Below, piece by piece: positions 1 to 64,000 of a stretch of 64,000 bases of DNA; the stretch's first letter is position 1, and the number at the start of each line of letters is the position of its first letter. A program made the translations under genes and the position numbers. The stretch lies in contig SVER01000007.1 in the NCBI GenBank assembly GCA_015057315.1, forward strand, positions 1 to 64,000. Reading direction: 5' to 3'. The stretch comes from Pseudobutyrivibrio ruminis. Lineage in GTDB: Bacteria; Bacillota; Clostridia; Lachnospirales; Lachnospiraceae. The notes under the pieces are model-generated. The model had not been told where the DNA came from. It did not search any database and was given only the letters and a program-made list of their open reading frames with translations.

Positions 1-409
1 AACTTAATCAGCTCATTAGAGGATGGATTAACTACTTCAAGATAGGAAGTATGAAAACACTCTGTAAAGAACTTGATAGTAATATCAGATATAGACTTCG
101 TATGTGTATTTGGAAGCATTGGAAAACTCCGCAGAATAGAGCTAAGAATTTGATGAAGCTGGACGTACCAAGATGGGCAGCGTATAAAATCGCATACTGT
201 GGAGACCGATATGCAAGACTCGCCCACAATGGATGGGTACAAAAGGCTATAAGTACAAAGAGACTAACCTCATTTGGATTAGTCTCAATGTTAGATTACT
301 ACACCGAAAGGTGTGTTACTTGTTAAGTTGATTGAACCGCCGTGTACGGAACCGTACGCACGGTGGTGTGAGAGGTCGGGGGATTATCCAAATCTCCCTC
401 CTACTCGAT
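1..409 (+). mobile_element. Group II intron, 3' end (5' part outside window)
   Basis: The plus strand starts inside the intron-encoded protein and runs on into the catalytic RNA. At 336-367 there is a domain V-like hairpin: a nine-pair lower stem, a two-base CG bulge on the 3' strand and a five-pair upper stem closed by AA. A purine/pyrimidine hairpin at about 370-405 would be domain VI. The intron appears to end near 409 (…TACTCGAT), after which the minus-strand XRE gene begins. The exact 3' junction is inferred from the end of coding similarity in that gene. Confidence 0.82.
3..326 (+). CDS. ltrA: Group II intron reverse transcriptase/maturase, C-terminal fragment
   Basis: This is the last 107 codons of an intron-encoded protein whose start lies left of the window. 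The reading frame is open from base 3, before the first in-frame ATG at 51. The residues around RGWINYFKIG and the following basic stretch (RLRMCIWKHWKTPQNR) are typical of the maturase (X/thumb) domain and group II intron C-terminus, which binds intron RNA and helps splicing. The palm domain with the YADD catalytic motif is not in the window, so activity cannot be judged. The coding region ends just before the domain V hairpin, as expected for an ORF carried in intron domain IV. Confidence 0.88.
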   Translation, partial: LNQLIRGWINYFKIGSMKTLCKELDSNIRYRLRMCIWKHWKTPQNRAKNLMKLDVPRWAAYKIAYCGDRYARLAHNGWVQKAISTKRLTSFGLVSMLDYYTERCVTC

Positions 410-650
410 TATTAATGAACTTCTTTTCGTATAATAATCTGTAAAAGATTAATTCAAAAACGTAAGGAGGCATTGAACGCTGTCCCTGCTCCCAATCACG
501 CATTGTGTTATAGGGAATATGTAGATAATCTGATAGTTCCTTACGATTCATGCCTGTTGCATATCTTAACAATCTAAAGGCACGGGCGATACCATCTTTT
601 GAATTAAGATCATTATTGGGTTTGAAGAATTCCTCAAGTTCATATTCCAT
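384..650 (-). CDS. XRE-family HTH regulator, C-terminus altered by intron
   Basis: This 88-residue protein carries one helix-turn-helix at about residues 30-65, where RKELSDYLHIPYNTMRDWE is a recognisable XRE-type motif. Small regulators of this kind often sit beside toxin-antitoxin pairs and repress them. It follows hicB by nine bases and is probably the third gene of that unit. The last six codons and the stop (384-409) are read from the 3' end of the group II intron, so the native C-terminus has been replaced, probably by only a few residues. The HTH itself is intact and could still bind DNA. Confidence 0.72.
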   Translation of the reverse strand: MEYELEEFFKPNNDLNSKDGIARAFRLLRYATGMNRKELSDYLHIPYNTMRDWEQGQRSMPPYVFELIFYRLLYEKKFINNRVGGRFG

Positions 651-659
651 AATTTAATC

Positions 660-1025
660 TCACTTGCTTTCAAATAATGCATCATTTTTACTTAATAGAT
701 AAAGGCAATACTGGTTCATGCTAATGCCTTCTTGTTTGGAATGCTCTGACAGGGATTTGTGTAGGCTTTTCGGAATGCGTAGTTTAAATTGGCCAGAGTA
801 ATTATCTAGGGAGTCAGGCAATGGGATGGTGTTATTGGATTCAATTGAAGCTGCTAACCATTCTTTTTTAGCATCCATTGCGTTAGCTAATGCGTCTTCA
901 ATTGTTTCACCAGTGCTAATGCAGCCAGGTAGCTCTGGAAATGAAGCTACAAATCCACCTTCATCTATATCAGGGATGATTTCTATTTTGTATGGAAGTA
1001 ACATATAGTCATCAATTGTTTTCAT
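660..1025 (-). CDS. hicB: HicB-family antitoxin
   Basis: This 121-residue protein is the antitoxin of a type II pair. Residues 1-60 form the partly degraded RNase H-like HicB fold, with the hallmark GGFVASFPELPGC followed by GETIEDALANA. Residues 80-115 look like a ribbon-helix-helix DNA-binding segment (FKLRIPKSLHKSLSEHSKQE). The first domain should block the HicA active site and the second should autoregulate the operon. It overlaps the end of hicA by 14 bases, which implies translational coupling. Length and domain order are normal for the family. Confidence 0.9.
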   Translation of the reverse strand: MKTIDDYMLLPYKIEIIPDIDEGGFVASFPELPGCISTGETIEDALANAMDAKKEWLAASIESNNTIPLPDSLDNYSGQFKLRIPKSLHKSLSEHSKQEGISMNQYCLYLLSKNDALFESK

Positions 1026-1266
1026 TTTTGGCTTCCTCGCTTTCTATAATTTGTTTTACCTTAAGTACATACGCCTTTTTGATAGGCTCATGCTTTGGAA
1101 TCGTAATAATAGGCATTCCTTCTTTGCGGAAAGTATAATGGCTACTACCTGATTTAGGCTGGTACATTATATAGCCATAGCTTTCGAGTACCTTCTGTAA
1201 TTCCACGAATCTTAAATCATTTGAAAGATTTAGTATTTGCTTAAGTAGTTTGTTCCACGTTGACAT
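1012..1266 (-). CDS. hicA: HicA-family mRNA interferase toxin
   Basis: This 84-residue protein has the double-stranded RNA-binding-like fold of HicA toxins, which cleave mRNA. The segment GSSHYTFRKEG carries the expected catalytic histidine, followed by the ITIPKHEPIKKAYVLKVKQII pattern found in many HicA proteins. The start has a GGAG ribosome binding site at the right distance on the minus strand. It is the first gene of a minus-strand unit continuing into hicB and the XRE gene. The N-terminal 20 residues are slightly longer than in minimal HicA toxins. Confidence 0.86.
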   Translation of the reverse strand: MSTWNKLLKQILNLSNDLRFVELQKVLESYGYIMYQPKSGSSHYTFRKEGMPIITIPKHEPIKKAYVLKVKQIIESEEAKNENN

Positions 1267-1280
1267 TTATTCTCCTTTAC

Positions 1281-1310
1281 ATTTTAACATGGTGTCATAT
1301 TTGGTGTCAA
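1281..1310 (-). promoter_or_regulatory. Candidate promoter of hicA-hicB-XRE
   Basis: On the minus strand, TTGACA (plus 1305-1310) is followed after 18 bases by TAAAAT (plus 1281-1286). A short direct repeat TGACACCA lies across the region, and a CCGCA/TGCGG inverted repeat sits just upstream at 1316-1326. Either could be an operator for HicB or the XRE protein. The promoter call rests on consensus match only. Confidence 0.45.
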
Positions 1311-1373
1311 TAGTACCGCATTGCGGCAATGAAAATGATACAGTGCTCTTTGAATTATGTCAATATTTAATAT

Positions 1374-1431
1374 TTGACAAATACCCCGCAGGGGTATATT
1401 ATGAACTTGTGAAGATACCCCATAGGGGTAT
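1374..1431 (+). promoter_or_regulatory. csoR-copA promoter with two CsoR-type operators
   Basis: TTGACA (1374-1379) and TATTAT (1397-1402) are separated by exactly 17 bases. The spacer is filled by a 17-base palindrome, ATACCCC-GCA-GGGGTAT (1381-1397). A second copy, ATACCCC-ATA-GGGGTAT (1415-1431), lies in the early transcribed region. Runs of C and G in this TACCCC/GGGGTA arrangement are typical of CsoR-family operators. Bound apo-CsoR would cover the promoter spacer and block RNA polymerase; copper would release it. Confidence 0.88.
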
Positions 1432-1452
1432 GCGTGTATAGGAGTTACAATT

Positions 1453-1782
1453 ATGGGAAATAAGGAAGAGATTATTGTAGAAGCTTGTGAGTGCTGTTGT
1501 TCTGGTAAGCATAAGGAGCGGGATGATAAGGAGTTTAAGGATTTGATGAATCGTCTTAAGCGTATTGAAGGACAGGTTAGGGGTGTAGAGAATATGCTTG
1601 AGAAGGATGCTTATTGTACTGATATTCTTATGCAGGTGTCGGCAATTACATCGGCGCTTAATAGCTTTAACAAGGTGCTTCTGGCTAATCATGTGAAGAC
1701 TTGCGTAGCTGATAACATCCGTGAAGGAAATGAGGATGTAGTGGATGAGCTGGTGGGAGTTTTGCAGAAGCTGATGAAGTAA
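1453..1782 (+). CDS. csoR: Copper-sensing repressor CsoR
   Basis: This 109-residue, all-helical regulator belongs to the CsoR/RcnR (DUF156) family. The Cu(I) ligands Cys55, His80 and Cys84 are present with the family's spacing of 25 and 4 residues, and the conserved LKRIEGQVRGVENMLE helix precedes them. It should repress its own promoter and copA, and let go when it binds Cu(I). The N-terminal extension has a Cys-rich stretch (ACECCC, residues 11-16) that might hold additional metal. copA starts 21 bases downstream, so both are one transcription unit controlled by the two palindromes at 1381-1431. Confidence 0.93.
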   Translation: MGNKEEIIVEACECCCSGKHKERDDKEFKDLMNRLKRIEGQVRGVENMLEKDAYCTDILMQVSAITSALNSFNKVLLANHVKTCVADNIREGNEDVVDELVGVLQKLMK

Positions 1783-1803
1783 TCCGGTTAGAAAGGATAG
1801 ATT

Positions 1804-4350
1804 ATGAAGCAATACAATGTTACGGGAATGAGTTGTGCTGCTTGCCAGGCAAGGGTGGAAAAGGCAGTTTCGGCTGTGCCTGGTGTTGACAGCTGTGCCG
1901 TGAGCCTGCTTACTAATTCCATGGGAGTAGAGGGCAGTGCAGATGCGGCAGCTATTATAAAGGCTGTGGAGGATGCTGGCTATGGTGCCAGTGTAAAGGC
2001 CAGTGAGGACGCAAATAGTAGCTCAGTTCCTAATTATGATAATGATTTAAAGGATACTGAAACACCAAAGATTAGAAATAGGCTGATTGCATCGGTGATT
2101 ATATTACTGCCTCTTATGTATGTGACCATGGGGCATATGATGTGGGGCTGGCCATTGCCAAGATTCTTAGATGGGAACCATATTGCTATGGGAATCTACG
2201 AGTTGATTCTTGCGGCAACGATTATGGTAATCAACCAGAGGTTCTTTATCAGTGGATTTAAGGGGCTGATGCACCGGGCGCCTAATATGGATACATTAGT
2301 TGCCATGGGTTCAGCGGCTTCATTTATTTATAGTGTTTATGCCCTGTTTGCTATGACAAGTGCACAGTTGAACGGAGATTCAACAAAAGTAATGGAACTG
2401 ATGGACGAGTTTTATTTCGAATCAGCGGCTATGATTCTCACCCTTATTACGGTAGGCAAGCTATTAGAAGCCATTTCAAAGGGAAGAACTACTAATGCCC
2501 TGAAGGATTTGATGAAGCTTGCAGCAAAGACAGCTGTTGTCATAGTAGATGGCAAAGAAGTAGAGGTTCCTATTGAGCAGGTGAAGATAGGAGACAGATT
2601 TGTAGTCAGACCAGGGGATAACATTCCTGTGGATGGTGTGGTAATTGAGGGAAGCAGTGCTGTTAATGAGGCAGCCCTTACTGGCGAGAGCATTCCTGTA
2701 GATAAGGCAGTGGGTGATACAGTATCTGCAGCTACCAGCAACGAAAGTGGCTACATGGTTTGCGAAGCTACGCGAGTAGGGAAGGATACAACCCTTTCTC
2801 AGATTATTCAGATGGTAAGTGATGCAGCAGCTACCAAGGCTCCAATTGCAAAGATTGCAGATAGAGTGTCTGGCGTATTTGTTCCAGCAGTTATTCTAAT
2901 AGCTCTTATCACATTTGTAATATGGATCCTGGTGGGACAGCCTGTAGGTTATGCACTTGCCAGAGCAATATCAGTACTTGTTATCAGCTGTCCATGTGCG
3001 CTTGGTCTTGCCACACCAGTGGCTATCATGGTAGGAAATGGCATGGGCGCCAAAAACGGCATCATGTTTAAAACGGCAGTTTCCCTAGAGGAGACAGGTA
3101 AGACTCAGATAGTTGCCCTAGATAAGACAGGCACCATCACTAAGGGTGAGCCAAAGGTCATAGGTGTGTATGAGGCAGAGGGTATAGATGATGTTGATTT
3201 GGTAAGGACTGCATTTGCCCTTGAAAGCAAATCAGAGCATCCTCTTGCAAAGGCTATAGTAGAGCACGGCCTTGAAGATGGCATGGAGCCGGCAGATATA
3301 TCTGATTTTAAAGCTCATGCAGGCAGTGGCCTAAGTGCCATGCTTGATGGAGAAAATATATATGGTGGTAACGGAGATTTTATCAAAAAATATGTTGATA
3401 TAGATGAAGAAAACCTTGGTCTTGCAGACACACTTGCTAACAAAGGAGAAACACCTTTGTTCTTTGCCAAAGGAAACAGGTTCCTTGGAATTATATCTGT
3501 AGCAGATGTAATAAAGGACGACAGTCCAGAGGCAATTAGACATCTTAAAAACATGGGCATCCATGTGGTGATGCTGACAGGTGATAACGAAAAGACAGCT
3601 CAGGCTATTGCCAAGGAAGCCGGGGTAGATGAAGTTATATCAGGCGTTAAGCCTGATGGCAAGGAAGAAGTAATTAGAAAGCTTCAGGAATTTGGCAAGG
3701 TTGCCATGGTAGGTGATGGAATAAATGATGCACCAGCCCTTACAAGAGCAGATATTGGAATTGCTATTGGCGCAGGCACTGATGTGGCCATTGATGCAGC
3801 AGATGTAGTAGTGGTAAAAAGCAGATTAAGTGATGTTGCAGCAGCTATCAGACTTAGCAAGGCTACGCTTAAGAACATTCATGAGAATCTATTCTGGGCA
3901 TTCTTCTACAATATAATAGGAATTCCACTTGCAGCAGGAGCCTACATACATGCCTTTGGATGGACGCTTAACCCTATGTTTGGTGCAGCTGCCATGAGCT
4001 TATCAAGCTTTTGCGTAGTAAACAATGCACTAAGGCTAAATCTATTTAAAATGCATGACAGTTCTAAGGACAAACCCATGAAGAACACCTTAGGCCATGA
4101 CATGCTTGTTAATAATACAGTAAACAACAAGGAGGAAAATAACACTATGGAAATCACAGTAAAAGGAATGATGTGTCAGCACTGCGAAGCACACGTAAAA
4201 GAGGCACTTGAAAAAATCGCTGGAGTTGAGGAGGCTACAGCAAACCACGAGGCCAACACAGTAACCCTAAAGACATCAGCTGATGTAGCAGAAGCTGACC
4301 TTAAGTCTGCAGTAGAAGGTGCGGGATATGAATTCGCAGGAATAAGATAA
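1804..4350 (+). CDS. copA: Copper-exporting P1B-type ATPase CopA with C-terminal CopZ domain
   Basis: This 848-residue membrane pump uses ATP to export Cu(I). In order it shows an N-terminal metal-binding domain (GMSCAAC, residues 8-14), membrane helices, the TGES actuator motif, the intramembrane Cys396-Pro-Cys398 site, the phosphorylated Asp440 in DKTGT, the SEHP motif, and GDGINDAP from Gly637. The unusual part is the C-terminus. After a polar linker, residues 782-848 form a second complete heavy-metal domain (GMMCQHC) that resembles free CopZ chaperones of 67-69 residues. A strong internal ribosome binding site stands in front of Met782 (see the separate entry), so this gene may yield both the pump and a free chaperone. 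Confidence 0.95.
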   Translation: MKQYNVTGMSCAACQARVEKAVSAVPGVDSCAVSLLTNSMGVEGSADAAAIIKAVEDAGYGASVKASEDANSSSVPNYDNDLKDTETPKIRNRLIASVIILLPLMYVTMGHMMWGWPLPRFLDGNHIAMGIYELILAATIMVINQRFFISGFKGLMHRAPNMDTLVAMGSAASFIYSVYALFAMTSAQLNGDSTKVMELMDEFYFESAAMILTLITVGKLLEAISKGRTTNALKDLMKLAAKTAVVIVDGKEVEVPIEQVKIGDRFVVRPGDNIPVDGVVIEGSSAVNEAALTGESIPVDKAVGDTVSAATSNESGYMVCEATRVGKDTTLSQIIQMVSDAAATKAPIAKIADRVSGVFVPAVILIALITFVIWILVGQPVGYALARAISVLVISCPCALGLATPVAIMVGNGMGAKNGIMFKTAVSLEETGKTQIVALDKTGTITKGEPKVIGVYEAEGIDDVDLVRTAFALESKSEHPLAKAIVEHGLEDGMEPADISDFKAHAGSGLSAMLDGENIYGGNGDFIKKYVDIDEENLGLADTLANKGETPLFFAKGNRFLGIISVADVIKDDSPEAIRHLKNMGIHVVMLTGDNEKTAQAIAKEAGVDEVISGVKPDGKEEVIRKLQEFGKVAMVGDGINDAPALTRADIGIAIGAGTDVAIDAADVVVVKSRLSDVAAAIRLSKATLKNIHENLFWAFFYNIIGIPLAAGAYIHAFGWTLNPMFGAAAMSLSSFCVVNNALRLNLFKMHDSSKDKPMKNTLGHDMLVNNTVNNKEENNTMEITVKGMMCQHCEAHVKEALEKIAGVEEATANHEANTVTLKTSADVAEADLKSAVEGAGYEFAGIR
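4129..4149 (+). promoter_or_regulatory. Internal ribosome binding site for a CopZ-like product inside copA
   Basis: AAGGAGG at 4129-4135 is followed after 11 bases by an in-frame ATG at 4147. Translation from there would give a 67-residue protein (4147-4350) with the GMMCQHC copper site. In the fusion reading, this stretch encodes only a polar linker (NNKEENNTM), so there is no protein reason for a perfect Shine-Dalgarno sequence. The call is a prediction from sequence. Confidence 0.6.
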
Positions 4351-4355
4351 ATAAA

Positions 4356-4380
4356 GGGCGAATATGTTCGCCTGTCGCAG
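4356..4380. terminator. Convergent terminator between copA and the YesL operon
   Basis: GGGCGAA-TATG-TTCGCC (4356-4372) forms a seven-pair hairpin in the short space between two convergent genes. On the minus strand it is followed by CCCTTTATTT. The uridine tract is weak on the plus strand, so it is better as a terminator for the leftward unit. Confidence 0.45.
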
Positions 4381-4395
4381 GCTACGAAAAAACAA

Positions 4396-5013
4396 CTACA
4401 GAAGAGTGGACAGTAGCGTGAGCTTAGAGCTTATATGAGAGTCGGTGGCGATAAAGCCCAGGTAGATAGGCTCACTATAGCCAGCATCTGCAAATGGCCC
4501 AAGGGCTGAGACATCGATAGCGTAGGCCTTGCCATTATCGTCCAATAGAAACAGTGGCTTAAGCTTATCCAACAACTGAGGATTATTAGCCTCTACAAAG
4601 TCTTCAATATTCGCAAGATACTCAGCGCCATTTGCATAGGACATAGCATAAGAATCACCTATAATAACATCCAGCCTGTCAGCACTTAGGGCTGAGGTAA
4701 GCTTCATAGAAGATGCGTAGGCGTATTCTAAGTTCTCGCTAGATGGATCTTCGGTGATAAGCAAATCCTTGTAGCTGCTTATAATCAACCCACTGCGGTC
4801 TGCAAGGTCATCGTTAATGGCGTCATCAACAGCCACATTTACGTAAGCTAAGTACAAATCAACAGAGCCAGCGTGCTTAACAGTTTTTACAATAGAAAAA
4901 ATAGCGCAAATCAAAACTACAGTGACTATTATGTGGATTTTGTAATAATCCCATATGTACTGTAGTTTTTGTTTTGCGCTAAGTTGTTTGAAGGTTCTAA
5001 ATCGTTCTTTCAT
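4396..5013 (-). CDS. Membrane-anchored protein of unknown function next to YesL
   Basis: The 205-residue product has a basic N-terminus and one membrane helix at about residues 27-46 (IHIIVTVVLICAIFSIV). The rest faces the outside and is acidic. The C-terminal part (DVIIGDSYAMSYANGAEYLANIEDF) faintly resembles solute-binding proteins, but I cannot assign a function. It begins two bases after the YesL stop and is the last gene of the lacI-yesL unit. That position suggests a role in assembly or sensing for the carbohydrate importer, which is an inference from context alone. Confidence 0.7.
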   Translation of the reverse strand: MKERFRTFKQLSAKQKLQYIWDYYKIHIIVTVVLICAIFSIVKTVKHAGSVDLYLAYVNVAVDDAINDDLADRSGLIISSYKDLLITEDPSSENLEYAYASSMKLTSALSADRLDVIIGDSYAMSYANGAEYLANIEDFVEANNPQLLDKLKPLFLLDDNGKAYAIDVSALGPFADAGYSEPIYLGFIATDSHISSKLTLLSTLL

Positions 5014-5015
5014 AA

Positions 5016-5636
5016 TTAATTATCACTTTGCTCTTCACATTGAATCAGAATGTTTTTCATCAGCATGGAATTAAATAGTACGCAGGTTCCAACACCGAAA
5101 ATGATAAGAGGTGTGCAAACGTAGTAGATAAGGTATGCCATTATAACAAAAACTGCTGCCATCAATACGGTGCAAAAGATGAATCTCATACCAAGCATGA
5201 TGGAATTTTTGAACATATTAATTATCGTATTTTCGAAGTGGGCATTAAGCTGGAACACCCAAAGAAGTACGATAATGTAAGCAATGGAAGCGACAACAAG
5301 TATGGCACTAATTAGCGTCCAAAATACTGATGTAAAGCAAAGGTGATACATTACGTAAGCATCAACAGAAATTACCACACCAAGGACAGCCATGATTAAT
5401 CCAATAATAGTGCTTTTAAAAAATCCATCCTTGAAGCTTGAAAAGAAGGCCTTAGTGATATAGCCCTCCTCATCACGAGCAATCTTTCCAGTGCAATAGC
5501 AAAGGGCAGTGGTGGATGCACCAATTGTAACAACTGGTATGCAGCATACGAACCAAAGTATATTAAGCCAGACACTGTATACAACCTTTGTCAAAAATCT
5601 AAGTACTGGTCCATCATAGTTTAATAAATTTCGCAT
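5016..5636 (-). CDS. YesL family (DUF624) membrane protein
   Basis: This 206-residue protein has about five membrane helices, beginning with VYSVWLNILWFVCCIPVVTIGASTTALCY, the typical N-terminal signature of the YesL family. Members sit beside LplB/LplC-type sugar ABC importers in Firmicutes, and their biochemical role is unknown. An AGGAG site precedes the ATG. It lies 18 bases downstream of the lacI-type gene and is followed almost without a gap by the gene for the anchored 205-residue protein, so the three are co-transcribed leftwards, divergent from the importer operon. Confidence 0.85.
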   Translation of the reverse strand: MRNLLNYDGPVLRFLTKVVYSVWLNILWFVCCIPVVTIGASTTALCYCTGKIARDEEGYITKAFFSSFKDGFFKSTIIGLIMAVLGVVISVDAYVMYHLCFTSVFWTLISAILVVASIAYIIVLLWVFQLNAHFENTIINMFKNSIMLGMRFIFCTVLMAAVFVIMAYLIYYVCTPLIIFGVGTCVLFNSMLMKNILIQCEEQSDN

Positions 5637-5654
5637 AAAAAACTCCTATATGCA

Positions 5655-6710
5655 TTAATCTCTAGTAGACGCTCTATAAATAAGATTTGTCTCAGTGTAA
5701 ACTGTTCTGTAGTTAAGATCAGGCTGCTCAATTCTTGATATAAGTAAATTAGCAGCTGTGCCACCCATAATCTGTGAGTGGATGTGACAGGTGGTAAGTG
5801 ACGGAGTCATTACCTTTGATTCGGCTGAATCGTCAAAGCCACATAGCATAACATCATCAGGGCAGTTGATTCTAAACTTTCTAAGGCAGGTGATAAAATC
5901 TAAGGCGATAAAATCATTTGCGCAAATAAAAAGCTCTGGTATCTCATCTAATGCCTCGATTGCATCAGAAAGATAGGATATGTATTCGCCACCGTGTGGA
6001 TGAACATTTGTAAGACAGAACTTTTCCATAATAGGCAGGTTATTTAAAAACATGGCGTTGCGAAATGCCATGTATCTTTCAAAGAAAGAGCGGCAGTGAT
6101 CTGGCTGTCCAACAAAGCCAATTTTCTTAACACCACGCTTAGCCATTTCAGAGATAAGTGTAAAAATCCCTGTGGAATTATCCATAAGAAGAATGTCAGC
6201 TGGAAGCTGCTTAGTGTAGCTGCCTACTGGAGCATCTGCAAATAAAACAGGAATGCCCAAATCACATAGAAGCTCGCAGTAGCCTTGATTAAACATTTCC
6301 ACGCAGATGATTCCCTGAGTGCGGCTTTTGTCAAAGCTGGCAGGAAATGTGCCATTTCCTATGTTGTCAGGTGTAACACGATGCATGGTCATGCTGTAGC
6401 CTAAGTGAGTGATTTCATTCTGAAATTTATCTAGCATGGTAGATGCAAAGTGCGAATTGCCAAGGAAGTTACCAGTAAAAAGAGCAATCTCCCCAGAAAT
6501 CACTGGCTTGTTTACATTATTAGCACCTAATATATCTGAAACTGAATTAGCGTAAGAAAACTGTTTGTAACCCATTTCAACAGCCTTAGCTAATACCTTC
6601 TCCCTGGTGGAATCTGCAAGGATTCCGGTGTTGTTAATAGCCTTTGATACAGTGTTTCTAGAAACCCCTAATGCATCGGCAATATCTTGAATAGTAACTT
6701 TGTTTGCCAT
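5655..6710 (-). CDS. LacI-family regulator of the sucrose/fructan locus
   Basis: The 351-residue protein has the LacI helix-turn-helix at residues 4-24 (VTIQDIADALGVSRNTVSKA) and a periplasmic-binding-like sugar domain behind it. Its position, divergent from the ABC importer-GH32-fructokinase operon, points to local control with a fructo-oligosaccharide, sucrose or a phosphorylated sugar as likely inducer. A near-perfect promoter drives it from the shared intergenic region, and a 16-base inverted repeat at 6926-6941 is a candidate operator. Whether it represses or activates cannot be read from sequence. Confidence 0.9.
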   Translation of the reverse strand: MANKVTIQDIADALGVSRNTVSKAINNTGILADSTREKVLAKAVEMGYKQFSYANSVSDILGANNVNKPVISGEIALFTGNFLGNSHFASTMLDKFQNEITHLGYSMTMHRVTPDNIGNGTFPASFDKSRTQGIICVEMFNQGYCELLCDLGIPVLFADAPVGSYTKQLPADILLMDNSTGIFTLISEMAKRGVKKIGFVGQPDHCRSFFERYMAFRNAMFLNNLPIMEKFCLTNVHPHGGEYISYLSDAIEALDEIPELFICANDFIALDFITCLRKFRINCPDDVMLCGFDDSAESKVMTPSLTTCHIHSQIMGGTAANLLISRIEQPDLNYRTVYTETNLIYRASTRD

Positions 6711-6775
6711 TATATTCTCCTATTATTATGTAAAAACTAAAAATATTTCAAATCACATGTACTTGACACCTGTAA

Positions 6776-6804
6776 ATTATAAAATGTAACAACATATTTG
6801 TCAA
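6776..6804 (-). promoter_or_regulatory. Promoter of the lacI-yesL unit
   Basis: On the minus strand TTGACA (plus 6799-6804) and TATAAT (plus 6776-6781) are separated by 17 bases, a perfect vegetative promoter. Transcription would begin near 6769, leaving a leader of about 60 bases before the ATG. Confidence 0.75.
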
Positions 6805-6882
6805 ATGTAAAAATGTATGTGAAAATTGTTACAAAAACGGCCCAAAATAGTTGTTATATTTTTACAAATAAACAAAACTCCA

Positions 6883-6941
6883 TTGACACAAATGTAAAAC
6901 ATGGTATGATTTATGCATAACCAATTTGTGCAAACGCACAA
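6883..6941 (+). promoter_or_regulatory. Importer operon promoter and candidate LacI-type operator
   Basis: TTGACA (6883-6888) and TATGAT (6905-6910) are separated by 16 bases. Just downstream of the expected start of transcription lies the inverted repeat TTGTGC-AAAC-GCACAA (6926-6941), in the place where a repressor would block elongation. The rest of the 260-base divergent region is AT-rich with several TGTAAA-like words and no gene. Confidence 0.65.
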
Positions 6942-6970
6942 TAAAATATGGGTTTCATTGAGGAGGATTA

Positions 6971-7882
6971 ATGAAAAAGGAAGGAAAAATGCATAATACC
7001 CTAACCTATGTTATGCATCACTGGAGATTATATGTGTTCTTTTTAGGACCAGCATTGTTACTTACAATCATATTTAGATACCTGCCAATGGGCGGTATAT
7101 TGATTGCATTTGAAAAGTACAGTCCTTTTAAAGGATTCTTTGGAAGTGAATGGGTTGGACTAGAATACTTCAAACAATTCTTATCTTCACCAGATTTTAT
7201 GTCTTATCTGGTAAACACATTAAAGCTTAGTGTATTTGGATTGTTATGGGGCTTTCCAGTGCCAATTATCTTAGCACTTCTTCTTAATAGAATAGAAAGC
7301 AGTAAGATAAAGCAGAAGATTCAGCTAGTGCTTTATATGCCAAACTTCATATCAGTTATCGTACTTTGTGGTATGGTAAGAATTCTTCTTTCAGTTACAG
7401 GACCAGTTAATATGATGTTTAATACAACAATTAACTTCCTCACATTACCAGAAGCATTTAGACCAATCTACATTATAAGTGGTATCTGGCAGGGAGCTGG
7501 TTGGGCATCAATCATGTACACAGCATCACTTGCAAATGCCAGCCAGGAATTAAAGGAAGCAGCTCAGATCGATGGAGCTAACATCTTCCAGCAGATTAAG
7601 GCTGTAGAGTGGCCAGCTATTAAGGATATGGTTGTTATCCAGTTTATCTTACAGGCTGGTAACATCATGAGCATCGGCTTCGAAAAGGCTTATGCACTTC
7701 AGACAGATTTGAACCTTGGTGCATCAGAAATCATTGCAACCTATGTATATAAGAAAGGTTTGCTAGACGGAAACTACAGTTATTCAACAGCCGTTGGTTT
7801 GTTTAACACAGTAATCAATCTCATCTTGCTTATTTCAGTTAACAAGATTGTAGAGAAGATGAACGATGGTCAGGGACTATAA
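6971..7882 (+). CDS. Carbohydrate ABC importer permease, LplB type
   Basis: This 303-residue inner-membrane permease belongs to the LplB/YteP group of binding-protein-dependent importers. It shows about six membrane helices and the EAA loop (LKEAAQIDGANIFQQIKAVEWP, around residues 195-217) that contacts the ATPase. A perfect AGGAGG lies eight bases in front of the ATG. It pairs with the next permease. No ATPase gene is present, so a shared MsmX-type ATPase encoded elsewhere probably powers the importer, as is common for this family in Firmicutes. Confidence 0.92.
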   Translation: MKKEGKMHNTLTYVMHHWRLYVFFLGPALLLTIIFRYLPMGGILIAFEKYSPFKGFFGSEWVGLEYFKQFLSSPDFMSYLVNTLKLSVFGLLWGFPVPIILALLLNRIESSKIKQKIQLVLYMPNFISVIVLCGMVRILLSVTGPVNMMFNTTINFLTLPEAFRPIYIISGIWQGAGWASIMYTASLANASQELKEAAQIDGANIFQQIKAVEWPAIKDMVVIQFILQAGNIMSIGFEKAYALQTDLNLGASEIIATYVYKKGLLDGNYSYSTAVGLFNTVINLILLISVNKIVEKMNDGQGL

Positions 7883-7895
7883 TCGGGAGGAAGAA

Positions 7896-8807
7896 ATGGA
7901 AGCAAAGAAAAAGAAAAAAAGCGCGTTCTCACGATACTCAGCTGGGGACAAAGCATTTTTACTTGTAGGATATGTGATACTTGCTCTTTTTGTTTTAGCA
8001 ATCATCATTCCTATGGTATACATCGTAATAGCATCATTCATGGATCCTATTACATTACAGAATACAGGTATTACTTTTGACTTAGATAAATGGACTCTTA
8101 CAGCTTATGAAAGAGTTATTTCAAACGGACAAATTTGGGTAGGCTTTAAAAATGCAGTGATTTATTCATTAGTGTTTACCTTCCTATCAGTAGCTATTAC
8201 CATGCTATGTGCCTACCCAATGTCTTTAGAGGATTTTAAGGGAAGAAAGTTTTTCAATGTTATCTTTATGATAACGATGTTCTTTGGTGGTGGATTGATT
8301 CCTACATACTTGCTTATCAGTAACTTAGGCTTACTTGACAGCATGTGGGCAGTTGTTCTTCCTGGAGCATTTTCAGTATGGAACATGATTATCGCCCGTA
8401 CATATTATAGAGGAATTCCAGGCGAGCTTAGAGAAGCTGCCGAGGTTGATGGAGCAAACGAGCTTACATTATTCTTCAGAATTCTTCTTCCAGTATGTAC
8501 ACCAGTTATCGCAGTTCTTTGCTTATGGCAGTTCGTAGGAATGTGGAACAGCTACTTCGATGCAATGATTTACTTAAACACAGCATCTAAGCAGCCACTT
8601 CAGCTTGTACTTAGAGCTATTCTTATTCAGAACCAGCCAGATGCAGGTATGATTGCAGATATGCAGTCTACAGCTGAAAGAGCAAGACTTGCAGAGCTAC
8701 TTAAGTATTCAACAATTATTATTTCAAGTTTACCACTTCTTGTAATGTATCCATTCTTCCAGAAGTATTTCGATGCTGGAATTATGGTGGGTTCAGTTAA
8801 GGGTTAA
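7896..8807 (+). CDS. Carbohydrate ABC importer permease, LplC/YtcP type
   Basis: I place the start at 7896 because GGGAGG (7885-7890) stands at the right distance; an upstream ATG at 7866 would overlap the previous gene by 17 bases and has no good site. The product is then 303 residues with six membrane helices and an EAA loop (LREAAEVDGANELTLFFRILLP). The C-terminus (YPFFQKYFDAGIMVGSVKG) is the typical end of YtcP/LplC permeases. Together with the preceding permease it forms the channel of the sugar importer. Confidence 0.92.
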   Translation: MEAKKKKKSAFSRYSAGDKAFLLVGYVILALFVLAIIIPMVYIVIASFMDPITLQNTGITFDLDKWTLTAYERVISNGQIWVGFKNAVIYSLVFTFLSVAITMLCAYPMSLEDFKGRKFFNVIFMITMFFGGGLIPTYLLISNLGLLDSMWAVVLPGAFSVWNMIIARTYYRGIPGELREAAEVDGANELTLFFRILLPVCTPVIAVLCLWQFVGMWNSYFDAMIYLNTASKQPLQLVLRAILIQNQPDAGMIADMQSTAERARLAELLKYSTIIISSLPLLVMYPFFQKYFDAGIMVGSVKG

Positions 8808-8863
8808 ATCGTTTTTGTTAGCAACTGCACAAAGCAGTTCTATATATAGGAGGAGAGAAAAGA

Positions 8864-10528
8864 ATGAAAATGAAAAGCGCAAAGAGAGTTGTAGCAGCAG
8901 CTCTAGCCGTAACAATGGCATCTACAATGTTTGCCGGTTGCGGTTCAAAGGGAAACAATGCAAGTAACGCTGATAAGGTTGATATGGAAAACCTTACATT
9001 CCCACTTGCAGAGACAGTTACTATTACAGGTACAACAAGCTACCCTGTAGGAACTGAAGAAGATCCAAACAAGCGTACAATCTTCAAGAGATTAGAGGAA
9101 GAGACAAACGTACATGTTGACTGGACTGCAATTTCATCAGACCAGTGGGGTGACAAGATCTCCCTTAACATGGCTAATGCAAACACTCTTACAGACTTCG
9201 TATTTACAGCAGGCTTCGGCGACAACGACTTAATCAGATATGCTGACCAGGGCGTTATCGTTCCAGTTGAAGAATACATTGACAACTACATGCCAAATCT
9301 TAAGGCAGTATTTGATAAGTACCCAGAATACCGCACAATGTGTGAGGACGCTGATGGACACATCTGGGCACTTCCATGGATTGAGCAGCTTGGTTCTGAG
9401 AAGACTGCTATCCAGACAGTTGGTAACAACATGACATTCATCAACCAGAAATGGTTAGATTTCCTTGGACTTGAGACACCTACAACAGTAGATGAGTTCG
9501 AGCAGGTATTACTTGCTTTCCAGGAGCACGCTCCAGAGCTTCAGAAGGAATTTGGTATTGATGGTGACATCATTCCAATGTCTTGCATCGTAAACGACCA
9601 GGATCCTAACCTTCTTATAAATGGTTTTGGCGATGGTATCGGCGATGTTGATATGGGACAGCACATTGCAGTTACAGATGACAAGAAGGTTATTTGTACA
9701 GCAACAACAGATGGCTTCAGAAAGGGTGTTGAATGGTTACACAAGCTCTACGCTGAAGGACTTATCGATCCAGAGTGCTTCACACAGGATTGGTCAACAT
9801 ACGTTGCAAAGGGTAAGTCACACAGATATGGTGTTTGCTTCACATGGGATGTAGCTAACATCGATAACATTCAGGATTACGTTCCACTTAAGGCTCTTAA
9901 GGCTGATACAGTAAATGTAACACCTCAGAACGGTTCATTTACATCAGGTTTTGATAGAGGTCGTTGTGTAGTAACAAGCGTATGCAAGAACCCAGCATTT
10001 GTTTGCGCATGGCTTGATAAGATGTATGATCCATTCCAGTCTCCACAGAACAACTGGGGAACATACGGTGAAGATGATGATTTCGATATCTTCGAGCTTA
10101 GCGAGAACGAAGATGGCGAGAAGATGCTTAAGCATGCACCACTTGGCGATGCTTCTCCAGTAGAAGTTCGTGAGGCTGAGTGCGTTGGTGGTCCTCTTGC
10201 AGTTCTTGATGAGTACTACGGAAAGTATGTAACATGCCCAGATGATGCACAGTATCGTCTTGATTGGATCAAGGATTACTACACAGATGATATGCATTGC
10301 AAGTATGTTTACCCACGCGTATTTATGTCATCAGAAGACACAGAAAAGCTTTCAGCAATCCAGACAGATTTAGTATCATACTTAAACTCAAGCAAGGCTG
10401 AGTTCATCAGAGATGGTATTACAGATGATTCATGGAATGCATACATTAACCAGGTTGATAGCTACGGCTTAGACCAGTATCTTGAAATCTATCAGAAGTA
10501 TTTCGATGATTTCTATTCAGGAAAATAA
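8864..10528 (+). CDS. Extracellular sugar-binding lipoprotein of the ABC importer
   Basis: The 554-residue product is the solute-binding protein of the importer. It has a basic N-terminus, a hydrophobic stretch and the lipobox FAGC with the lipidated cysteine at residue 26, so it is tethered to the outer face of the membrane. Length and the pattern of Trp/Asp-rich segments fit the LplA-type group that binds oligosaccharides. GGAGG precedes the start. From the neighbours, the ligand is probably sucrose or short fructo-oligosaccharides. Confidence 0.9.
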   Translation: MKMKSAKRVVAAALAVTMASTMFAGCGSKGNNASNADKVDMENLTFPLAETVTITGTTSYPVGTEEDPNKRTIFKRLEEETNVHVDWTAISSDQWGDKISLNMANANTLTDFVFTAGFGDNDLIRYADQGVIVPVEEYIDNYMPNLKAVFDKYPEYRTMCEDADGHIWALPWIEQLGSEKTAIQTVGNNMTFINQKWLDFLGLETPTTVDEFEQVLLAFQEHAPELQKEFGIDGDIIPMSCIVNDQDPNLLINGFGDGIGDVDMGQHIAVTDDKKVICTATTDGFRKGVEWLHKLYAEGLIDPECFTQDWSTYVAKGKSHRYGVCFTWDVANIDNIQDYVPLKALKADTVNVTPQNGSFTSGFDRGRCVVTSVCKNPAFVCAWLDKMYDPFQSPQNNWGTYGEDDDFDIFELSENEDGEKMLKHAPLGDASPVEVREAECVGGPLAVLDEYYGKYVTCPDDAQYRLDWIKDYYTDDMHCKYVYPRVFMSSEDTEKLSAIQTDLVSYLNSSKAEFIRDGITDDSWNAYINQVDSYGLDQYLEIYQKYFDDFYSGK

Positions 10529-10555
10529 TATTAAATAGTAAGGAAGAGAAAATAT

Positions 10556-12082
10556 ATGAACAGTCAAACTTTGAGAGAGGCTAGAAAATACGAGGAGGCC
10601 TTTGAAAAGTTAATTCCAGCGGAGCAAAGACCAAAATTTCATTTGTCTCCACGAGTAGGTTGGATGAACGATCCTAACGGATTTTGTATCTATGGGGATA
10701 AGTACCATTTGTTTTATCAGTATCATCCTTATGATGCACATTGGGGACCAATGCATTGGGGACATGCAGTAAGTGAGGATTTACTCCACTGGGAATTCCT
10801 TCCTGTGGCACTTGCACCAGATGAATACTACGATAAGGATGGTGTATTCTCAGGAAGTGCAATCACATTAAAGGATGGAAGACACCTGCTCATATACACG
10901 GGAGTTATGAAACGCACTGTGGAAAATGGACAGATGAAGGAATTTCAGACACAGTGTGTTGCAATAGGTGATGGCCTGGATTATGAAAAATATGAAAATA
11001 ACCCAGTAATTAATTCAGATAAAATCCCTGATGGCGCCAGCAAGACAGACTTTAGAGATCCTAAGATTTGGGAGAAGTCTGACGGAACTTACAGATGTCT
11101 TGTTGCAAATCGTCCTGCTGATGGAAGTGGTCAGTTACTCTTATTCAAGAGTGATGACTGCATCCACTGGGATTTTGAGAAGGTATTCGCCAAGAACGAA
11201 AGACGTTACGGTCTTATGTGGGAATGTCCAGATTTCTTCACATTAGATGGCAAGGGCGTACTTCTCACAAGTCCACAGGACATGCTTCCAGAGGGATTCG
11301 AATTCCACAATGGTAACGGAAATCTTTGCATCATTGGTTCATACGATGATGCAACAGATACCTTTACAGAGGAAAAGGTACAGGCTGTTGATTACGGAAT
11401 CGATTTTTACGCTATGCAGACTATCCTTACAAAGGATGGCAGACGTGTGATGATTGGCTGGATGCAAAACTGGGATACTACAGGTGCCCATGATGGTTCT
11501 GACCCATGGTTTGGCCAGATGTCACTTCCAAGAGAGGTTACAATAAAGGATGGCAGATTATGCCAGTGGCCAATCAAAGAGCTTGATGACATGCGTGTTA
11601 ACAAGGTAGAAATCAAGGACGCTGTAGTTGAGGCAACAAAAGACCTTAAGGATAGAGATAGCGAATCAATAACAGGCGGTGTTTCATTTGAAGGAATCAA
11701 GGGCAGATGCCTTGATATGGAGCTTGAAGTAAAGCCTAAGGACATTGATACAATGTTTGACAGATTTGTTATTTCAATTGCTGCTGATGAAAAGTTCCAC
11801 ACAGATATCGTACTTCGTCCAAAGGAGAATATTGCAAAGATTGATAGAAAGTTCTCAGGCAGTAGACGTGCCATAGTTCATCAAAGACGTGCACATATTC
11901 CATGGACAGGAGAGTCAATAAAGGTTAGAATAGTCATGGACAGATACAGCATGGAAGTATTTTTCGAGGAAGGTAAGTATGTTATGACAGCTTCACTTCC
12001 TACAGATGTTTCATGTGATGGCATCTACTTTAACACTAATGAGGATGCTATTGTAAGTATCACCAAATACGATTTAAACTAA
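10556..12082 (+). CDS. Intracellular GH32 sucrose/fructo-oligosaccharide hydrolase
   Basis: This 508-residue enzyme belongs to glycoside hydrolase family 32, with a five-blade propeller and a C-terminal beta-sandwich. The nucleophile is Asp39 in WMNDPNG, the transition-state stabiliser is Asp168 in FRDPK, and the acid/base is Glu223 in WECPD; all three are intact. There is no signal peptide, so it cuts substrates after import, releasing fructose from sucrose, sucrose-6-phosphate or small fructans. As the importer is ABC-type and not a PTS, the unphosphorylated sugar is the likelier substrate. It follows the binding protein by 27 bases and precedes the fructokinase by 22. Confidence 0.95.
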   Translation: MNSQTLREARKYEEAFEKLIPAEQRPKFHLSPRVGWMNDPNGFCIYGDKYHLFYQYHPYDAHWGPMHWGHAVSEDLLHWEFLPVALAPDEYYDKDGVFSGSAITLKDGRHLLIYTGVMKRTVENGQMKEFQTQCVAIGDGLDYEKYENNPVINSDKIPDGASKTDFRDPKIWEKSDGTYRCLVANRPADGSGQLLLFKSDDCIHWDFEKVFAKNERRYGLMWECPDFFTLDGKGVLLTSPQDMLPEGFEFHNGNGNLCIIGSYDDATDTFTEEKVQAVDYGIDFYAMQTILTKDGRRVMIGWMQNWDTTGAHDGSDPWFGQMSLPREVTIKDGRLCQWPIKELDDMRVNKVEIKDAVVEATKDLKDRDSESITGGVSFEGIKGRCLDMELEVKPKDIDTMFDRFVISIAADEKFHTDIVLRPKENIAKIDRKFSGSRRAIVHQRRAHIPWTGESIKVRIVMDRYSMEVFFEEGKYVMTASLPTDVSCDGIYFNTNEDAIVSITKYDLN

Positions 12083-12104
12083 AATAATTAGAGCGAGAGG
12101 TATT

Positions 12105-13070
12105 ATGGAAAAAACATTAGACGTAGTTGCTTTAGGTGAGCTATTAATTGATTTCACTGAAAACGGGTTAAGTGAGCAGGGTAACCCATTACTTGAGGCC
12201 AACCCAGGAGGAGCCCCATGTAACGTGCTTGCAATGCTTCAAAAATATGGCAAGTCCACAGCATTCATTGGTAAGGTTGGTAATGATAATTTTGGACACA
12301 TGCTGGCTGACACTGTTAAGTCGCTTGGCATCGATGTTTCTAACTTGAAATTCGATGATGAGATTCATACAACACTTGCTTTTGTACACACCTACGAAGA
12401 TGGAGACAGAGATTTCTCGTTCTACAGAAATCCAGGTGCTGACGTAAGACTTAGCGCAGAGGAGATAGATCCTTCAATCATTGAGAAGGCTAAAATCTTC
12501 CATTTTGGAACACTTTCAATGACACATTCTACAGTTGAGAATGCCACAATTAAGGCTATTCAGCTGGCAAAGGATAGTGGCTGCTTAGTTAGCTTTGACC
12601 CAAACCTTCGTCCACCACTTTGGAGCGATTTAAGCGTTGCTAAGGAAAAGATGGATTACGGTTTTGGCAAATGCGATATCCTTAAGATTTCTGATGATGA
12701 GGTTACATTCTTTACAGGCGAGGCTGACGTTTTAAAGGGTGCTAAGCTTATCAAGGAAAAATATGGAATTAAGCTTGTATGTGCCACACTTGGCAAGGAA
12801 GGAAGCTATGCACTTTACGGTGATAAGGTGGTTAAATGCGACCCATTCCTTAATCCAAACACTATCGAGACAACAGGAGCTGGTGACACATTTATGGGTT
12901 CAGTTCTTAATTCAGTACTTGAGGTTGGTATTGATAATTATGATGAGGATAGCTTAAAGGCAATGCTTACTACAGCAAATGCAGCAGCATCTTTAATCAC
13001 TACTAAAAGAGGCGCACTTAAGGTAATGCCTACAGTAGAAGATATCGAAAAATATAAGAAATCATTGTAA
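12105..13070 (+). CDS. Fructokinase, PfkB family
   Basis: The 321-residue kinase belongs to the ribokinase/PfkB family. It has the N-terminal substrate-side motif GELLIDFTENG, the NPGGAPCNVL region with its glycines, and the C-terminal GAGDTFMGSVL signature with catalytic base Asp261. It would phosphorylate the fructose released by the GH32 enzyme, feeding it into glycolysis. It is the last gene of the sugar operon and is followed by a hairpin terminator. Confidence 0.93.
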   Translation: MEKTLDVVALGELLIDFTENGLSEQGNPLLEANPGGAPCNVLAMLQKYGKSTAFIGKVGNDNFGHMLADTVKSLGIDVSNLKFDDEIHTTLAFVHTYEDGDRDFSFYRNPGADVRLSAEEIDPSIIEKAKIFHFGTLSMTHSTVENATIKAIQLAKDSGCLVSFDPNLRPPLWSDLSVAKEKMDYGFGKCDILKISDDEVTFFTGEADVLKGAKLIKEKYGIKLVCATLGKEGSYALYGDKVVKCDPFLNPNTIETTGAGDTFMGSVLNSVLEVGIDNYDEDSLKAMLTTANAAASLITTKRGALKVMPTVEDIEKYKKSL

Positions 13071-13090
13071 TAACAGTGAAATTATAGTAT

Positions 13091-13148
13091 AGTATCAAGA
13101 GCAAATACTTTAGTATATTAAAGTGAATGCTTTTGATACTATCTTTTT
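13091..13148 (+). terminator. Terminator after the sugar operon
   Basis: AGTATCAAGAGCA (13091-13103) pairs with TGCTTTTGATACT (13128-13140), with one G-U pair, and is followed by ATCTTTTTATA. The loop is long and itself AT-rich. It ends the unit that finishes with fructokinase and lies just before rarA. Confidence 0.6.
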
Positions 13149-13163
13149 ATATAGAGGTATTAC

Positions 13164-14483
13164 ATGGATTTATTTGATTATATGAGGCAGGAGGCCAAGA
13201 AAAAGGAATCACCTCTTGCAGCTAGGCTTCGTCCAACCACCTTAGATGAGGTAGTAGGACAGCAACACATCATTGGTAAGGATAAGCTTTTATATCGTGC
13301 CATTAAGGCAGATAAGCTTTCTTCTATTATATTTTACGGACCGCCAGGTACAGGCAAGACTACCTTAGCGCAGGTCATTGCACATACCACTTCGGCAGAA
13401 TTTACATCAATTAACGCAACTACATCAGGCAAGAAGGACATGGAGGCCGTGGTAGAGGGGGCTAAGCAGACACTTGGTGCCTACGGCAAAAAGACAATCC
13501 TTTTTATAGATGAGATTCACAGATTTAATAAAGGACAACAGGATTATCTGCTTCCATTTGTTGAGGATGGAACTATCATACTGATAGGTGCCACCACAGA
13601 GAACCCTTACTTTGAGGTAAACGGGGCTTTACTTTCCCGCTCTATTATATTCGAGCTTAAGCCGCTTGAGGCTGATGATATTAAGACCCTTATTATGAGG
13701 GCTCTTACAGATAACGAAAAGGGCTTAGGCAGTTATGATGCCATCATTGATGATGACGCACTTGATTTCCTTGCAGATATTGCAAATGGAGATGCCAGAA
13801 GCGCTCTTACAGCAATAGAGCTTGGCGTTCTTACTACCGATAGGTCAGAGGATGGCAAGATTCACATTACAATAGATGTTGCCAGCGAATGTATACAAAG
13901 AAGAGTTATTAAATACGACAAGGATGGCGATAATCATTATGACACCATCTCAGCTTTTATTAAGAGTATGAGAGGAAGCGACCCTGATGCGGCAGTTTAT
14001 TATCTGGCAAGAATGCTTTATGCCGGTGAGGATCCTAAATTCATTGCAAGGCGTATATGCATCTGTGCATCAGAGGATGTGGGAAATGCAGACCCACAGG
14101 CGCTTGTTGTTGCCACCAGCGCATTTCTTGCTACAGAGCGTATAGGAATGCCGGAGTGTCAGATTATTTTATCTCATGCAGCCACTTATGTGGCCTGTGC
14201 ACCAAAGTCCAATGCAGCCTACGGAGCCATTGACCTTGCCATGCAAGAGGTAAAGAACAACACCACCAGACCAATACCTACCCATTTGCAGGACGCTCAC
14301 TACAAATCAGCAGGCAAGCTTGGACATGGTATCGGTTATGAATACGCCCACGATTTCCCAAATCATTTCTCCCACCAAAGGTACCTGCCAGAAGGACTTG
14401 AGATTGGAGATTTCTACAAGCCAGGGAACCTTGGCTACGAAAAGCAAATAAAAGACTATCTAGAATATATAAGAACCCACTAA
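13164..14483 (+). CDS. rarA: Replication-associated recombination protein RarA (MgsA)
   Basis: This 439-residue AAA+ ATPase acts at stalled replication forks. It begins with the characteristic SPLAARLRPTTLDEVVGQQHI segment, has the Walker A motif GPPGTGKT from Gly59 and a Walker B motif FIDEIHRF near residue 115, followed by NKGQQDYLLPFVEDG. The C-terminal half with KSNAAYGAIDLAMQ and GYEYAHDFPNHF is the tetramerisation and MgsA-C region. Length is typical. It appears to be a single-gene unit between the sugar locus and the aminotransferase. Confidence 0.96.
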   Translation: MDLFDYMRQEAKKKESPLAARLRPTTLDEVVGQQHIIGKDKLLYRAIKADKLSSIIFYGPPGTGKTTLAQVIAHTTSAEFTSINATTSGKKDMEAVVEGAKQTLGAYGKKTILFIDEIHRFNKGQQDYLLPFVEDGTIILIGATTENPYFEVNGALLSRSIIFELKPLEADDIKTLIMRALTDNEKGLGSYDAIIDDDALDFLADIANGDARSALTAIELGVLTTDRSEDGKIHITIDVASECIQRRVIKYDKDGDNHYDTISAFIKSMRGSDPDAAVYYLARMLYAGEDPKFIARRICICASEDVGNADPQALVVATSAFLATERIGMPECQIILSHAATYVACAPKSNAAYGAIDLAMQEVKNNTTRPIPTHLQDAHYKSAGKLGHGIGYEYAHDFPNHFSHQRYLPEGLEIGDFYKPGNLGYEKQIKDYLEYIRTH

Positions 14484-14485
14484 AA

Positions 14486-14537
14486 GGCTTCCCCCCTTAA
14501 GTAGGGGGAAGCTGTCAGCGCAGCTGACTGATGAGGG
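14486..14537 (+). repeat. Double-hairpin intergenic repeat
   Basis: Two adjacent hairpins fill the space between rarA and the aminotransferase. The first is GCTTCCCCC paired with GGGGGAAGC around TTAAGTA-like bases; the second is GTCAGC-GCA-GCTGAC, followed by TGATGAGGG. The same combination is, from memory, widespread as a dispersed repeat in clostridial genomes. It may also act as a terminator or RNA stabiliser for rarA. Only one copy lies in the window. Confidence 0.65.
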
Positions 14538-14573
14538 TATGACATTTCATATATAGAAAGAGAGAGGACAACT

Positions 14574-15863
14574 ATGAAAAAGTACAACGAAATGACCCCA
14601 GAAGAACTATCAGCCGAAAAGGAGCTTCTTAGAAAGGAATATGTTGCATGGCAAGCCAAAGGCCTAAAGCTTGATATGAGCCGCGGTAAGCCTTCTTTAG
14701 AGCAGCTCAATCTTTCTATGCCACTTTTTGATATCCTGGATGGTAAATCACTTATGAAGTGCATGAATGGTGTAGAAACTAGAAACTACGGTCAGCTTGA
14801 GGGTATAGTTGAGGCACAGCACCTTATGGCAGAGATTATGGATTGCCAGCCAGAACAGGTAATTGTTTGTGGTAACTCATCTCTTAATATTATGTTTGAT
14901 ACAGTAGCACGTGGCTACATGTTTGGTTTTGATGGATGTACACCATGGTGTAAGCTGGAGCGTGTAAGATGGTTATGCCCAGTTCCAGGCTACGACAGAC
15001 ATTTTGCTATTACACAGCATTTTGGATTTGATATGATAAATGTTCCTATGAACGAGGATGGCCCTGATATGGATGTTATCGAAGGCTTAGTTGCAGCAGA
15101 TGACAGCATCAAGGGTATCTGGTGTGTTCCTAAGTACTCTAACCCACAGGGTATCGTATATTCTGACGAGGTTGTTAGACGTATGGCTAACCTTAAGCCA
15201 GCAGCTAAGGATTTTAGAGTATTTTGGGATAACGCTTATGCAGTTCATCACCTTTACAAGGAAAAGAGCAAGATTCTAAACATCCTTCATGAGTGTGAGG
15301 AAGCTGATAACCCTAACCTTGTTTTCGAATTTGCATCTACATCAAAGATTACATTTGCAGGTGGCGGTATTGCAGCAATCGCCTGCAACCATAACAACCG
15401 TGAGGAGCTTAAGAGAACACTTACAGTTCAGACAATCGGCTTTGATAAGATTAACATGCTTCGTCATGCAAGATATTTCCAGGATGTGGAATCAGTATCT
15501 AAGCACATGGAAAAGCATGCTAAGATTCTTCGTCCTAAGTTTGAGCTTGTTATCAAGACAATGGAAGAGGATTTAACAGGCCCAGGCTGCGGTTCATGGA
15601 TTTCACCAAAGGGTGGTTACTTCATTACATTTGAGGCTCCAAAGGGTACAGCTACTCGTATAGTAGATTTGGCAGCTGAGGCTGGCGTTAAGCTGACACC
15701 TGCTGGTGCACCATTCCCTTATCACATGGATCCAGCAGATTCTATCATCCGTTTTGCTCCATCTCTTCCACCAATCGAAGAGCTTGAGCAGGCTGCTAAG
15801 ATATTCACAGTATGCGCACGTATTGCATATCTTGAGAAGCTTATTTTGGCTAAGATGGAATAA
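14574..15863 (+). CDS. PLP-dependent class I aminotransferase (aspartate aminotransferase-like)
   Basis: The 429-residue enzyme has the class I fold with the PLP-binding Lys258 in TSKITFAGGG, the substrate/cofactor region NPQG and an FAPSLPP stretch near the C-terminus. The N-terminal DMSRGKPSLEQL pattern fits the clostridial subgroup annotated as aspartate aminotransferase (PF12897). It probably exchanges amino groups between aspartate or another amino acid and 2-oxoglutarate; exact specificity is open. A hairpin with a long T tract follows, so it is an independent unit and marks the left border of the unusual block. Confidence 0.88.
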   Translation: MKKYNEMTPEELSAEKELLRKEYVAWQAKGLKLDMSRGKPSLEQLNLSMPLFDILDGKSLMKCMNGVETRNYGQLEGIVEAQHLMAEIMDCQPEQVIVCGNSSLNIMFDTVARGYMFGFDGCTPWCKLERVRWLCPVPGYDRHFAITQHFGFDMINVPMNEDGPDMDVIEGLVAADDSIKGIWCVPKYSNPQGIVYSDEVVRRMANLKPAAKDFRVFWDNAYAVHHLYKEKSKILNILHECEEADNPNLVFEFASTSKITFAGGGIAAIACNHNNREELKRTLTVQTIGFDKINMLRHARYFQDVESVSKHMEKHAKILRPKFELVIKTMEEDLTGPGCGSWISPKGGYFITFEAPKGTATRIVDLAAEAGVKLTPAGAPFPYHMDPADSIIRFAPSLPPIEELEQAAKIFTVCARIAYLEKLILAKME

Positions 15864-15880
15864 AATAACATTAAAGGCAA

Positions 15881-15909
15881 AGGCACAGGAAAATCCTGTG
15901 TCTTTTTTT
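15881..15909 (+). terminator. Terminator after the aminotransferase gene
   Basis: GGCACAGGA-AAA-TCCTGTGTC forms a strong hairpin (one G-T pair) followed by TTTTTTTG. It is a textbook intrinsic terminator and separates the housekeeping genes from the secretion-like block. Confidence 0.88.
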
Positions 15910-15915
15910 GCACCC

Positions 15916-15970
15916 TTTTTATCTCTGGGAAGGTATTAGTTGTAAGGGCGAGATTTAAACGAGGGGTTAG
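15916..15970 (+). promoter_or_regulatory. Leader element shared with the gene at 57176
   Basis: This stretch resembles 57108-57163. Both have TTTTTAT, then TGG-AAGGTATT, and 29 bases after the start of GGTATT a purine block (GAGGGGTTAG here, GAGAGGGTTTAG there). The matching spacing makes chance similarity unlikely. It may hold a promoter for an alternative sigma factor or a conserved 5' leader; GGGAAGG resembles ECF -35 elements, but I cannot define a -10. Confidence 0.5.
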
Positions 15971-15971
15971 T

Positions 15972-16028
15972 ATGTCTATTAATAAAATTAATCTAGATGC
16001 TGAAAATGGAAATAATCCAAATATGTAG
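15972..16028 (+). CDS. Possible 18-residue peptide in the leader of A1
   Basis: An ATG at 15972 preceded by GAGGGG opens an 18-codon frame ending at 16028. The encoded peptide is polar and ends NGNNPNM. That ending resembles the tails of several large proteins of this block (LPNM, PQNIM). It could be a leader peptide, a decayed copy of a larger gene, or chance. There is no independent evidence of translation. Confidence 0.3.
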   Translation: MSINKINLDAENGNNPNM

Positions 16029-16059
16029 ATAAGTAGTAATGTATTTCAGGAGGTAGGAT

Positions 16060-18258
16060 ATGCCAATAATGAATCTGGGTGAAGCAATTAGTGTTGATAA
16101 CGACTACACTATATCAAACAAATTAGAAGGGCGATTAAAAGCTCTTTCTTCAGTGCAGTATGGAAATCAAACATATTCTGAGTTTTGGGAAGGCAGAAAG
16201 AATGTAGATTATCGAAACTTTGATTTTTCATCCCTTGCAGGACAAGACACTGAAACAACGAATAATGATGATTATACTACTAGTGAAAAGGATACAATTA
16301 ATCTATTCAAAGATATAGTGCTGCTAGAACAGAGCCAGGATACCTTTAGCCCGGAAGAAAATCAAAGCAGGCTTGATGGCATGTCGCCTCAGGAGCAGTA
16401 CATAGAAATTATTAATAATGAGTATTTGCAGGCAGCATCGGAGTCCACCAAATACTTAGTTCAAATGAAATATGGCTATAACGAGAATTGGATGTCTGAC
16501 AGTAATAATAAGGATACGTTTAACATTGAAAAGAAATCATTTAATTCTAAAATTGCCACAGCTGCCGAAGGTATGGAAATTGCCCACCAGGTTTACAGTT
16601 ACAAAATGGCAATGGTAAAGGGGGAAAAGGATGTTCCTAAGACTGATTTGACTTTCAAGGTTCCTGATAGATGGAATGTGACTGCAATAAGAGATTTGAA
16701 TCGAAGGATTACAAACGGTACAGCCTTAAATAACCATGAAAATGATAAGGCTTTTGAGGCATGTGGCAATATGTATGATGCTATTTTTGGTCATTTTAAG
16801 AGAGATACTGGATATGTTGGAAAACCAATTGAAGAATTTGACAATATATTTATAGATGGAGTTTCTGTTGCAGATTATTGTAAGAAATTTGCACCAGCAG
16901 ATGAAGCTGGCAAAGAGAAGATATATAAGGCCACTATCGTGAATGCTATTACATCTGGTGAACATACGGTAGAAACAGGAATTCGCTGCATGGATAAGGA
17001 TGGACATAAAAATATGCAACTATTTTCTGTGGAGCCAGATTTAACAGCTATAGCTACAGCAGAGAGGGCAAGGCGTAGTTGGTTTAGAAGATTGTTTGAT
17101 TGGGGGCCATTTAAGATTTCTACATGCCAAAGTAAGCAGGCAAAGCGAAGAAGTGCTGATAGTATCGATGCTAAGATTAGTAGACATGAATCTATAAATG
17201 ATAAATATAAGCTTAGTGACAAGGCAAATGCTAACTATGAAAAGAAGATAAAGGTTACAGATAAGGTTAATCTAAATAAACAAAAAACTGCCAAAAAAGG
17301 TCCTCAAAAAATGGAACTCGCTGATTGGCTGAAAAAAACAGGTGAAACATATAAAGCAGAGATTGGAAGTGAAGGTTATGAGCATTCTTTAAAGCTAATA
17401 TTAATGAAACAGAAAAATTGGAATTTGAGAAAAGGTATGGTGGTAGCTACAGAGAAGTTTGGATTGGAAAATGCTATAAACCTATTTTCGAAGGCTAACC
17501 ATGGAAATATATATGCAGATGCCAATACTATAAAAACAATCAATGAGATGCAGAAAATAGATGAAGAGTATTTTTCAAAAGCTAATGCACAAGATACTTA
17601 TGACAAGGTAATGGATTACTACTTTACCCATGGGGCTGTGGAAAACCCAGATAGCCAAATGATTCTGGAAATTGCAAACGAACTGGCTACAACAGATATC
17701 CAAAAAGAGTTCGTGAAAGCCTTAAAAACTATAAATAGAGGTCGAGAGCAATACGATATAGAACTTCAAAAAGCATGTGATTATGAATATAGGACTAACT
17801 ATGATGAATATGATAATCTTGTCGCTCCAACAAATGATCAAATTGAAATTATTCAAAAGGGTCAGGTGCAGATAAAGCTAAATAAGGTTTTGTGTGACAC
17901 AATATCTTCCCAGATATCTGAAGGCAAGCCATTTAACAGTGAGATGCTATGGAATAATAAAGCTGTAGATAACATTATTGAGTTGGCAGAGAATGAGGGA
18001 ACTAAATACAAAAATCTGCTAAATCAGGTGACTACTGAAGTGAACAGTGGGGAAAATAAACCATCTAATATCACGGACCTTTTAAAGGAAATACATTCTA
18101 ATATTAATAGTGTGCCTCAGAAGATGAAGGAAAGCATATCAAATGTAATAGAGAATAAAAAGGCTTCTATGGAGAGTGCTTCAAATAGTTTGGAAGAGCC
18201 TACAGAAGAACCTTTAAAGACCGAGCAAAAAGCTACAGTAAATCAAGTAATAAAATAG
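16060..18258 (+). CDS. Large protein A1, paralogue of A2 (46480-48864); candidate secreted substrate
   Basis: I do not recognise this 732-residue protein in any named family. It has no signal peptide and no membrane helix. It is clearly related to A2 along most of its length. Shared landmarks are NVDYR followed by DFS (residues ~50-58), FDN-FIDG (~260), SGEH-VET-IR-MD-DG (~300-318), EPDLT-IA (~325) and the strongest stretch WFRR-FDWGPF-I-TC (~340-356). The rest is helical and charged, with a disordered Glu/Lys/Gln-rich tail. AGGAGG at 16048-16053 fixes the start. The next gene, B1, begins 22 bases later. Its place beside a secretion machine makes it a candidate effector or structural substrate; that is inference. 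Confidence 0.8.
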   Translation: MPIMNLGEAISVDNDYTISNKLEGRLKALSSVQYGNQTYSEFWEGRKNVDYRNFDFSSLAGQDTETTNNDDYTTSEKDTINLFKDIVLLEQSQDTFSPEENQSRLDGMSPQEQYIEIINNEYLQAASESTKYLVQMKYGYNENWMSDSNNKDTFNIEKKSFNSKIATAAEGMEIAHQVYSYKMAMVKGEKDVPKTDLTFKVPDRWNVTAIRDLNRRITNGTALNNHENDKAFEACGNMYDAIFGHFKRDTGYVGKPIEEFDNIFIDGVSVADYCKKFAPADEAGKEKIYKATIVNAITSGEHTVETGIRCMDKDGHKNMQLFSVEPDLTAIATAERARRSWFRRLFDWGPFKISTCQSKQAKRRSADSIDAKISRHESINDKYKLSDKANANYEKKIKVTDKVNLNKQKTAKKGPQKMELADWLKKTGETYKAEIGSEGYEHSLKLILMKQKNWNLRKGMVVATEKFGLENAINLFSKANHGNIYADANTIKTINEMQKIDEEYFSKANAQDTYDKVMDYYFTHGAVENPDSQMILEIANELATTDIQKEFVKALKTINRGREQYDIELQKACDYEYRTNYDEYDNLVAPTNDQIEIIQKGQVQIKLNKVLCDTISSQISEGKPFNSEMLWNNKAVDNIIELAENEGTKYKNLLNQVTTEVNSGENKPSNITDLLKEIHSNINSVPQKMKESISNVIENKKASMESASNSLEEPTEEPLKTEQKATVNQVIK

Positions 18259-18280
18259 AAAAGTTTGGGAGGTAACAGAT

Positions 18281-20338
18281 ATGCCTAAATATCCATTTGA
18301 TAAAGAAGAAATAATTAGGATGGCTGCTTTGCATAAATTAATTATAGCAGGAGTGAAAACTGGGGAAAAAACAGATGACCAGGAGTTGGCAAGATTAAGG
18401 ACTTATTCAAAACATTTAAAAAATTATTTAGAGAATCGTAAGAATCAGTTTGACGCTGCGATTACATCTTATCAAAAAAGTCATGATATTAATTTAGAGC
18501 CAGTTTTTAATTTAAGCCAAGATGTTGAATTAGTTCAGAACAGATTAAATGAATTAAATGATTTAAAAAAGCCTGAATTAGAGGAAGTTAAAAATAAAAG
18601 TGTGGTAAGCGGTAAATATGATATTCAAGATACCAACGCATCTAAGATGAACAATATGGTACAGGAGGTAGAATATCAAACAGTAGTTATGTCTGTTGTT
18701 TATACGTACGATAAGCAATATAAAGCGTATCTTTTGGATTCAACTAAAAAAAGAGATACTGAAATTAATAAGCTGACTGATGAAATGTACGAACAAGCTG
18801 TATCGGAAGCTAAAAAGAATAAAGCGTATATCGATCTTTGTGAGAGAAGTGAAAATGCCAAAAAAGAGTTTGATGTACAGATAGCTAATTTAAGACAAGG
18901 CGGTGCGAAAAATAAAGATATACAAGTATTTACGAAGCTTGCATCTGAAACAGAAACAAAAGCTGATGAGGAGTCTGCTAGTCTACTAGCAAAGTTGTCA
19001 GAAGAGATATATAAAAATCTCTATGCACAAAAGAAAAGTAGTATAGATGAAATAAATACAAGGTATCAAACTGAAGCAGAAGAAAAACTTAGAGAATATA
19101 ATAAGCAAGCCAATGCCATGTTTGCAAATAAAATACAAAATGTTTTCCAGAAGAACTCCCAGGAAGCAAATAAGTATGAGCAGGAAATCTTTGATAAGGA
19201 ATTAGCAAAGGAAATAGAAGCTATGAAGAAGAACCCGGCACCTTATTTCCAAAATAATGAGGAAGAGGTGGAGAAAGTAGAGGGAGAAAAGAAAGCAGAG
19301 AATGTAGAGAAAGTAAAGGAAGTAGAGGAAGTAAAGGAAGTAGAGAAAGTAAAGGAAGTAGAGGAAGTAAAGGAAGCAGATAAGCCAAAGGTTGAAGAAG
19401 AAGTAAAAGAAGAACCAAAGCCAGAACTAAAAACAGAGTCAAAAGAAGAGCCAAAGCCAGAGCTAAAAACAGAGTCAAAAGAAGAGCCAAAGATTGTAGT
19501 AAAAGTAGAAGATTCTAATAACATAGTCATTGACTATAATCTTAGCCAATCCAGCAAGGTAAAGGCTCCTAACAGGCCTAGTGAGTATAAGCAGTATTTA
19601 ACGGAACAACAAAATGCAGTGAAAGACGCATTTGATGATTATAGGGCTAACTGTGGTGTATTAAGAGGTGATCATATTGATAGGATTAATGCTCTGTATA
19701 AAATGCTGAAAAATGATAGAAAATGGGGACTTAGTGGAAATACTAAAGAGTACAAAGAAGTGCTTAGGGCACTTTCTGATTATCAAACATGCTTGACAGA
19801 TACTGGTGCTGCAGAGGCTTGGAGCCTAGTACAGCGTGGAGAAGATTTATCTAAAATAAAAGATGGCAAAGCTTTAGAAAATGCACGCATTTTACAGGAC
19901 AAGCTAGATAATGTATTTGATAAAGCAGTAAATTATATGGAAAAAAAGGGACCGGAAAGGAAGTATTACGCCCATGGTCAGCGCAGATATGATTGGATGT
20001 ATTTGTTGTGCGAAGAAATATATCCTGGTGGTGGACATGTGGCAGACCTAAAAGCTCAAATCAAAAAGGTAGATGCTGAGATAGCTTCAGGCAAAACTAA
20101 GACCCAGGACTATATACATCAAATTTTAACACCATCGTTAAAGGCAACAGTAGCAGATAGGTATAACCCTGTGATCGATAAAGTGATACATGGTGGAAGA
20201 GTTAATGAGAATAATCCTGATAAAAGAATAGTGGGTGTATACAATGAAATTAGATTAAAAATAGTTCAAAATCAAGATAAACCTTTGTTTAATGATAAAT
20301 CTGCATCTAATTCAATAGGCCCACAGAATATTATGTAA
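18281..20338 (+). CDS. Large coiled-coil protein B1, paralogue of B2 (57176-60103)
   Basis: This 685-residue protein is mostly charged helix. Residues ~1-320 look like coiled coil. Residues ~325-410 are a low-complexity repeat region of EV/KEV and EEPKPELKTESK units. The last 230 residues form a compact domain shared with B2, marked by GLSGNTKEYKE, KLDNVFDKA, YMEKKGPE, HGQRRYD, YLLCEEIYPGG and a final ASGKT. It has no signal peptide or membrane helix. The tail after this domain ends SIGPQNIM. GGGAGG precedes the ATG, and a terminator follows at once. I infer a secreted or machine-associated protein from the context; no activity is visible. Confidence 0.78.
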   Translation: MPKYPFDKEEIIRMAALHKLIIAGVKTGEKTDDQELARLRTYSKHLKNYLENRKNQFDAAITSYQKSHDINLEPVFNLSQDVELVQNRLNELNDLKKPELEEVKNKSVVSGKYDIQDTNASKMNNMVQEVEYQTVVMSVVYTYDKQYKAYLLDSTKKRDTEINKLTDEMYEQAVSEAKKNKAYIDLCERSENAKKEFDVQIANLRQGGAKNKDIQVFTKLASETETKADEESASLLAKLSEEIYKNLYAQKKSSIDEINTRYQTEAEEKLREYNKQANAMFANKIQNVFQKNSQEANKYEQEIFDKELAKEIEAMKKNPAPYFQNNEEEVEKVEGEKKAENVEKVKEVEEVKEVEKVKEVEEVKEADKPKVEEEVKEEPKPELKTESKEEPKPELKTESKEEPKIVVKVEDSNNIVIDYNLSQSSKVKAPNRPSEYKQYLTEQQNAVKDAFDDYRANCGVLRGDHIDRINALYKMLKNDRKWGLSGNTKEYKEVLRALSDYQTCLTDTGAAEAWSLVQRGEDLSKIKDGKALENARILQDKLDNVFDKAVNYMEKKGPERKYYAHGQRRYDWMYLLCEEIYPGGGHVADLKAQIKKVDAEIASGKTKTQDYIHQILTPSLKATVADRYNPVIDKVIHGGRVNENNPDKRIVGVYNEIRLKIVQNQDKPLFNDKSASNSIGPQNIM
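19262..19500 (+). repeat. In-frame low-complexity repeats in B1
   Basis: A run of near-identical units (GAAGTAGAG / GAAGTAAAG) is followed by two copies of a segment coding EEPKPELKTESK (about 19410-19490). All unit lengths are multiples of three, so slippage would change linker length without frameshift. In the protein this is a flexible acidic/basic hinge between the coiled coil and the C-terminal domain. Confidence 0.75.
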
Positions 20339-20343
20339 GCTTA

Positions 20344-20376
20344 GGACCATCCCTTTTAAAAGGGATGGTTTTTTTG
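20344..20376 (+). terminator. Terminator after B1
   Basis: ACCATCCCTTTTAAAAGGGATGGT, a perfect palindrome, is followed by TTTTTTG. It closes the A1-B1 unit and separates it from the sigma factor operon. Confidence 0.9.
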
Positions 20377-20475
20377 TGTACTAAAAGTGAATATTTTGAA
20401 ACAATTGTTATAAATGTGTGTACATCATTGTTTTTTTTTTTTATCTTTCATAGAATAAAGAGATAGAAGGGAGTA

Positions 20476-20504
20476 TTGTCAGTATTATTGCGTGCGAATG
20501 TTAT
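20476..20504 (+). promoter_or_regulatory. Candidate promoter of the sigma factor/secretion operon
   Basis: TTGTCA (20476-20481) and TGTTAT (20499-20504) are 17 bases apart, about 60 bases before the sigma factor start. A T-rich tract and TTTTTATCTTT lie upstream (about 20430-20455), similar only at its start to the A1/B2 leader element. Assignment is by consensus only. Confidence 0.4.
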
Positions 20505-20564
20505 TGAAAAATAAAAAAATATTCAAAAAAATGCACCGAATTCATGGTCAGAAAGGTCTTACTT

Positions 20565-21047
20565 ATGAACCAAGAGATGATAGTACGAACATACAGCAAT
20601 ATGGTTTATTCCGTAGCAATGCGGTATGTGAAGAACCCGACAGATGCAGACGATGTGTATGCTGATGTGTTCTATCGATATTTTCGCAGAGAGAGAAGCT
20701 TTGAAAGCGAGGAACATCGCAAGGCTTGGTTACTTAGGGTAACAATTAATTCATCAAAGGACTTCCTCATTAAGCGAAAGTACGAAACAAGCAAAGATGA
20801 TGATATGTTTGATGAGTCTTTAATGTCGGTTACATTTTCAGGTACTGATATATCTCAGGAAGAGATAATGGATGTTAGAAACTCTCTAAAAAGGCTTAAA
20901 GAAGAGCGTAGAGAAGTTTTAGAACTCTATTATTTCAGTGGACTAAACACCAAGGAAATTGCAGATATGCTACAGCGTCCAGAAAATACCATTAAATCAG
21001 AGTTATTACGTGGTAGAAAAGAAATGAAAGAGCATCTACAAAAGTAA
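20565..21047 (+). CDS. ECF-type RNA polymerase sigma factor
   Basis: I place the start at 20565 (MNQEM), after GAAAGG at 20551-20556, giving 160 residues; an ATG at 20544 has no ribosome binding site. Region 2 is MVYSVAMRYVKNPTDADDVYADVFYRYFRR, with the helix that binds core polymerase and melts the -10. Region 4 is LKEERREVLELYYFSGLNTKEIADML followed by the recognition helix. There is no region 1 or 3, as in ECF factors. It heads the secretion-like operon, and probably controls it or the large-protein genes. The regulator that holds it inactive is not obvious; the next small gene is a candidate. Confidence 0.92.
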   Translation: MNQEMIVRTYSNMVYSVAMRYVKNPTDADDVYADVFYRYFRRERSFESEEHRKAWLLRVTINSSKDFLIKRKYETSKDDDMFDESLMSVTFSGTDISQEEIMDVRNSLKRLKEERREVLELYYFSGLNTKEIADMLQRPENTIKSELLRGRKEMKEHLQK

Positions 21048-21058
21048 GAGGAAAATCC

Positions 21059-21280
21059 ATGGATGAGCAAAGAATTGAACAGGTGCTTACATTATTAGGG
21101 AAATGTATCCCCCGGGCACCGGAGCGAACAGTAGAAAAGATGATTAGAACGGTTAAAGAATTGGAAAAACTGCGTCGGGGTACGCAGGATTCTAATGAAA
21201 AACAATTGGAACAACCAAACAATAAGGAATTAGGTGACAAAGGCATCAGCAATCAAGGAATAGGAGGACCAAAGATATGA
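21059..21280 (+). CDS. Small hydrophilic protein after the sigma factor; possible anti-sigma
   Basis: This 73-residue protein has a helical first half (VEKMIRTVKELEKLRR) and a polar, Gly/Asn/Gln-rich tail. It contains no membrane helix and no zinc-binding HxxxCxxC motif, so it is not a classical ECF anti-sigma. It starts 11 bases after the sigma gene and overlaps the pilin gene by four bases (ATGA), which implies translational coupling. Its place directly after an ECF gene makes an anti-sigma or sigma cofactor role possible, but the sequence does not show one. Confidence 0.6.
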   Translation: MDEQRIEQVLTLLGKCIPRAPERTVEKMIRTVKELEKLRRGTQDSNEKQLEQPNNKELGDKGISNQGIGGPKI

Positions 21281-21741
21281 GTATTATGTGTGGTTTAAAT
21301 ATGGTGGCTGCAGCAGCAGTAGAAACAGTAACAGAAGCATCTCAAGTAGCAGTAGAGGTAGTGGAAAATACAGCAACAGCAGTAAATGATGCTGTTAATA
21401 CCGTGGCAAATGCAGCAGTTCCTGTAATTAATACAGTAGCAGTTGGCTCAAATGTGCAAAATATCAGCTTAACAGATGTTACAGCTCCAATCATTTCACT
21501 TATCAACACGATTCTTACAGCAGCTATTCCTCTTGTTGCAGCAGCTGGTAGCTTGTACTGTGTACTGTTAGGAGTTAAATATGCCAGAGCTGAGGAGCCT
21601 CAGGATAGAGAAAAGGCAAAGCAGCACTTAAAGAGCGCCATCATTGGCTTTGTGCTTATTTTCGTACTTATTGTTGCCCTTAGAATTGCAACACCTATCC
21701 TTACAGAGTGGATGAATGCAAACTCAAAGGCTATTCAGTAA
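21277..21741 (+). CDS. VirB2/TrbC-like pilin
   Basis: The 154-residue protein has an Ala/Val-rich N-terminal region and two membrane helices in its second half (IISLINTILTAAIPLVAAAGSLYCVLLG and IIGFVLIFVLIVALRIATPIL). The loop between them, KYARAEEPQDREKAKQHLK, matches the short charged cytoplasmic loop typical of VirB2/TrbC pilins in Gram-positive type IV systems. Such proteins form the pilus or a membrane ring. It is longer at the N-terminus than usual; this Ala-rich part may be removed or extracytoplasmic. It stands first among the machine genes. Confidence 0.75.
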   Translation: MSIMCGLNMVAAAAVETVTEASQVAVEVVENTATAVNDAVNTVANAAVPVINTVAVGSNVQNISLTDVTAPIISLINTILTAAIPLVAAAGSLYCVLLGVKYARAEEPQDREKAKQHLKSAIIGFVLIFVLIVALRIATPILTEWMNANSKAIQ

Positions 21742-21756
21742 GCAAGGAGTGAAGCT

Positions 21757-23460
21757 ATGTCACCAAGGAGAAAGCTAAAAAGAATAATAGCAACTATAGC
21801 GGCACTGGCCTTAGGTATTTGTGTACAGATACCAATTAGTGCCAGTGCCGCTAGTTTTAATCCTATAAATATGCTTCAGGGTGACGATGATGACGATGAG
21901 AAGTCTCCTGAAGTATATGTAGACCCTACTATGTTAGATGATGTCTTTGGCGAAGTAGTGTACTATCGCTGGGACAGAGTATACGAAAATGATTATCCCA
22001 AGGATAACAGGTGGCATATTTCTATGCTTGTGTGGCCTAGGGATGATGGAAAAATAGATGATGGTTATCTAGGTGCCCTGGCTCCAGATGATATATGGAT
22101 GGGGCCTGAGGCAAAGCCTGTTGATGGTGTTACCCATAGTTTTACCAGAGATGACCCTATTTACAAGAAATATTTTAAAGGGAATGGCTCTATTAGTGAG
22201 GGTGGAACATATTACATACGCCTTACAGATAGGGCTGAGGGACTTGATGTGGGAAGCGATCCACAGGTACAGGTATTTAGAGACACTTTCTACACTAACG
22301 ATGACAGGGATTGTCTGTATGTAAAGTATGGAGCCCGTGATGATGACAATGACGGCGTAGATGATAACAGTGCTCCAGTGTACATGATTAAAATGTCCAA
22401 AAGGGCTGATGTAAAAAGAGATTATATTATTCAGCCAGGTCCTGATAGCGATTCAGATGAAAGCTGGATTAAATTTAGAGATGACGAATATGGCTATGGT
22501 TGGACATTTAAATCCAAAAGAATAAAAAACGCAGGCTTGATTTGGCATATATTTCACAACGTAGATGATGATTCCGATGCCAACCTTGCAGTAGGACCAG
22601 GACGAAGATTTTTAACTGCCCGTTCTGATGATGATGACCATGGTTACTACAAATGGTTTATAGGCACTAAGCTTAGGTTTTCTGCAATAACACAGGATGT
22701 TTCCGTAACTGCCGGACAGCTTCTTTCTATTAGTGCCAGCAACTATATAAGCTCAGATGGAGAAGAAGAAAGCCAAAGCGGTGTTATTCTTCCAGGAGGT
22801 AATACTATTACCGTTGAGAAAGGAGGAATCCTTTCTATTAGCGGTGATTTTATTAATAATGGAACTATTATCAACAATGGAGGAACCATTATAGTCCAAA
22901 ATGGTGGAACTATATATCCGTTTCTTCAAGGGGACGATTACAACACACTTGGTTGCGGCTCTATCAAATGTAATAGTGGAGATATAATCGTTGAAAAAGG
23001 CGGCACTATTTACACAGGTATGAACTGTGCCTTAGGTGAAGATAATGTTAAGCAGTCAGCGGTATTTTGGCTTGATAACAGCTCAACGCTTATTAATTAC
23101 GGAACACTGGCCTTTGGGCAGCTTGACATGGGCGAAGCTTCAACCATAGAAAACCGCAGTGGGTCTTATATGTATTCTTGCCTATATGATAAAAATTGGG
23201 ATACATTTGTAGATCAGCTTAGTGACAATAATGGAAAACTTAGCAGTGGTTCAACAGATAACCTTAGATGCCTTGGTTACGTAATGGATGGTGATAAGTA
23301 TACAGGCGGTATAAAGATATTAAATGGTCCTGTAAAGCTTACTAATGTTCCAACAATATATTATGCCCCTGATGCAAAGGAGCATATAAAAAATCCTGAT
23401 GCTAATTGGCAGGATATGGTTAATCAAGGACTTATTGATTTTGGAGAATTAGAACTTTGA
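21757..23460 (+). CDS. Exported acidic protein with beta-solenoid-like repeats
   Basis: This 567-residue protein has a signal peptide (basic start, hydrophobic core, cleavage near ASAAS at about residue 32), so it acts outside the cell. The first 300 residues are very rich in Asp and aromatic residues. Residues ~320-450 contain short repeated strands of the type GG-TI-V--GG-I (TITVEKGGILSISG, GTIIVQNGGTIYP, IIVEKGGTIYTG), as in right-handed beta-helices of surface proteins. No anchor is visible at the C-terminus. It lies between the pilin and the coupling ATPase and its stop overlaps the next start, so it is probably a surface component of the machine. Confidence 0.72.
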   Translation: MSPRRKLKRIIATIAALALGICVQIPISASAASFNPINMLQGDDDDDEKSPEVYVDPTMLDDVFGEVVYYRWDRVYENDYPKDNRWHISMLVWPRDDGKIDDGYLGALAPDDIWMGPEAKPVDGVTHSFTRDDPIYKKYFKGNGSISEGGTYYIRLTDRAEGLDVGSDPQVQVFRDTFYTNDDRDCLYVKYGARDDDNDGVDDNSAPVYMIKMSKRADVKRDYIIQPGPDSDSDESWIKFRDDEYGYGWTFKSKRIKNAGLIWHIFHNVDDDSDANLAVGPGRRFLTARSDDDDHGYYKWFIGTKLRFSAITQDVSVTAGQLLSISASNYISSDGEEESQSGVILPGGNTITVEKGGILSISGDFINNGTIINNGGTIIVQNGGTIYPFLQGDDYNTLGCGSIKCNSGDIIVEKGGTIYTGMNCALGEDNVKQSAVFWLDNSSTLINYGTLAFGQLDMGEASTIENRSGSYMYSCLYDKNWDTFVDQLSDNNGKLSSGSTDNLRCLGYVMDGDKYTGGIKILNGPVKLTNVPTIYYAPDAKEHIKNPDANWQDMVNQGLIDFGELEL

Positions 23461-25475
23461 AAGATTTTTTTAAGAGAATTTTATCACGGTTCAATTTAAT
23501 AAGGATTGCCACTACATTGATTATTTTACTTGTATTGGCAGGGGCTGTAGGCTTTGGCCTTCGCATTTTCGGAGATTATCTAAGCACTCTTACAACAGGA
23601 AAGCCCTTTACTATTGATTTGCTATACATAGTGGAATCAAAGACATGGATAATGGGCGCTTTGGCAGATGTAATAATAGCCATTTTGTACCTGTTATCCA
23701 GCAATAATATGAACAGGCTTTTCAAAAGCAACAAAGATTTGCTTGGTAAGGATGGAAAGGCTGAGATAGTACGTGGCTCCCTTGAAAACAGCCGTTTCTT
23801 AACGGAAAAAGAAAGGGATACCTACTTCCCTGGGGCAGATTATAACGATCTGCAAAGCGTTAAAAAGGATGGAATACCAGTTAGGGCAGTGCTTGATAAG
23901 AAAAATCATTTACAGGTAAATTTTTTATCTGGTGCCCATTCATTAATTATTGGTGCAACTGGTAGTGGTAAAACAACTACATTTATCAATCCGATGATTC
24001 AGTTACTTGCAGCTACCAATTGTGGCAGCTCCATGATTATGACTGACCCTAAGGGTGAGCTTTTTTCACTTCATTCCAAATTTTTGCAGGATAGAGGATA
24101 TGAGGTATTGCTACTGGATTTACGTGATACTTATTCATCTAGCCGATGGAATCCTTTAGGGGATATTTACGATATGTATCAGGATTATGTACATGCTGGC
24201 GAAGGTGTGATTGGACATAGGGATAGCATGGATGATTATCCTGACTTAAAACAGATTGATGGTCCGGCTGAAGAAGATGCCTTCTGGGTTGAGTGGAAGG
24301 GAACAGCCTATGCAGACCCATCCCACTGTCTGGATGATGTTATGGTAAAGAGACAGCAGATATACGATGAAATGTATGAAGACCTTAATGACCTTGTATC
24401 TGTTATCTGCCCTGTAGAAAATCAAAAGGATCCCCTTTGGGAGAAGGGTGCGCGCTCAATTATAATGGCTACCTGTCTTGCTATGTTAGAAGATTCTGAG
24501 GACGAACGCCTTGGAATGACAAAGGATAAATTCAATTTCTTCAATATCAACAAGGCACTGACAAATTCTGAGAATAATTTTGCTACATTGAAGGCTTACT
24601 TTGATGGTAGAAGCACTCTTTCTCAGGCGTATACCCTTTCAAGACAAGTGCTATCTGCAGCTGAGCAGACCATGTCCAGCTATATGTCTATCACCTTTGA
24701 CAAGCTTAATATGTTTAATGATAGAGGACTTTGTGGCCTTACCAGTGCAACAGATGTAGATGCTGCATCCTTTGCTGATAAGCCTACAGCACTGTTTATG
24801 AAAATTCCTGATGAAAAGGATACAAGACATGGCCTTGCAGCAGTATTCATTCTATGTATGTACAAGGCTCTTATCAAGGTGGCTTCAGCAAGAGAGGATT
24901 TATCTCTTCCAAGAAATGTATATTTCATACTTGATGAGTTTGGTAACATGCCTAAGATAGAGAAGTTTGACAAGATGATTACCGTAGGTCGAAGCCGTAA
25001 AATCTGGTTTAACATGGTAGTTCAATCTTACTCACAGCTTTCTAACGTATATGGAAATGAAGTAGCTGACATTGTTAAATCCAACTGTGGTATGAAGATG
25101 TTTATCGGTTCTAATGATATTGGTACCTGCGAGGAGTTTTCTAAGCTTTGCGGTAATATGACAGTAAAGACCACATCTACCTCATCAAGCATTGGTGCCA
25201 AGGAAGGTGATATGAGCTTGTCAGCCCAGACACAGGTTAGACCTCTTATTTATCCATCTGAACTACAGATGCTTAACAATAAAGAATCTACCGGTAATGC
25301 AATAATTGTTACCTTTGGAAATTATCCTCTTAGAACCAAATACACTCCTAGTTATCAGTGCCCATATTATCATATGGGACAAATGGATTTAGGAGAGATT
25401 CGCTCTCACATGTTTAGAGCAGATGATGTTTATTACGATTTGGAAGAAAGAAATGAAATAGTACTGGGAAGCTAG
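23457..25475 (+). CDS. virD4: VirD4/TraG-type coupling ATPase
   Basis: The 672-residue protein has two N-terminal membrane helices and a hexameric ATPase domain. Walker A is GATGSGKT from Gly166, followed by MTDPKGELFSLHS; Walker B is FILDEFGNMPKI with Asp493-Glu494; TVGRSRKIWFNMVVQSYSQL is the conserved sensor region. Coupling proteins choose substrates and bring them to a type IV channel. The start codon is TTG at 23457, overlapping the previous TGA, with GGAG ten bases upstream. An insertion of about 80 residues near 230-310 would fit the all-alpha substrate-recognition domain. No relaxase is encoded nearby, so protein substrates are more likely than DNA. Confidence 0.95.
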   Translation: MKDFFKRILSRFNLIRIATTLIILLVLAGAVGFGLRIFGDYLSTLTTGKPFTIDLLYIVESKTWIMGALADVIIAILYLLSSNNMNRLFKSNKDLLGKDGKAEIVRGSLENSRFLTEKERDTYFPGADYNDLQSVKKDGIPVRAVLDKKNHLQVNFLSGAHSLIIGATGSGKTTTFINPMIQLLAATNCGSSMIMTDPKGELFSLHSKFLQDRGYEVLLLDLRDTYSSSRWNPLGDIYDMYQDYVHAGEGVIGHRDSMDDYPDLKQIDGPAEEDAFWVEWKGTAYADPSHCLDDVMVKRQQIYDEMYEDLNDLVSVICPVENQKDPLWEKGARSIIMATCLAMLEDSEDERLGMTKDKFNFFNINKALTNSENNFATLKAYFDGRSTLSQAYTLSRQVLSAAEQTMSSYMSITFDKLNMFNDRGLCGLTSATDVDAASFADKPTALFMKIPDEKDTRHGLAAVFILCMYKALIKVASAREDLSLPRNVYFILDEFGNMPKIEKFDKMITVGRSRKIWFNMVVQSYSQLSNVYGNEVADIVKSNCGMKMFIGSNDIGTCEEFSKLCGNMTVKTTSTSSSIGAKEGDMSLSAQTQVRPLIYPSELQMLNNKESTGNAIIVTFGNYPLRTKYTPSYQCPYYHMGQMDLGEIRSHMFRADDVYYDLEERNEIVLGS

Positions 25476-25504
25476 TGGATATTCTTAGCAAAGGAGAATC
25501 TTAA

Positions 25505-26446
25505 ATGTTTTTGCTTAGCAGGTTGGTGCTATTGCCTATAATGGCAACAGTGCTTGTATCTCCAAATGTGAATATAGACTACGAAGGCTCGGTAAGTCCT
25601 TATGATGGTTCACCTGTAGAACAGGAGGAAATTACTCAGGTTCAGTTCGTAAAAATACCTGATGGAAGTACCTACGACAGGAACAGCCATACCTTTAATT
25701 ATTCTGTAGCAGGCTACGATGAACCTGTGATTTCGACGGTTGCAAATGGAATGATAGTAACAGACAGTGTATCTGTTACAGTTCCAAATGATATGGAGGC
25801 TGTCCTATATCGTGACGGTGAAAAGCTTACAGGTGTGGATATGGCTGAGATTAAGGATACTGGCAGTTATTCTTTAGTAGCTGCAGGCCTTGAGTCCAAC
25901 AAGCAGGTGCTGTCCTTTGATATTGTTGGAAGTAAAACAGGTAAGATTTCTTCTTACACCCTGCCAGAGGGATTCACTATTCAAAGCGTGATGATTGATG
26001 GTGCCACTCAGGCTCCCAACTACAGCAGAACAGTGGATTTGTCCAAAGAAGGGGATTACGCCATCACATACAGATGTACCTCTACGGCGGTTAATTATAA
26101 CCTGAATGTTTATATAGATCACACTCCTCCAGAGGTGGAGTTCGAAGGGCTTAAAGGGCGTGTGGCTAATGGGCCTGTTAAGATAACAGGAATGCAGGAT
26201 GATTATTACGTAACGGTTATTTTTAATAACGAAGAGGTGAAAGCTCCTTCAAATGGAGAGCTTCGTACAGTAGGTGATTATATGGTTACAGTGTATGATG
26301 ATGCACAAAATTCTGTAACCAAGGAATTTACCATAAGAATGTATTTGAACATGCAAGGCGGAATATTTGTTGGGCTTGCAATAATCCTGATTGCCTCAGC
26401 AGGAACCTATATGTATGTTTCTAGGAAAAGATTGAGGGTGCGTTAG
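25505..26446 (+). CDS. Membrane-anchored extracellular protein with Ig-like segments
   Basis: This 313-residue protein has a short hydrophobic N-terminus (signal or anchor), a beta-rich outer region and a C-terminal membrane helix (IFVGLAIILIASAGTYMYV) followed by a basic tail. The segment around DGEKLTGVDMAEIKDTGSYSLVAAG and the later GPVKITGMQDDYYVTVIFNNEEV look like Ig-type beta-sandwiches of bacterial surface proteins. It should display its domains on the outer face of the membrane. It lies between the coupling ATPase and the VirB6-like gene and is probably part of the outer scaffold of the machine. Confidence 0.72.
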   Translation: MFLLSRLVLLPIMATVLVSPNVNIDYEGSVSPYDGSPVEQEEITQVQFVKIPDGSTYDRNSHTFNYSVAGYDEPVISTVANGMIVTDSVSVTVPNDMEAVLYRDGEKLTGVDMAEIKDTGSYSLVAAGLESNKQVLSFDIVGSKTGKISSYTLPEGFTIQSVMIDGATQAPNYSRTVDLSKEGDYAITYRCTSTAVNYNLNVYIDHTPPEVEFEGLKGRVANGPVKITGMQDDYYVTVIFNNEEVKAPSNGELRTVGDYMVTVYDDAQNSVTKEFTIRMYLNMQGGIFVGLAIILIASAGTYMYVSRKRLRVR

Positions 26447-26447
26447 T

Positions 26448-28334
26448 ATGAGTCTTAACCCAATTGATTGGTTTAAAGAAGGATTAAATTATTTCCTTTA
26501 TAATTTCGTCTATGTTTTGTTTTATTACCTGGAAATAGGAATATGCATGTTCATAGACTGGATTCAGGAGCTGATGGATATTTTTTCGGGAACAGCCCAG
26601 GTTAGCTCTAGTAGTGATTATTTGATAAATATCTTTTTCTCAAACGGGGCTATTACAGGTGTTTATTGGGGAATGGCTGCAATAGGTGTAGTTTTAGCAT
26701 TTCTCTTTGCAATTATTTCTGTTATTAGAAAAACATTCGATTCCTATGAAAAGGTTAAGATGTCCTTTGGACAGATTTTTACAAACCTGCTAAAAAGCAT
26801 ACTTTTGATGCTGGGTTTGAATATTGGAATGTCTGTAATCATCATGGGTACAAACGTATTGATGCAGCAGGTGGTTTACGTGTTTGACCATGCAGATGAG
26901 CTTAGTAACGGGAAAGACAAGATAGAGTTCACAGACGAGCATTATGCTGCTATGGCTAGAATTTTTAACACCATTGGTAATTATTCTTTGAACCCTTCTT
27001 ACAAGAACAGATACAATATTAATTCTTGCTATAACGATATTAGAACTGATTTGAATTATTTGGCAGATCAGGGTGTATTTGATTTCTATTATGAAACAGT
27101 TGATGATAAAAATAATGTGATAGTTACCTGGCAATCTCTGCTTCAGGAAGTTGCTAATGCAGAGGATTATACCAAAGAGATTCCAGTGGATGTATATAAC
27201 GAAGGTGTTTCAAATGCCCTTTATGATGTTATGGATGCATTGAAGAATAATTCATCCATTCCAGTATTGCAGTCTTACGAGAGAATAGAAACACATAATA
27301 GCAGTAAGGTAAAGCTGGGCAAGGTGCTGTTCTTGATTGGAACCATGGGTAATGGAATAGATGCCGCTGCCAAGAATGATGTATATAATGAACACCCTAA
27401 ACTTGATGACCCTGTTAGAGCTCCTTTCTACAGGGAAGTAAAGAATGTATATAAGCTTGGTGATGTAAATAAGTCTTTTGATATAGCTTTGCACAAAACA
27501 AACTATCTCATAGTATATATAGCAGGTGCAATGATGTTATTTAACATGGGTATAGTTATAGTCAATTGTGTTGCGCGTATTTTTAACCTGCTGTTTTTGT
27601 ATGTAATAGCTCCACCTGTATTTGCAGTATTGCCGCTGGATGATGGAGGCAAATTAAAGCAGTGGACCACAGCCTTTTTGGTACAGGCTTTTTCCGTATT
27701 TGCCACAGTGATTTCCATGAGAATATATCTTATATTCTTACCTGTTATCCTTGATCCAGGGCTTACATTATCCCAAAACGTGATTGTGGATATGGTGGGA
27801 CGAGTTATTCTTATTTTTGCAGGTTTGGAAGCTATATCTAAGGCCAATGGTATTCTTACAGGTATTTTGGCTGATAATGCAGGATGGCAGTCTATTTCAG
27901 CTGGTGATATGTCTAATTACTTCAAGGGAAGCCTGGCAGGTTCTATGCTTGCACGTACCACAGCTACTGTTAATAGAACACCTCTAAAGATCTTAGGTGG
28001 TGCCAAGCTATCACATAAGATTACAGGCTCGGGAGATAATAGTAAGTATACTGGAGGCGTCCTTGGATTTGCGATGCGGTTACCAGGAGCATTTACCGGT
28101 CACACAGTCAGTGGAGCTAAAAAGGGTATAAAGGATGATGGCAAGATGATTAACTATATGAAAGGTGGCTCTAATGGTGGTCAAGCATCTGGAGGCGGTG
28201 CTGCTGGAGGCGCTGGTAAAGGATCTTCTGGTGGCGGTGCTGCTGGAGACGCTGGTAGAGGACCTTCTGGTGGTTCTTCGTCAGAAGGCAGGGAAGCAGC
28301 AATTCCGCCACAGCAAAGAAATATGGGTGGTTGA
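26448..28334 (+). CDS. VirB6/TrbL-like polytopic channel protein
   Basis: The 628-residue protein has six or seven membrane helices: two at residues ~10-40 and ~65-90, one at ~115-140, then a set at ~345-480 that includes VNCVARIFNLLFLYVIAPPVF and the nearby DDGGKLKQWTTAFLVQAFSV. That last combination is typical of VirB6/TrbL proteins, which line the inner-membrane channel. A long loop (~150-340) lies between the helix groups. The C-terminal 60 residues are Gly/Ala/Ser-rich and repetitive. It begins one base after the preceding stop and is followed 45 bases later by the VirB4 gene, the usual gene order. Confidence 0.82.
   Translation: MSLNPIDWFKEGLNYFLYNFVYVLFYYLEIGICMFIDWIQELMDIFSGTAQVSSSSDYLINIFFSNGAITGVYWGMAAIGVVLAFLFAIISVIRKTFDSYEKVKMSFGQIFTNLLKSILLMLGLNIGMSVIIMGTNVLMQQVVYVFDHADELSNGKDKIEFTDEHYAAMARIFNTIGNYSLNPSYKNRYNINSCYNDIRTDLNYLADQGVFDFYYETVDDKNNVIVTWQSLLQEVANAEDYTKEIPVDVYNEGVSNALYDVMDALKNNSSIPVLQSYERIETHNSSKVKLGKVLFLIGTMGNGIDAAAKNDVYNEHPKLDDPVRAPFYREVKNVYKLGDVNKSFDIALHKTNYLIVYIAGAMMLFNMGIVIVNCVARIFNLLFLYVIAPPVFAVLPLDDGGKLKQWTTAFLVQAFSVFATVISMRIYLIFLPVILDPGLTLSQNVIVDMVGRVILIFAGLEAISKANGILTGILADNAGWQSISAGDMSNYFKGSLAGSMLARTTATVNRTPLKILGGAKLSHKITGSGDNSKYTGGVLGFAMRLPGAFTGHTVSGAKKGIKDDGKMINYMKGGSNGGQASGGGAAGGAGKGSSGGGAAGDAGRGPSGGSSSEGREAAIPPQQRNMGG
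28194..28271 (+). repeat. 39-base tandem repeat in the VirB6-like gene
   Basis: Two adjacent 39-base units (28194-28232 and 28233-28271) differ at a few positions and code for a GGGAAG-type glycine-rich tail. Unit length is a multiple of three, so copy number can change without frameshift. Confidence 0.8.
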
Positions 28335-28379
28335 TACATTAGTTTGATATTTACTTAGTGATAAACGGTAGGATAAAAC

Positions 28380-31300
28380 ATGAGACTTATACCAGGAAAG
28401 ACTAAAGTAAAAATTGAATTATTCAAGGGTATAACTCTAGGCGATGTTGTAGTTGTTGCTATCGCCTTAGCTTTGATTGCCTTAGTTTGCCTGTCATCTA
28501 TACCGGGAAAGCTGTATATTGCGGTGGTACTTCTTGCACTAGGTGGAATATTAGTATTTAGACTGGACGAAGAGCCTACTTATGTTCTGGTTATTAATGC
28601 TTTAAAATATTTGTCATTTTCAAGAAGATATTTTCGTGTATATAACGACGAACATCTAATGGCAAAGGCATTAGGAACTGAAAAGGAGTTGTATTTAAAG
28701 GAACTTCAGGAGAAGATGAAGGAAGACCCTCTCCTTGAAATGTCTGAAAAGGAGAGAAAAAAAGCTGAGAAGAAGCTTTTCAAGGAAGAAAACAAAATCC
28801 TAAAGAACAAGGAATCCACGGACGAACAAAAAAATGCTGTATGGCTGGCGAGAGCCAAAAGAAGCGAGTTAAATAAAAAGAGAAAGCAGGAAGCAAAGGA
28901 CGAAAAAGAGGAAAACTTTATAGAGGATATCATTCCTTTTACAGGAGTGTCAGATGGATTTGTGGAATATGATGGGAAGTACTACGGCACCATTATCGAA
29001 ATAAGCCCTGTAGAATTTAGATTCTATAGCAAGCTAAGACGAGATGCAGCTATAGAGGATCATTTTGGTAAAATTCTTAGGTCTCTTAGAGATGATTATG
29101 CTTTTAACATAGTAAAAATTGAGCGGCCTGTCATATATGAGGAATACTTAGATAAGGAATACGACAAGCTGGATGCACTGAAGGCATCTTATGAAAACGG
29201 ACTCCTTACAGAAGAAGAATTACAGGCAAGAGTAGAAATACAATACGATAGAATATATGCCCTAAGGGATATATGCTACGACCACAAGGTGGTACAGCCA
29301 TTTTATTACATAGTGTTATTTAACAGTGATAAGCGCCAGTTATCAGTGGAGACTGATACGGCGCTAGTTGAGTTACAAGAGGGTGAACTGACCCCACGTC
29401 GCCTTACAGACACCAAGGAAATATGTGTTTTTCTTAAATATACAAACAGTATAGATTTTGAAGAAAGGGATATAGACAAGCTGGATGAAGAGGATTACAT
29501 GGCTTGGGCTATGCCTGAAAATGTTCAATTTACCACTAAAAATGCTGTAATCAACAAGATAGTTACACACCAGCTTCGTGTATCTAATTACCCAACCTCT
29601 GTGGGAGATGCATGGCTTGCTGGTGTTATGTCCATACCAGGAACCAAGGTGGTTGTTAAATGTACACCTATGGATAGAATTTCAGCAGTTAAGGCAATAG
29701 ACCGTTCTTTAGCTGAACTTCGCGGTCAGTATTCAACCACAAGTGTGGATTCTAAGTTACTTGAATTAGAAGAGCATATCCAAACATTAAGTGAGCTTTT
29801 AGTAACCCTGCAGCAGGATAACGAAGCTTTACTTACTGTGAATATTTATATTTCTATGTACGATTCTGTTAAGACGGCCATAGGTACCGCGGACAATTCT
29901 GTAAAGGATTCCCTTCTTCCTGTTATTTCTGATATGAAAAAAATTGTTACCAGAAGCTGGCAGGAGGCAGGTATGCGCCTTAATCCAATGGATTTTGTGC
30001 AGCTTCAGGCATTTATAGGTTCCCAGGTTTCTGCCTATGACCCATTTATTAAAGAGGGTAGAGGTATACCAGCTAATACTATTGCTGCCATGTATCCTTG
30101 GATTTATGCAAATATTTCTGATGAAGGCGGTATGCGCCTTGGTGAGCAGGCAGGGGTTCCTGTATTTATCGATTTCTTTAGAAGAGATTCAGAACGTGTT
30201 AATTCTAACATGGTTATCATAGGTAAATCCGGTGCTGGTAAATCCTATGGAACCAAATCCATTCTTGTGAATATGGCTTCTGAGGATGCTAAGATTTTCA
30301 TCCTTGACCCTGAGAATGAATATATGGAGCTTGCAGAGAATCTTCACGGCAAGGTAATAAATGTGGGCAATGCATCCCAGGGAAGGCTTAATCCATTCCA
30401 GATTATTACGGCCTTAGAGGATGACGAGACAGATGAAGAAAACTCAAGCACCAGCTTTGCAACTCATTTACAATTTTTGGAAGAGTTTTTCAAGCAGATA
30501 TTGCCTGATATAGACAAGGAAGCCTTGGAATACCTGAATTCATTGTTGGAGAGAACCTATGCCAACAAGGGCATAATGGCAGAGACTCCATTATCAGGTC
30601 TTACTCCAAAGGATTATCCAATATTTGATGATTTGTATGATGTAATACTTGCAGAGTTTCAGCGCACTGACAACCAGTATCTGCGCAGCATGCTACAGAC
30701 TCTTATTAACTATGTATCCAAGTTTTCTACTGGAGGCAGAAACGCCAATATATGGAATGGTCCATCCAGCATTACCACAGAAGAAAACTTTACAGTATTT
30801 AATTTTCAATCTTTATTATCAAATAGAAACCAGACAATAGCTAATGCACAGATGCTTTTGGTTTTGAAATATATTGATAACGAGATTATTAAAAACCGTG
30901 ACTATAATCGTAAATACGGATTAAACAGAAAGATTGTAGTAGTTATTGATGAGGCACATGTATTTATAGATACAAAGTTCCCAATTGCCCTTGATTTTAT
31001 GTTCCAGCTGGCTAAGCGTATCCGTAAATATAACGGTATGCAAATAGTAATTACCCAAAACGTAAAAGATTTTGTAGGTAGTGAGGAGATAGCCAGAAAA
31101 TCTACAGCAATCATCAATGCATGCCAGTATAGCTTTATATTTGGCTTAGCTCCAAACGATATGGATGATTTGTGCAAGCTCTATGAAAAGGCCGGTGGAA
31201 TAAACGAAATAGAGCAGGAACAAATTCTTAATGCACCAAGAGGTCAGGCATTTACTATTATGGGGCCAAGCAGCCGTTCAACATTCATGGTATCTGTGCC

Positions 31301-32279
31301 AGATACTATGGTGGAAATGTTTGAAAAGCCAGGCTATGTAAGTAGATATTTTACAGGAATTGGTGGAGACAAAAACTGGGAAGATTTTGTTGGAGATAGC
31401 AGAGCACTCCATGAAGAAAATGCCAGAGTTCATGCTATTGCAAAGAATGTGGAAGAAATTATTGAATCTAGTAGAAAGCCATCATTCCACTTTGAAGAAA
31501 TATCAGCAGACGAAGCAGACCGTATTGAGATGCTTGAGGAAGCAAAAGAATTTACATTTGAGGAGCTGGAGCCTGAAATAGAGAAAGTGCCAGATGATAT
31601 TGAGCCTAAGGTTGCAGCTTCATCTGAGGAGCCTGAAAAAGAAGTGCAACCTGTGACTCAGGCTGCGGGTATTCCTATTAACTTAAACGAAATGCTGCAG
31701 CTGATTCGCTCAGAGGTTAGAAGAGAGCTTGAACTTGAGCGTTTATCAGAGCAGTCGGTTAAGCAGGATGATATTGTTCAAAAGCAGGATGATACATTCT
31801 TTAAAGAGCCTGAAGAACTTGATGAGGAGCTGTTTGAAGGCTTTGATGAAGATGAAGAGCTTGAAGAAGAGATTCCAGAAGAAATTCCAGAAGAAATCCA
31901 AGAAGATGAATCAATGGAGGATGATATGGAAGAAAATGAAATCTTTGACATTGGTAAAATACTTGGTGAAGAAGAGGATGATAGTGAATCTGATGAATCA
32001 AGTGAATTTGATTTAGATGAATCTGACGAGGACAATGAAGAAGATGAATCTGATGATGAGGAAGATGAAGACGAAGATGAGGATCAAGATGATGATGGCT
32101 TAGATTATGATGAAGAATTTAGCTTTGATTTAATGACACTACTGGACGAGCAGCTTAAGTCATACAACCAGATGAATATTGTAGAGCGAATGGAAGAAAT
32201 AGACGTTATGACTTTGGAAATCACAGTAGAGGATTTGGCAGCCTATGTTAAAGATATGAGAAAAAGAAGAGGAGCGTAA
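28380..32279 (+). CDS. virB4: PrgI-VirB4 fusion ATPase with acidic tail
   Basis: The 1299-residue protein joins two machine parts. Residues 1-85 resemble a PrgI/VirB3-like unit: a short basic start, two membrane helices and a cytoplasmic YLSFSRRYFR end. A charged coiled linker follows, then the VirB4/TraE ATPase with Walker A GKSGAGKS from Gly615, an FILDPENEY motif, Walker B VVVIDEAHVF at Asp857-Glu858, and a TQNVKDF stretch. It should power assembly and substrate transfer. From about residue 1060 to 1250 the tail is extremely rich in Glu and Asp. The family is usually 600-850 residues, so the fusion and tail account for the extra length. Confidence 0.93.
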   Translation: MRLIPGKTKVKIELFKGITLGDVVVVAIALALIALVCLSSIPGKLYIAVVLLALGGILVFRLDEEPTYVLVINALKYLSFSRRYFRVYNDEHLMAKALGTEKELYLKELQEKMKEDPLLEMSEKERKKAEKKLFKEENKILKNKESTDEQKNAVWLARAKRSELNKKRKQEAKDEKEENFIEDIIPFTGVSDGFVEYDGKYYGTIIEISPVEFRFYSKLRRDAAIEDHFGKILRSLRDDYAFNIVKIERPVIYEEYLDKEYDKLDALKASYENGLLTEEELQARVEIQYDRIYALRDICYDHKVVQPFYYIVLFNSDKRQLSVETDTALVELQEGELTPRRLTDTKEICVFLKYTNSIDFEERDIDKLDEEDYMAWAMPENVQFTTKNAVINKIVTHQLRVSNYPTSVGDAWLAGVMSIPGTKVVVKCTPMDRISAVKAIDRSLAELRGQYSTTSVDSKLLELEEHIQTLSELLVTLQQDNEALLTVNIYISMYDSVKTAIGTADNSVKDSLLPVISDMKKIVTRSWQEAGMRLNPMDFVQLQAFIGSQVSAYDPFIKEGRGIPANTIAAMYPWIYANISDEGGMRLGEQAGVPVFIDFFRRDSERVNSNMVIIGKSGAGKSYGTKSILVNMASEDAKIFILDPENEYMELAENLHGKVINVGNASQGRLNPFQIITALEDDETDEENSSTSFATHLQFLEEFFKQILPDIDKEALEYLNSLLERTYANKGIMAETPLSGLTPKDYPIFDDLYDVILAEFQRTDNQYLRSMLQTLINYVSKFSTGGRNANIWNGPSSITTEENFTVFNFQSLLSNRNQTIANAQMLLVLKYIDNEIIKNRDYNRKYGLNRKIVVVIDEAHVFIDTKFPIALDFMFQLAKRIRKYNGMQIVITQNVKDFVGSEEIARKSTAIINACQYSFIFGLAPNDMDDLCKLYEKAGGINEIEQEQILNAPRGQAFTIMGPSSRSTFMVSVPDTMVEMFEKPGYVSRYFTGIGGDKNWEDFVGDSRALHEENARVHAIAKNVEEIIESSRKPSFHFEEISADEADRIEMLEEAKEFTFEELEPEIEKVPDDIEPKVAASSEEPEKEVQPVTQAAGIPINLNEMLQLIRSEVRRELELERLSEQSVKQDDIVQKQDDTFFKEPEELDEELFEGFDEDEELEEEIPEEIPEEIQEDESMEDDMEENEIFDIGKILGEEEDDSESDESSEFDLDESDEDNEEDESDDEEDEDEDEDQDDDGLDYDEEFSFDLMTLLDEQLKSYNQMNIVERMEEIDVMTLEITVEDLAAYVKDMRKRRGA

Positions 32280-32282
32280 AAG

Positions 32283-32582
32283 ATGGATATTAAGCTAGTG
32301 GATCGTGGAGAAGAAGGAGAATTAATCCTATCAGGAAAGCTTGATGCTACAAGTGCACCACCTACAGAAGAAGTGTTTATGAAGACAGCAGCAAGATTTA
32401 CTAACATTACACTTAATCTGAAGAATTTACAATATGTGTCTTCAGCAGGACTTCGAGTTATAAAGAGGCTGTATCTAGAGGTAAGGAAAAATGGAGGCGA
32501 GCTTACAGTATGTAATGTTTCGGATTATGTAATGGAAGTGTTTGAGATGATAGGCTTTGCCACCATATTGAATTTTAAGTAG
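32283..32582 (+). CDS. STAS-domain anti-sigma factor antagonist (RsbV/SpoIIAA type)
   Basis: This 99-residue protein is a single STAS domain. The phosphorylation loop is YVSSAGLRVIKR; Ser54 aligns with the Ser that RsbW-type kinases modify. In partner switching the unphosphorylated form binds the kinase and frees its other partner. It begins three bases after the VirB4 stop, so it is made together with the machine. The matching kinase (46053-46454) and two PP2C phosphatases (48882, 50447) are in the same block. The target set free by the switch is not identified. Confidence 0.92.
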   Translation: MDIKLVDRGEEGELILSGKLDATSAPPTEEVFMKTAARFTNITLNLKNLQYVSSAGLRVIKRLYLEVRKNGGELTVCNVSDYVMEVFEMIGFATILNFK

Positions 32583-32617
32583 TAATTGTATGCAGGGGAT
32601 GAGTTAGGGTTTTTACT

Positions 32618-35600
32618 ATGGGAAATAGCTTTTTGAGGGAAAGTAAAAATAAAGATTTTATTATAAGATTATTGGCTATGATAATGGCAATAGTCTTATT
32701 TGTGTGTGCCATCCCTTCTAGTAAAGTATACGCTACTGAGCAACAATCTACAGAAATAGAAGAAACAACAGAAGAGACAGCAGAAGAAGCAGGAGAAAAT
32801 ACAACAGAAAATGCAACAGAAGAAGCAGCAGAAGGAGAAACAGAAGTTGAGTCTTCTAATCAGGTAGACAATATAGTTAAAAATGCTCCATGGGAAACAG
32901 ATACAGTAACAGGAAGCAGTGATCCTACACTTCCTGCACCGGATATTAAGGATATGATTGCTGGTACAAAATCTGTACCTGCTGAAGAGAATCTGTATGT
33001 GCTTACAGTGGCAACAGGAATCAAAGCAGGTGATTGTGTACATTATTTTGCTGTGCGCTATACAGATAATAATGGCGCAAATCGTACTAAGTATATCTTC
33101 CCACACCAGGATGCTTTTCAAACAAGCTATAAATACATGAATGAAAAGGGTGGAGAAAATGCTGCTGGAAGGAAGCGCCATGAGATTCTTAATTCACTAG
33201 GCTATAGCATTGGTGAGCCTACAGAACCAACAGCCTTGGCCCCATGGTCTGTGGATGAATACTTATTCAAGGCTCCACATGGTTTGGCTACCATAAACTG
33301 TGTAGAAGTGTTTGTAACATCTGGCTCTTGGAATGTACAGGGTGTTACTGTAAGCAAAGTAGAAACTGTAGCAGGCTATGGCGAGTATGGTTTCTATTCA
33401 GGTAAGTATTTCTTTGGCCTTGGCAAGCAGAAGCTGGCTGAATTTACCAAGAAAAAAGCCAATACAATTACCATATCAGCAAAAAGTGATTCCTTAATCG
33501 AACTGTGCGGAGATAATTCTTCATATTTTGATATTGACCCATTGAAGGAGGAGGAACCTACAGGAAATAATCCATTTGATGATTTGTATTCTATACGTAT
33601 TGATTTTGCAGATAATCAGGATGCAGGAATAGAAAGTTATCTTAGAACCTCTGCAAATGACTTGGACCCTGCCTCTGGAAATATAGTAGAGGATTTGGCA
33701 ATTCAGCTTGAGTATAAGGACAAAAACGGCTGGACCAGAAATGTGGTTATGCCAGTAGTGCTTTCAGCTATTGGGCAATATGTTGAATCAGGGGATGAGG
33801 TAAGGACTTATGGCCTTTGCCAAAGAGGAGAGACTATTGCCTTTACCGCATGTCTTCCAGAGATTTCTACAATTGTAAATACACAGCTTTATGTTGGTAC
33901 AGGTGCCACTTCAATAATCAAATCCAGCTGTGGAATAGATTATGCTTCACCTGAGGCAGCCCAGGCAAAGCAGGCTATGGCAGATTCATTGGCAAATGAT
34001 TCGGTAGCAATAGCTGGAGTGTCTATTTATGACGGCACCTGCAGATTATCAAATATAGGTGATGGAGTAGACAGTAAAACAGGCAACAGCTACAAGGCAG
34101 TCAGCACTGCTTATAGCTTCTATGCTCCTCAACCTTCAGTTTATTATACAACTACAAATGACAATGGCCTTAGAATAAGCTCTGGTTCATCAGAGAAGCT
34201 TTCTATGAAGTCATACTCATCAGAGAATCCTCTTATTGGAATTACAAATAAGAAGAATTTCTTGGTGCGCCTGCATACAGACACAATGGATCATGCCGCT
34301 ACCACGGGTGAGATTTTTGTAAAAATTAAATATAAAACTTCCAGTGGTTCCGAGCGTTCCACAGGACAATTTAATGTAAAAAGCCAGGTTCAAAGCTATA
34401 TGGGCTACTGGCCTAGCACATCTACCCCTAAGAGTGATTTTGCATATTATTACGGAGTACGTCCTGATGGCACTATCGAATTTCCGATAGAGCTGACAGA
34501 TGTAACCGCTATCACTAATATAGAGGTTTCCTTGGGAAATGGAGAAGACGATTGGCAGATGCTAGGTCTGTCAGTAGCTTATGTACCTGAGATAGGTCCT
34601 AGAAGGGTATATTTGCAACCAACATCAGCCCAGAAGGAGTCCTCTGCTTTTAGAATGGTTAGAACTTCTGAAAAAGCAGATATTCCGCCTTTCCCACTGG
34701 GACTCAAACGTCACTTTGATCCAGGTGAGGGAGATAGCTGGGATGTAGATACAGGTCAGAGTACAGGCATTGAGGAGCTGGATTATTCATCAATGCGATA
34801 TTCCATGACCTACGAACAGACTCAGCAGAATTTAGGCTTTGTTAATTCTAAGAAGACCTATGACATAACTGTAGATGTAGCAGACGATTCTGATACATCA
34901 AACACAAACGGGGATTCTGGTTCTAGCAACCAGTTCTATTTCCAGTTGCAATTTAAAAATGGAAATTCCGCTGTTGTTCTTGCAAATCAGCAGCTATCAT
35001 CTGATGGCTTCAGGGCAGGCTGTAAGGAAAACTTTTCTATCTCTGTGAATAGAGATTATGGTGCACTTACAGCTGTCAGGGTTATACCTGAGGATGTTAC
35101 GGAAGAAAGCGAGATCTTTGATAAGTTAAATATTGACCAGATAGTTGTAACCGAGCAGTCTAATGGCGGTGCTGCCATGCAGTACATTGTAGATTCGGTA
35201 GGCTGGATTGGAATAGATTATCACGATTCTGCAGAGGACAATTCTATTAAGGGTCGTGAAGGACGAATGATGTCTGACATGTCTATTAACAAATATAACG
35301 TATCTTATCAAAGACGTGTTGTTAATTTGTTATGCGAAGTTATGACTCTGCCATGGGAGATAGAAGATTATCTACAGGTAGAAGGCTCTATCAGTAGTGA
35401 TATAACCTATATTGATACAGATGGACAGCCTCAGACTATTAGCTTTGATGTAATCAGCAGAATGGCTCAGTACATGAATAAGACACCTATTTCATACGAC
35501 CCACCAGGAAATGCTGATGCTACAACACTTAGCTATTACAAGAATATGACAACGGTTTCTGATCCTGAGTGGATGTTAAGACCAAATCATACTGATAGAT

Positions 35601-37690
35601 TTATACTTCCTGCAATCCCTAATCTACAGACTTTTAAGAGCATGACTTTCTATGCTACAAGCAGGAATAATAAGCCAGCTCAGTGGGTAATTGGTGATAT
35701 AGCCATTTCACAGATTATTGAGGATGGGCCAGTAATGCTTACTTCTGATAATGAATATTATCGCGATTTGACAACACAGCCACTATGTAGAATGGCATCA
35801 GACAAAGAAAAAGTAAGTATGCTGCTTCCAGCAGGTGAAATGCAGACAATGACAGTTGAATTCACAGAAAATCAGCTTGTCTGGTCTGAGGAAGAATCAT
35901 GGGTATCTCCTGTTACACGTTTACCGGAAAGCACAGAGGATACACTTAATATATATGTATATCCTTCAGAGCATTCAAGACAGATAGAAGGAAATAATGT
36001 AGATTTTGCAGTCCAGTATGCTATGCCATTTACTAATCCTCAGCAGTCTAAGGGAGCCCTTAGACCAATAGAAAGTGGTAAGGATACAGCATGCTTGGTA
36101 GCAACAGGTGTAAGGGCGTCGGGAATGGCTACTTTAAACAGCCTGACCTTGCGGTGCATGAACCCTTCAATGGCATTTGACAGAGCTATTGTTCAACAGG
36201 TACGAGAAGGGGTAATTGTAAGCACTTACTATATTAATTTTAATAATTCATCGGGTATTTTAGGGGTAACTGCAAAGCCAAGCAATATTGCAAGTGCCAG
36301 CGAACCAAGAGAGCAGATAATGTACATTTCCCTTGGAACAGATACGGCGGTGACTACATTGTTTGCTGAGCAAAATGATATAGCTGTATCCTTTAAATAT
36401 AGAACATCACTTGATTTAGGAGCAACAGAATACTATTCACCTTATGTATATTTGACAGATGTAGGTATAGGCAAAATATATCCTGGATTAATGCTAGAGG
36501 TTCCATTTAACATACCTTACGTAACAGATATTACAGGATATAGAATAGTTAGCTTTGGTGGAGTACAGGCCACAGTTGAAGGCGTACTGTTCACTAATTC
36601 AAGTTATTCATCTAAGACAACAGATGAAGTAACCAAAGAGACAATTACAAATGATTTAACCAGACTGGGAGTTTATAGTTCAGCAGAAATTACAGAGGGA
36701 AATATATTAGTACCTGTAACAGTTGGAAATACTATTATTGAAAAACGTGTAACTGCTCCATCCATGACGACTGCAGGTGCAATCAATCCGTTGGATATTA
36801 CATTTACTACAGCAGAAGCACTAGCCACTGGTGAAAGCGGAACCAATGCACCTGTAAGAACGGTATTTAACTATATTGATCAGGCAGGGGCAGCACGAAG
36901 CAGAGTGGTGGCAGATATCAGACAATATATGCAAAGGGCTGAAAGGTCATTTATGACAGGAACAGATGCTAGAATCAGACTATTTTTGCCAGAATGTATG
37001 GAACTTTTATCTATAGACATCCAGCCTTATGATGATTCAGGAACAGCTAATTGGACTATTAGTTCTATCAGTGGTTCATTGGCACTTGGTGAAAAGCTGT
37101 TTAATCGTATGGTTAATCAGCAATTTACCCAGGTGGCTTCAGGTAGCATATATATCAAGGAAATAGCACTTACCACTTATTACTCACTAAATGGTAATGC
37201 TTCGCAGCTGGTAACAAATCACCAGGCAGGTCTTGGAGTAAATAGTGGAGAAAGATTAAATGTATCTGTTGTTGTGGCAGATGGAAGCGGATTTACTGTA
37301 AAGATTTACTGGAAGGTTAATGATGAGCTAACTGAAATTACAGGCTCACTACTTAAGGATTTAACGGCGACAGGCTTCTATCTGTTTGCTCCAGAGACTA
37401 ATGCTACCACGCCTCAGACATATATTATTGAAATAGCATCAAAGGCTAATCCATCAGTAAAAGATGTGATTAACATGAATGTAAATCCTAAGAATAATGG
37501 TACATTGAACGATGTTATTAAAGAATTACAGAACAATCAAAAATGGAATGAGGAGCAGGCTAAGAAACAGGCAGAAGAGGCAAAAAAACAACAACAGCAG
37601 CAACAGCAGACCACTCCTGATTCTGGTAACACGGGAACAGGAGATAGTACTGGAACAAATACAGGTGGTACAGGCACTACAAATCCATAA
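32618..37690 (+). CDS. Giant exported multidomain beta-sandwich protein
   Basis: The 1690-residue protein has a signal peptide (residues ~15-40, cleavage near VYATE) and then a Glu/Thr-rich linker. The rest is made of roughly eight divergent modules of about 200 residues. The clearest ones end in a Trp motif: SWNVQGVTVSKV (~238), DWQMLGLSVAYV (~645), QWVIGDIAISQI (~1021), NWTISSISGSLA (~1477). The pattern recalls PLAT/LH2 or related jelly-roll domains, but this is a visual match. The C-terminus has a short helix, a poly-Gln run and a Thr/Gly tail, without LPXTG or a membrane helix. It is probably a large outer component, such as a surface fibre or cell-wall-spanning scaffold. Confidence 0.72.
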   Translation: MGNSFLRESKNKDFIIRLLAMIMAIVLFVCAIPSSKVYATEQQSTEIEETTEETAEEAGENTTENATEEAAEGETEVESSNQVDNIVKNAPWETDTVTGSSDPTLPAPDIKDMIAGTKSVPAEENLYVLTVATGIKAGDCVHYFAVRYTDNNGANRTKYIFPHQDAFQTSYKYMNEKGGENAAGRKRHEILNSLGYSIGEPTEPTALAPWSVDEYLFKAPHGLATINCVEVFVTSGSWNVQGVTVSKVETVAGYGEYGFYSGKYFFGLGKQKLAEFTKKKANTITISAKSDSLIELCGDNSSYFDIDPLKEEEPTGNNPFDDLYSIRIDFADNQDAGIESYLRTSANDLDPASGNIVEDLAIQLEYKDKNGWTRNVVMPVVLSAIGQYVESGDEVRTYGLCQRGETIAFTACLPEISTIVNTQLYVGTGATSIIKSSCGIDYASPEAAQAKQAMADSLANDSVAIAGVSIYDGTCRLSNIGDGVDSKTGNSYKAVSTAYSFYAPQPSVYYTTTNDNGLRISSGSSEKLSMKSYSSENPLIGITNKKNFLVRLHTDTMDHAATTGEIFVKIKYKTSSGSERSTGQFNVKSQVQSYMGYWPSTSTPKSDFAYYYGVRPDGTIEFPIELTDVTAITNIEVSLGNGEDDWQMLGLSVAYVPEIGPRRVYLQPTSAQKESSAFRMVRTSEKADIPPFPLGLKRHFDPGEGDSWDVDTGQSTGIEELDYSSMRYSMTYEQTQQNLGFVNSKKTYDITVDVADDSDTSNTNGDSGSSNQFYFQLQFKNGNSAVVLANQQLSSDGFRAGCKENFSISVNRDYGALTAVRVIPEDVTEESEIFDKLNIDQIVVTEQSNGGAAMQYIVDSVGWIGIDYHDSAEDNSIKGREGRMMSDMSINKYNVSYQRRVVNLLCEVMTLPWEIEDYLQVEGSISSDITYIDTDGQPQTISFDVISRMAQYMNKTPISYDPPGNADATTLSYYKNMTTVSDPEWMLRPNHTDRFILPAIPNLQTFKSMTFYATSRNNKPAQWVIGDIAISQIIEDGPVMLTSDNEYYRDLTTQPLCRMASDKEKVSMLLPAGEMQTMTVEFTENQLVWSEEESWVSPVTRLPESTEDTLNIYVYPSEHSRQIEGNNVDFAVQYAMPFTNPQQSKGALRPIESGKDTACLVATGVRASGMATLNSLTLRCMNPSMAFDRAIVQQVREGVIVSTYYINFNNSSGILGVTAKPSNIASASEPREQIMYISLGTDTAVTTLFAEQNDIAVSFKYRTSLDLGATEYYSPYVYLTDVGIGKIYPGLMLEVPFNIPYVTDITGYRIVSFGGVQATVEGVLFTNSSYSSKTTDEVTKETITNDLTRLGVYSSAEITEGNILVPVTVGNTIIEKRVTAPSMTTAGAINPLDITFTTAEALATGESGTNAPVRTVFNYIDQAGAARSRVVADIRQYMQRAERSFMTGTDARIRLFLPECMELLSIDIQPYDDSGTANWTISSISGSLALGEKLFNRMVNQQFTQVASGSIYIKEIALTTYYSLNGNASQLVTNHQAGLGVNSGERLNVSVVVADGSGFTVKIYWKVNDELTEITGSLLKDLTATGFYLFAPETNATTPQTYIIEIASKANPSVKDVINMNVNPKNNGTLNDVIKELQNNQKWNEEQAKKQAEEAKKQQQQQQQTTPDSGNTGTGDSTGTNTGGTGTTNP

Positions 37691-37709
37691 TGGGAGGCGC
37701 TGATATTAC

Positions 37710-38516
37710 ATGAACATTTTCGATAAGCTTGGGAAAAGAAATATTATATTGATATCTGTTGCGGTAGTAGCCCTTGTTGTTTTAATAATTCTTTTGGTTG
37801 CAGATATAGACAAGCCAAAGAGTTATTACCAGGATGGTTACGGGGTAAGGGTATCTGATAGTGATAATGGAAGCTTAAATATTACCATTGAAGGTGGTGA
37901 TACAAAGGATGTTCCATGGGTATATCAGGACGAAGAAGAAAATGCACCTGTAGTATATTGCAAAGCCAAGAGTGGTAGTGGAGGAAAAATCAGCATTAAG
38001 GTAACGCCACAAAAGACAGGGTATCATACAATCTGTGTTAAGAAGGACAGGGTAATAAATGATATCAGCTTTAATATAGCAACAGTATATATAGATGTTG
38101 TGGTGGCTGAAAAAGGTAAAGATCTTGTGGCAAAAATTGCAGCTGTAAACGAAACAGCATCAGATGGCCAGGTAGGGGCAATAGATACAGACACTCCTTA
38201 TTATATCAAGGATAATTGTATCTACCTGCCTGCTAATGGTGATTGGGATTTGTATAATGCCGATTTGGTTAAGGCCAGTTCTACAGATACCGATTCAGCT
38301 TCTGAGTCTGAGTCGGATAATGCAGAAGCATTTGATGAAGATATATCTGTAGGTGTTGATGATAAAGGAAGCTATTATTACAAAATAGATTATTTAAGTG
38401 AGGATAAACCTAAGAATCTTATTCTTGAAAGCGAAAGCCTAAATAGGCAAATAAAGCTTGTGGCAAGATTAGGTGAAGATGGAAAGGTCATTATAGAGAA
38501 GGCGAATGAAAAATGA
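37710..38516 (+). CDS. Bitopic membrane protein; possible VirB8-like outer component
   Basis: The 268-residue protein has one membrane helix at residues ~13-33 (ILISVAVVALVVLIILLVA) and a beta-rich extracellular domain with N-terminus inside. VirB8-like proteins of Gram-positive type IV systems have this topology, but the sequence shows no motif that proves membership. A segment of Ser/Glu/Asp (residues ~190-210) is low-complexity. GGGAGG precedes the start, and the stop overlaps the next ATG (ATGA), so it is translationally coupled to the next gene. Confidence 0.68.
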   Translation: MNIFDKLGKRNIILISVAVVALVVLIILLVADIDKPKSYYQDGYGVRVSDSDNGSLNITIEGGDTKDVPWVYQDEEENAPVVYCKAKSGSGGKISIKVTPQKTGYHTICVKKDRVINDISFNIATVYIDVVVAEKGKDLVAKIAAVNETASDGQVGAIDTDTPYYIKDNCIYLPANGDWDLYNADLVKASSTDTDSASESESDNAEAFDEDISVGVDDKGSYYYKIDYLSEDKPKNLILESESLNRQIKLVARLGEDGKVIIEKANEK

Positions 38517-39031
38517 AAGATACCAAAGAGAGAAGACATGAGATAAAAAAGGTTTTACTAAATAATCTGGTTTTAACAGAGGATAAGAAATTAGCACCAG
38601 GACCTGATATCAGGGTAACCCTGTGGGGAATAGGCGATGGAGCTGGTGAAACTTTCTTTTTCGGTGTAAAGAAAAAGGTGTATGAAATGATATCAGATTA
38701 TTCTAATAATACACAGGCAATATATAGGGCAGCTGAGCAAATGAAAGATGTGGGAAGAATGCTTTCCCTTGAAACTGTTGATAGTGGAGCCTGTGTTTTG
38801 GTGAGACATATTTTTTTCAGGCCGGTCGTACTTGTCCTTGAGGAGAATGCGCTAGAGGATACACCAGAGGAAAATATAGATAATAATGGGGAAAATAAAG
38901 AATTAATATTAAGTGCTTATTGTGGAAGAGCCATACTTTCAGGAGTTTCTATGAGGCACGCCATAAATCAGGTGGAAAAAATATTTGGCGGTAAAATCAA
39001 GCGTTATATTGCAACCAAAGAAATGGAGTAG
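38513..39031 (+). CDS. Small cytoplasmic protein of unknown function
   Basis: This 172-residue soluble protein has no signal peptide, membrane helix or known motif that I recognise. It is of mixed alpha/beta type, with DIRVTLWGIGDGAGETFFFGVKKK and VLVRHIFFRPVVLVLEE as its most distinctive parts and an acidic loop (~135-150). It overlaps the preceding membrane-protein gene by four bases. It could be a cytoplasmic adaptor or chaperone of the machine, but this rests on position only. Confidence 0.65.
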   Translation: MKDTKERRHEIKKVLLNNLVLTEDKKLAPGPDIRVTLWGIGDGAGETFFFGVKKKVYEMISDYSNNTQAIYRAAEQMKDVGRMLSLETVDSGACVLVRHIFFRPVVLVLEENALEDTPEENIDNNGENKELILSAYCGRAILSGVSMRHAINQVEKIFGGKIKRYIATKEME

Positions 39032-39070
39032 GAGTTTTATAAATAACAAGGGTTTATAAGGAGGGTACTT

Positions 39071-40468
39071 ATGTCAGATTATTATAATACTGATATCAAT
39101 AAGATTGAGAATGATGACAATAATGGACAAAGTGGTAATAATCCGCCACCAAAAGATAATAACAATCAAAATAATGTAGAAGAGAAAGAGAAAAAGGTTG
39201 TACCTCCACCTAATAATGAAAAACAAAAGGAGGAACAGCAGGAAGAAAATCCAAAGCCTGAGGAAAAGAAAGAAGAAAATCCAAAGCCTGAGGAAGTAAA
39301 GGTTGAGGCTCCAAAGGAAAATGAAGTACAACAACAGGCTGATGTTAAGGTAGAACAAGGCGGAAATATAGTAGATATTAATGCTATGCAGGAAGAGCAT
39401 TTAAATGGGTCTAATGATTTGTCCCAGCTTGATGCCGAGGAAAAATCAAAAGAGAAAACTACAGAGGAAATGCAAAAGGAATTGGAGGAAATAAAGCAGA
39501 GGGAGAAGGCCCAAAAGGAGAGAAAGCAGACTGAAAAAAAGCTTGAAGCAGCAAGAAAAAAGGAACAAAAAAGACTAAAGAACGAAGAGAGGGAAGCAAA
39601 AAGAAAGGCTGAGGCAGAAAAGAATAAAGGAAAGCCAAAGCTTTTTGATATGGGAATAGGACCAGCTCTAGGCTTTGCAGTAGGTGCTGCAGTAGGTGCA
39701 GTATTAGGCTATACCGTAATGGTAATGCCATTTGTTATAGCATCTATTTTTTCAGGTGCGGCAAAATTTGTGCATTATAGCTATAAGAAAGCCCAATATG
39801 CTAAGAGAGCCTTGTTTGACGAAAAAACCAAGGGAGCCAAGAAAGCAGAAGAAAAGGAAATAGAGGATTCCAAGAAATCCGAAAAGGAGCTGGCTAAGGA
39901 AAAGGTAAAGGAGCAGTCTAAGCTAAAGGAAAACAAAGCTGTAAAGCAAGAGGCTAATAAGAATAAACAAAATAGCAATGAGAAGAAGGCTGCTAAGGAG
40001 TACACTGAGGAACAGGAAAAATTCTATAAATGGACTAAAGAACAGCAAGAAAGCACAATATCGCACATGGATCAGAATCTAAAGCTAAAAAATAAGGACT
40101 TTAATAAAGATAAGGAGCACTTTATTAATAATTTAGCCGAAGCGGTTGTATTAGCTCAATACAACATATTAGAAAATAAGGATGGTGTAGTATCAAATAG
40201 GGACTATAAGGGAGAATTTAAAAATTTAGTCAAGCACGTTAAAGAATCTGAAGGCTTTAAGAAGATGACCGAGGGTATAAAGAGCGGAGAAGATATGAAA
40301 AACTTTAGAGATTTAACAGCTAAAGATAGCGGAGCATCTCTATATAACGAATTGGCTAAACATGATAAAGAGGCAGCAAAGATAAATGAACAATTAAAGA
40401 AAGCACAAGAAAAACAGTTACAGAATCCACAGAACCAGCCTAAAGTCGCGGGGTTACCTAATATGTAA
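39071..40468 (+). CDS. Charged membrane-associated protein C
   Basis: The 465-residue protein has three parts. Residues 1-190 are Pro/Glu/Lys/Gln-rich and disordered, with EENPKPEE repeated, then a Lys/Glu coiled coil. Residues ~198-240 are hydrophobic and Gly/Ala-rich (GFAVGAAVGAVLGYTVMVMPFVIASIF), able to form two short membrane helices. Residues ~255-450 are charged helix. There is no signal peptide. The tail ends VAGLPNM, similar to the tails of B1 and D1. It begins the series of large-protein genes that follows the machine genes. A translocator or membrane-docking role is a guess. Confidence 0.68.
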   Translation: MSDYYNTDINKIENDDNNGQSGNNPPPKDNNNQNNVEEKEKKVVPPPNNEKQKEEQQEENPKPEEKKEENPKPEEVKVEAPKENEVQQQADVKVEQGGNIVDINAMQEEHLNGSNDLSQLDAEEKSKEKTTEEMQKELEEIKQREKAQKERKQTEKKLEAARKKEQKRLKNEEREAKRKAEAEKNKGKPKLFDMGIGPALGFAVGAAVGAVLGYTVMVMPFVIASIFSGAAKFVHYSYKKAQYAKRALFDEKTKGAKKAEEKEIEDSKKSEKELAKEKVKEQSKLKENKAVKQEANKNKQNSNEKKAAKEYTEEQEKFYKWTKEQQESTISHMDQNLKLKNKDFNKDKEHFINNLAEAVVLAQYNILENKDGVVSNRDYKGEFKNLVKHVKESEGFKKMTEGIKSGEDMKNFRDLTAKDSGASLYNELAKHDKEAAKINEQLKKAQEKQLQNPQNQPKVAGLPNM

Positions 40469-40502
40469 TTTTTTGACTGTATAAATATATGGGGGTATAT
40501 CT

Positions 40503-43274
40503 ATGCCAAATAAAGTAAATGCTTGGGAACATGAAGGATTTGTCACTAGACAGGAAGCTATGTATGTCATGAACATTCTGTGGGCAACCCTTCCTAAAAG
40601 TGTAATTCCTGCTACAGAATATGGTAGATTAATTAATTCAGCTAAGGGTATTGAAAATGTGGATATTGAAAATATCATACAAGCTGATGAAAATGGAGAA
40701 ATTAAATCAAATAGTAAGTTAGTTAAACTCAGTGGTATGGCGGGCCCAGATGGAATTGTAGATGGATACAAGCTCAAAAGTACTATTAATGATGCCCTTA
40801 ATGCCCAGGCACAAAAGCGTAATGATGCTAGAATAAAAACATTTTATTCTAATCTGGCATACATAAATACTGAAAGTAATGGCAGTATGGTAAGAGCCAT
40901 GATGGAATCCCCTTATGTTTATAATTTGTTTAATTCATTTTCTACACTGCTAAATAATGTGTCTGTAAGCTCAAGTGAATTAAAGGCAGGTCTTGGTGTT
41001 CCTGTGTACGAGACTATAATGGATTTTCAAAACGATATTTGTGATGAGATTAAAGTGGAGTATTATCGCCAACAGGACGGTCCGTTCAAAAGTGGAACCT
41101 TAGGGGAGCAGACGTACTTAGAAAGGCTAAAGGAAGCGCATGATAAATTGCTTCGTAGCTATACTAAGCTTTCTCAGTTGAAAAACGACCCACAAAATAT
41201 CAACAGTAAGTATTTGGGTAGTAATATAGAGTCTTTTTATGGAGTCAATACTAAGTCTACTCGTAACTATGATGGATATTTGGGAATGATTCGAGGTGAA
41301 TCCAAAGCTATAGAAAATGGCTGGGGAGCAAACGATTTATATGTACTTGGTGTTATAGGTAGTGTTGAGGCTGGGATAAGAAGGCTGGAACTATACGGCG
41401 ATGATACAGAAAAAAATGCTATTAAAGGCCTAAAAAGCGAGTTAATGCGCCTTAAGAAAGATTGCTACTATACAATTGTGGATACATCTGATAAGAAACT
41501 GGAAATAGCAAATCAGGTTAATGCATTTATAGAAAAATATAGTCAGGACGCAGTTAATAAGCAAGTACGGGATTGTATGGCAGATGTGGTTCTTTCAAAA
41601 GATAAAATGAAAGAAGCAATTACTGCCATTAAGGAAGAAGTGGCCCTAGACAATAGTAGGAATACATCAATAATTAAAAAAAGGATTCAAGATCCAAAAG
41701 ATTATCTGGATATGTTATATACCGATGCATTAAGTACTGGGGATTATAAATTATTTGTTCTGCAATGCATGGAATTTAAAAAATCAGTAGAGACTGAATA
41801 TGAAGAAGGAACACATGAATATGCAAAGATGTATAGTGCAATTGAGGAGTATTTTGATCCTTCATTTAAGGATGCTAGCTTCATCCAGCAAGGTGTTGCA
41901 GAGGCATATTACAGCCTGTCAATGGAGAAGGCTCAGTTTATAGAAAGCATAGCTTCTGATATAAGAGAGGGTCGGGAAGAAATAGATCCAACTTTAAAAT
42001 TTCTGAAAGCGGATTATGGCTTCAGCCGAAGATATGCCACCAGGATGATGGAAGAAACTGCATTAAATCGGACTATTGGTGGAATAAAAGAATATTTTGA
42101 CAGATATAAGGAAGCTTTCCATAATGAAGCCTTTTTAGAGGATGTTCGTTCTAGTGTTATTAATAGCTCTACTGACATTCTCACATTAGCTGAAAGAAAA
42201 ATGTTCTTGGAAAGTGGGCTAGAAGCAGATAAGAGTCTGGCTGGTTATGGTGTGGATGAAAATGGACTTGGTATTGATTTGAAGACTAATGATGATGATA
42301 TTGTAGATCAAATTCGTAAAGATAAAACATCGTTGGATTCTTATGCTAAAGGATTTAATGTTTTAAAGAATCTTGCTTCAGATTATTCTAATCAGCTAAG
42401 TGAACTGGCAGCTGGAAAGCGTACTGCTGTAAGAAAAAATGGAGGCTTTTATGATGCAGAAAATCAAACAATTAAGGTTGATTTTGACAAATGTAATTCT
42501 AGAGCTTTTATGAATATGTTTAATGCCATGAAGGCTGTAAACGAATTAACTGTAAATGACAGTCCAGCTAAAATCTGTGAAGCTTATCATAATCTAGATA
42601 TTATGTCTGCTGCTTATGAAGCTAAAATAAGAGGACAGAAGCTTGCAGCATTCACTAGTAATGGTAAAGGCAGATTGGCTCTTTCCGTTTCTTTACAAGA
42701 GTTTGCGAAAGGGGCTATTAAAGAATTAGGAAAGATACCTGAAAATATGGCATGTAATCAGTCTATGGAAAAACAGATTGAATCGATGACTACATTAAAA
42801 AACACCATGATAAATCGCATTAAGCCAAGGCTTACAGAACATTTTGCAGAGCAAAAGAAAGAATATGTCAATAAATATTTGGGGGATTATGTTACCGAAG
42901 TAAACAATTCAGAAGATAAGAATATAATTCTTAGAGCGAATAAAGATAATCTTCAAAAGGGATTGGCTGCGGCAATAGCTATTTCTTACATGGAAAATAC
43001 AGTTAATAGTAATCCAACAGCTTTATTTAGTTGTAAAGATTTTAGCGATAATAATCTTACTAAAGAAATTAATAAATTAAATAATCGATATGAATTTTTC
43101 TCTATGATTGAAAATGTAAAGGGAACTGATGATTATAACAGACTTGTTAATATGGCAAAGACAAATCCAAAAAGCCTTATTGATGAAATGAGTAAATTCA
43201 AAGTTAAACCTAAGGTAGAAGAACCTAAAAATCCTGTTCAACAAGCAAGTGGACCAAACTTAAATTTGATTTGA
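40503..43274 (+). CDS. Large protein D1, paralogue of D2
   Basis: This 923-residue protein is soluble, helical and without signal peptide. It is related to the next gene product over most of its length. Shared landmarks are a WE-EGF start (residues ~8-14), FYSNLAYI (~112), SSSELKAGLGVPVYE (~155-170), IRGESKAIENGWGANDLYVLGVIG (~260-285), and the segment NSRAFMNMFNAMKAVNEL (~660). The tail is Lys/Glu/Pro-rich and ends GPNLNLI. A GGGGG site precedes the ATG. No enzymatic motif is visible. It is a candidate substrate of the adjacent machine. Confidence 0.77.
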   Translation: MPNKVNAWEHEGFVTRQEAMYVMNILWATLPKSVIPATEYGRLINSAKGIENVDIENIIQADENGEIKSNSKLVKLSGMAGPDGIVDGYKLKSTINDALNAQAQKRNDARIKTFYSNLAYINTESNGSMVRAMMESPYVYNLFNSFSTLLNNVSVSSSELKAGLGVPVYETIMDFQNDICDEIKVEYYRQQDGPFKSGTLGEQTYLERLKEAHDKLLRSYTKLSQLKNDPQNINSKYLGSNIESFYGVNTKSTRNYDGYLGMIRGESKAIENGWGANDLYVLGVIGSVEAGIRRLELYGDDTEKNAIKGLKSELMRLKKDCYYTIVDTSDKKLEIANQVNAFIEKYSQDAVNKQVRDCMADVVLSKDKMKEAITAIKEEVALDNSRNTSIIKKRIQDPKDYLDMLYTDALSTGDYKLFVLQCMEFKKSVETEYEEGTHEYAKMYSAIEEYFDPSFKDASFIQQGVAEAYYSLSMEKAQFIESIASDIREGREEIDPTLKFLKADYGFSRRYATRMMEETALNRTIGGIKEYFDRYKEAFHNEAFLEDVRSSVINSSTDILTLAERKMFLESGLEADKSLAGYGVDENGLGIDLKTNDDDIVDQIRKDKTSLDSYAKGFNVLKNLASDYSNQLSELAAGKRTAVRKNGGFYDAENQTIKVDFDKCNSRAFMNMFNAMKAVNELTVNDSPAKICEAYHNLDIMSAAYEAKIRGQKLAAFTSNGKGRLALSVSLQEFAKGAIKELGKIPENMACNQSMEKQIESMTTLKNTMINRIKPRLTEHFAEQKKEYVNKYLGDYVTEVNNSEDKNIILRANKDNLQKGLAAAIAISYMENTVNSNPTALFSCKDFSDNNLTKEINKLNNRYEFFSMIENVKGTDDYNRLVNMAKTNPKSLIDEMSKFKVKPKVEEPKNPVQQASGPNLNLI

Positions 43275-43307
43275 ATGATGCTAACATCCGCAGCAAGGAG
43301 GTAATTT

Positions 43308-46049
43308 ATGCCAAAAGTAAAACCATGGGAAAATGAGGGATTCAAAGCAGTATATGAAGTAAATAAATTAGGTCAACTCTTGCGCGGGGCTCTACCAGAC
43401 AATATGCATCAGGAAGATATTGATCTGGATTTAACTGAAGAACTTTCTAACTCTGAGCAAAATGCCCAATCAGAAAATATAGAGGGAGTACGTCCTGAGT
43501 CTAGTTATTTTGTATTTGGTGTTGATGAAAATGTAAGCTCACATGGTGTTACTGGAGAAAATGGTATAAAGTCAGCAAATACTTATATAGATAACTATGT
43601 AGAGTATTGTAAAAATGAGGCTAATAGACGTAGCGACACACGTACAAAGGAATTTTATAATGATTTAGCTTATATTGGGGACAAAAAAAATGGAAGCTAT
43701 ACAAGAATGATGTTTACATCTGTGTATATGCCTGGATTATTTGCTCAGCGAATGTCCCTTATTATGCCTGCAGGAATTAGTTCTTCGGAACAAAAGGCTG
43801 GTCTTGGAGAACCTTTGTATGATGCTATTTATGGCTTCATTCATAGTACAACCATAGAAACGCAAGTGGAGTACAAGAGACAACAATACGAGGACAAGGG
43901 ATGGACAGCCGATTCTGAAGGGGATTATTTGAAGGAGCTTCATGAGGCTCATTCAGAAGTATTAAAAGAATATAACAGACTTTCTAAATTTTATGATGAT
44001 CCACAGAATAATACTGCACACTATACACAGGATACCCTTGCGCCTGTTTTTGGTAGAGGTAATGTTCGCAAAGTCAACACTACAATTGGGATTATAAGAG
44101 GTGAGAAAAAGGCTATAGAAAATGGATGGGGTAAGGATGATTTGTTTATTCTAGGAATAATAGGTGGCATTGAAGAGGAAATGAAATATCAGGCTACCCT
44201 ACATAATAAACAAATTCAGGAGGCTTTGCCCCAGTTTAAGGCTGATTTTTTGCAGCTTAAAAATGAGTGCTTTTTTTCTACAGTAACATCCATTCAGGAA
44301 AAGAAAGCGGTAGCAGATAAGGTTAAAAATTTCTTAGAAACACAGAATTCTGCAGTAGCCACTGCTTGCTTTGCTTCCATAGAATTAGTTAAGAAGAAAT
44401 TTGATATGGCTTATGAGGCGGTTTCCTCTGGTGCTGAGATGGACAATGTAGCTGCTGATGTGAGATTAGATGATACAGAAGCATATTTAAATGACCAATT
44501 TGAAAAAGCACAGAAAAAATCAAGCTATAATTTTTTTGTAAGAGATTATATTGAGACCACTGTAAGATCTGTAGAAAACAAAAATATTGATAAAATGAAT
44601 GGCATTATATTATTTACAGATACTATTATAGATCTTGATAAAAAGCCTAATCAAGACCTTAGAAAGGATGCCTACACTTATTATTTTGACCTGATATTAG
44701 CGTGTAATGCTGAAGAACAGCAATTGGCAGAAGATATTCGTGCTGGAAAAGTGAAGGTAGATAAAGATCATGAAGGCATAAAGAAGGATTATAAATATAG
44801 CTTAGAATGTGCCAAAAATAGACTAGTAAACAGTCCCCTTCATAAGAGATTAAGAGCAACAGAGGCTTTTTGTAAAAAATTATCAGCTAATCGATTGGAT
44901 TATGAATTTCTTAATTCAATTAGAGATGATTATATCAAGAATTGTAAAGAAGGCCTTAGCGAGCAGGAAGTTGACATGCAGCTTTTGGGTAAGATAGATA
45001 GGCATGGCTACTATGATAACAGTGAAATTAAATCAATTTTAGATTGTGTCAATGGGAAAGAAAAGGAATATGTAATCTATGATATAGAATTTATTGAAAA
45101 CTTTAGAAGAGAATGGGTTGCACTGGATCACTTTAATAAGACATTAGATAATTTTCATAATAGGAATAATGATTATTTAGAAAGGTTTAATACATTGGCA
45201 AGTCATAAGAAGACTGCCGTATATGATAAAGAAAGTTATAGTTATCGTGATGCCACAGATAATTCGGTTGTAGTGGATCCTAAAAAAGCAAATTCTCAAA
45301 CCTTTATGAATATGAGTAATGCTCTAAATAAGGTTAATCGATTGAATGCAAACTCTACACCTAAGGAAATGCTTGAAGCATACAGAGAACTTAGAGATGC
45401 ATCTAAAGCCTATTCAGATAAGATAGATTCACATTACTTTGCTGGAAGATCAGAAAACGGTAAGCAAAGAAGAGCTTTGTCTGGGGAACTCTACGATTAT
45501 GCTAATGATGCTATTTCCCTATTAACCTCATTATCAGAAGAAATGCCTAAGGACATTTCTATCAATAAGCAAAAAGAAAATTATGAGACAGTGAAGCATG
45601 AGGCAAGAGATAATTTTAATGAGAGGATTAAAAGTTTTTTACAGGAAGAAAAGCAAAAGTGCATAGATACTAGATTCAATTACAATAATAAATCAGACCA
45701 AAATAAAGACTCCCTTAAAATAGGTATAGGAGAGCTGGTAGTAATTAATATTATTGAGAAGGAGCTCGCTTCACCTAATGGTAAGCTTGTTGCCCCATCA
45801 TGTATTGATGAAGAATATATCCATAAAGAGATAGGTAAGCTATATCGAAAAAATACTGCTTTTAAAAACCTTATAGATTCATTTCAAGAGGAAAATGATA
45901 TTAAAAATATGATGAACAAGCTTAGGGAAAATCCAAAAGCTATCATGGAAGAGTTAGATAAGCATCAGCCTGAGCACAAGGTAGCTGCAGAAAATTCCAA
46001 TAACAATGCTATTGAAAAACAGGAACCAGCTGTGAAAGGATTAGTGTAG
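43308..46049 (+). CDS. Large protein D2, paralogue of D1
   Basis: The 913-residue protein is a tandem relative of D1. It keeps WENEGF (~7-12), FYNDLAYI, SSSEQKAGLGEPLYD, IRGEKKAIENGWGKDDLFILGIIGG and NSQTFMNMSNALNKVNRL in the same order and at similar distances. It is soluble, rich in charged helices, and has no signal peptide. The disordered tail ends AVKGLV. AAGGAGG precedes the ATG, 33 bases after D1. The duplication followed by strong divergence suggests selection for variety, as in effectors or antigens, but function is unknown. Confidence 0.77.
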   Translation: MPKVKPWENEGFKAVYEVNKLGQLLRGALPDNMHQEDIDLDLTEELSNSEQNAQSENIEGVRPESSYFVFGVDENVSSHGVTGENGIKSANTYIDNYVEYCKNEANRRSDTRTKEFYNDLAYIGDKKNGSYTRMMFTSVYMPGLFAQRMSLIMPAGISSSEQKAGLGEPLYDAIYGFIHSTTIETQVEYKRQQYEDKGWTADSEGDYLKELHEAHSEVLKEYNRLSKFYDDPQNNTAHYTQDTLAPVFGRGNVRKVNTTIGIIRGEKKAIENGWGKDDLFILGIIGGIEEEMKYQATLHNKQIQEALPQFKADFLQLKNECFFSTVTSIQEKKAVADKVKNFLETQNSAVATACFASIELVKKKFDMAYEAVSSGAEMDNVAADVRLDDTEAYLNDQFEKAQKKSSYNFFVRDYIETTVRSVENKNIDKMNGIILFTDTIIDLDKKPNQDLRKDAYTYYFDLILACNAEEQQLAEDIRAGKVKVDKDHEGIKKDYKYSLECAKNRLVNSPLHKRLRATEAFCKKLSANRLDYEFLNSIRDDYIKNCKEGLSEQEVDMQLLGKIDRHGYYDNSEIKSILDCVNGKEKEYVIYDIEFIENFRREWVALDHFNKTLDNFHNRNNDYLERFNTLASHKKTAVYDKESYSYRDATDNSVVVDPKKANSQTFMNMSNALNKVNRLNANSTPKEMLEAYRELRDASKAYSDKIDSHYFAGRSENGKQRRALSGELYDYANDAISLLTSLSEEMPKDISINKQKENYETVKHEARDNFNERIKSFLQEEKQKCIDTRFNYNNKSDQNKDSLKIGIGELVVINIIEKELASPNGKLVAPSCIDEEYIHKEIGKLYRKNTAFKNLIDSFQEENDIKNMMNKLRENPKAIMEELDKHQPEHKVAAENSNNNAIEKQEPAVKGLV

Positions 46050-46052
46050 ATA

Positions 46053-46454
46053 GTGGAAGAAATTAGGATTGAGGCATCAATTGAAAATGTGGATAGATTG
46101 ATTTCAATCTTGGATGAAAAACTAGAGAGACAAGACTGCCCTTTTAAAGCACAAATGCAGCTTGATGTTGCTGTGGAGGAAATCTTTGGCAATATATGTC
46201 ATTATGCATATAAGTCTAAAGGTGAAGTGTGTATCCAATTGAGTATTACTGAAGATATGGCACAAATATGTTTTATAGATTCTGGAATTCCATTTAATCC
46301 CCTTAACATAGAAGAATTAGATGTTGTAGAGGTGGCTAAAAGCGAAAAACTGGGTGGTTTGGGGATTATTATGGTTAAGGAAAGTATGGATGATTGTTTC
46401 TATGAGTATAAGGATAATAAAAACTATTTAACCATAACAAAAAGGCTGCTATAA
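46053..46454 (+). CDS. RsbW-like anti-sigma/serine kinase
   Basis: This 133-residue protein is a single GHKL ATPase domain of the RsbW/SpoIIAB type. The N box is AVEEIFGNICHYAY with Asn47, the G1 box DSGIPFNP with Asp76, and the G2 box GGLGIIMVK from Gly101. It should bind ATP, phosphorylate the STAS protein encoded at 32283, and hold another partner when that protein is phosphorylated. The start is a GTG at 46053, three bases after D2. It is embedded among the large-protein genes, 14 kb from the STAS gene. Confidence 0.92.
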   Translation: MEEIRIEASIENVDRLISILDEKLERQDCPFKAQMQLDVAVEEIFGNICHYAYKSKGEVCIQLSITEDMAQICFIDSGIPFNPLNIEELDVVEVAKSEKLGGLGIIMVKESMDDCFYEYKDNKNYLTITKRLL

Positions 46455-46479
46455 GTCGTTTACGTAAGGAGGTTACTAT

Positions 46480-48864
46480 ATGCCTTATTTAAGTGAGTGT
46501 TTGAATGCAAATTTGGTTTTGCCAGAAAATGTTAAAAAGATATTTGATAAGTGGATTGATGAAGTTCTACCAATTTCCTCTGAATCTAATAAGAAGGCAA
46601 AAGAGCACCCTTTGGGGCTCTCATATAAAACAGATTTACGTGAGACAGGAGGACTTGCCTGGTTTAATGCGGATGATATTACATTAAAAGACGCTAAAAA
46701 TGACAAGGGGTTTAATGAGGGGTTGGCATATCCAATTATGAGCCAGGTTGAGCGTGAAAATATCTTAGATAAGTATTATGAAACACTTCAGAATGTAGAT
46801 TACAGAAAAATGGATTTTTCATGTCTAACTGGAGAGGATAATACAGCTAAGCTAGAGAACGGCTTGACAGTCAGCGAAAATGATTTTTTGACATATACTT
46901 TGCATATGATGTTAAATCAGAATACCGGCACGAAAGCAAAAGAAAATCCAGATTATTATATAAATAGATACCAAAATCTTACCCCAAAGGAAGCCTATAA
47001 AGCAGAGCTAAATGAAGAATATCTTGCAATGAACAAGAATGGCTTGTTGTTCTATGTATTCATGAAGAATGGTTATGCGCTTGATCTGGGAGGAAAAGAT
47101 AATGGTAATGTGGATAGATTTAATAATTGTATAAATATAGATGGCCGTGATAAGGGGTACTTTGTTTATTCTTCCCAGACTCAGGAAATAATGGAGCAAC
47201 TGTATGCATTTAGGATGGCAAAGGTAAACGGCGAAGAAAATGTTCCAGAGCCAGTGATAAAATTCCAACCTTATAATAAATGGGACTTGGGTGCTATTGA
47301 TAGAGTGATTAAGGCTTTTTCTACTGGCAAAGATTATACCGATAAAGATTATAGTACAGTAACTGATATTTTTAATGCCGTTACAAATCACATGAATGCT
47401 GGTTTGGATTTGGAAAAAGATACTTTTGATAACTTATTTATAGATGGTAAGCTTGCTAAAGCTGTTTATGAAAAGGATGCACCTAAAAACATGAACCATC
47501 GTCAGGAAATTGCATTTTATTATTCGAAATTCCTGAAAGATTTATTTAGTGGAGAACATTATGTAGAAACAAGAATAAGATATATGGATAACGATGGAAA
47601 AATGAAGGCTCAGCTTATGACATTTGAACCGGATTTGACATTGATAGCTCAAAGAGAACGGGTAGAAAAACATGGCTGGTTTAGAAGAACATTTTTTGAT
47701 TGGGGTCCATTTGCTATTAAAACCTGTAAAACAAAACAGGATAAATTAAAACGTAATAATACACTAAATGCTATAACAGAACGTCACCAGAAAATAGAAA
47801 ATACAAGCCATATTCTTTCTAAAACAAATGATAAACCTAACGATATATACTTGAATTTTAAACCAAAAGTTCTTGAAAAAATGAATAAAGTAAAAGATAT
47901 TACTCTACCTGATTTTAAAATCTGGTTAGAAGATAAGGTAGCTAAGAATAAAGAAAAAGGGGTAGATTATCGAGAAAACATTGTAAATAATGCTAAAGCA
48001 TTAATGAAAAATGATATAAATACTGTGCCAAATACATTATTTATGGTGACAGCTTATAAATTTGGTGTTGGAAGCGCTCTTTCTATTTTGGATCGTTTGT
48101 CAAAATCCTGTGAGGAAGGTAAAGAAAAATCCTTAGTTACCAAAAATCAGCTCAATCAGATTGCCCAGGCCGATATTTCAAAGGGGCTTCCTGAAATAAC
48201 TACTGACAAAAATATAAATAGTATTATAAATCAATCTTTGACATATTACTTTAGAAATGGTGGCTTGAATCATCCTCGGGGAACAATGCTGTTGAACTTA
48301 GTTGAAAAATTGTCACTAAATTCTGAGCAGCATGGGTTTGTAGAGGCTCTTAAAAAGCTAAATGAGCCTGCAAAGCTTCTTGATGAAAAATGTGGTGAAT
48401 TAGCAGAAGCCTTTGTCAAAGACCCTAATGCAAAAATATCTGAGGAAGATATGAAGTACATTCAGGATAGGTATATTGAAACAAAAATTAATAAGCTTAT
48501 ATGTGGCAGGTTAGAGAAATATGTTAACAATAACGATATAACCTCATCTTCTTTAAGTAGCAAAGATTTTAGCTTGATAACCTATTATTTTCGTGATAAT
48601 AAGAAAGCTTATAACAACTTAGTAGAGCAAGTAAAGTCAGAATTCAAAGAATCGTTTTTTGAAGACAATCAGTTAAAGAATGTTTTATTTGAAATATATA
48701 AGGAAACAAATGAAATTCCAAGAAATCTTAGAACTAGTATGGAAAATGCTTTACAAGGTGTGAAAAAGCAAGTTGATGAGCCTCAAGCTGTAGCTGCAAA
48801 AGTAAACGAGAAAACTGTACTAGAGGTTAAAAATCCAGTGAATAATGGAGTGGCACCTGTATAA
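46480..48864 (+). CDS. Large protein A2, paralogue of A1
   Basis: The 794-residue protein aligns with A1 over most of its length: NVDYRKMDFSCLTGED (~105-120), FDNLFIDG (~310), SGEHYVETRIRYMDNDG (~362-378), FEPDLTLIAQRERV (~387-400) and WFRRTFFDWGPFAIKTCKTKQ (~405-425). It has an extra N-terminal 55 residues. It is soluble, without signal peptide. The tail is Val/Lys/Asn-rich and ends NNGVAPV. AAGGAGG precedes the ATG. It stands between the kinase and phosphatase genes of the partner switch. No catalytic motif is seen. Confidence 0.78.
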   Translation: MPYLSECLNANLVLPENVKKIFDKWIDEVLPISSESNKKAKEHPLGLSYKTDLRETGGLAWFNADDITLKDAKNDKGFNEGLAYPIMSQVERENILDKYYETLQNVDYRKMDFSCLTGEDNTAKLENGLTVSENDFLTYTLHMMLNQNTGTKAKENPDYYINRYQNLTPKEAYKAELNEEYLAMNKNGLLFYVFMKNGYALDLGGKDNGNVDRFNNCINIDGRDKGYFVYSSQTQEIMEQLYAFRMAKVNGEENVPEPVIKFQPYNKWDLGAIDRVIKAFSTGKDYTDKDYSTVTDIFNAVTNHMNAGLDLEKDTFDNLFIDGKLAKAVYEKDAPKNMNHRQEIAFYYSKFLKDLFSGEHYVETRIRYMDNDGKMKAQLMTFEPDLTLIAQRERVEKHGWFRRTFFDWGPFAIKTCKTKQDKLKRNNTLNAITERHQKIENTSHILSKTNDKPNDIYLNFKPKVLEKMNKVKDITLPDFKIWLEDKVAKNKEKGVDYRENIVNNAKALMKNDINTVPNTLFMVTAYKFGVGSALSILDRLSKSCEEGKEKSLVTKNQLNQIAQADISKGLPEITTDKNINSIINQSLTYYFRNGGLNHPRGTMLLNLVEKLSLNSEQHGFVEALKKLNEPAKLLDEKCGELAEAFVKDPNAKISEEDMKYIQDRYIETKINKLICGRLEKYVNNNDITSSSLSSKDFSLITYYFRDNKKAYNNLVEQVKSEFKESFFEDNQLKNVLFEIYKETNEIPRNLRTSMENALQGVKKQVDEPQAVAAKVNEKTVLEVKNPVNNGVAPV

Positions 48865-48881
48865 AATTCGGTGGAGGCGTT

Positions 48882-50417
48882 ATGGGTGAAGCAGAAAGCA
48901 AAAAGGAAATATTTGACGTAAGTATAAGAACAGTACTGTTTTTATGTCTTGCTCTGCTTGTTCAAATTATAGCAATTAAGAAAGGAACTGAAGGTGTAAA
49001 TCCATTTTTTATTATAAATATAAGCTCTGATGTTACATGTATGCTTGTGGGATATGTGCTGATAATAGGCTTATATATGGATAGGCAAAAGATAGGAACC
49101 ACTACCAGATATTTAGCTGGACTGGTTCTATCTGCCTATGCAGCTTTATTTAGCGATGCTATAGCTTGGATTGTTCAAGATGAACCAGACTATATAACAA
49201 TTAATTATGCAACAAACACTGTTTATTACATTGCAGTTATCTTTGAGGCAATATACTTTTGGCAATATACCTTGACCTATCTAAAGGTAAAAAATAGAAG
49301 AATAAATATAATGAATAAGCTCTTAAATGTGGGCTTTGCTATTAGCTTATTACTGATTTTTCTAAATTTACATTTTGGATTTTATTTTACTGTTAACAGT
49401 AATGGAACCTATATACGAAGTCCATTGTGCGAGCTGTCAATGGTATATTCTTTTCTTGCAATAATTCTTTCATTAACAATAGTTATTATTGAAAGAAAGC
49501 AGTTACAGCCTCTTCAGATTGTTGCATTCTTTTTGTATGCATCAGGACCTATTATGGTTTCTGTTGTTAGTATATTTTTGTTTGGCTTATCCTTGAATCC
49601 ATCTGCTTCTATGATGTCTATTTTACTTATGTACTGCGCACTGAATGTAACAGAAGGAGATAAAAAAGCGATTCAGGATAATGAGGTAAATATTGCCTCC
49701 AGGATGCAGGAAAATATTTTGCCAAAGGCTTTTCCTTATTTACCGGAACGTAAGGAATTTGATATATATGCAATCATGAAACCAGCCAAGGAGGTTGGCG
49801 GGGATTTCTATGATTTCTTTATGGTGGACGACAGTCATTTAGCACTTGTTATTGCAGATGTTTCCGGCAAGGGAATACCCGCAGCATTGTTTATGATGAC
49901 CAGCCGTACCCTGATAAAAAACAGAGTACAGGCAGGGGATGACCTTGCAAAGGCTATGGGTGAAATAAACAATCAGCTTATTGAGGGCAATGGGGCAGAC
50001 CTTTTTATTACTGTATGGATTGGGGTAATAGATTTAAATACAGGTTGGGTGAAGGCAGTAAATGCCGGACACGAATATCCAGCCATTCGAAAGGCTAACG
50101 GAGATTATCAAATCATTAAAGATAAGCATTCTTTAGCAGTTGCTATGTTTGAGGATGTTACCTTTGATGTTACAGATTTTCAAATGCAGCCAGGGGATAG
50201 CATATTTGTCTATACAGACGGGGTTACTGAATCAATGGACGAAAATGACAATCTATTTGGAAAGGAACGTTTGATTCAGGCTCTTAATCGACATCCTGAT
50301 TGTAACCCTAAGGAAGCAATTGATAGTGTGTTAAATGCCATTGCAGTTTTTGTAGATGGAGCAAAGCAATTTGACGATACAACAATGCTTTGTGTGACTT
50401 ATTTTGGTGTGGAGTAG
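48882..50417 (+). CDS. Membrane PP2C-type (SpoIIE/RsbU) phosphatase 1
   Basis: The 511-residue protein has an N-terminal sensor of about six or seven membrane helices (residues ~13-260) and a C-terminal SpoIIE-type PP2C phosphatase domain. Metal-binding and signature stretches are KEVGGDFYDFFMVDD (~303-318), VIADVSGKGIPAALFMM, VNAGHEYP, and FVYTDGVTESMDE; the last QFDDTTMLCV is the usual end of the domain. It should dephosphorylate the STAS protein in response to a signal met by the membrane part. A GTTTRYLAG motif in the sensor is shared with phosphatase 2. Confidence 0.92.
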   Translation: MGEAESKKEIFDVSIRTVLFLCLALLVQIIAIKKGTEGVNPFFIINISSDVTCMLVGYVLIIGLYMDRQKIGTTTRYLAGLVLSAYAALFSDAIAWIVQDEPDYITINYATNTVYYIAVIFEAIYFWQYTLTYLKVKNRRINIMNKLLNVGFAISLLLIFLNLHFGFYFTVNSNGTYIRSPLCELSMVYSFLAIILSLTIVIIERKQLQPLQIVAFFLYASGPIMVSVVSIFLFGLSLNPSASMMSILLMYCALNVTEGDKKAIQDNEVNIASRMQENILPKAFPYLPERKEFDIYAIMKPAKEVGGDFYDFFMVDDSHLALVIADVSGKGIPAALFMMTSRTLIKNRVQAGDDLAKAMGEINNQLIEGNGADLFITVWIGVIDLNTGWVKAVNAGHEYPAIRKANGDYQIIKDKHSLAVAMFEDVTFDVTDFQMQPGDSIFVYTDGVTESMDENDNLFGKERLIQALNRHPDCNPKEAIDSVLNAIAVFVDGAKQFDDTTMLCVTYFGVE

Positions 50418-50446
50418 CACAAAAATATGTGCAGTTGGAGGAAATT

Positions 50447-51979
50447 ATGCCAAAGGCCTTAATCAGAAAGAAATTATGGATTGCTGTAGTTGGGACAGTC
50501 ATTTCTTTGGGACTGACTATTTTTGTGTCTCAGTTTGCCTATCATATCGGGTTTGAAAATCTGCCTCCTATTTCTGTTATCAATATCACCCTTGATATAG
50601 TTGGAATGTTAATTGCTGTTATAACAATGATAGGGCTATATCTCGACAAAAGAAAGACAGGAACAACTACCAGGTATTTAGCAGGTATAATCATTATCAC
50701 TTATATCATGCTTCTAACAGATTCTATTGAATATATAATGGATGGAATAACAGAGTATCGCTCCTTTAATATGTTTGTTACCGTATTATATTATATGACT
50801 ATTCCGGCCGAGGGCGTTATGTTCTGGCATTATACGATAAATTATCTTAAGATGCAAAAGAAAAGGCTTCACAAACTAAACTGTGTGATTGAAGCATTTT
50901 TTCTACTTGCTTTAATAATCAGACTTCTAAATATCAAGTATCCTATCTATTTTTACATCAACGAAATGGGGGAGTATCATAGAACTCCATATTATGCAAT
51001 TTCAAAGGTATTCTTTTTGGCCATTAGTACACTTACTTTAGTGGTAATTATGTCAAAGAGAAAACAGTTTAGGTTTATTCAACTAATAGCTGTATTTATT
51101 TATGCTATTGGGCCTATTGCAATAGGTATTATTACTATAACCCAACATTACATTTCTGCCACACCAATAGTGACAATGATTGCTACCCTTTTTATGTATT
51201 GTTTTCTAAATGTTACCCAGGGGCGAGAACATGCAGTTGCCGAGCATGAAATGTCCATTGCTGCGTCGATTCAGGAAAATGTTCTTCCAAAGGCTTTTCC
51301 ATATTTGCCAGATAGAAAGGAATTTGAACTGTATGCTGTTATGAAGCCTGCCAAGGAAGTGGGCGGGGACTTTTATGACTTTTTCATGGTAGATGATAAT
51401 CAATTGGCACTTGTTATTGCTGATGTTTCCGGTAAGGGAATACCTGCGGCTTTGTTTATGATGACCAGCCGTACGCTTATCAAAAACAGAATGCAGGCAG
51501 GTGGTGATTTGGCTAATATTATGTGTGATATTAACAATCAGCTGTGCGAAGGTAATATTGCTGATTTGTTTATTACTGTGTGGGTTGCAGTAATCGATTT
51601 GCAAACAGGTCATGGTATAGCCATAAATGCTGGACATGAAAATCCTATTATAAGGCGAGGAAATGGTGAGTATGAAAGCGTATTTTATAAGCATGACCTA
51701 GCTATTGCTATGGTTCCTGATGCTAAGTTTCATAAGCGTGAATTTGAACTTAACCCGGGAGATAGGATATTTGTATTTACAGATGGTGTAACAGAGGCTA
51801 TGAATCTTCAAGAAGAATTGTTTGGTAGCAAGCGCCTGCTTGCAGTTCTTAATGCTAATAAATCCTGTTCTCCAAAGGGCTCAATAGAAAAAGTCTATAG
51901 TGCTGTAGAAAGCTTTATGGATGGAACAGAGCAATTTGATGATACAACCATGCTTTGTGTTGACTATAACGGTTTGTAA
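50447..51979 (+). CDS. Membrane PP2C-type (SpoIIE/RsbU) phosphatase 2
   Basis: The start is the ATG at 50447, after TTGGAGGAAATT, which gives 510 residues; an upstream ATG at 50390 overlaps the previous gene and lacks a site. Layout and length are the same as in phosphatase 1: a multi-helix membrane sensor with GTTTRYLAG, then a PP2C domain with KEVGGDFYDFFMVDD, ADVSGKGIPAALF, INAGHENP and FVFTDGVTEAM. The catalytic domains are very alike while the sensors differ more, which fits a tandem duplication giving two signal inputs to one STAS target. Confidence 0.92.
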   Translation: MPKALIRKKLWIAVVGTVISLGLTIFVSQFAYHIGFENLPPISVINITLDIVGMLIAVITMIGLYLDKRKTGTTTRYLAGIIIITYIMLLTDSIEYIMDGITEYRSFNMFVTVLYYMTIPAEGVMFWHYTINYLKMQKKRLHKLNCVIEAFFLLALIIRLLNIKYPIYFYINEMGEYHRTPYYAISKVFFLAISTLTLVVIMSKRKQFRFIQLIAVFIYAIGPIAIGIITITQHYISATPIVTMIATLFMYCFLNVTQGREHAVAEHEMSIAASIQENVLPKAFPYLPDRKEFELYAVMKPAKEVGGDFYDFFMVDDNQLALVIADVSGKGIPAALFMMTSRTLIKNRMQAGGDLANIMCDINNQLCEGNIADLFITVWVAVIDLQTGHGIAINAGHENPIIRRGNGEYESVFYKHDLAIAMVPDAKFHKREFELNPGDRIFVFTDGVTEAMNLQEELFGSKRLLAVLNANKSCSPKGSIEKVYSAVESFMDGTEQFDDTTMLCVDYNGL

Positions 51980-52074
51980 TGTGGTGCTTCTCGATTTTAT
52001 TTCACAAAAAAATCATAAAGATAAAACATTTATAATTTATTATGAAACCACATTTTATAATGGGGGGTAAGAGT

Positions 52075-55000
52075 ATGCAACAACATTATAATTATAAAGA
52101 TGTAAAGTGGAAAGAACTAAAAACACAATCTGAAAAGAATGTTCAACAAGAACAAAATATTGGATTAAACCTGCAACAGAATATGAATATGCAGGAGAAT
52201 GTTGCTGCAAACAAAGAATCTGCTGTTGATTTTGATAAGAAACTGGTTAACAAGAAAATTTTGGATGAATTTAAAGAAGTTGCAGTTAAAGTAGGCCAAA
52301 CAGGGGATGATCTACTTAACCTATTGAAAACTGGTAAAGAGGATACAGCTGCAGGAATGCAGCTGTTTGATGCAATTGATAATGTTAAAAGTATTTTTAA
52401 TAGTTATAAAGAGGCGGATGTTTTAAAAGAAGCTAATAAAGAAGACAATAAACAAGAAGAGAACAGGCAAGTGGATTATGATAAAATTACCATAGGAACT
52501 ATTGTAGAAGCTATGGTACGTCTTTCTGAGTGTTCAAACGCTTATTATGATACTCATCGTGGCAAAAAATTCTTCAGTAATAATAGGCGCAAACAATTGG
52601 CAAAGGATTTTGTTAAGACATCTAACAGCTTTTTTGTGAAAACCAATCTAGTTATGGGGAAGCCTAAGAACAGTCCGGCTGTGCCTCCTGTTAATACATT
52701 AAAAAATAATTATCTACATAATAAAAAACTAGTGGACAAAAGGCTGGAAAAGCTCGCAGATGTTTACAAACAATGGGGAAAGAAATTAGGGGAAGAAGAG
52801 TGTAATGAAAGACAACGAATTGAAAAGAAAAGAAATCTATTTAAACCCTATGAAAACGATATTTTAATGTATCGGTCTGTCCGTAAAGTAGGCGATAATA
52901 AACTGATAGATAAAATCCTTAATGTATATGATGAATATCGTATGAAGGATGATATGCTTAATCGCTTAGAAAAGGTTCAAGATATTAAAGATAAACTTAG
53001 TGATCCTGTGGCGGAGTATCTTAAAGAGGAAGAGGCTAGGGAAAATGAAAGAGATAGGGAAGTAACTCTGTCTAATGAGCAGATGGACGCAGATCTAACA
53101 GATGAACAGCTAAGGGGAATTGAGGAATGTGATAAATTCTTCCTTAGGAATTTTCAAAACAAGGGTGTTTTTGGCTCAGTTGTAGGTATAAGAAATCAGC
53201 ATGATGAGATTATTAGCAAGCTTATGTCTATGTCTAAGCGTGAGAGGATGTTTATATATTATTTAATAGAGACTAGTGCAAGACACAAACCTCAGATATA
53301 TGATGTATATGCATCTCAGTTTGAATATGTTCCTAATTATAGTGAGCTGCGGGGTAAGATAAAGAAGACTCCTTTTAAAGTGATTTCTCACATGACAGGC
53401 AATTATGTAAATATGTATAAACTAACGGAAGCTATGCAAATTGTCCGTGATTATAAGGGAGTGTTAGAAACTACTGCAACTATTAAACAAGATGTTGCAA
53501 AGGCACAACAAAAGCGTGCACAACAGAAAGCGGAAGAGGATAGTGGTGCCTTAGTATTCCGAAATGAAGAAGAAAGAGTAAAAAATTTAATAGATGGTAG
53601 AAAGAATCTTCTTTCTGAGTTTATACTGGCAAACATAGAATATAAGAAATGTTTAGAAAAAGCTCTTAAAAATAAGAAGAAAAGTATAGCTCCCCAACTT
53701 AAAAATGAACTTACAATAGCCGGAAAACGCTGCGAAGCAGTAAGAAAAGAGCTTTTCGCGGCTGATGATGAATTAAAGCATGTTAAGGTTGTGGCAGATG
53801 AGAATGCCAATGCCAACGCAAACGCAAATGCCAACGCTAATGCCAATGCTAACGCTAATGCAAATGCCAACGCTAATGAAGAAGTAAAATATGATTCAGA
53901 ACTTAAATTATCTAATTCATCAGCCCCTCATACAACTAATTATAAAGAATTTACGAGTTATACTAAGGAAACCTTAAAATGGTCTAAAGATGCGAATAAA
54001 ATTAGTTCTAAGGTTCTTAAAGAATTTGGCCAAAGCTGGGGGCTTAGTGAAAGTGGACTAAAAGATTATAAATATGGTGCCAGTATTACTGGAGATGCGC
54101 TTACAGTATTTAGTTCCCTGCTTTCTGCTGTGTGCGGTTTTTCGGATCTAGCTAAGAACCATGCTAATATGCACTGGGGAGATTTTTTCTCTACTATTGT
54201 AAGTTCAACAAATAGTGTGGGAACTACAGGACTTAGTGTTGCTAAAATAACTGATACAGGAGTGCAAATATTCAAAGGGACCACAGAGACCATGGCCACT
54301 GGGGTTCTTAAAAATATAGGTACTGCCACTGCTGCTGTTTCATTAGGAGTTAATGGTTATAAAGCAATTTCTGGAGGAATTGATTATTTTTATAATTGTA
54401 CCAATGCTCAAAAGGCGTTTGACAAGAAAGAGAAAAAACATAGAGACACTATTACACAACTTGAAGGAAAGCAAGATAAAACCGAGGCTGAACAAAAACA
54501 GCTTGCTAAGCTTAAGCGAGAAAAAAGATACGACCAGAGTATGGCAAAACTCGTTGAAAAGCTTGGTAAACTTAAGGTTATGACAGCTACTGCTAATACT
54601 GTGATTAGTGGTTTGGCCTTAGCCAGCAATTTTGTACCTGGAATAGGACAAGCATTTATGGCAGTATTTTTGTTGGCTGGTGGTATTGGCGTATCCATAA
54701 GTGAAGCAAAGCGGCTGCGAGGTATTCGAAAAGAATTGTTCGATGACTTCATGGAAATGGGCAAAGTATCTCAGCAAGCAGACACTCTTTTGCAAACGAA
54801 GAAGCGTACAATTTATAAGAAAGATAAATATGATGAAAATCTTAGAAGAAAAATGGCGGCTGTTGCAGGCTATGCAGACATGAATTCAGCGGCAGACCAG
54901 ATTTGCAAAAAATTTGGAAGTTATGTATATAATAAATTATTCGCTTCCGTTGATGATGGAGGGGCTGAAGCTGAAGAAAAGAAGGCTTATATACAAATGG

Positions 55001-55083
55001 TAAAGGCATTGGGCTTGCCGTATGATAGTAAGAAGAAGATTCCACAAGAACATGTTATAGCAAGAAAACTCGCAGGTAAATAA
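52075..55083 (+). CDS. Large protein E with NA repeat and hydrophobic C-terminal region
   Basis: I start at 52075, behind GGGGGG at 52062-52067, giving 1002 residues. The first 570 residues are charged helix with coiled-coil character. At residues ~577-601 there are twelve Asn-Ala dipeptides. The C-terminal 400 residues include Gly/Ala/Thr-rich hydrophobic segments (TTGLSVAKITDTGVQIFKG, NVISGLALASNFVPGIGQAF, MAVFLLAGGIGVSI) broken by a Lys/Glu coil. These could insert into a membrane, as in translocators or pore-forming effectors. There is no signal peptide. The tail is basic and ends RKLAGK, unlike other large proteins here. The small gene behind it may encode its chaperone. Confidence 0.75.
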   Translation: MQQHYNYKDVKWKELKTQSEKNVQQEQNIGLNLQQNMNMQENVAANKESAVDFDKKLVNKKILDEFKEVAVKVGQTGDDLLNLLKTGKEDTAAGMQLFDAIDNVKSIFNSYKEADVLKEANKEDNKQEENRQVDYDKITIGTIVEAMVRLSECSNAYYDTHRGKKFFSNNRRKQLAKDFVKTSNSFFVKTNLVMGKPKNSPAVPPVNTLKNNYLHNKKLVDKRLEKLADVYKQWGKKLGEEECNERQRIEKKRNLFKPYENDILMYRSVRKVGDNKLIDKILNVYDEYRMKDDMLNRLEKVQDIKDKLSDPVAEYLKEEEARENERDREVTLSNEQMDADLTDEQLRGIEECDKFFLRNFQNKGVFGSVVGIRNQHDEIISKLMSMSKRERMFIYYLIETSARHKPQIYDVYASQFEYVPNYSELRGKIKKTPFKVISHMTGNYVNMYKLTEAMQIVRDYKGVLETTATIKQDVAKAQQKRAQQKAEEDSGALVFRNEEERVKNLIDGRKNLLSEFILANIEYKKCLEKALKNKKKSIAPQLKNELTIAGKRCEAVRKELFAADDELKHVKVVADENANANANANANANANANANANANANEEVKYDSELKLSNSSAPHTTNYKEFTSYTKETLKWSKDANKISSKVLKEFGQSWGLSESGLKDYKYGASITGDALTVFSSLLSAVCGFSDLAKNHANMHWGDFFSTIVSSTNSVGTTGLSVAKITDTGVQIFKGTTETMATGVLKNIGTATAAVSLGVNGYKAISGGIDYFYNCTNAQKAFDKKEKKHRDTITQLEGKQDKTEAEQKQLAKLKREKRYDQSMAKLVEKLGKLKVMTATANTVISGLALASNFVPGIGQAFMAVFLLAGGIGVSISEAKRLRGIRKELFDDFMEMGKVSQQADTLLQTKKRTIYKKDKYDENLRRKMAAVAGYADMNSAADQICKKFGSYVYNKLFASVDDGGAEAEEKKAYIQMVKALGLPYDSKKKIPQEHVIARKLAGK
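53803..53877 (+). repeat. Hexanucleotide repeat coding for Asn-Ala units
   Basis: Twelve units of AAY-GCN, with mixed codons, run from 53803 to 53874 and one further AAT follows. Unit length of six keeps the frame. The mixed codon use means that selection maintains the dipeptide and that the repeat is not a recent pure slippage product. Confidence 0.9.
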
Positions 55084-55098
55084 TAAGGAGGATAAAAA

Positions 55099-55647
55099 AT
55101 GAACGTCAAAGAATTGGAAAAGATGAGACATGAGATATTAGTGCAGATTTTGGATGATTTGACAGAAGAATTTTTTGCAGCCAATCTTAGCGAGAAGGAA
55201 AAAGAGGAAGATGTGGAGGTATTAAGGGTTATTTTTGATGACATGGGCTATGAAACTGGGTTAGATGCTATGGGTGAGTATGCATTTTTGCCAATTCATA
55301 CCACAGAGGATGAAGTACAGTATTTTTCTTCTGCTATTATCATTGCGGACACTATCGAAAAGCAGAATCTTCCTAAGCTATATGAGGCTATGTCAATTCT
55401 TAATTTCTATATGCAATGTGGCGCTTATTGTATAGACAAGGATAAACAGGTATTGGCATATAAGCTGACAACACCACTGCCTATAGGTCTTTCTAAGGAG
55501 GATTTGTATCAGCAGGTAAATATATGCATGGGTAATTCGGTTGCTGTTACAGATCAGTATTGCGATTTAATACTTCGTGTTAATGAGGGCTCACTTGATA
55601 TTCCGGATATGCTTAATGAGCTTGGTATCTATGAAGAAAATTCTTAA
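55099..55647 (+). CDS. YbjN-like small acidic protein; possible secretion chaperone
   Basis: The 182-residue acidic protein has an alpha/beta layout with strands at YAFLPIHTTEDEVQYFSSAII and CGAYCIDKDKQVLAYKLTTPLP, then a helix and a terminal NEGSLDIPDMLNELG. The pattern is like YbjN, whose fold resembles type III secretion chaperones. This is a weak visual match. It follows gene E by 15 bases behind a good AAGGAGG site. Small acidic proteins encoded straight after an effector gene are often its dedicated chaperone, which is the most useful hypothesis here. Confidence 0.6.
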   Translation: MNVKELEKMRHEILVQILDDLTEEFFAANLSEKEKEEDVEVLRVIFDDMGYETGLDAMGEYAFLPIHTTEDEVQYFSSAIIIADTIEKQNLPKLYEAMSILNFYMQCGAYCIDKDKQVLAYKLTTPLPIGLSKEDLYQQVNICMGNSVAVTDQYCDLILRVNEGSLDIPDMLNELGIYEENS

Positions 55648-55706
55648 ATCTAATATACATAGTAAAAATGATTAGGTTACCTATTCATCCTCCCATCTAC
55701 TTGTGG

Positions 55707-55712
55707 TAAAAT
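55707..55712 (+). promoter_or_regulatory. Candidate extended -10 promoter of pfp
   Basis: TGGTAAAAT gives an extended -10 (TAAAAT at 55707-55712) about 45 bases before the pfp start. No good -35 is visible. It suggests that pfp has its own transcription start inside the block. Confidence 0.35.
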
Positions 55713-55756
55713 AACCATTAGTAAGCTCTTAGTAGCAAATGATGGGAGGATATATC

Positions 55757-56968
55757 ATGGGTAACGCAATTGTCGCACAGTCAGGTGGTCCTACTGTTGC
55801 AATTAATGCCAGCCTTGCTGGAGTCATCGAGGGAGCACTTGCTTCAAAATACGATAATATCTACGGTTCCTTAAATGGAATCCTCGGTATCAAAGATGAT
55901 AATGTCATCGACCTTGGCAAAATCGCTAATTCAGATCCAAATTTTATCAAACAACTTAAGACAACACCTGCTATGTTTTTAGGTTCATGTCGTTTCAAGC
56001 TACCTAGTGTAGAATCAAATGACCCTATCTACAAGCATCTCTTTGAGCAGTTCGATAGATACAATATCGACGCATTTTTCTATATCGGCGGAAACGATTC
56101 TATGGATACCGTTGATAAGCTTTCTGCTTATGCAAAGCAAATCGATTCACATATCAGATTTATTGGAGTCCCTAAAACAATTGATAATGACCTTTGTGTA
56201 ACTGACCATACACCTGGTTTTGGTTCAGCTGCTAAATACATTGCCACTACCACAATGGAAGTAGTGTACGACGCTAAGATTTACAATTCTCCTAGCGTAA
56301 CTATTATCGAGGTAATGGGACGTGATGCAGGTTGGCTTACAGCAGCTACTTCCCTTGCAAGAAATGAATATTGTGCAGGTCCGGATTTAATATATTTACC
56401 TGAGGTACCTTTTAATACTGAGATTTTTGTTAACGATTTGTCTCGCCTTCTTAAGGAAAAGACTAATATCGTAGTTGCTGTTTCAGAAGGAATCAGAGAT
56501 GCAGCAGGAGAGTACATTTCTGCATCTACAGGCACACTTGATAACTTTGGACATGCTCAGCTTTCCGGGGCAGGCAAGACTCTTGAATATCTTGTTAAGG
56601 ATCGCCTTGGCTGCAAGTGCCGCTCTATCGAGGTAAATGTATTGCAGCGTGCAGCAGCTCACATCAGTTCTCTTACAGATATCTTAGAATCTGTAGAGCT
56701 TGGTAAGAATGGTGTTAAGTTCGCTGAAGAGGGTGTAACTGGTGCTATGGTAATACTGAAGCGCACAAGCAATGAGCCATATACTGTAGAATACGATTAT
56801 GCTAAGATTCATGATATTGCAAACGAGGCCAAGGAAGTGCCTAAGGAGTGGATTAATTCATCACATAATTGGGTAACAGAGGAAATGATAGAATACTTAA
56901 AGCCACTTGTTCTTGGTGAGCCAAAGCTTGAATATGAAAATGGTCTTCCAGTGTATGTAACTATGTAA
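55757..56968 (+). CDS. pfp: Pyrophosphate-dependent 6-phosphofructokinase
   Basis: This enzyme makes fructose-1,6-bisphosphate in glycolysis with PPi as donor. The start is the third ATG, at 55757, because GGGAGG (55744-55749) lies before it; two earlier ATGs overlap that site. The 403-residue product has GGNDSMDT, with Asp where ATP-dependent enzymes have Gly, and PKTIDND, with the Lys characteristic of PPi-dependent enzymes, followed by HTPGFGSAAKY. Substrate-binding MGRDAGWL is intact. It is a core gene of the lineage and looks out of place between the large-protein genes; it has its own terminator. Confidence 0.95.
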   Translation: MGNAIVAQSGGPTVAINASLAGVIEGALASKYDNIYGSLNGILGIKDDNVIDLGKIANSDPNFIKQLKTTPAMFLGSCRFKLPSVESNDPIYKHLFEQFDRYNIDAFFYIGGNDSMDTVDKLSAYAKQIDSHIRFIGVPKTIDNDLCVTDHTPGFGSAAKYIATTTMEVVYDAKIYNSPSVTIIEVMGRDAGWLTAATSLARNEYCAGPDLIYLPEVPFNTEIFVNDLSRLLKEKTNIVVAVSEGIRDAAGEYISASTGTLDNFGHAQLSGAGKTLEYLVKDRLGCKCRSIEVNVLQRAAAHISSLTDILESVELGKNGVKFAEEGVTGAMVILKRTSNEPYTVEYDYAKIHDIANEAKEVPKEWINSSHNWVTEEMIEYLKPLVLGEPKLEYENGLPVYVTM

Positions 56969-56981
56969 AATAATTAATTAA

Positions 56982-57017
56982 CAGAGTCAGTAGGTTTTTA
57001 TACTTGCTGGCTCTTTT
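56982..57017 (+). terminator. Terminator after pfp
   Basis: CAGAGTCAGTAGG and CTTGCTGGCTCT pair around a short T-rich loop (with G-T pairs) and run into TTTTTAG. It ends the pfp unit. Confidence 0.72.
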
Positions 57018-57061
57018 TAGTACCATAAAAGTGTAGTTGTTAGAGAGTAATTAACTCTGAC

Positions 57062-57090
57062 ATCTGCACTTATTTTGATTGCAGATTTTT
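57062..57090 (+). terminator. Second hairpin before B2
   Basis: ATCTGCA (57062-57068) pairs with TGCAGAT (57080-57086) and is followed by a short T run and ATTG. It may be a back-up terminator for pfp, or a remnant. The 207-base gap from 56969 to 57175 holds only this hairpin, the pfp terminator and the leader element. Confidence 0.45.
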
Positions 57091-57107
57091 ATTGTTAGCT
57101 GCAACTA

Positions 57108-57163
57108 TTTTTATATTGGCAAGGTATTTAGTATATAGGTTCAATCTATAGGAGAGGGTTTAG
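57108..57163 (+). promoter_or_regulatory. Leader element shared with A1
   Basis: TTTTTATATTGGCAAGGTATTT followed, 29 bases after the start of GGTATT, by GAGAGGGTTTAG matches 15916-15970 upstream of A1. B2 and A1 are otherwise unrelated genes, so the shared upstream sequence points to common control. See the A1 entry for what can and cannot be said about a promoter. Confidence 0.5.
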
Positions 57164-57175
57164 AGAGGTGATAAT

Positions 57176-60103
57176 ATGCCAAAAAAAAATATAGCAAAAG
57201 AAAAAAAGCCAGAAGTATTTAATGACCAGGAATTATTAGAAATACGAGCTGTAATAGAGCTAATCAAAAAGAGAGTGGGAAAAAACTATAAAGAAGTTGA
57301 TTTAAAGAATCTACAGGTTTATATTAATCAGCTAAATAAATATATGGAAGGCGATAACTATGGAAAATGGATGGGTAGCCGACAAAGTGAAGAAGATAAA
57401 TTTACCATTTTGAATGCTATGACTGGGATAAAAGTCCAATTGATGAAGGAATTACAGGCAAGAAGCTCAGTGTCACTGGATAATTTTAAAAATAAAGGTC
57501 AGTACAAGTCTACGATGCCATTAAACATAAAGGAACAGCCTTACTCTTCATTTGTTGATAGAGATTCTAAGATATATATATTAGAGGGGGAGTATCATAA
57601 TCTTGTAGATGAATTATGTGCTAAACACGAAAAAGAGCTGATTGATTATACAAACCTGCAAGCAAATTCAGATAACAAGGTAATAAATATATCTCAGGAG
57701 GATATAGAAAAGAAGGCTAAGGAAATTGCCAAAGAAAATAAACGATATAAAGATGCCTCAGGTAGGCTTGAAGAAATAAATGAATGGCAAAATATGTATA
57801 AAGCCTATGAAGAAGATAAATTAAAAGAACAAGCATATAGGAAAAGTAAGTACTACAAAGAATTTGAAAAGTACTCTAAGAAGAATGCAACATTTTTATT
57901 TGGCAAATTTAATCAGCTTAATACCGAAAAAGAAAATTTAGAATTAGAAATAAATAACATATTAGCAAACACTAGAGCTGATGCTGAAAAACTGCTAACT
58001 AATTTGGCTGAGGGAAATGAGAATGCAAAAAAAGAAAATGCGTTGAAGGATAAGTTTGCCCAGGTAAATAATGCTGTTTTGCTTGAACTGGAGACTCAAA
58101 TTAAGGAGATTGTAAAACAAAAAAAGGAAGCGATAAAGGACATTTCTAAAAAGTTTGATGAAGATATAAAGATTCAAATGAAAATAATAAATGAAGATTT
58201 GTTTTCACAATCAGACTTAATTAAAATATCTGTTACCTTAAAACAGATTAAAGATGCTACTAGAGAGGCTGGGAATATTCATAAATTGCAAAATAAAACT
58301 TTTCTAAAGAAACTTTTCGAAAATTATCCAGTATACTATGTGCTTGGTAATAAATTCAAAAAAGAACATCCTGTTGAATGGAAAACAGCCGTAAATTTGG
58401 CATTAGATGATAATGAAAGAGGTGAGATTTATAGGGATATATTGAATCTTGAAAATATGCTATCAGCTTTAGAGGCAGATCTTAATATTTATAATAATGA
58501 AAGATGGGAACAGTATAATAGGAATTATCCTGAACGTACATCAAATAGACCATTTTATCCTTTTGCAATCAGTAAAAAAGCTTATGAAGATGTGGTGGGA
58601 AAGGATATACGACATATAGTTACAAAGGATTTTTTTCAGTATGCTGTAGATGAACACTGCGAGAAGTATTTTGACAAATACAAAAAACTGGTTGAACAGG
58701 CTGCTAAAGAACGAGATGATGCAGTAAATAACATAAGGAGAAATATAGATAAAGCTGCTGCTAAAGCTATTTTTAACAACGAGGAATATAAAATAATTAC
58801 CGATAGAGAAAAAGAATTAGCTGAACAAAAGCTGGCAGTTCAAAAGAAATATAAGAATGATGAAGCTGCTAGAAATGAGGCTTTAGAAACAATCAATAAT
58901 CAGGAGGCAGAGCTTACACGTTCTAGGAATCAGCTGGTTGCAAGGGTGCTAAAACAGGTTGACGAGGAAGAGATAAAGGCAGTGGCGGCAGAGCTAAAAA
59001 GGATACAGGATAATTATGCTGCAAAAGTACAACCGGCATTATCTAAGATGGATGACGAAATAAATAATGCTGTTTTGCTGGATTTATCTAAGAGACTTGA
59101 AGCCTGTAATAAAAAGCTTAACACTAGTGCTCAAAAATTTTATAAAGAAGAGATTGTTGGCGAGGTTTTAGCTCGTGAGGAAGAAGCAGAAATAGAGCAT
59201 GATCAAAATGATATAGCCATAAATGAGGAGCCTTTTGTAGAACCTGTTGTGGAAGATAATATCTATGTAAGAGACATTAGAGAAAAGCCTAAAACCGGTT
59301 TAGCTTTGCAGATAGCTTTGCGTCAGGAGGAAGTTGACTCTTATGAAAGCACTTTTTATCATGATAAATTGTATGATTGGAATGCTAAGAAGGAACAGTT
59401 TGATGCAATAATGGGCATTTATAGTCTTTTAAAGAAAAATAAAAAGACTGGGTTAACAGGAAATAGCAAGGAGTATAATAATCTAATTAAGGAATTAGAT
59501 GAATTCAAAAAAGGATTAGTAGAGGGTGGCTGGTACGATGCAGTGAAGAACCTTTGGGAAGTTAGAGATGCACACCAATTAAACAATGATGATAACATCA
59601 AATTAACAAAAGTTTGTACGAAACTGGACAGGGTTTATAAGGCAGCAGAAAAATATATGATTGCAAAGGGACCAGAGAATAAGCATTGGGGACATGGAAA
59701 AACCAGATATGACCTTACATATTTACTATGTACTAATATTTATCGAAACGGTGGAAAAGTAGCCTTAGGCAAGTCAATCATAGGGCGAATGGAAAAGGAA
59801 TTGGCTGCCGGGAAAACTGAAGAATCAATCTATAATCCTGAAATTGTAGATTTAGCGGATGTTGAGAGAAAATATGAAAAGGTAATTGAAGAAGAAGTGG
59901 GGTCTACCAGGCTAGGAACTGGTACACGTAGTAAAATTGCCTATGAAAGAAGTCAATATAAAAAAAGTGGTAAGCTTGACATTGATATAGAGGTCAGAAG
60001 TGATGATGCAAAAGATCTTTCACGTTTAGCTTCTAAGCCTAAAAAAGCCCAGGAAAATGTAGAGATAAAGGAAATGAAATTAGATGATTTCATGAAAATG
60101 TAA
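57176..60103 (+). CDS. Large coiled-coil protein B2, paralogue of B1
   Basis: The 975-residue protein is dominated by charged coiled coil (residues ~1-740) with many Lys/Glu/Asn. Residues ~745-920 form the domain shared with B1: GLTGNSKEYNNLIKELDEF, KLDRVYKAAEKYMIAKGPE, HWGHGKTRYDLTYLLCTNIYRNGG and a final AAGKTEES. It has no signal peptide or membrane helix. The last residues are KLDDFMKM, without the Gly-Pro-Asn tail of B1. GAGAGG-TG precedes the ATG. It is the last large-protein gene, isolated behind pfp, with a leader like that of A1 and its own terminator. Confidence 0.78.
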   Translation: MPKKNIAKEKKPEVFNDQELLEIRAVIELIKKRVGKNYKEVDLKNLQVYINQLNKYMEGDNYGKWMGSRQSEEDKFTILNAMTGIKVQLMKELQARSSVSLDNFKNKGQYKSTMPLNIKEQPYSSFVDRDSKIYILEGEYHNLVDELCAKHEKELIDYTNLQANSDNKVINISQEDIEKKAKEIAKENKRYKDASGRLEEINEWQNMYKAYEEDKLKEQAYRKSKYYKEFEKYSKKNATFLFGKFNQLNTEKENLELEINNILANTRADAEKLLTNLAEGNENAKKENALKDKFAQVNNAVLLELETQIKEIVKQKKEAIKDISKKFDEDIKIQMKIINEDLFSQSDLIKISVTLKQIKDATREAGNIHKLQNKTFLKKLFENYPVYYVLGNKFKKEHPVEWKTAVNLALDDNERGEIYRDILNLENMLSALEADLNIYNNERWEQYNRNYPERTSNRPFYPFAISKKAYEDVVGKDIRHIVTKDFFQYAVDEHCEKYFDKYKKLVEQAAKERDDAVNNIRRNIDKAAAKAIFNNEEYKIITDREKELAEQKLAVQKKYKNDEAARNEALETINNQEAELTRSRNQLVARVLKQVDEEEIKAVAAELKRIQDNYAAKVQPALSKMDDEINNAVLLDLSKRLEACNKKLNTSAQKFYKEEIVGEVLAREEEAEIEHDQNDIAINEEPFVEPVVEDNIYVRDIREKPKTGLALQIALRQEEVDSYESTFYHDKLYDWNAKKEQFDAIMGIYSLLKKNKKTGLTGNSKEYNNLIKELDEFKKGLVEGGWYDAVKNLWEVRDAHQLNNDDNIKLTKVCTKLDRVYKAAEKYMIAKGPENKHWGHGKTRYDLTYLLCTNIYRNGGKVALGKSIIGRMEKELAAGKTEESIYNPEIVDLADVERKYEKVIEEEVGSTRLGTGTRSKIAYERSQYKKSGKLDIDIEVRSDDAKDLSRLASKPKKAQENVEIKEMKLDDFMKM

Positions 60104-60130
60104 GGTGTAATATTGCAGGTAAATTAATAA

Positions 60131-60169
60131 AGAGAGTTAGTTGGTGGATGCCAGCTAACTCTCTTGTTT
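60131..60169 (+). terminator. Terminator after B2
   Basis: AGAGAGTTAG-TTGG pairs with CCAG-CTAACTCTCT around TGGATG, and TTGTTTG follows. The long stem makes it a strong intrinsic terminator; it closes the block. Confidence 0.82.
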
Positions 60170-60189
60170 GTACTGCTTTATTTGGGGAC

Positions 60190-60240
60190 TTGAAAGCACT
60201 ATCAAATGATAGTATAATACTATTACTATCAAATGATAGT
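60190..60240 (+). promoter_or_regulatory. Toxin-antitoxin promoter with two operators
   Basis: TTGAAA (60190-60195) and TATAAT (60213-60218) are 17 bases apart. A perfect inverted repeat ACTATCA-AA-TGATAGT occurs twice, at 60198-60213 in the spacer and at 60225-60240 just after the start of transcription. Centres are 27 bases apart. This arrangement suits autorepression by the HTH-containing antitoxin encoded by the second gene. Confidence 0.85.
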
Positions 60241-60255
60241 AAAGGAGACCCTGTT

Positions 60256-60654
60256 ATGATACCTAGAGTTACTAGGCGTGATGTAGAAAAATTTCTCACT
60301 ACAGTACAGCGTTTGCTGTCTGATGAGAAGTTTGATATTGATAATGATTTTTTTCTAATTAAATCAAGAAAAAATGACACGGAGCATTCTACTCCCTATA
60401 CACTGTTGTCTTTGGATTATGACGTATATGATGTCATTTCTGTTATTAAAGCATTAGATGTCGAAGATTTTTCAGAAATAAAAATCGATGAAGATGACCC
60501 TAATCCACCATTATTATATGTTTTTGGTAAAATAATTGAAGACAAGGAAGTTTATATTAAAATCAAATGTAGAGAATTGGATGATGCGACGCAAGTTATA
60601 TGTGTATCATTTCATTTTGCAGCCTGGAATATGAAGTATATGTTTAGAAAATGA
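60256..60654 (+). CDS. MqsR-like type II toxin
   Basis: I start at 60256, after AAAGGAG (60241-60247), giving 132 residues; a longer frame from 60148 would run through the operators and promoter. The C-terminal half has the pattern of the clostridial MqsR-like toxins: VISVIKALDVEDFSE, YVFGKIIEDKEVYIKIKCREL and the end CVSFHFAAWNMKYMF. MqsR is a RelE-fold mRNA interferase. I recognise the group from memory and cannot confirm the catalytic residues. It precedes its antitoxin gene by 24 bases. Toxin-first order is as in mqsRA. Confidence 0.72.
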   Translation: MIPRVTRRDVEKFLTTVQRLLSDEKFDIDNDFFLIKSRKNDTEHSTPYTLLSLDYDVYDVISVIKALDVEDFSEIKIDEDDPNPPLLYVFGKIIEDKEVYIKIKCRELDDATQVICVSFHFAAWNMKYMFRK

Positions 60655-60678
60655 TATAGAAGCTGGAAAGGGGATAAT

Positions 60679-61689
60679 ATGGGAAAGATATGTCCAATTT
60701 GTGGTAAAGAACATGAATTAAGTGTTTATACAAGGAAGGCCAAAACTATTATTAAGGGGATAGAAGTTGAGTATGATGAACAATATTATTTATGTTCTAA
60801 CAAAAAGAATGATAATGAATTTGCAACTGCCAGCATGGAAAATGCTAATCTTCTAAATGCAAGAAATGCATATAGAATCCAAATGGGATTATTAACTTCT
60901 GATGAAATAGTTGAAATTAGAGAAAAGTATGGATTGTCACAAGTTGATTTATCGCAAATACTCGGTTGGGGAGAAGCTACTATTTCAAGATATGAGAGCA
61001 AGGCTATTCAAGATTCAGCATACGATAATATTTTGAGGCTAATTAAAAATAATCCAGTAATGCTTTATTATTTTTATTTTAAAAATAATATGGCTATTAA
61101 TGAAAATAAAAAAGAAATCATAAAGCATAAGCTTGAAGAGGAATTAGAAAGCAAGGGAAGGGATTCATTAGTTAGAAGCAAACTGGAGAGTTATTATTTG
61201 AACTATTCAACGCCATCTATAGAAAATGGATACAAAGAATTAGATATTGATAAGTTGGAGCAAGTGATTAACTATATTGCGATGAATGTTGATAATCTGT
61301 ACAAAGTTAAGTTGATGAAGTTTTTATGGTACATAGATGTTTATTGCTTTCAAGCTACTGGTAAGTCTATGACGGGACTTGTATATGCGCATGCGAAAAT
61401 GGGGGCTTTACCATTAGGGCATGATGCAATCCTTACACTGGATGAAGTTATATGTGTAGAAGAGGAAACCGAAGATTACGATAATACACGTTTTCACATT
61501 ATTTTTAATGATAAATTAAGGCTTGATATGTTGACTAAAGCTGATAAAAAAATAATTGATAAGGTTGTTGATAAGTTCAAAGAGAAAAAGACAAAATTTA
61601 TTGTAGATTATATGCATAAGGAAGAAGCTTATATACATACGGAAGATGAAGAAATCATTAGTTTTGAGTGGGCAAAGTATGTAAAATAA
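60679..61689 (+). CDS. Panacea-domain (DUF4065) antitoxin with MqsA-like N-terminus
   Basis: This 336-residue protein has three parts. Residues 1-45 resemble an MqsA zinc ribbon with Cys5, Cys8 and Cys39, but the fourth Cys is missing. Residues ~78-115 are an XRE-type HTH (GLSQVDLSQILGWGEATISRYES) that should bind the two upstream palindromes. Residues ~200-335 are the Panacea domain (LMKFLWYIDVYCFQATGKSMTGL, YAHAKMGALPLGHD), a versatile toxin-neutralising module. It would neutralise the preceding toxin and repress the operon. Such three-part antitoxins are known in the SocA/Panacea group. Confidence 0.88.
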   Translation: MGKICPICGKEHELSVYTRKAKTIIKGIEVEYDEQYYLCSNKKNDNEFATASMENANLLNARNAYRIQMGLLTSDEIVEIREKYGLSQVDLSQILGWGEATISRYESKAIQDSAYDNILRLIKNNPVMLYYFYFKNNMAINENKKEIIKHKLEEELESKGRDSLVRSKLESYYLNYSTPSIENGYKELDIDKLEQVINYIAMNVDNLYKVKLMKFLWYIDVYCFQATGKSMTGLVYAHAKMGALPLGHDAILTLDEVICVEEETEDYDNTRFHIIFNDKLRLDMLTKADKKIIDKVVDKFKEKKTKFIVDYMHKEEAYIHTEDEEIISFEWAKYVK

Positions 61690-61706
61690 TGAAATGTAAG
61701 ATAATT

Positions 61707-61746
61707 AAAAAATAAGGTTGTGGGCATCACCCACAACCTTATTTTT
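61707..61746. terminator. Bidirectional terminator between the toxin-antitoxin pair and proC
   Basis: AATAAGGTTGTGGG-CATCA-CCCACAACCTTATT is a long hairpin flanked by A's on the left and T's on the right. It serves both convergent units and overlaps the proC stop. Confidence 0.9.
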
Positions 61747-62539
61747 ACAATTCTCTAGATTTATCAATACATACTCTCTCAGCTTCAATAACCGCATTTC
61801 TAAAGCCTAGGGCTTCAAGTGTAGCTACAGCCTCAATAGTGGTGCCTCCTGGGGAACAAACCTGGTCTTTAAGTACGCCAGGGTGTTCTCCTGTTTCAAG
61901 TACCATCTTTGCAGAGCCAAGCACAGCCTGTGCTGCAAATTTGTAGGCTTGCGCACGTGGCATGCCTTCTGCAACAGCCCCATCTGCAAGAGCTTCTATA
62001 AACATAAATACATAGGCTGGTGAAGAGCCACTGATTCCAACTACAGCATCCTGTAATTTCTCAGGAACAATCTCAGCCTTTCCGAATGATTCGAATAGCT
62101 TAAGGACGTCCTTGGCTTCCTCATCAGAAACCAGCTTGTTAGGGCTAAGAGCACTCATGGCTTCACCAACAAGGGCAGGAGTGTTTGGCATAACTCTAAT
62201 CAGCTTAAGCTCTTTGCCAAAAAGTTCTGAAAGCTTATCAAGTGACTGGCCGGCAGCAATGCTTACAACAAGCTTACCACTGTAATCCATATCCTTAATA
62301 CCATCAATGGCATGAGGAAGATACTGTGGCTTAACGGCCAAAAAAACAATATCTGCAAATTCAACAACATCTCTGTTGTTAGTGCTAGTCTTTACTCCAA
62401 ATTCTTCGCTGACCTTATCAAGTGCAGCCTGGAAAATATCGCTAGCCATTACATCTGAAGCGTCCACCATGCCAGCGGAAATAATTCCACCCATCATAGC
62501 AGATCCCATGTTACCTGTTCCAATAAAACCGATTTTCAA
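61745..62539 (-). CDS. proC: Pyrroline-5-carboxylate reductase
   Basis: The 264-residue enzyme makes proline from pyrroline-5-carboxylate with NAD(P)H. The N-terminal Rossmann motif is IGFIGTGNMGSAM, AVKPQYL follows, and the C-terminal signature SPGGTTIEAVATLEALGFR is complete. The start is TTG at 62539, chosen because GGAGGTGAT stands seven bases upstream and the Rossmann motif begins within three residues. It is transcribed leftwards, convergent with the toxin-antitoxin unit. Confidence 0.96.
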   Translation of the reverse strand: MKIGFIGTGNMGSAMMGGIISAGMVDASDVMASDIFQAALDKVSEEFGVKTSTNNRDVVEFADIVFLAVKPQYLPHAIDGIKDMDYSGKLVVSIAAGQSLDKLSELFGKELKLIRVMPNTPALVGEAMSALSPNKLVSDEEAKDVLKLFESFGKAEIVPEKLQDAVVGISGSSPAYVFMFIEALADGAVAEGMPRAQAYKFAAQAVLGSAKMVLETGEHPGVLKDQVCSPGGTTIEAVATLEALGFRNAVIEAERVCIDKSREL

Positions 62540-62553
62540 GGTATCACCTCCAT

Positions 62554-62604
62554 CAAAAAAGAAGTTTTAAATGATACGCTTAGTGTACCATTTTAAAACT
62601 TCTT
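62554..62604 (-). terminator. Hairpin between the 94-residue ORF and proC
   Basis: AAGAAGTTTTAAA and its near-complement (62559-62571 with 62591-62603) form a long stem; on the minus strand it is followed by TTTTTTGATGG. It lies after the stop of the 94-residue gene and 15 bases before proC, so it is either that gene's terminator or a leader attenuator for proC. Confidence 0.65.
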
Positions 62605-62622
62605 TGTACATTATCTTTGATG

Positions 62623-62907
62623 TTATATAACATTTAACCACAGTCTACTTAAATCGCGCTCCTCCAGCAAAGTGAGAGCGTGTCTAGCCTTAGAATATTG
62701 AATTCTGCTGATTGAAATAATATAAAACTGACGAGCACCATTGTATTTTCTGCGAAGGAAAAATGGAATGGGCTGGAAAGATTTAGAAAACGCTACTGAC
62801 TGCTCTAAAAGCAAATCAGATGTGCGATTAGATACCTGTTTGTTAGTTGTACGGCATAATACCACATCTTTACAAACGTTTTTAGATAGTTTTGGTTTCT
62901 TTCTCAT
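62623..62907 (-). CDS. Small basic hypothetical protein
   Basis: The 94-residue frame is rich in Arg, Lys and Ser and has no recognisable domain. In its favour are an AGGA sequence ten bases before the ATG, a hairpin with a T tract after the stop on the same strand, and the lack of other coding content here. A 61-codon frame on the plus strand (62741-62926) competes but lacks these signs. Function unknown; the net positive charge would suit a nucleic-acid-binding protein. Confidence 0.45.
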   Translation of the reverse strand: MRKKPKLSKNVCKDVVLCRTTNKQVSNRTSDLLLEQSVAFSKSFQPIPFFLRRKYNGARQFYIISISRIQYSKARHALTLLEERDLSRLWLNVI

Positions 62908-63089
62908 AATACATTATCCTAACTAGCTTCTAAAAAGCTTGTTGATTCATCCCTACACTAATACGTTAGCAAATATAACTATTTATATCAATAGTATTCA
63001 CAATAAAATCATCTTTTTTAAAGCCATAGATTGTAGTAAAATATGTCCCATAGAGAATAATTAATTACAGATTAGAAAAGAGGTTTTAG

Positions 63090-63296
63090 ATGTACGATTT
63101 AACAGGAAAAACAATATTAGAAATAAAAGAATATGTTAATTCTCTCAGCAACGAGGAATTAGATAAGTTTATCGACGAGGTGGATTTTGCAGATTATGAC
63201 TTCGATTTAGAGGCCATTGATTTGCTTACAAGCTCACGTCTTTACGACTACATTCAGTACTCACACAATGGAGAGGCTACTATATCATTTGACTAA
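63090..63296 (+). CDS. Small acidic hypothetical protein
   Basis: This 68-residue acidic protein (helical first half, DFADYDFDLEAIDLL core) has an AGAGG site before the ATG. It lies 14 bases before the GH5 gene and shares its direction. I recognise no family. The 180 bases upstream (62908-63089) contain no gene and probably hold its promoter. Confidence 0.6.
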   Translation: MYDLTGKTILEIKEYVNSLSNEELDKFIDEVDFADYDFDLEAIDLLTSSRLYDYIQYSHNGEATISFD

Positions 63297-63310
63297 TTGG
63301 GAGGATTATA

Positions 63311-64000
63311 ATGGTTAGTAAGAAGCAGAAGTTTTTAACAGTTATACTTGTAATTGTTCTTGCTATAGTTATTGTTGGTGGTGTTTTTGGTATTAGCTAT
63401 ATGAAGGGTGATGTTACCTTCCCTTGGCAGTTAGTTGAGACTGAAGCTAAGAGGGAAGAGGTAAAGGAGCCTGCCAAGGAGCAAAAGGAGCTTAAGGTTA
63501 CAGTTAAGGAGCCTAAGAGCACTGAGCAGGATAAGGAAGTAGCAAAGGAAGAGCCAAAGGAAGAAAAGGAACAGGAGCCAGTAAAGGAGCCTGCTGCTTT
63601 AACAGATGGTGATTCTACAGGTATTACCTTAGATTACTATGGTGCGCTTCACGTGGAAGATGGCGCTCTTGTTGATAACACTGGTAAAGCAGTTCAGCTT
63701 ACAGGTGTCAGCTCCCATGGCCTTAGCTGGTTCCCTGAATATGTCACAGCAGATTCTATCAAATCCCTTCGTGATAACTGGGGAATCAATGTAATCCGTC
63801 TTGCCATGTACACCAGTGATTACAATGGCTATTGTGTGGGCGGTCAGGATATTAAGGATACCCTTAAGGAAAACATTGATGAGGCTGTGAAGGCTGCCAC
63901 TGATAACGATATGTACGTCATTATAGACTGGCACATACTTAACGACAGCAACCCTAATGAGTACAAGTCAGATGCTATCCAGTTCTTTGGAGAAATGGTT
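63311..64000 (+). CDS. Membrane-anchored GH5 glycoside hydrolase (endoglucanase-like), partial
   Basis: The first 230 residues are present; the gene continues past the right edge. An N-terminal membrane helix (FLTVILVIVLAIVIVGGVFGISYM) is not followed by a clear cleavage site and may stay as an anchor. A Lys/Glu/Pro linker (~40-100) resembling a wall spacer follows. The catalytic domain starts near residue 110 with GALHVEDGALVDNTGKAVQLTGVSSHGLSWFP, the usual opening of family 5 cellulases, and continues INVIRLAMYTSDYNGYC and YVIIDWHILNDSNPN. The catalytic Glu residues lie beyond the window. GGGAGG precedes the ATG. It suggests beta-glucan degradation. Confidence 0.92.
   Translation, partial: MVSKKQKFLTVILVIVLAIVIVGGVFGISYMKGDVTFPWQLVETEAKREEVKEPAKEQKELKVTVKEPKSTEQDKEVAKEEPKEEKEQEPVKEPAALTDGDSTGITLDYYGALHVEDGALVDNTGKAVQLTGVSSHGLSWFPEYVTADSIKSLRDNWGINVIRLAMYTSDYNGYCVGGQDIKDTLKENIDEAVKAATDNDMYVIIDWHILNDSNPNEYKSDAIQFFGEMV

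Follow-up and report, generated by a model that had tools for sequence, protein, structure and literature searches.

A partner-switch-linked type IV secretion island of Pseudobutyrivibrio ruminis as a probable dedicated protein translocator

An island in the genome of Pseudobutyrivibrio ruminis probably encodes a partner-switch-controlled type IV secretion system (T4SS) dedicated to protein translocation in a Gram-positive bacterium, together with candidate large effectors. To our knowledge, T4SS machines in Gram-positive bacteria are known almost only as movers of DNA. The DNA analysed, here called the window, was a stretch of 64,000 nucleotides (assembly GCA_015057315.1, contig SVER01000007.1, positions 1–64,000, forward strand). 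The island was found to span 16060–60103, with a toxin-antitoxin-like pair beyond it up to 61689; the extent given in an earlier note on this DNA (20565..55647) was too small. An aminotransferase gene at 14574 and proC at 61745, both named by eye from their translations, flank it, and a phosphofructokinase gene (55739) sits within it. It contains the T4SS core (pilin, VirD4, VirB6, VirB4), a set of machine-specific exported and membrane proteins, a switch of STAS, HATPase and two PP2C proteins, and eight large proteins without signal peptide. The features are as follows.

16060..18258, +, E1, 732 residues, family E1/E794, candidate substrate (28% identity to E794; 10-member family by iterated HMM)
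18281..20338, +, E2, 685 residues, family E2/E975, candidate substrate (family comparison)
20347..20442, +, hairpin resembling a terminator, followed by a non-coding element conserved, in three species, upstream of the operon for the machine
20544..21047, +, ECF sigma factor (Pfam Sigma70_r2, r4_2; 83–87% identity in G258 and G274)
21059..21277, +, small ORF of 73 residues (similar DNA in G258 and G274)
21277..21741, +, VirB2-like pilin (PF18895, T4SS_pilin, 4.2e-11; 8-pilin alignment)
21757..23460, +, SP567, exported machine protein, hydrophobic N-terminus (12-member family, absent from 7 conjugative or conjugative-like loci)
23457..25475, +, VirD4 coupling ATPase (PF02534 2.8e-52; TraG-D_C 3.3e-32; 84–87% identity in congeners)
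25505..26446, +, TM313, exported, C-terminal hydrophobic segment (24-member machine-only family; Ig-like matches below cut-off)
26448..28334, +, VirB6-like membrane protein (NCBIfam NF045848 8.2e-41, over cut-off; NF045889 5.3e-29)
28380..32279, +, VirB4 ATPase, N-terminal hydrophobic stretch (PF19044, P-loop_TraG, 2.4e-20; solved VirB4-like ATPase 4ag5 1.6e-49; tree)
32283..32582, +, STAS protein, anti-anti-sigma type (PF01740 3.6e-15)
32618..37690, +, SP1690, large exported machine protein, hydrophobic N-terminus (12-member machine-only family)
37710..38516, +, TM268, N-terminal hydrophobic anchor and outer domain, topology by eye (8-member machine-only family)
38513..39031, +, D172, conserved component (8-member machine-only family)
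39071..40468, +, GZ465, one inner hydrophobic stretch, substrate-like tail (3-member family within the genus; glycine-zipper matches below cut-off)
40503..43274, +, E923, family E923/E913, candidate substrate (family comparison and profile)
43308..46049, +, E913, family E923/E913, candidate substrate (family comparison and profile)
46053..46454, +, RsbW-type HATPase, anti-sigma kinase type (PF13581 9.5e-20)
46480..48864, +, E794, family E1/E794, candidate substrate (family comparison and profile)
48882..50417, +, PP2Ca, SpoIIE/PP2C phosphatase, N-terminal half hydrophobic (PF07228 2.4e-47)
50390..51979, +, PP2Cb, SpoIIE/PP2C phosphatase, N-terminal half hydrophobic (PF07228 2.5e-48)
52042..55083, +, E1013, large protein, membership of the substrate set uncertain (no relative in fetched loci)
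55099..55647, +, D182, small protein without matches, 15-base gap after E1013 (role as chaperone or immunity protein conjectural)
57176..60103, +, E975, family E2/E975, candidate substrate without tail (family comparison)

The profile scan of the island covered 26 proteins of 16060–61689; the 73-residue ORF and other short ORFs lay outside it. The pilin, VirD4, VirB6 and PrgI-VirB4 genes named in the earlier note were borne out by core genes scoring over profile cut-offs, but the PrgI part was seen only as the N-terminal hydrophobic stretch. PF12666 (PrgI) was absent from the Pfam hits of the island VirB4, and in the conjugative VirB4 of a congener, which served as a comparison case, it matched at 3.9e-24. 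No significant structure relative was found for the TM268 or TM313 profiles, the TM268 profile found no VirB8 structure, and SP1690 matched PLAT only below the cut-off (20.6 bits).

It was found that the gene order is the same in the congeners G153 and G258, where the machine proteins are 55–90% identical, except TM268 (41%); this recurrence of the set in the same order indicates that the island is more than a chance assembly. At the level of sequence, its gene content and synteny are established. In a comparison sample of 397 genomes of the same family, a VirB4 at least 52% identical was present in 21, and conjugative VirB4s were only 21–30% identical. The VirB4 tree (43 rows) placed the 16 type-A rows in one supported group and separated the 7 conjugative or conjugative-like rows (support 97/98), so that the machine VirB4s form an established group of their own. 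A class-wide search (14 of 391 genomes) also showed that related VirB4s extend beyond the family, some of them in another setting; these were kept out of the main claim. Plasmid records with a VirB4 match numbered 2,137, all of them less than 60% identical; the 15 best-ranked of the 2,137 were 26–31% identical, and the matches ranked best were from Spiroplasma. TM313 had no match on 72,556 plasmids (E 0.001), and E794 had no plasmid match. Carriage by known plasmids or phages was considered and rejected, since no close VirB4 was found among them.

The earlier claim that relaxase, integrase and partition genes are missing was confirmed, as relaxase, mobilisation, integrase and partition families gave no match among the 26 scanned island proteins at E up to 1. 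Wall hydrolases (VirB1-like) and NikA/MobC likewise gave no match in the island scans, and both types were found in the control, a conjugative element of a congener, where relaxase, NikA and NlpC/P60 were all detected. The search for serine recombinases was confined to the island scans. Four relaxase families (PF03432, PF03389, PF02486 and PF01076) were searched in 17 machine genomes and in G162, whose VirB4 (29% identical) was classed as conjugative-like and not as machine; G147, G355, G359, G048, G063 and G369, with only 4.9–8.7 kb around VirB4, lay outside these searches. No match was found on the machine contig of the 17 genomes save in G046 and G388, where the nearest one lay ∼340 kb and ∼320 kb from the machine, respectively. 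The setting without relaxase thus extends to the related machines, with no match of the four families closer than 300 kb on the machine contig; because many relatives are drafts, absence near the machine here means absence from the machine's own contig. In that sense the lack of a recognised relaxase near the machine is established. In the control genome G153, two PF03432 genes were located ∼3 kb away from the pair of conjugative VirB4s in that genome. The whole genome of the window showed no match to PF03432, PF03389 or PF02486; Mob_Pre matched twice with low scores, 28.7 and 28.4 bits against a cut-off of 25.5, on contigs other than that of the machine. All 5 of its tyrosine integrase matches (PF00589) lay off the machine contig (C38). 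Tyrosine integrases were absent from the machine contig in the 13 fully listed genomes (G000, G153, G258, G274, G002, G357, G074, G160, G120, G245, G215, G075 and G161), and an integrase was found ∼19 kb from the machine in G046.

A missing relaxase and integrase nearby might also be expected of a decayed conjugative element persisting as a remnant. This seems very improbable, however, given intact open frames in conserved order and a VirB4 conserved in three congeners and many genera. Another explanation would be a system of common descent with mycoplasma ICEs that transfers DNA by a relaxase not recognised as such, and in which the large proteins serve as transfer or exclusion factors. The nearest NCBIfam models for pilin, VirB6 and VirB4 do belong to the Mycoplasma/Spiroplasma ICE module (Mbov_0395, Mbov_0396 and Mbov_0397), and the ICE of M. 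agalactiae is described as carrying a DDE transposase and moving DNA (PMC6030558); this origin of the models leaves room for a non-standard relaxase. The VirD4 also scored 299.5 bits with the conjugal CD1115 model, whose cut-off is 250 bits. Nevertheless, only the island pilin and VirB6 were over the mycoplasma cut-offs, the VirB4 being below its model (NF045975, 546.6 versus 590 bits), and neither the absence of tyrosine integrases from the machine contigs of the 13 listed genomes nor the lack of a close VirB4 on plasmid records suits such a system. Nor do the large families, which are multi-copy and locus-variable and have no pair of invariant histidines. We therefore regard DNA transfer as unlikely.

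A dedicated protein translocator, the preferred reading, draws attention to these large proteins. The large window proteins submitted obtained no function from Pfam, PHROGs, NCBIfam, PADLOC or solved-structure searches; kinase-like stretches were observed in machine-linked large proteins of G002 and G357. Families E1/E794 and E923/E913 are mutually unrelated by profile comparison. Between the same-order congener loci (G153, G258) the large proteins are only 26–41% identical, which establishes that they diverge faster than the machine. The E1/E794 profile was positive in 7 of the 397 genomes, all 7 machine-bearing (chance 4e-10), and the E923/E913 profile in 6, again all machine-bearing (1e-8). 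Under the default bias filter of HMMER each family lost one genome (6/6, 1e-8, and 5/5, 2.5e-7). Outside the genus and the profile rows, the values were 2/2 (1.6e-3) and 3/3 (8e-5), or 1/1 (0.04) and 2/2 (0.002) with the strict filter, and single-sequence search gave 3/3 (1.4e-4). Members off the machine contig were seen at seven places, two of which hold under default filters (G002:C50, G160:C18); the matches at G160:C7, G161:C33, G357:C1 and G357:C3 (3e-12 to 5e-8) and at G160:C20 (8e-16) are lost unless the bias filter is switched off.

The co-occurrence of the two families with the machine is therefore established in one direction. In the co-occurrence test that the earlier note had suggested, the two families were found only in machine-bearing genomes among the 397 searched, but members were present in just 10 of the 21 machine genomes (9 under strict filters), so that their presence in most relatives is not clear. 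Neither family was found in 11 of the 21 (12 under stricter filters); some of these genomes have short contigs, but the well-assembled G120, G215, G075 and G111 are also among them. Two further points against a translocator are that the pilin profile detected a pilin in only 13 of 24 loci and that no wall hydrolase for the passage of cargo was seen. The reading of the earlier note, a dedicated protein-export system as the best fit, is supported by this co-occurrence together with the absence of a relaxase; the export of the large proteins itself is what we infer.

It could also be considered that the machine builds a surface organelle, such as a pilus or adhesive scaffold, with the large proteins as cytoplasmic, non-exported partners in assembly or regulation. 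The pilin is retained across distant loci with 39–70% identity (8 aligned), and SP567 and SP1690 were each present in 12 of the 16 type-A loci; the remaining four are truncated there or close by. On the other hand, a VirD4 coupling protein is retained, the large families are variable in copy number and in identity, with a divergence far ahead of the machine's, and at least two members (G002, G160) lie off the machine contig, unlike usual assembly factors. An organelle of this kind thus appears rather improbable.

For the translocator, the C-termini of the large proteins may offer a recognition signal. The fraction of N, P, Q and G in the last 20 residues was 0.341 in 27 family proteins versus 0.185 in 336 controls, truncated ORFs at the ends of contigs or stretches being excluded from the tail tests; long controls (83 proteins of at least 600 residues) gave 0.222. 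The enrichment was strong within the genus (8.7e-9 for 20 proteins) and weak outside it (7 family members, 0.214 versus 0.185, p 0.054). A homology-free test outside the genus gave 0.298 versus 0.174 (p 0.003), but a single run in G002 supplied 12 of its 29 rows, and some of the rows may not represent real genes. Tails rich in these residues thus appear common to the large proteins in the genus, where the composition is established, and weakly so outside it. GZ465 shares a tail of substrate-like composition; E1013 and E975 have none.

All parts of a partner switch were identified by Pfam: two PP2C phosphatases, a HATPase kinase and a STAS antagonist. The Bordetella BtrUVW switch is composed of PP2C, HATPase and STAS parts. 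The same parts occur in the Chlamydia Rsb switch (PMC11619594), but those of the island lie inside a T4SS locus. Co-occurrence with the machine, which the earlier note had proposed to check for the PP2C genes, was partial for the switch: of 24 loci, 14 had at least one linked switch gene and only 8 had the full set of three. Among the 24 loci, the ECF sigma factor was linked only in the window, G258, G274 and G120. When 16 upstream regions were searched for a two-box promoter, the highest count was 3, versus 2 in each of 20 shuffles; a regulon motif was rejected as its source, the signal being attributed to a single conserved leader.

Judged from sequence, the system might work as follows. VirB4, VirB6 and the pilin, with SP567, TM313, SP1690 and TM268, would build a conduit through the envelope. 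VirD4 would recruit the signal-peptide-less E1/E794, E2/E975, E923/E913 and GZ465, the C-terminal tails rich in N, P, Q and G being the probable means of recognition, and the export of these proteins would be powered by the ATPases. The switch, with the two PP2C phosphatases, the HATPase kinase, the STAS protein and possibly the ECF sigma factor, would trigger expression or activity upon a signal, both this signal and what the switch controls being presumed. Possible targets are other bacteria, protozoa, fungi and the medium.

Such a working would resemble in outline that of the Dot/Icm and Xanthomonas-type effector T4SSs of diderm bacteria, which use a coupling protein, C-terminal recognition and many effectors. 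The conjugative T4SS of the same genus (G153:C16) shares VirD4, VirB4 (27% identical) and TrbL/VirB6 with the island and has a relaxase, NikA/MobC, NlpC/P60, CD1107 and a PrgI match, of which the island has none. Precedents for protein-exporting or relaxase-less T4SSs in Gram-positive bacteria are already known (PMC12857230, PMC12102498). The 89K T4SS of Streptococcus suis is reported to export a protein (SspA-1) and has VirD4, VirB4 and VirB6 as well as VirB1, VirB3 and VirB8 (PMC12857230); compared by this description, the island shares the first three and adds the pilin, the partner switch, machine-only exported proteins and linked large families. T4SSs of Patescibacteria, another phylum, are described as monoderm and mostly without relaxase, with VirB2-like pilins (PF18895 among the profiles; PMC12102498) and in one case six pilins (PMC12857230), and by description are alike in being monoderm, in the pilin and in mostly lacking a relaxase. 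No description of a system such as the island was found in the open-access literature searched, subscription papers and preprints being beyond that scope.

Whether T4SSs of Gram-positive bacteria have become dedicated to the translocation of effectors has, according to a 2025 review, long been debated as a question, 89K apparently being the first case (PMC12857230). The named genes, the same-genus conjugative control and the candidate substrates and signal make this question directly testable in commensals. As a tentative proposal, which we hold to be possible rather than likely, a T4SS lineage of Clostridia may have passed wholly out of conjugation into partner-switched, often pilus-bearing effector delivery, in which fast-evolving, partly dispersed effectors of 600–1,900 residues, some lipid- or protein-kinase-like, would be read by a C-terminal tail and act inside a target cell of rumen or gut. 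The machine family occurs in about one in twenty sampled genomes of the family (21/397), and if the reading is true, gut and rumen bacteria would own an effector system that has so far been overlooked.

The window covers bases 1-64000 of contig C38 (111,895 bases, in a genome of 3.42 Mb). The island genes between 16060 and 60103 were found on the plus strand, with intergenic gaps mostly below 65 bases. An ECF sigma factor, a T4SS pilin, VirD4, VirB4, STAS, HATPase and two SpoIIE/PP2C phosphatases were recognised by Pfam, and VirB6 was identified via NCBIfam, which confirmed the earlier observation of pilin, VirD4, VirB6-like and VirB4 genes in this block. The sigma factor and pilin genes flank a 73-residue ORF (21059-21277) that ends in GGPKI and has similar DNA in the congeners G258 and G274. 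A phosphofructokinase gene (55739-56968) was found inside the island between E975 and D182, the small protein directly after E1013. At the island end (60148-61689), a weak MqsR-like match (0.017, below the cut-off) was observed with an MqsA/HTH/SocA-Panacea antitoxin-like gene. Two ORFs just downstream (62623-64000) had 60-70% identical counterparts ~12 kb upstream of the G258 machine island (L050-L051), indicating that the island occupies a related region of the chromosome, on the opposite side.

A scan of 26 island proteins with E values up to 1 gave no match to families of relaxases, mobilisation proteins, integrases, partition proteins or wall hydrolases, in line with the earlier statement that the block lacks relaxase, integrase and partition genes. 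The 8 scanned proteins of the control, the conjugative element G153:C16 of a congener, included VirD4, TrbL/VirB6, PrgI-VirB4, NlpC/P60, CD1107, NikA/MobC and a relaxase. Of four relaxase families searched in 18 genomes, PF03432 was found in 9, PF03389 in 2, PF02486 in none and PF01076 in 8. In G153, each of two PF03432 genes was ~3 kb away from a conjugative VirB4, of which this genome has two; this demonstrated that the search detects relaxases where present. The earlier note had proposed looking for relaxases near related machines. None of the four families was found on the machine contigs except in G046 and G388, although in drafts, whose contigs are unplaced relative to each other, a relaxase could lie beyond a contig end. 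In G046, a single-contig genome, the nearest PF03432 was ~340 kb from the machine, and in G388 a PF03389 was ~320 kb away on the machine contig. PF03432 was absent genome-wide from the window's genome (G000), G258, G274, G074, G160, G120, G215, G075 and G161. Tyrosine integrases occurred somewhere in all 18 genomes; none was on the machine contig in the 13 machine genomes with all matches listed. In the conjugative-like locus of G162 such an integrase adjoins VirD4. One was also found ~19 kb from the machine locus of G046, which counts against a protein-only reading.

The machine is a conserved system. Within the genus, a VirB4 of the window family was found in 4 of 29 genomes including the window's own, with identities of 77%, 77% and 78% in G258, G274 and G153, respectively; the remaining VirB4s among those listed were 21-30% identical. 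The VirB4 of a rumen MAG, 'Lachnospiraceae bacterium', was 75% identical. The gene order common to G153, G258 and the window was pilin, SP567, VirD4, TM313, VirB6, VirB4, STAS and SP1690, followed by TM268, D172, GZ465, E-proteins, HATPase, E794, PP2Ca and PP2Cb (SP, TM and D, machine-associated proteins; GZ465 and E, large candidate substrates). Among 397 same-family genomes, 22 were positive for VirB4 at E 1e-60 (21 at at least 52% identity, one at 29%), and the same components were mapped in loci from other genera. By iterated profiles, the SP567, TM313, SP1690, TM268, D172, pilin, VirB6, STAS, HATPase and PP2C families were detected in machine loci (the pilin in 13 of 24); the 7 conjugative or conjugative-like loci, which the VirB4 and VirD4 profiles do reach, had no match to any of them. 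In a VirB4 tree of 43 rows, these 7 were separated from the 36 others with support of 97/98, their exact place being unsure because several have long branches. The 16 type-A rows formed a single group (100/100), and the 8 type-B rows did not group as one. A TAG splits the VirB4 frame of G357 (L062, G357:C2:180574-184704) into two called ORFs.

VirB4s 43-45% identical to the window's were also found in a family of the same class whose genomes are very small (0.8-1.2 Mb) and 98-100% complete:

VirB4 loci of very small genomes
L148-L149, L146-L147, L150-L151, L159-L162, L142-L143; genomes G428, G466, G688, G590, G521, G702

After VirB4 in these loci came a long ORF, whose length ranged from 3,086 residues (truncated at the contig end) to 3,602. 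That of G428 had no Pfam match; in this genome RNA polymerase beta and beta' genes come next, and uvrA, uvrB and a trypsin/PDZ protease lie on the other side.

The STAS gene was located between VirB4 and SP1690, and the HATPase and PP2C genes among the large-protein genes. Of 24 loci, some of them truncated, 8 had all three genes and 14 had one or more. A non-coding element upstream of the operon was conserved in the window's locus, G258 and G153. Possible targets of the partner switch are the ECF sigma factor and the machine itself.

The large proteins included three paralogue pairs, E1/E794, E2/E975 and E923/E913. These and GZ465 were 26-41% identical to their congener counterparts, some over part of their length; for the same congeners, the values were 84-87% for VirD4 and ~80% for VirB4. 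None of 20 such proteins from the genus began with a hydrophobic N-terminus, in agreement with their earlier description as signal-less; an inner hydrophobic stretch was present in GZ465 and E1013. E1013 (52042-55083), whose membership in the candidate substrate set is uncertain, contained a long alternating Asn-Ala run mid-protein and had no relative in the fetched loci.

A test of whether the large-protein families co-occur with the machine had been proposed. All positive genomes were machine-bearing: 5/5 in a single-sequence search with E794 (250 genomes), and 7/7 and 6/6 with the E1/E794 and E923/E913 profiles (397 genomes), with chance probabilities of 4e-10 and 1e-8 for the profiles. The converse did not hold, as 10 of 21 machine-bearing genomes were positive with at least one of the profiles and 11 had neither family. 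The matches of G160 (E1/E794) and G357 (E923/E913) hold solely with the HMMER bias filter off; with the filter on, the counts were 6/6 and 5/5 (1e-8 and 2.5e-7), and 9 of 21 machine genomes were positive. When the genus and the genomes in the profile rows were left out, the probabilities were 1.4e-4 (E794 single-sequence) and 1.6e-3 and 8e-5 (profiles), or 0.04 (E1/E794) and 0.002 (E923/E913) with the filter on. Family members off the machine contig were firm on G002:C50, G160:C18 and G161:C48, and tentative on G160:C7, G160:C20, G161:C33, G357:C1 and G357:C3. On G357:C1, three proteins of 1,066-1,468 residues adjoin a fused protein:

Fused protein off the machine contig
L167:13863-16499 (G357:C1:243863-246499), PP2C-HATPase, 878 residues

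The N/P/Q/G share of the last 20 residues was 34% in 27 family proteins, compared with 18.5% in 336 controls (other proteins in the fetched loci, at least 300 residues long), and for 124 machine proteins it was 21%; the Mann-Whitney probabilities of 1e-8 and 1e-5, respectively, are too small because the rows are related. All four multi-member families were above controls (p 0.0004 to 0.008). For the 20 genus proteins the share was 0.385, against 0.193 further inside these proteins (residues 120 to 100 counted from the C-terminus), and the last residue was I, L, M or V in 16 of 20 (75 of 336 controls). Outside the genus it was 0.214 (7 proteins, p 0.054), and in controls of at least 600 residues 0.222. 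A homology-free test on low-hydrophobicity ORFs of at least 550 residues near type-A machines outside the genus gave 0.298 (n=29, 12 of them one run in G002) versus a background of 0.174 (n=21), p 0.003. The tail was absent from E975 and E1013. A Met-Pro start was found in 18 of 27 family proteins versus 14 of 336 controls. The N/P/Q/G-rich tail is read as a candidate signal.

No recognised enzyme domain was found in the window's large proteins. Machine-linked large proteins of G002 and G357 contained PI3/PI4-kinase stretches (1.2e-9, over the cut-off; 1.6e-4, below it) and Fam20C-like stretches (0.0004-0.0015, below the cut-off), with motif copies directly visible. These stretches hint that some machine-linked large proteins may be ATP-using enzymes, which would act inside a cell. 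Intergenic distances of 22 bases (E1-E2), 34 (GZ465-E923) and 33 (E923-E913) are too short to hold immunity genes, which argues mildly against a set of antibacterial toxins. D182 could be an immunity-type partner or a chaperone.

The nearest named NCBIfam models of VirB4, VirB6 and the pilin were mycoplasma ICE proteins, and the best-ranked plasmid VirB4 matches, 26-31% identical to the window's, were from Spiroplasma. The module is thus shared with DNA-moving elements, so that a protein-only reading is a claim of loss and re-use. In PMC12102498, the T4SSs of Patescibacteria, whose pilins were sought with PF18895 among other profiles, are described as mostly without relaxase, and major pilin genes as absent from the Gram-positive T4SS classes; in contrast to the latter, the island keeps a pilin. 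In PMC12857230, the wider question of Gram-positive effector translocators is called long-standing, and S. suis 89K is named as what is apparently the first case. For the machine described here, protein export as put forward in the earlier note is the best supported reading, and such export is predicted from the gene sequences.
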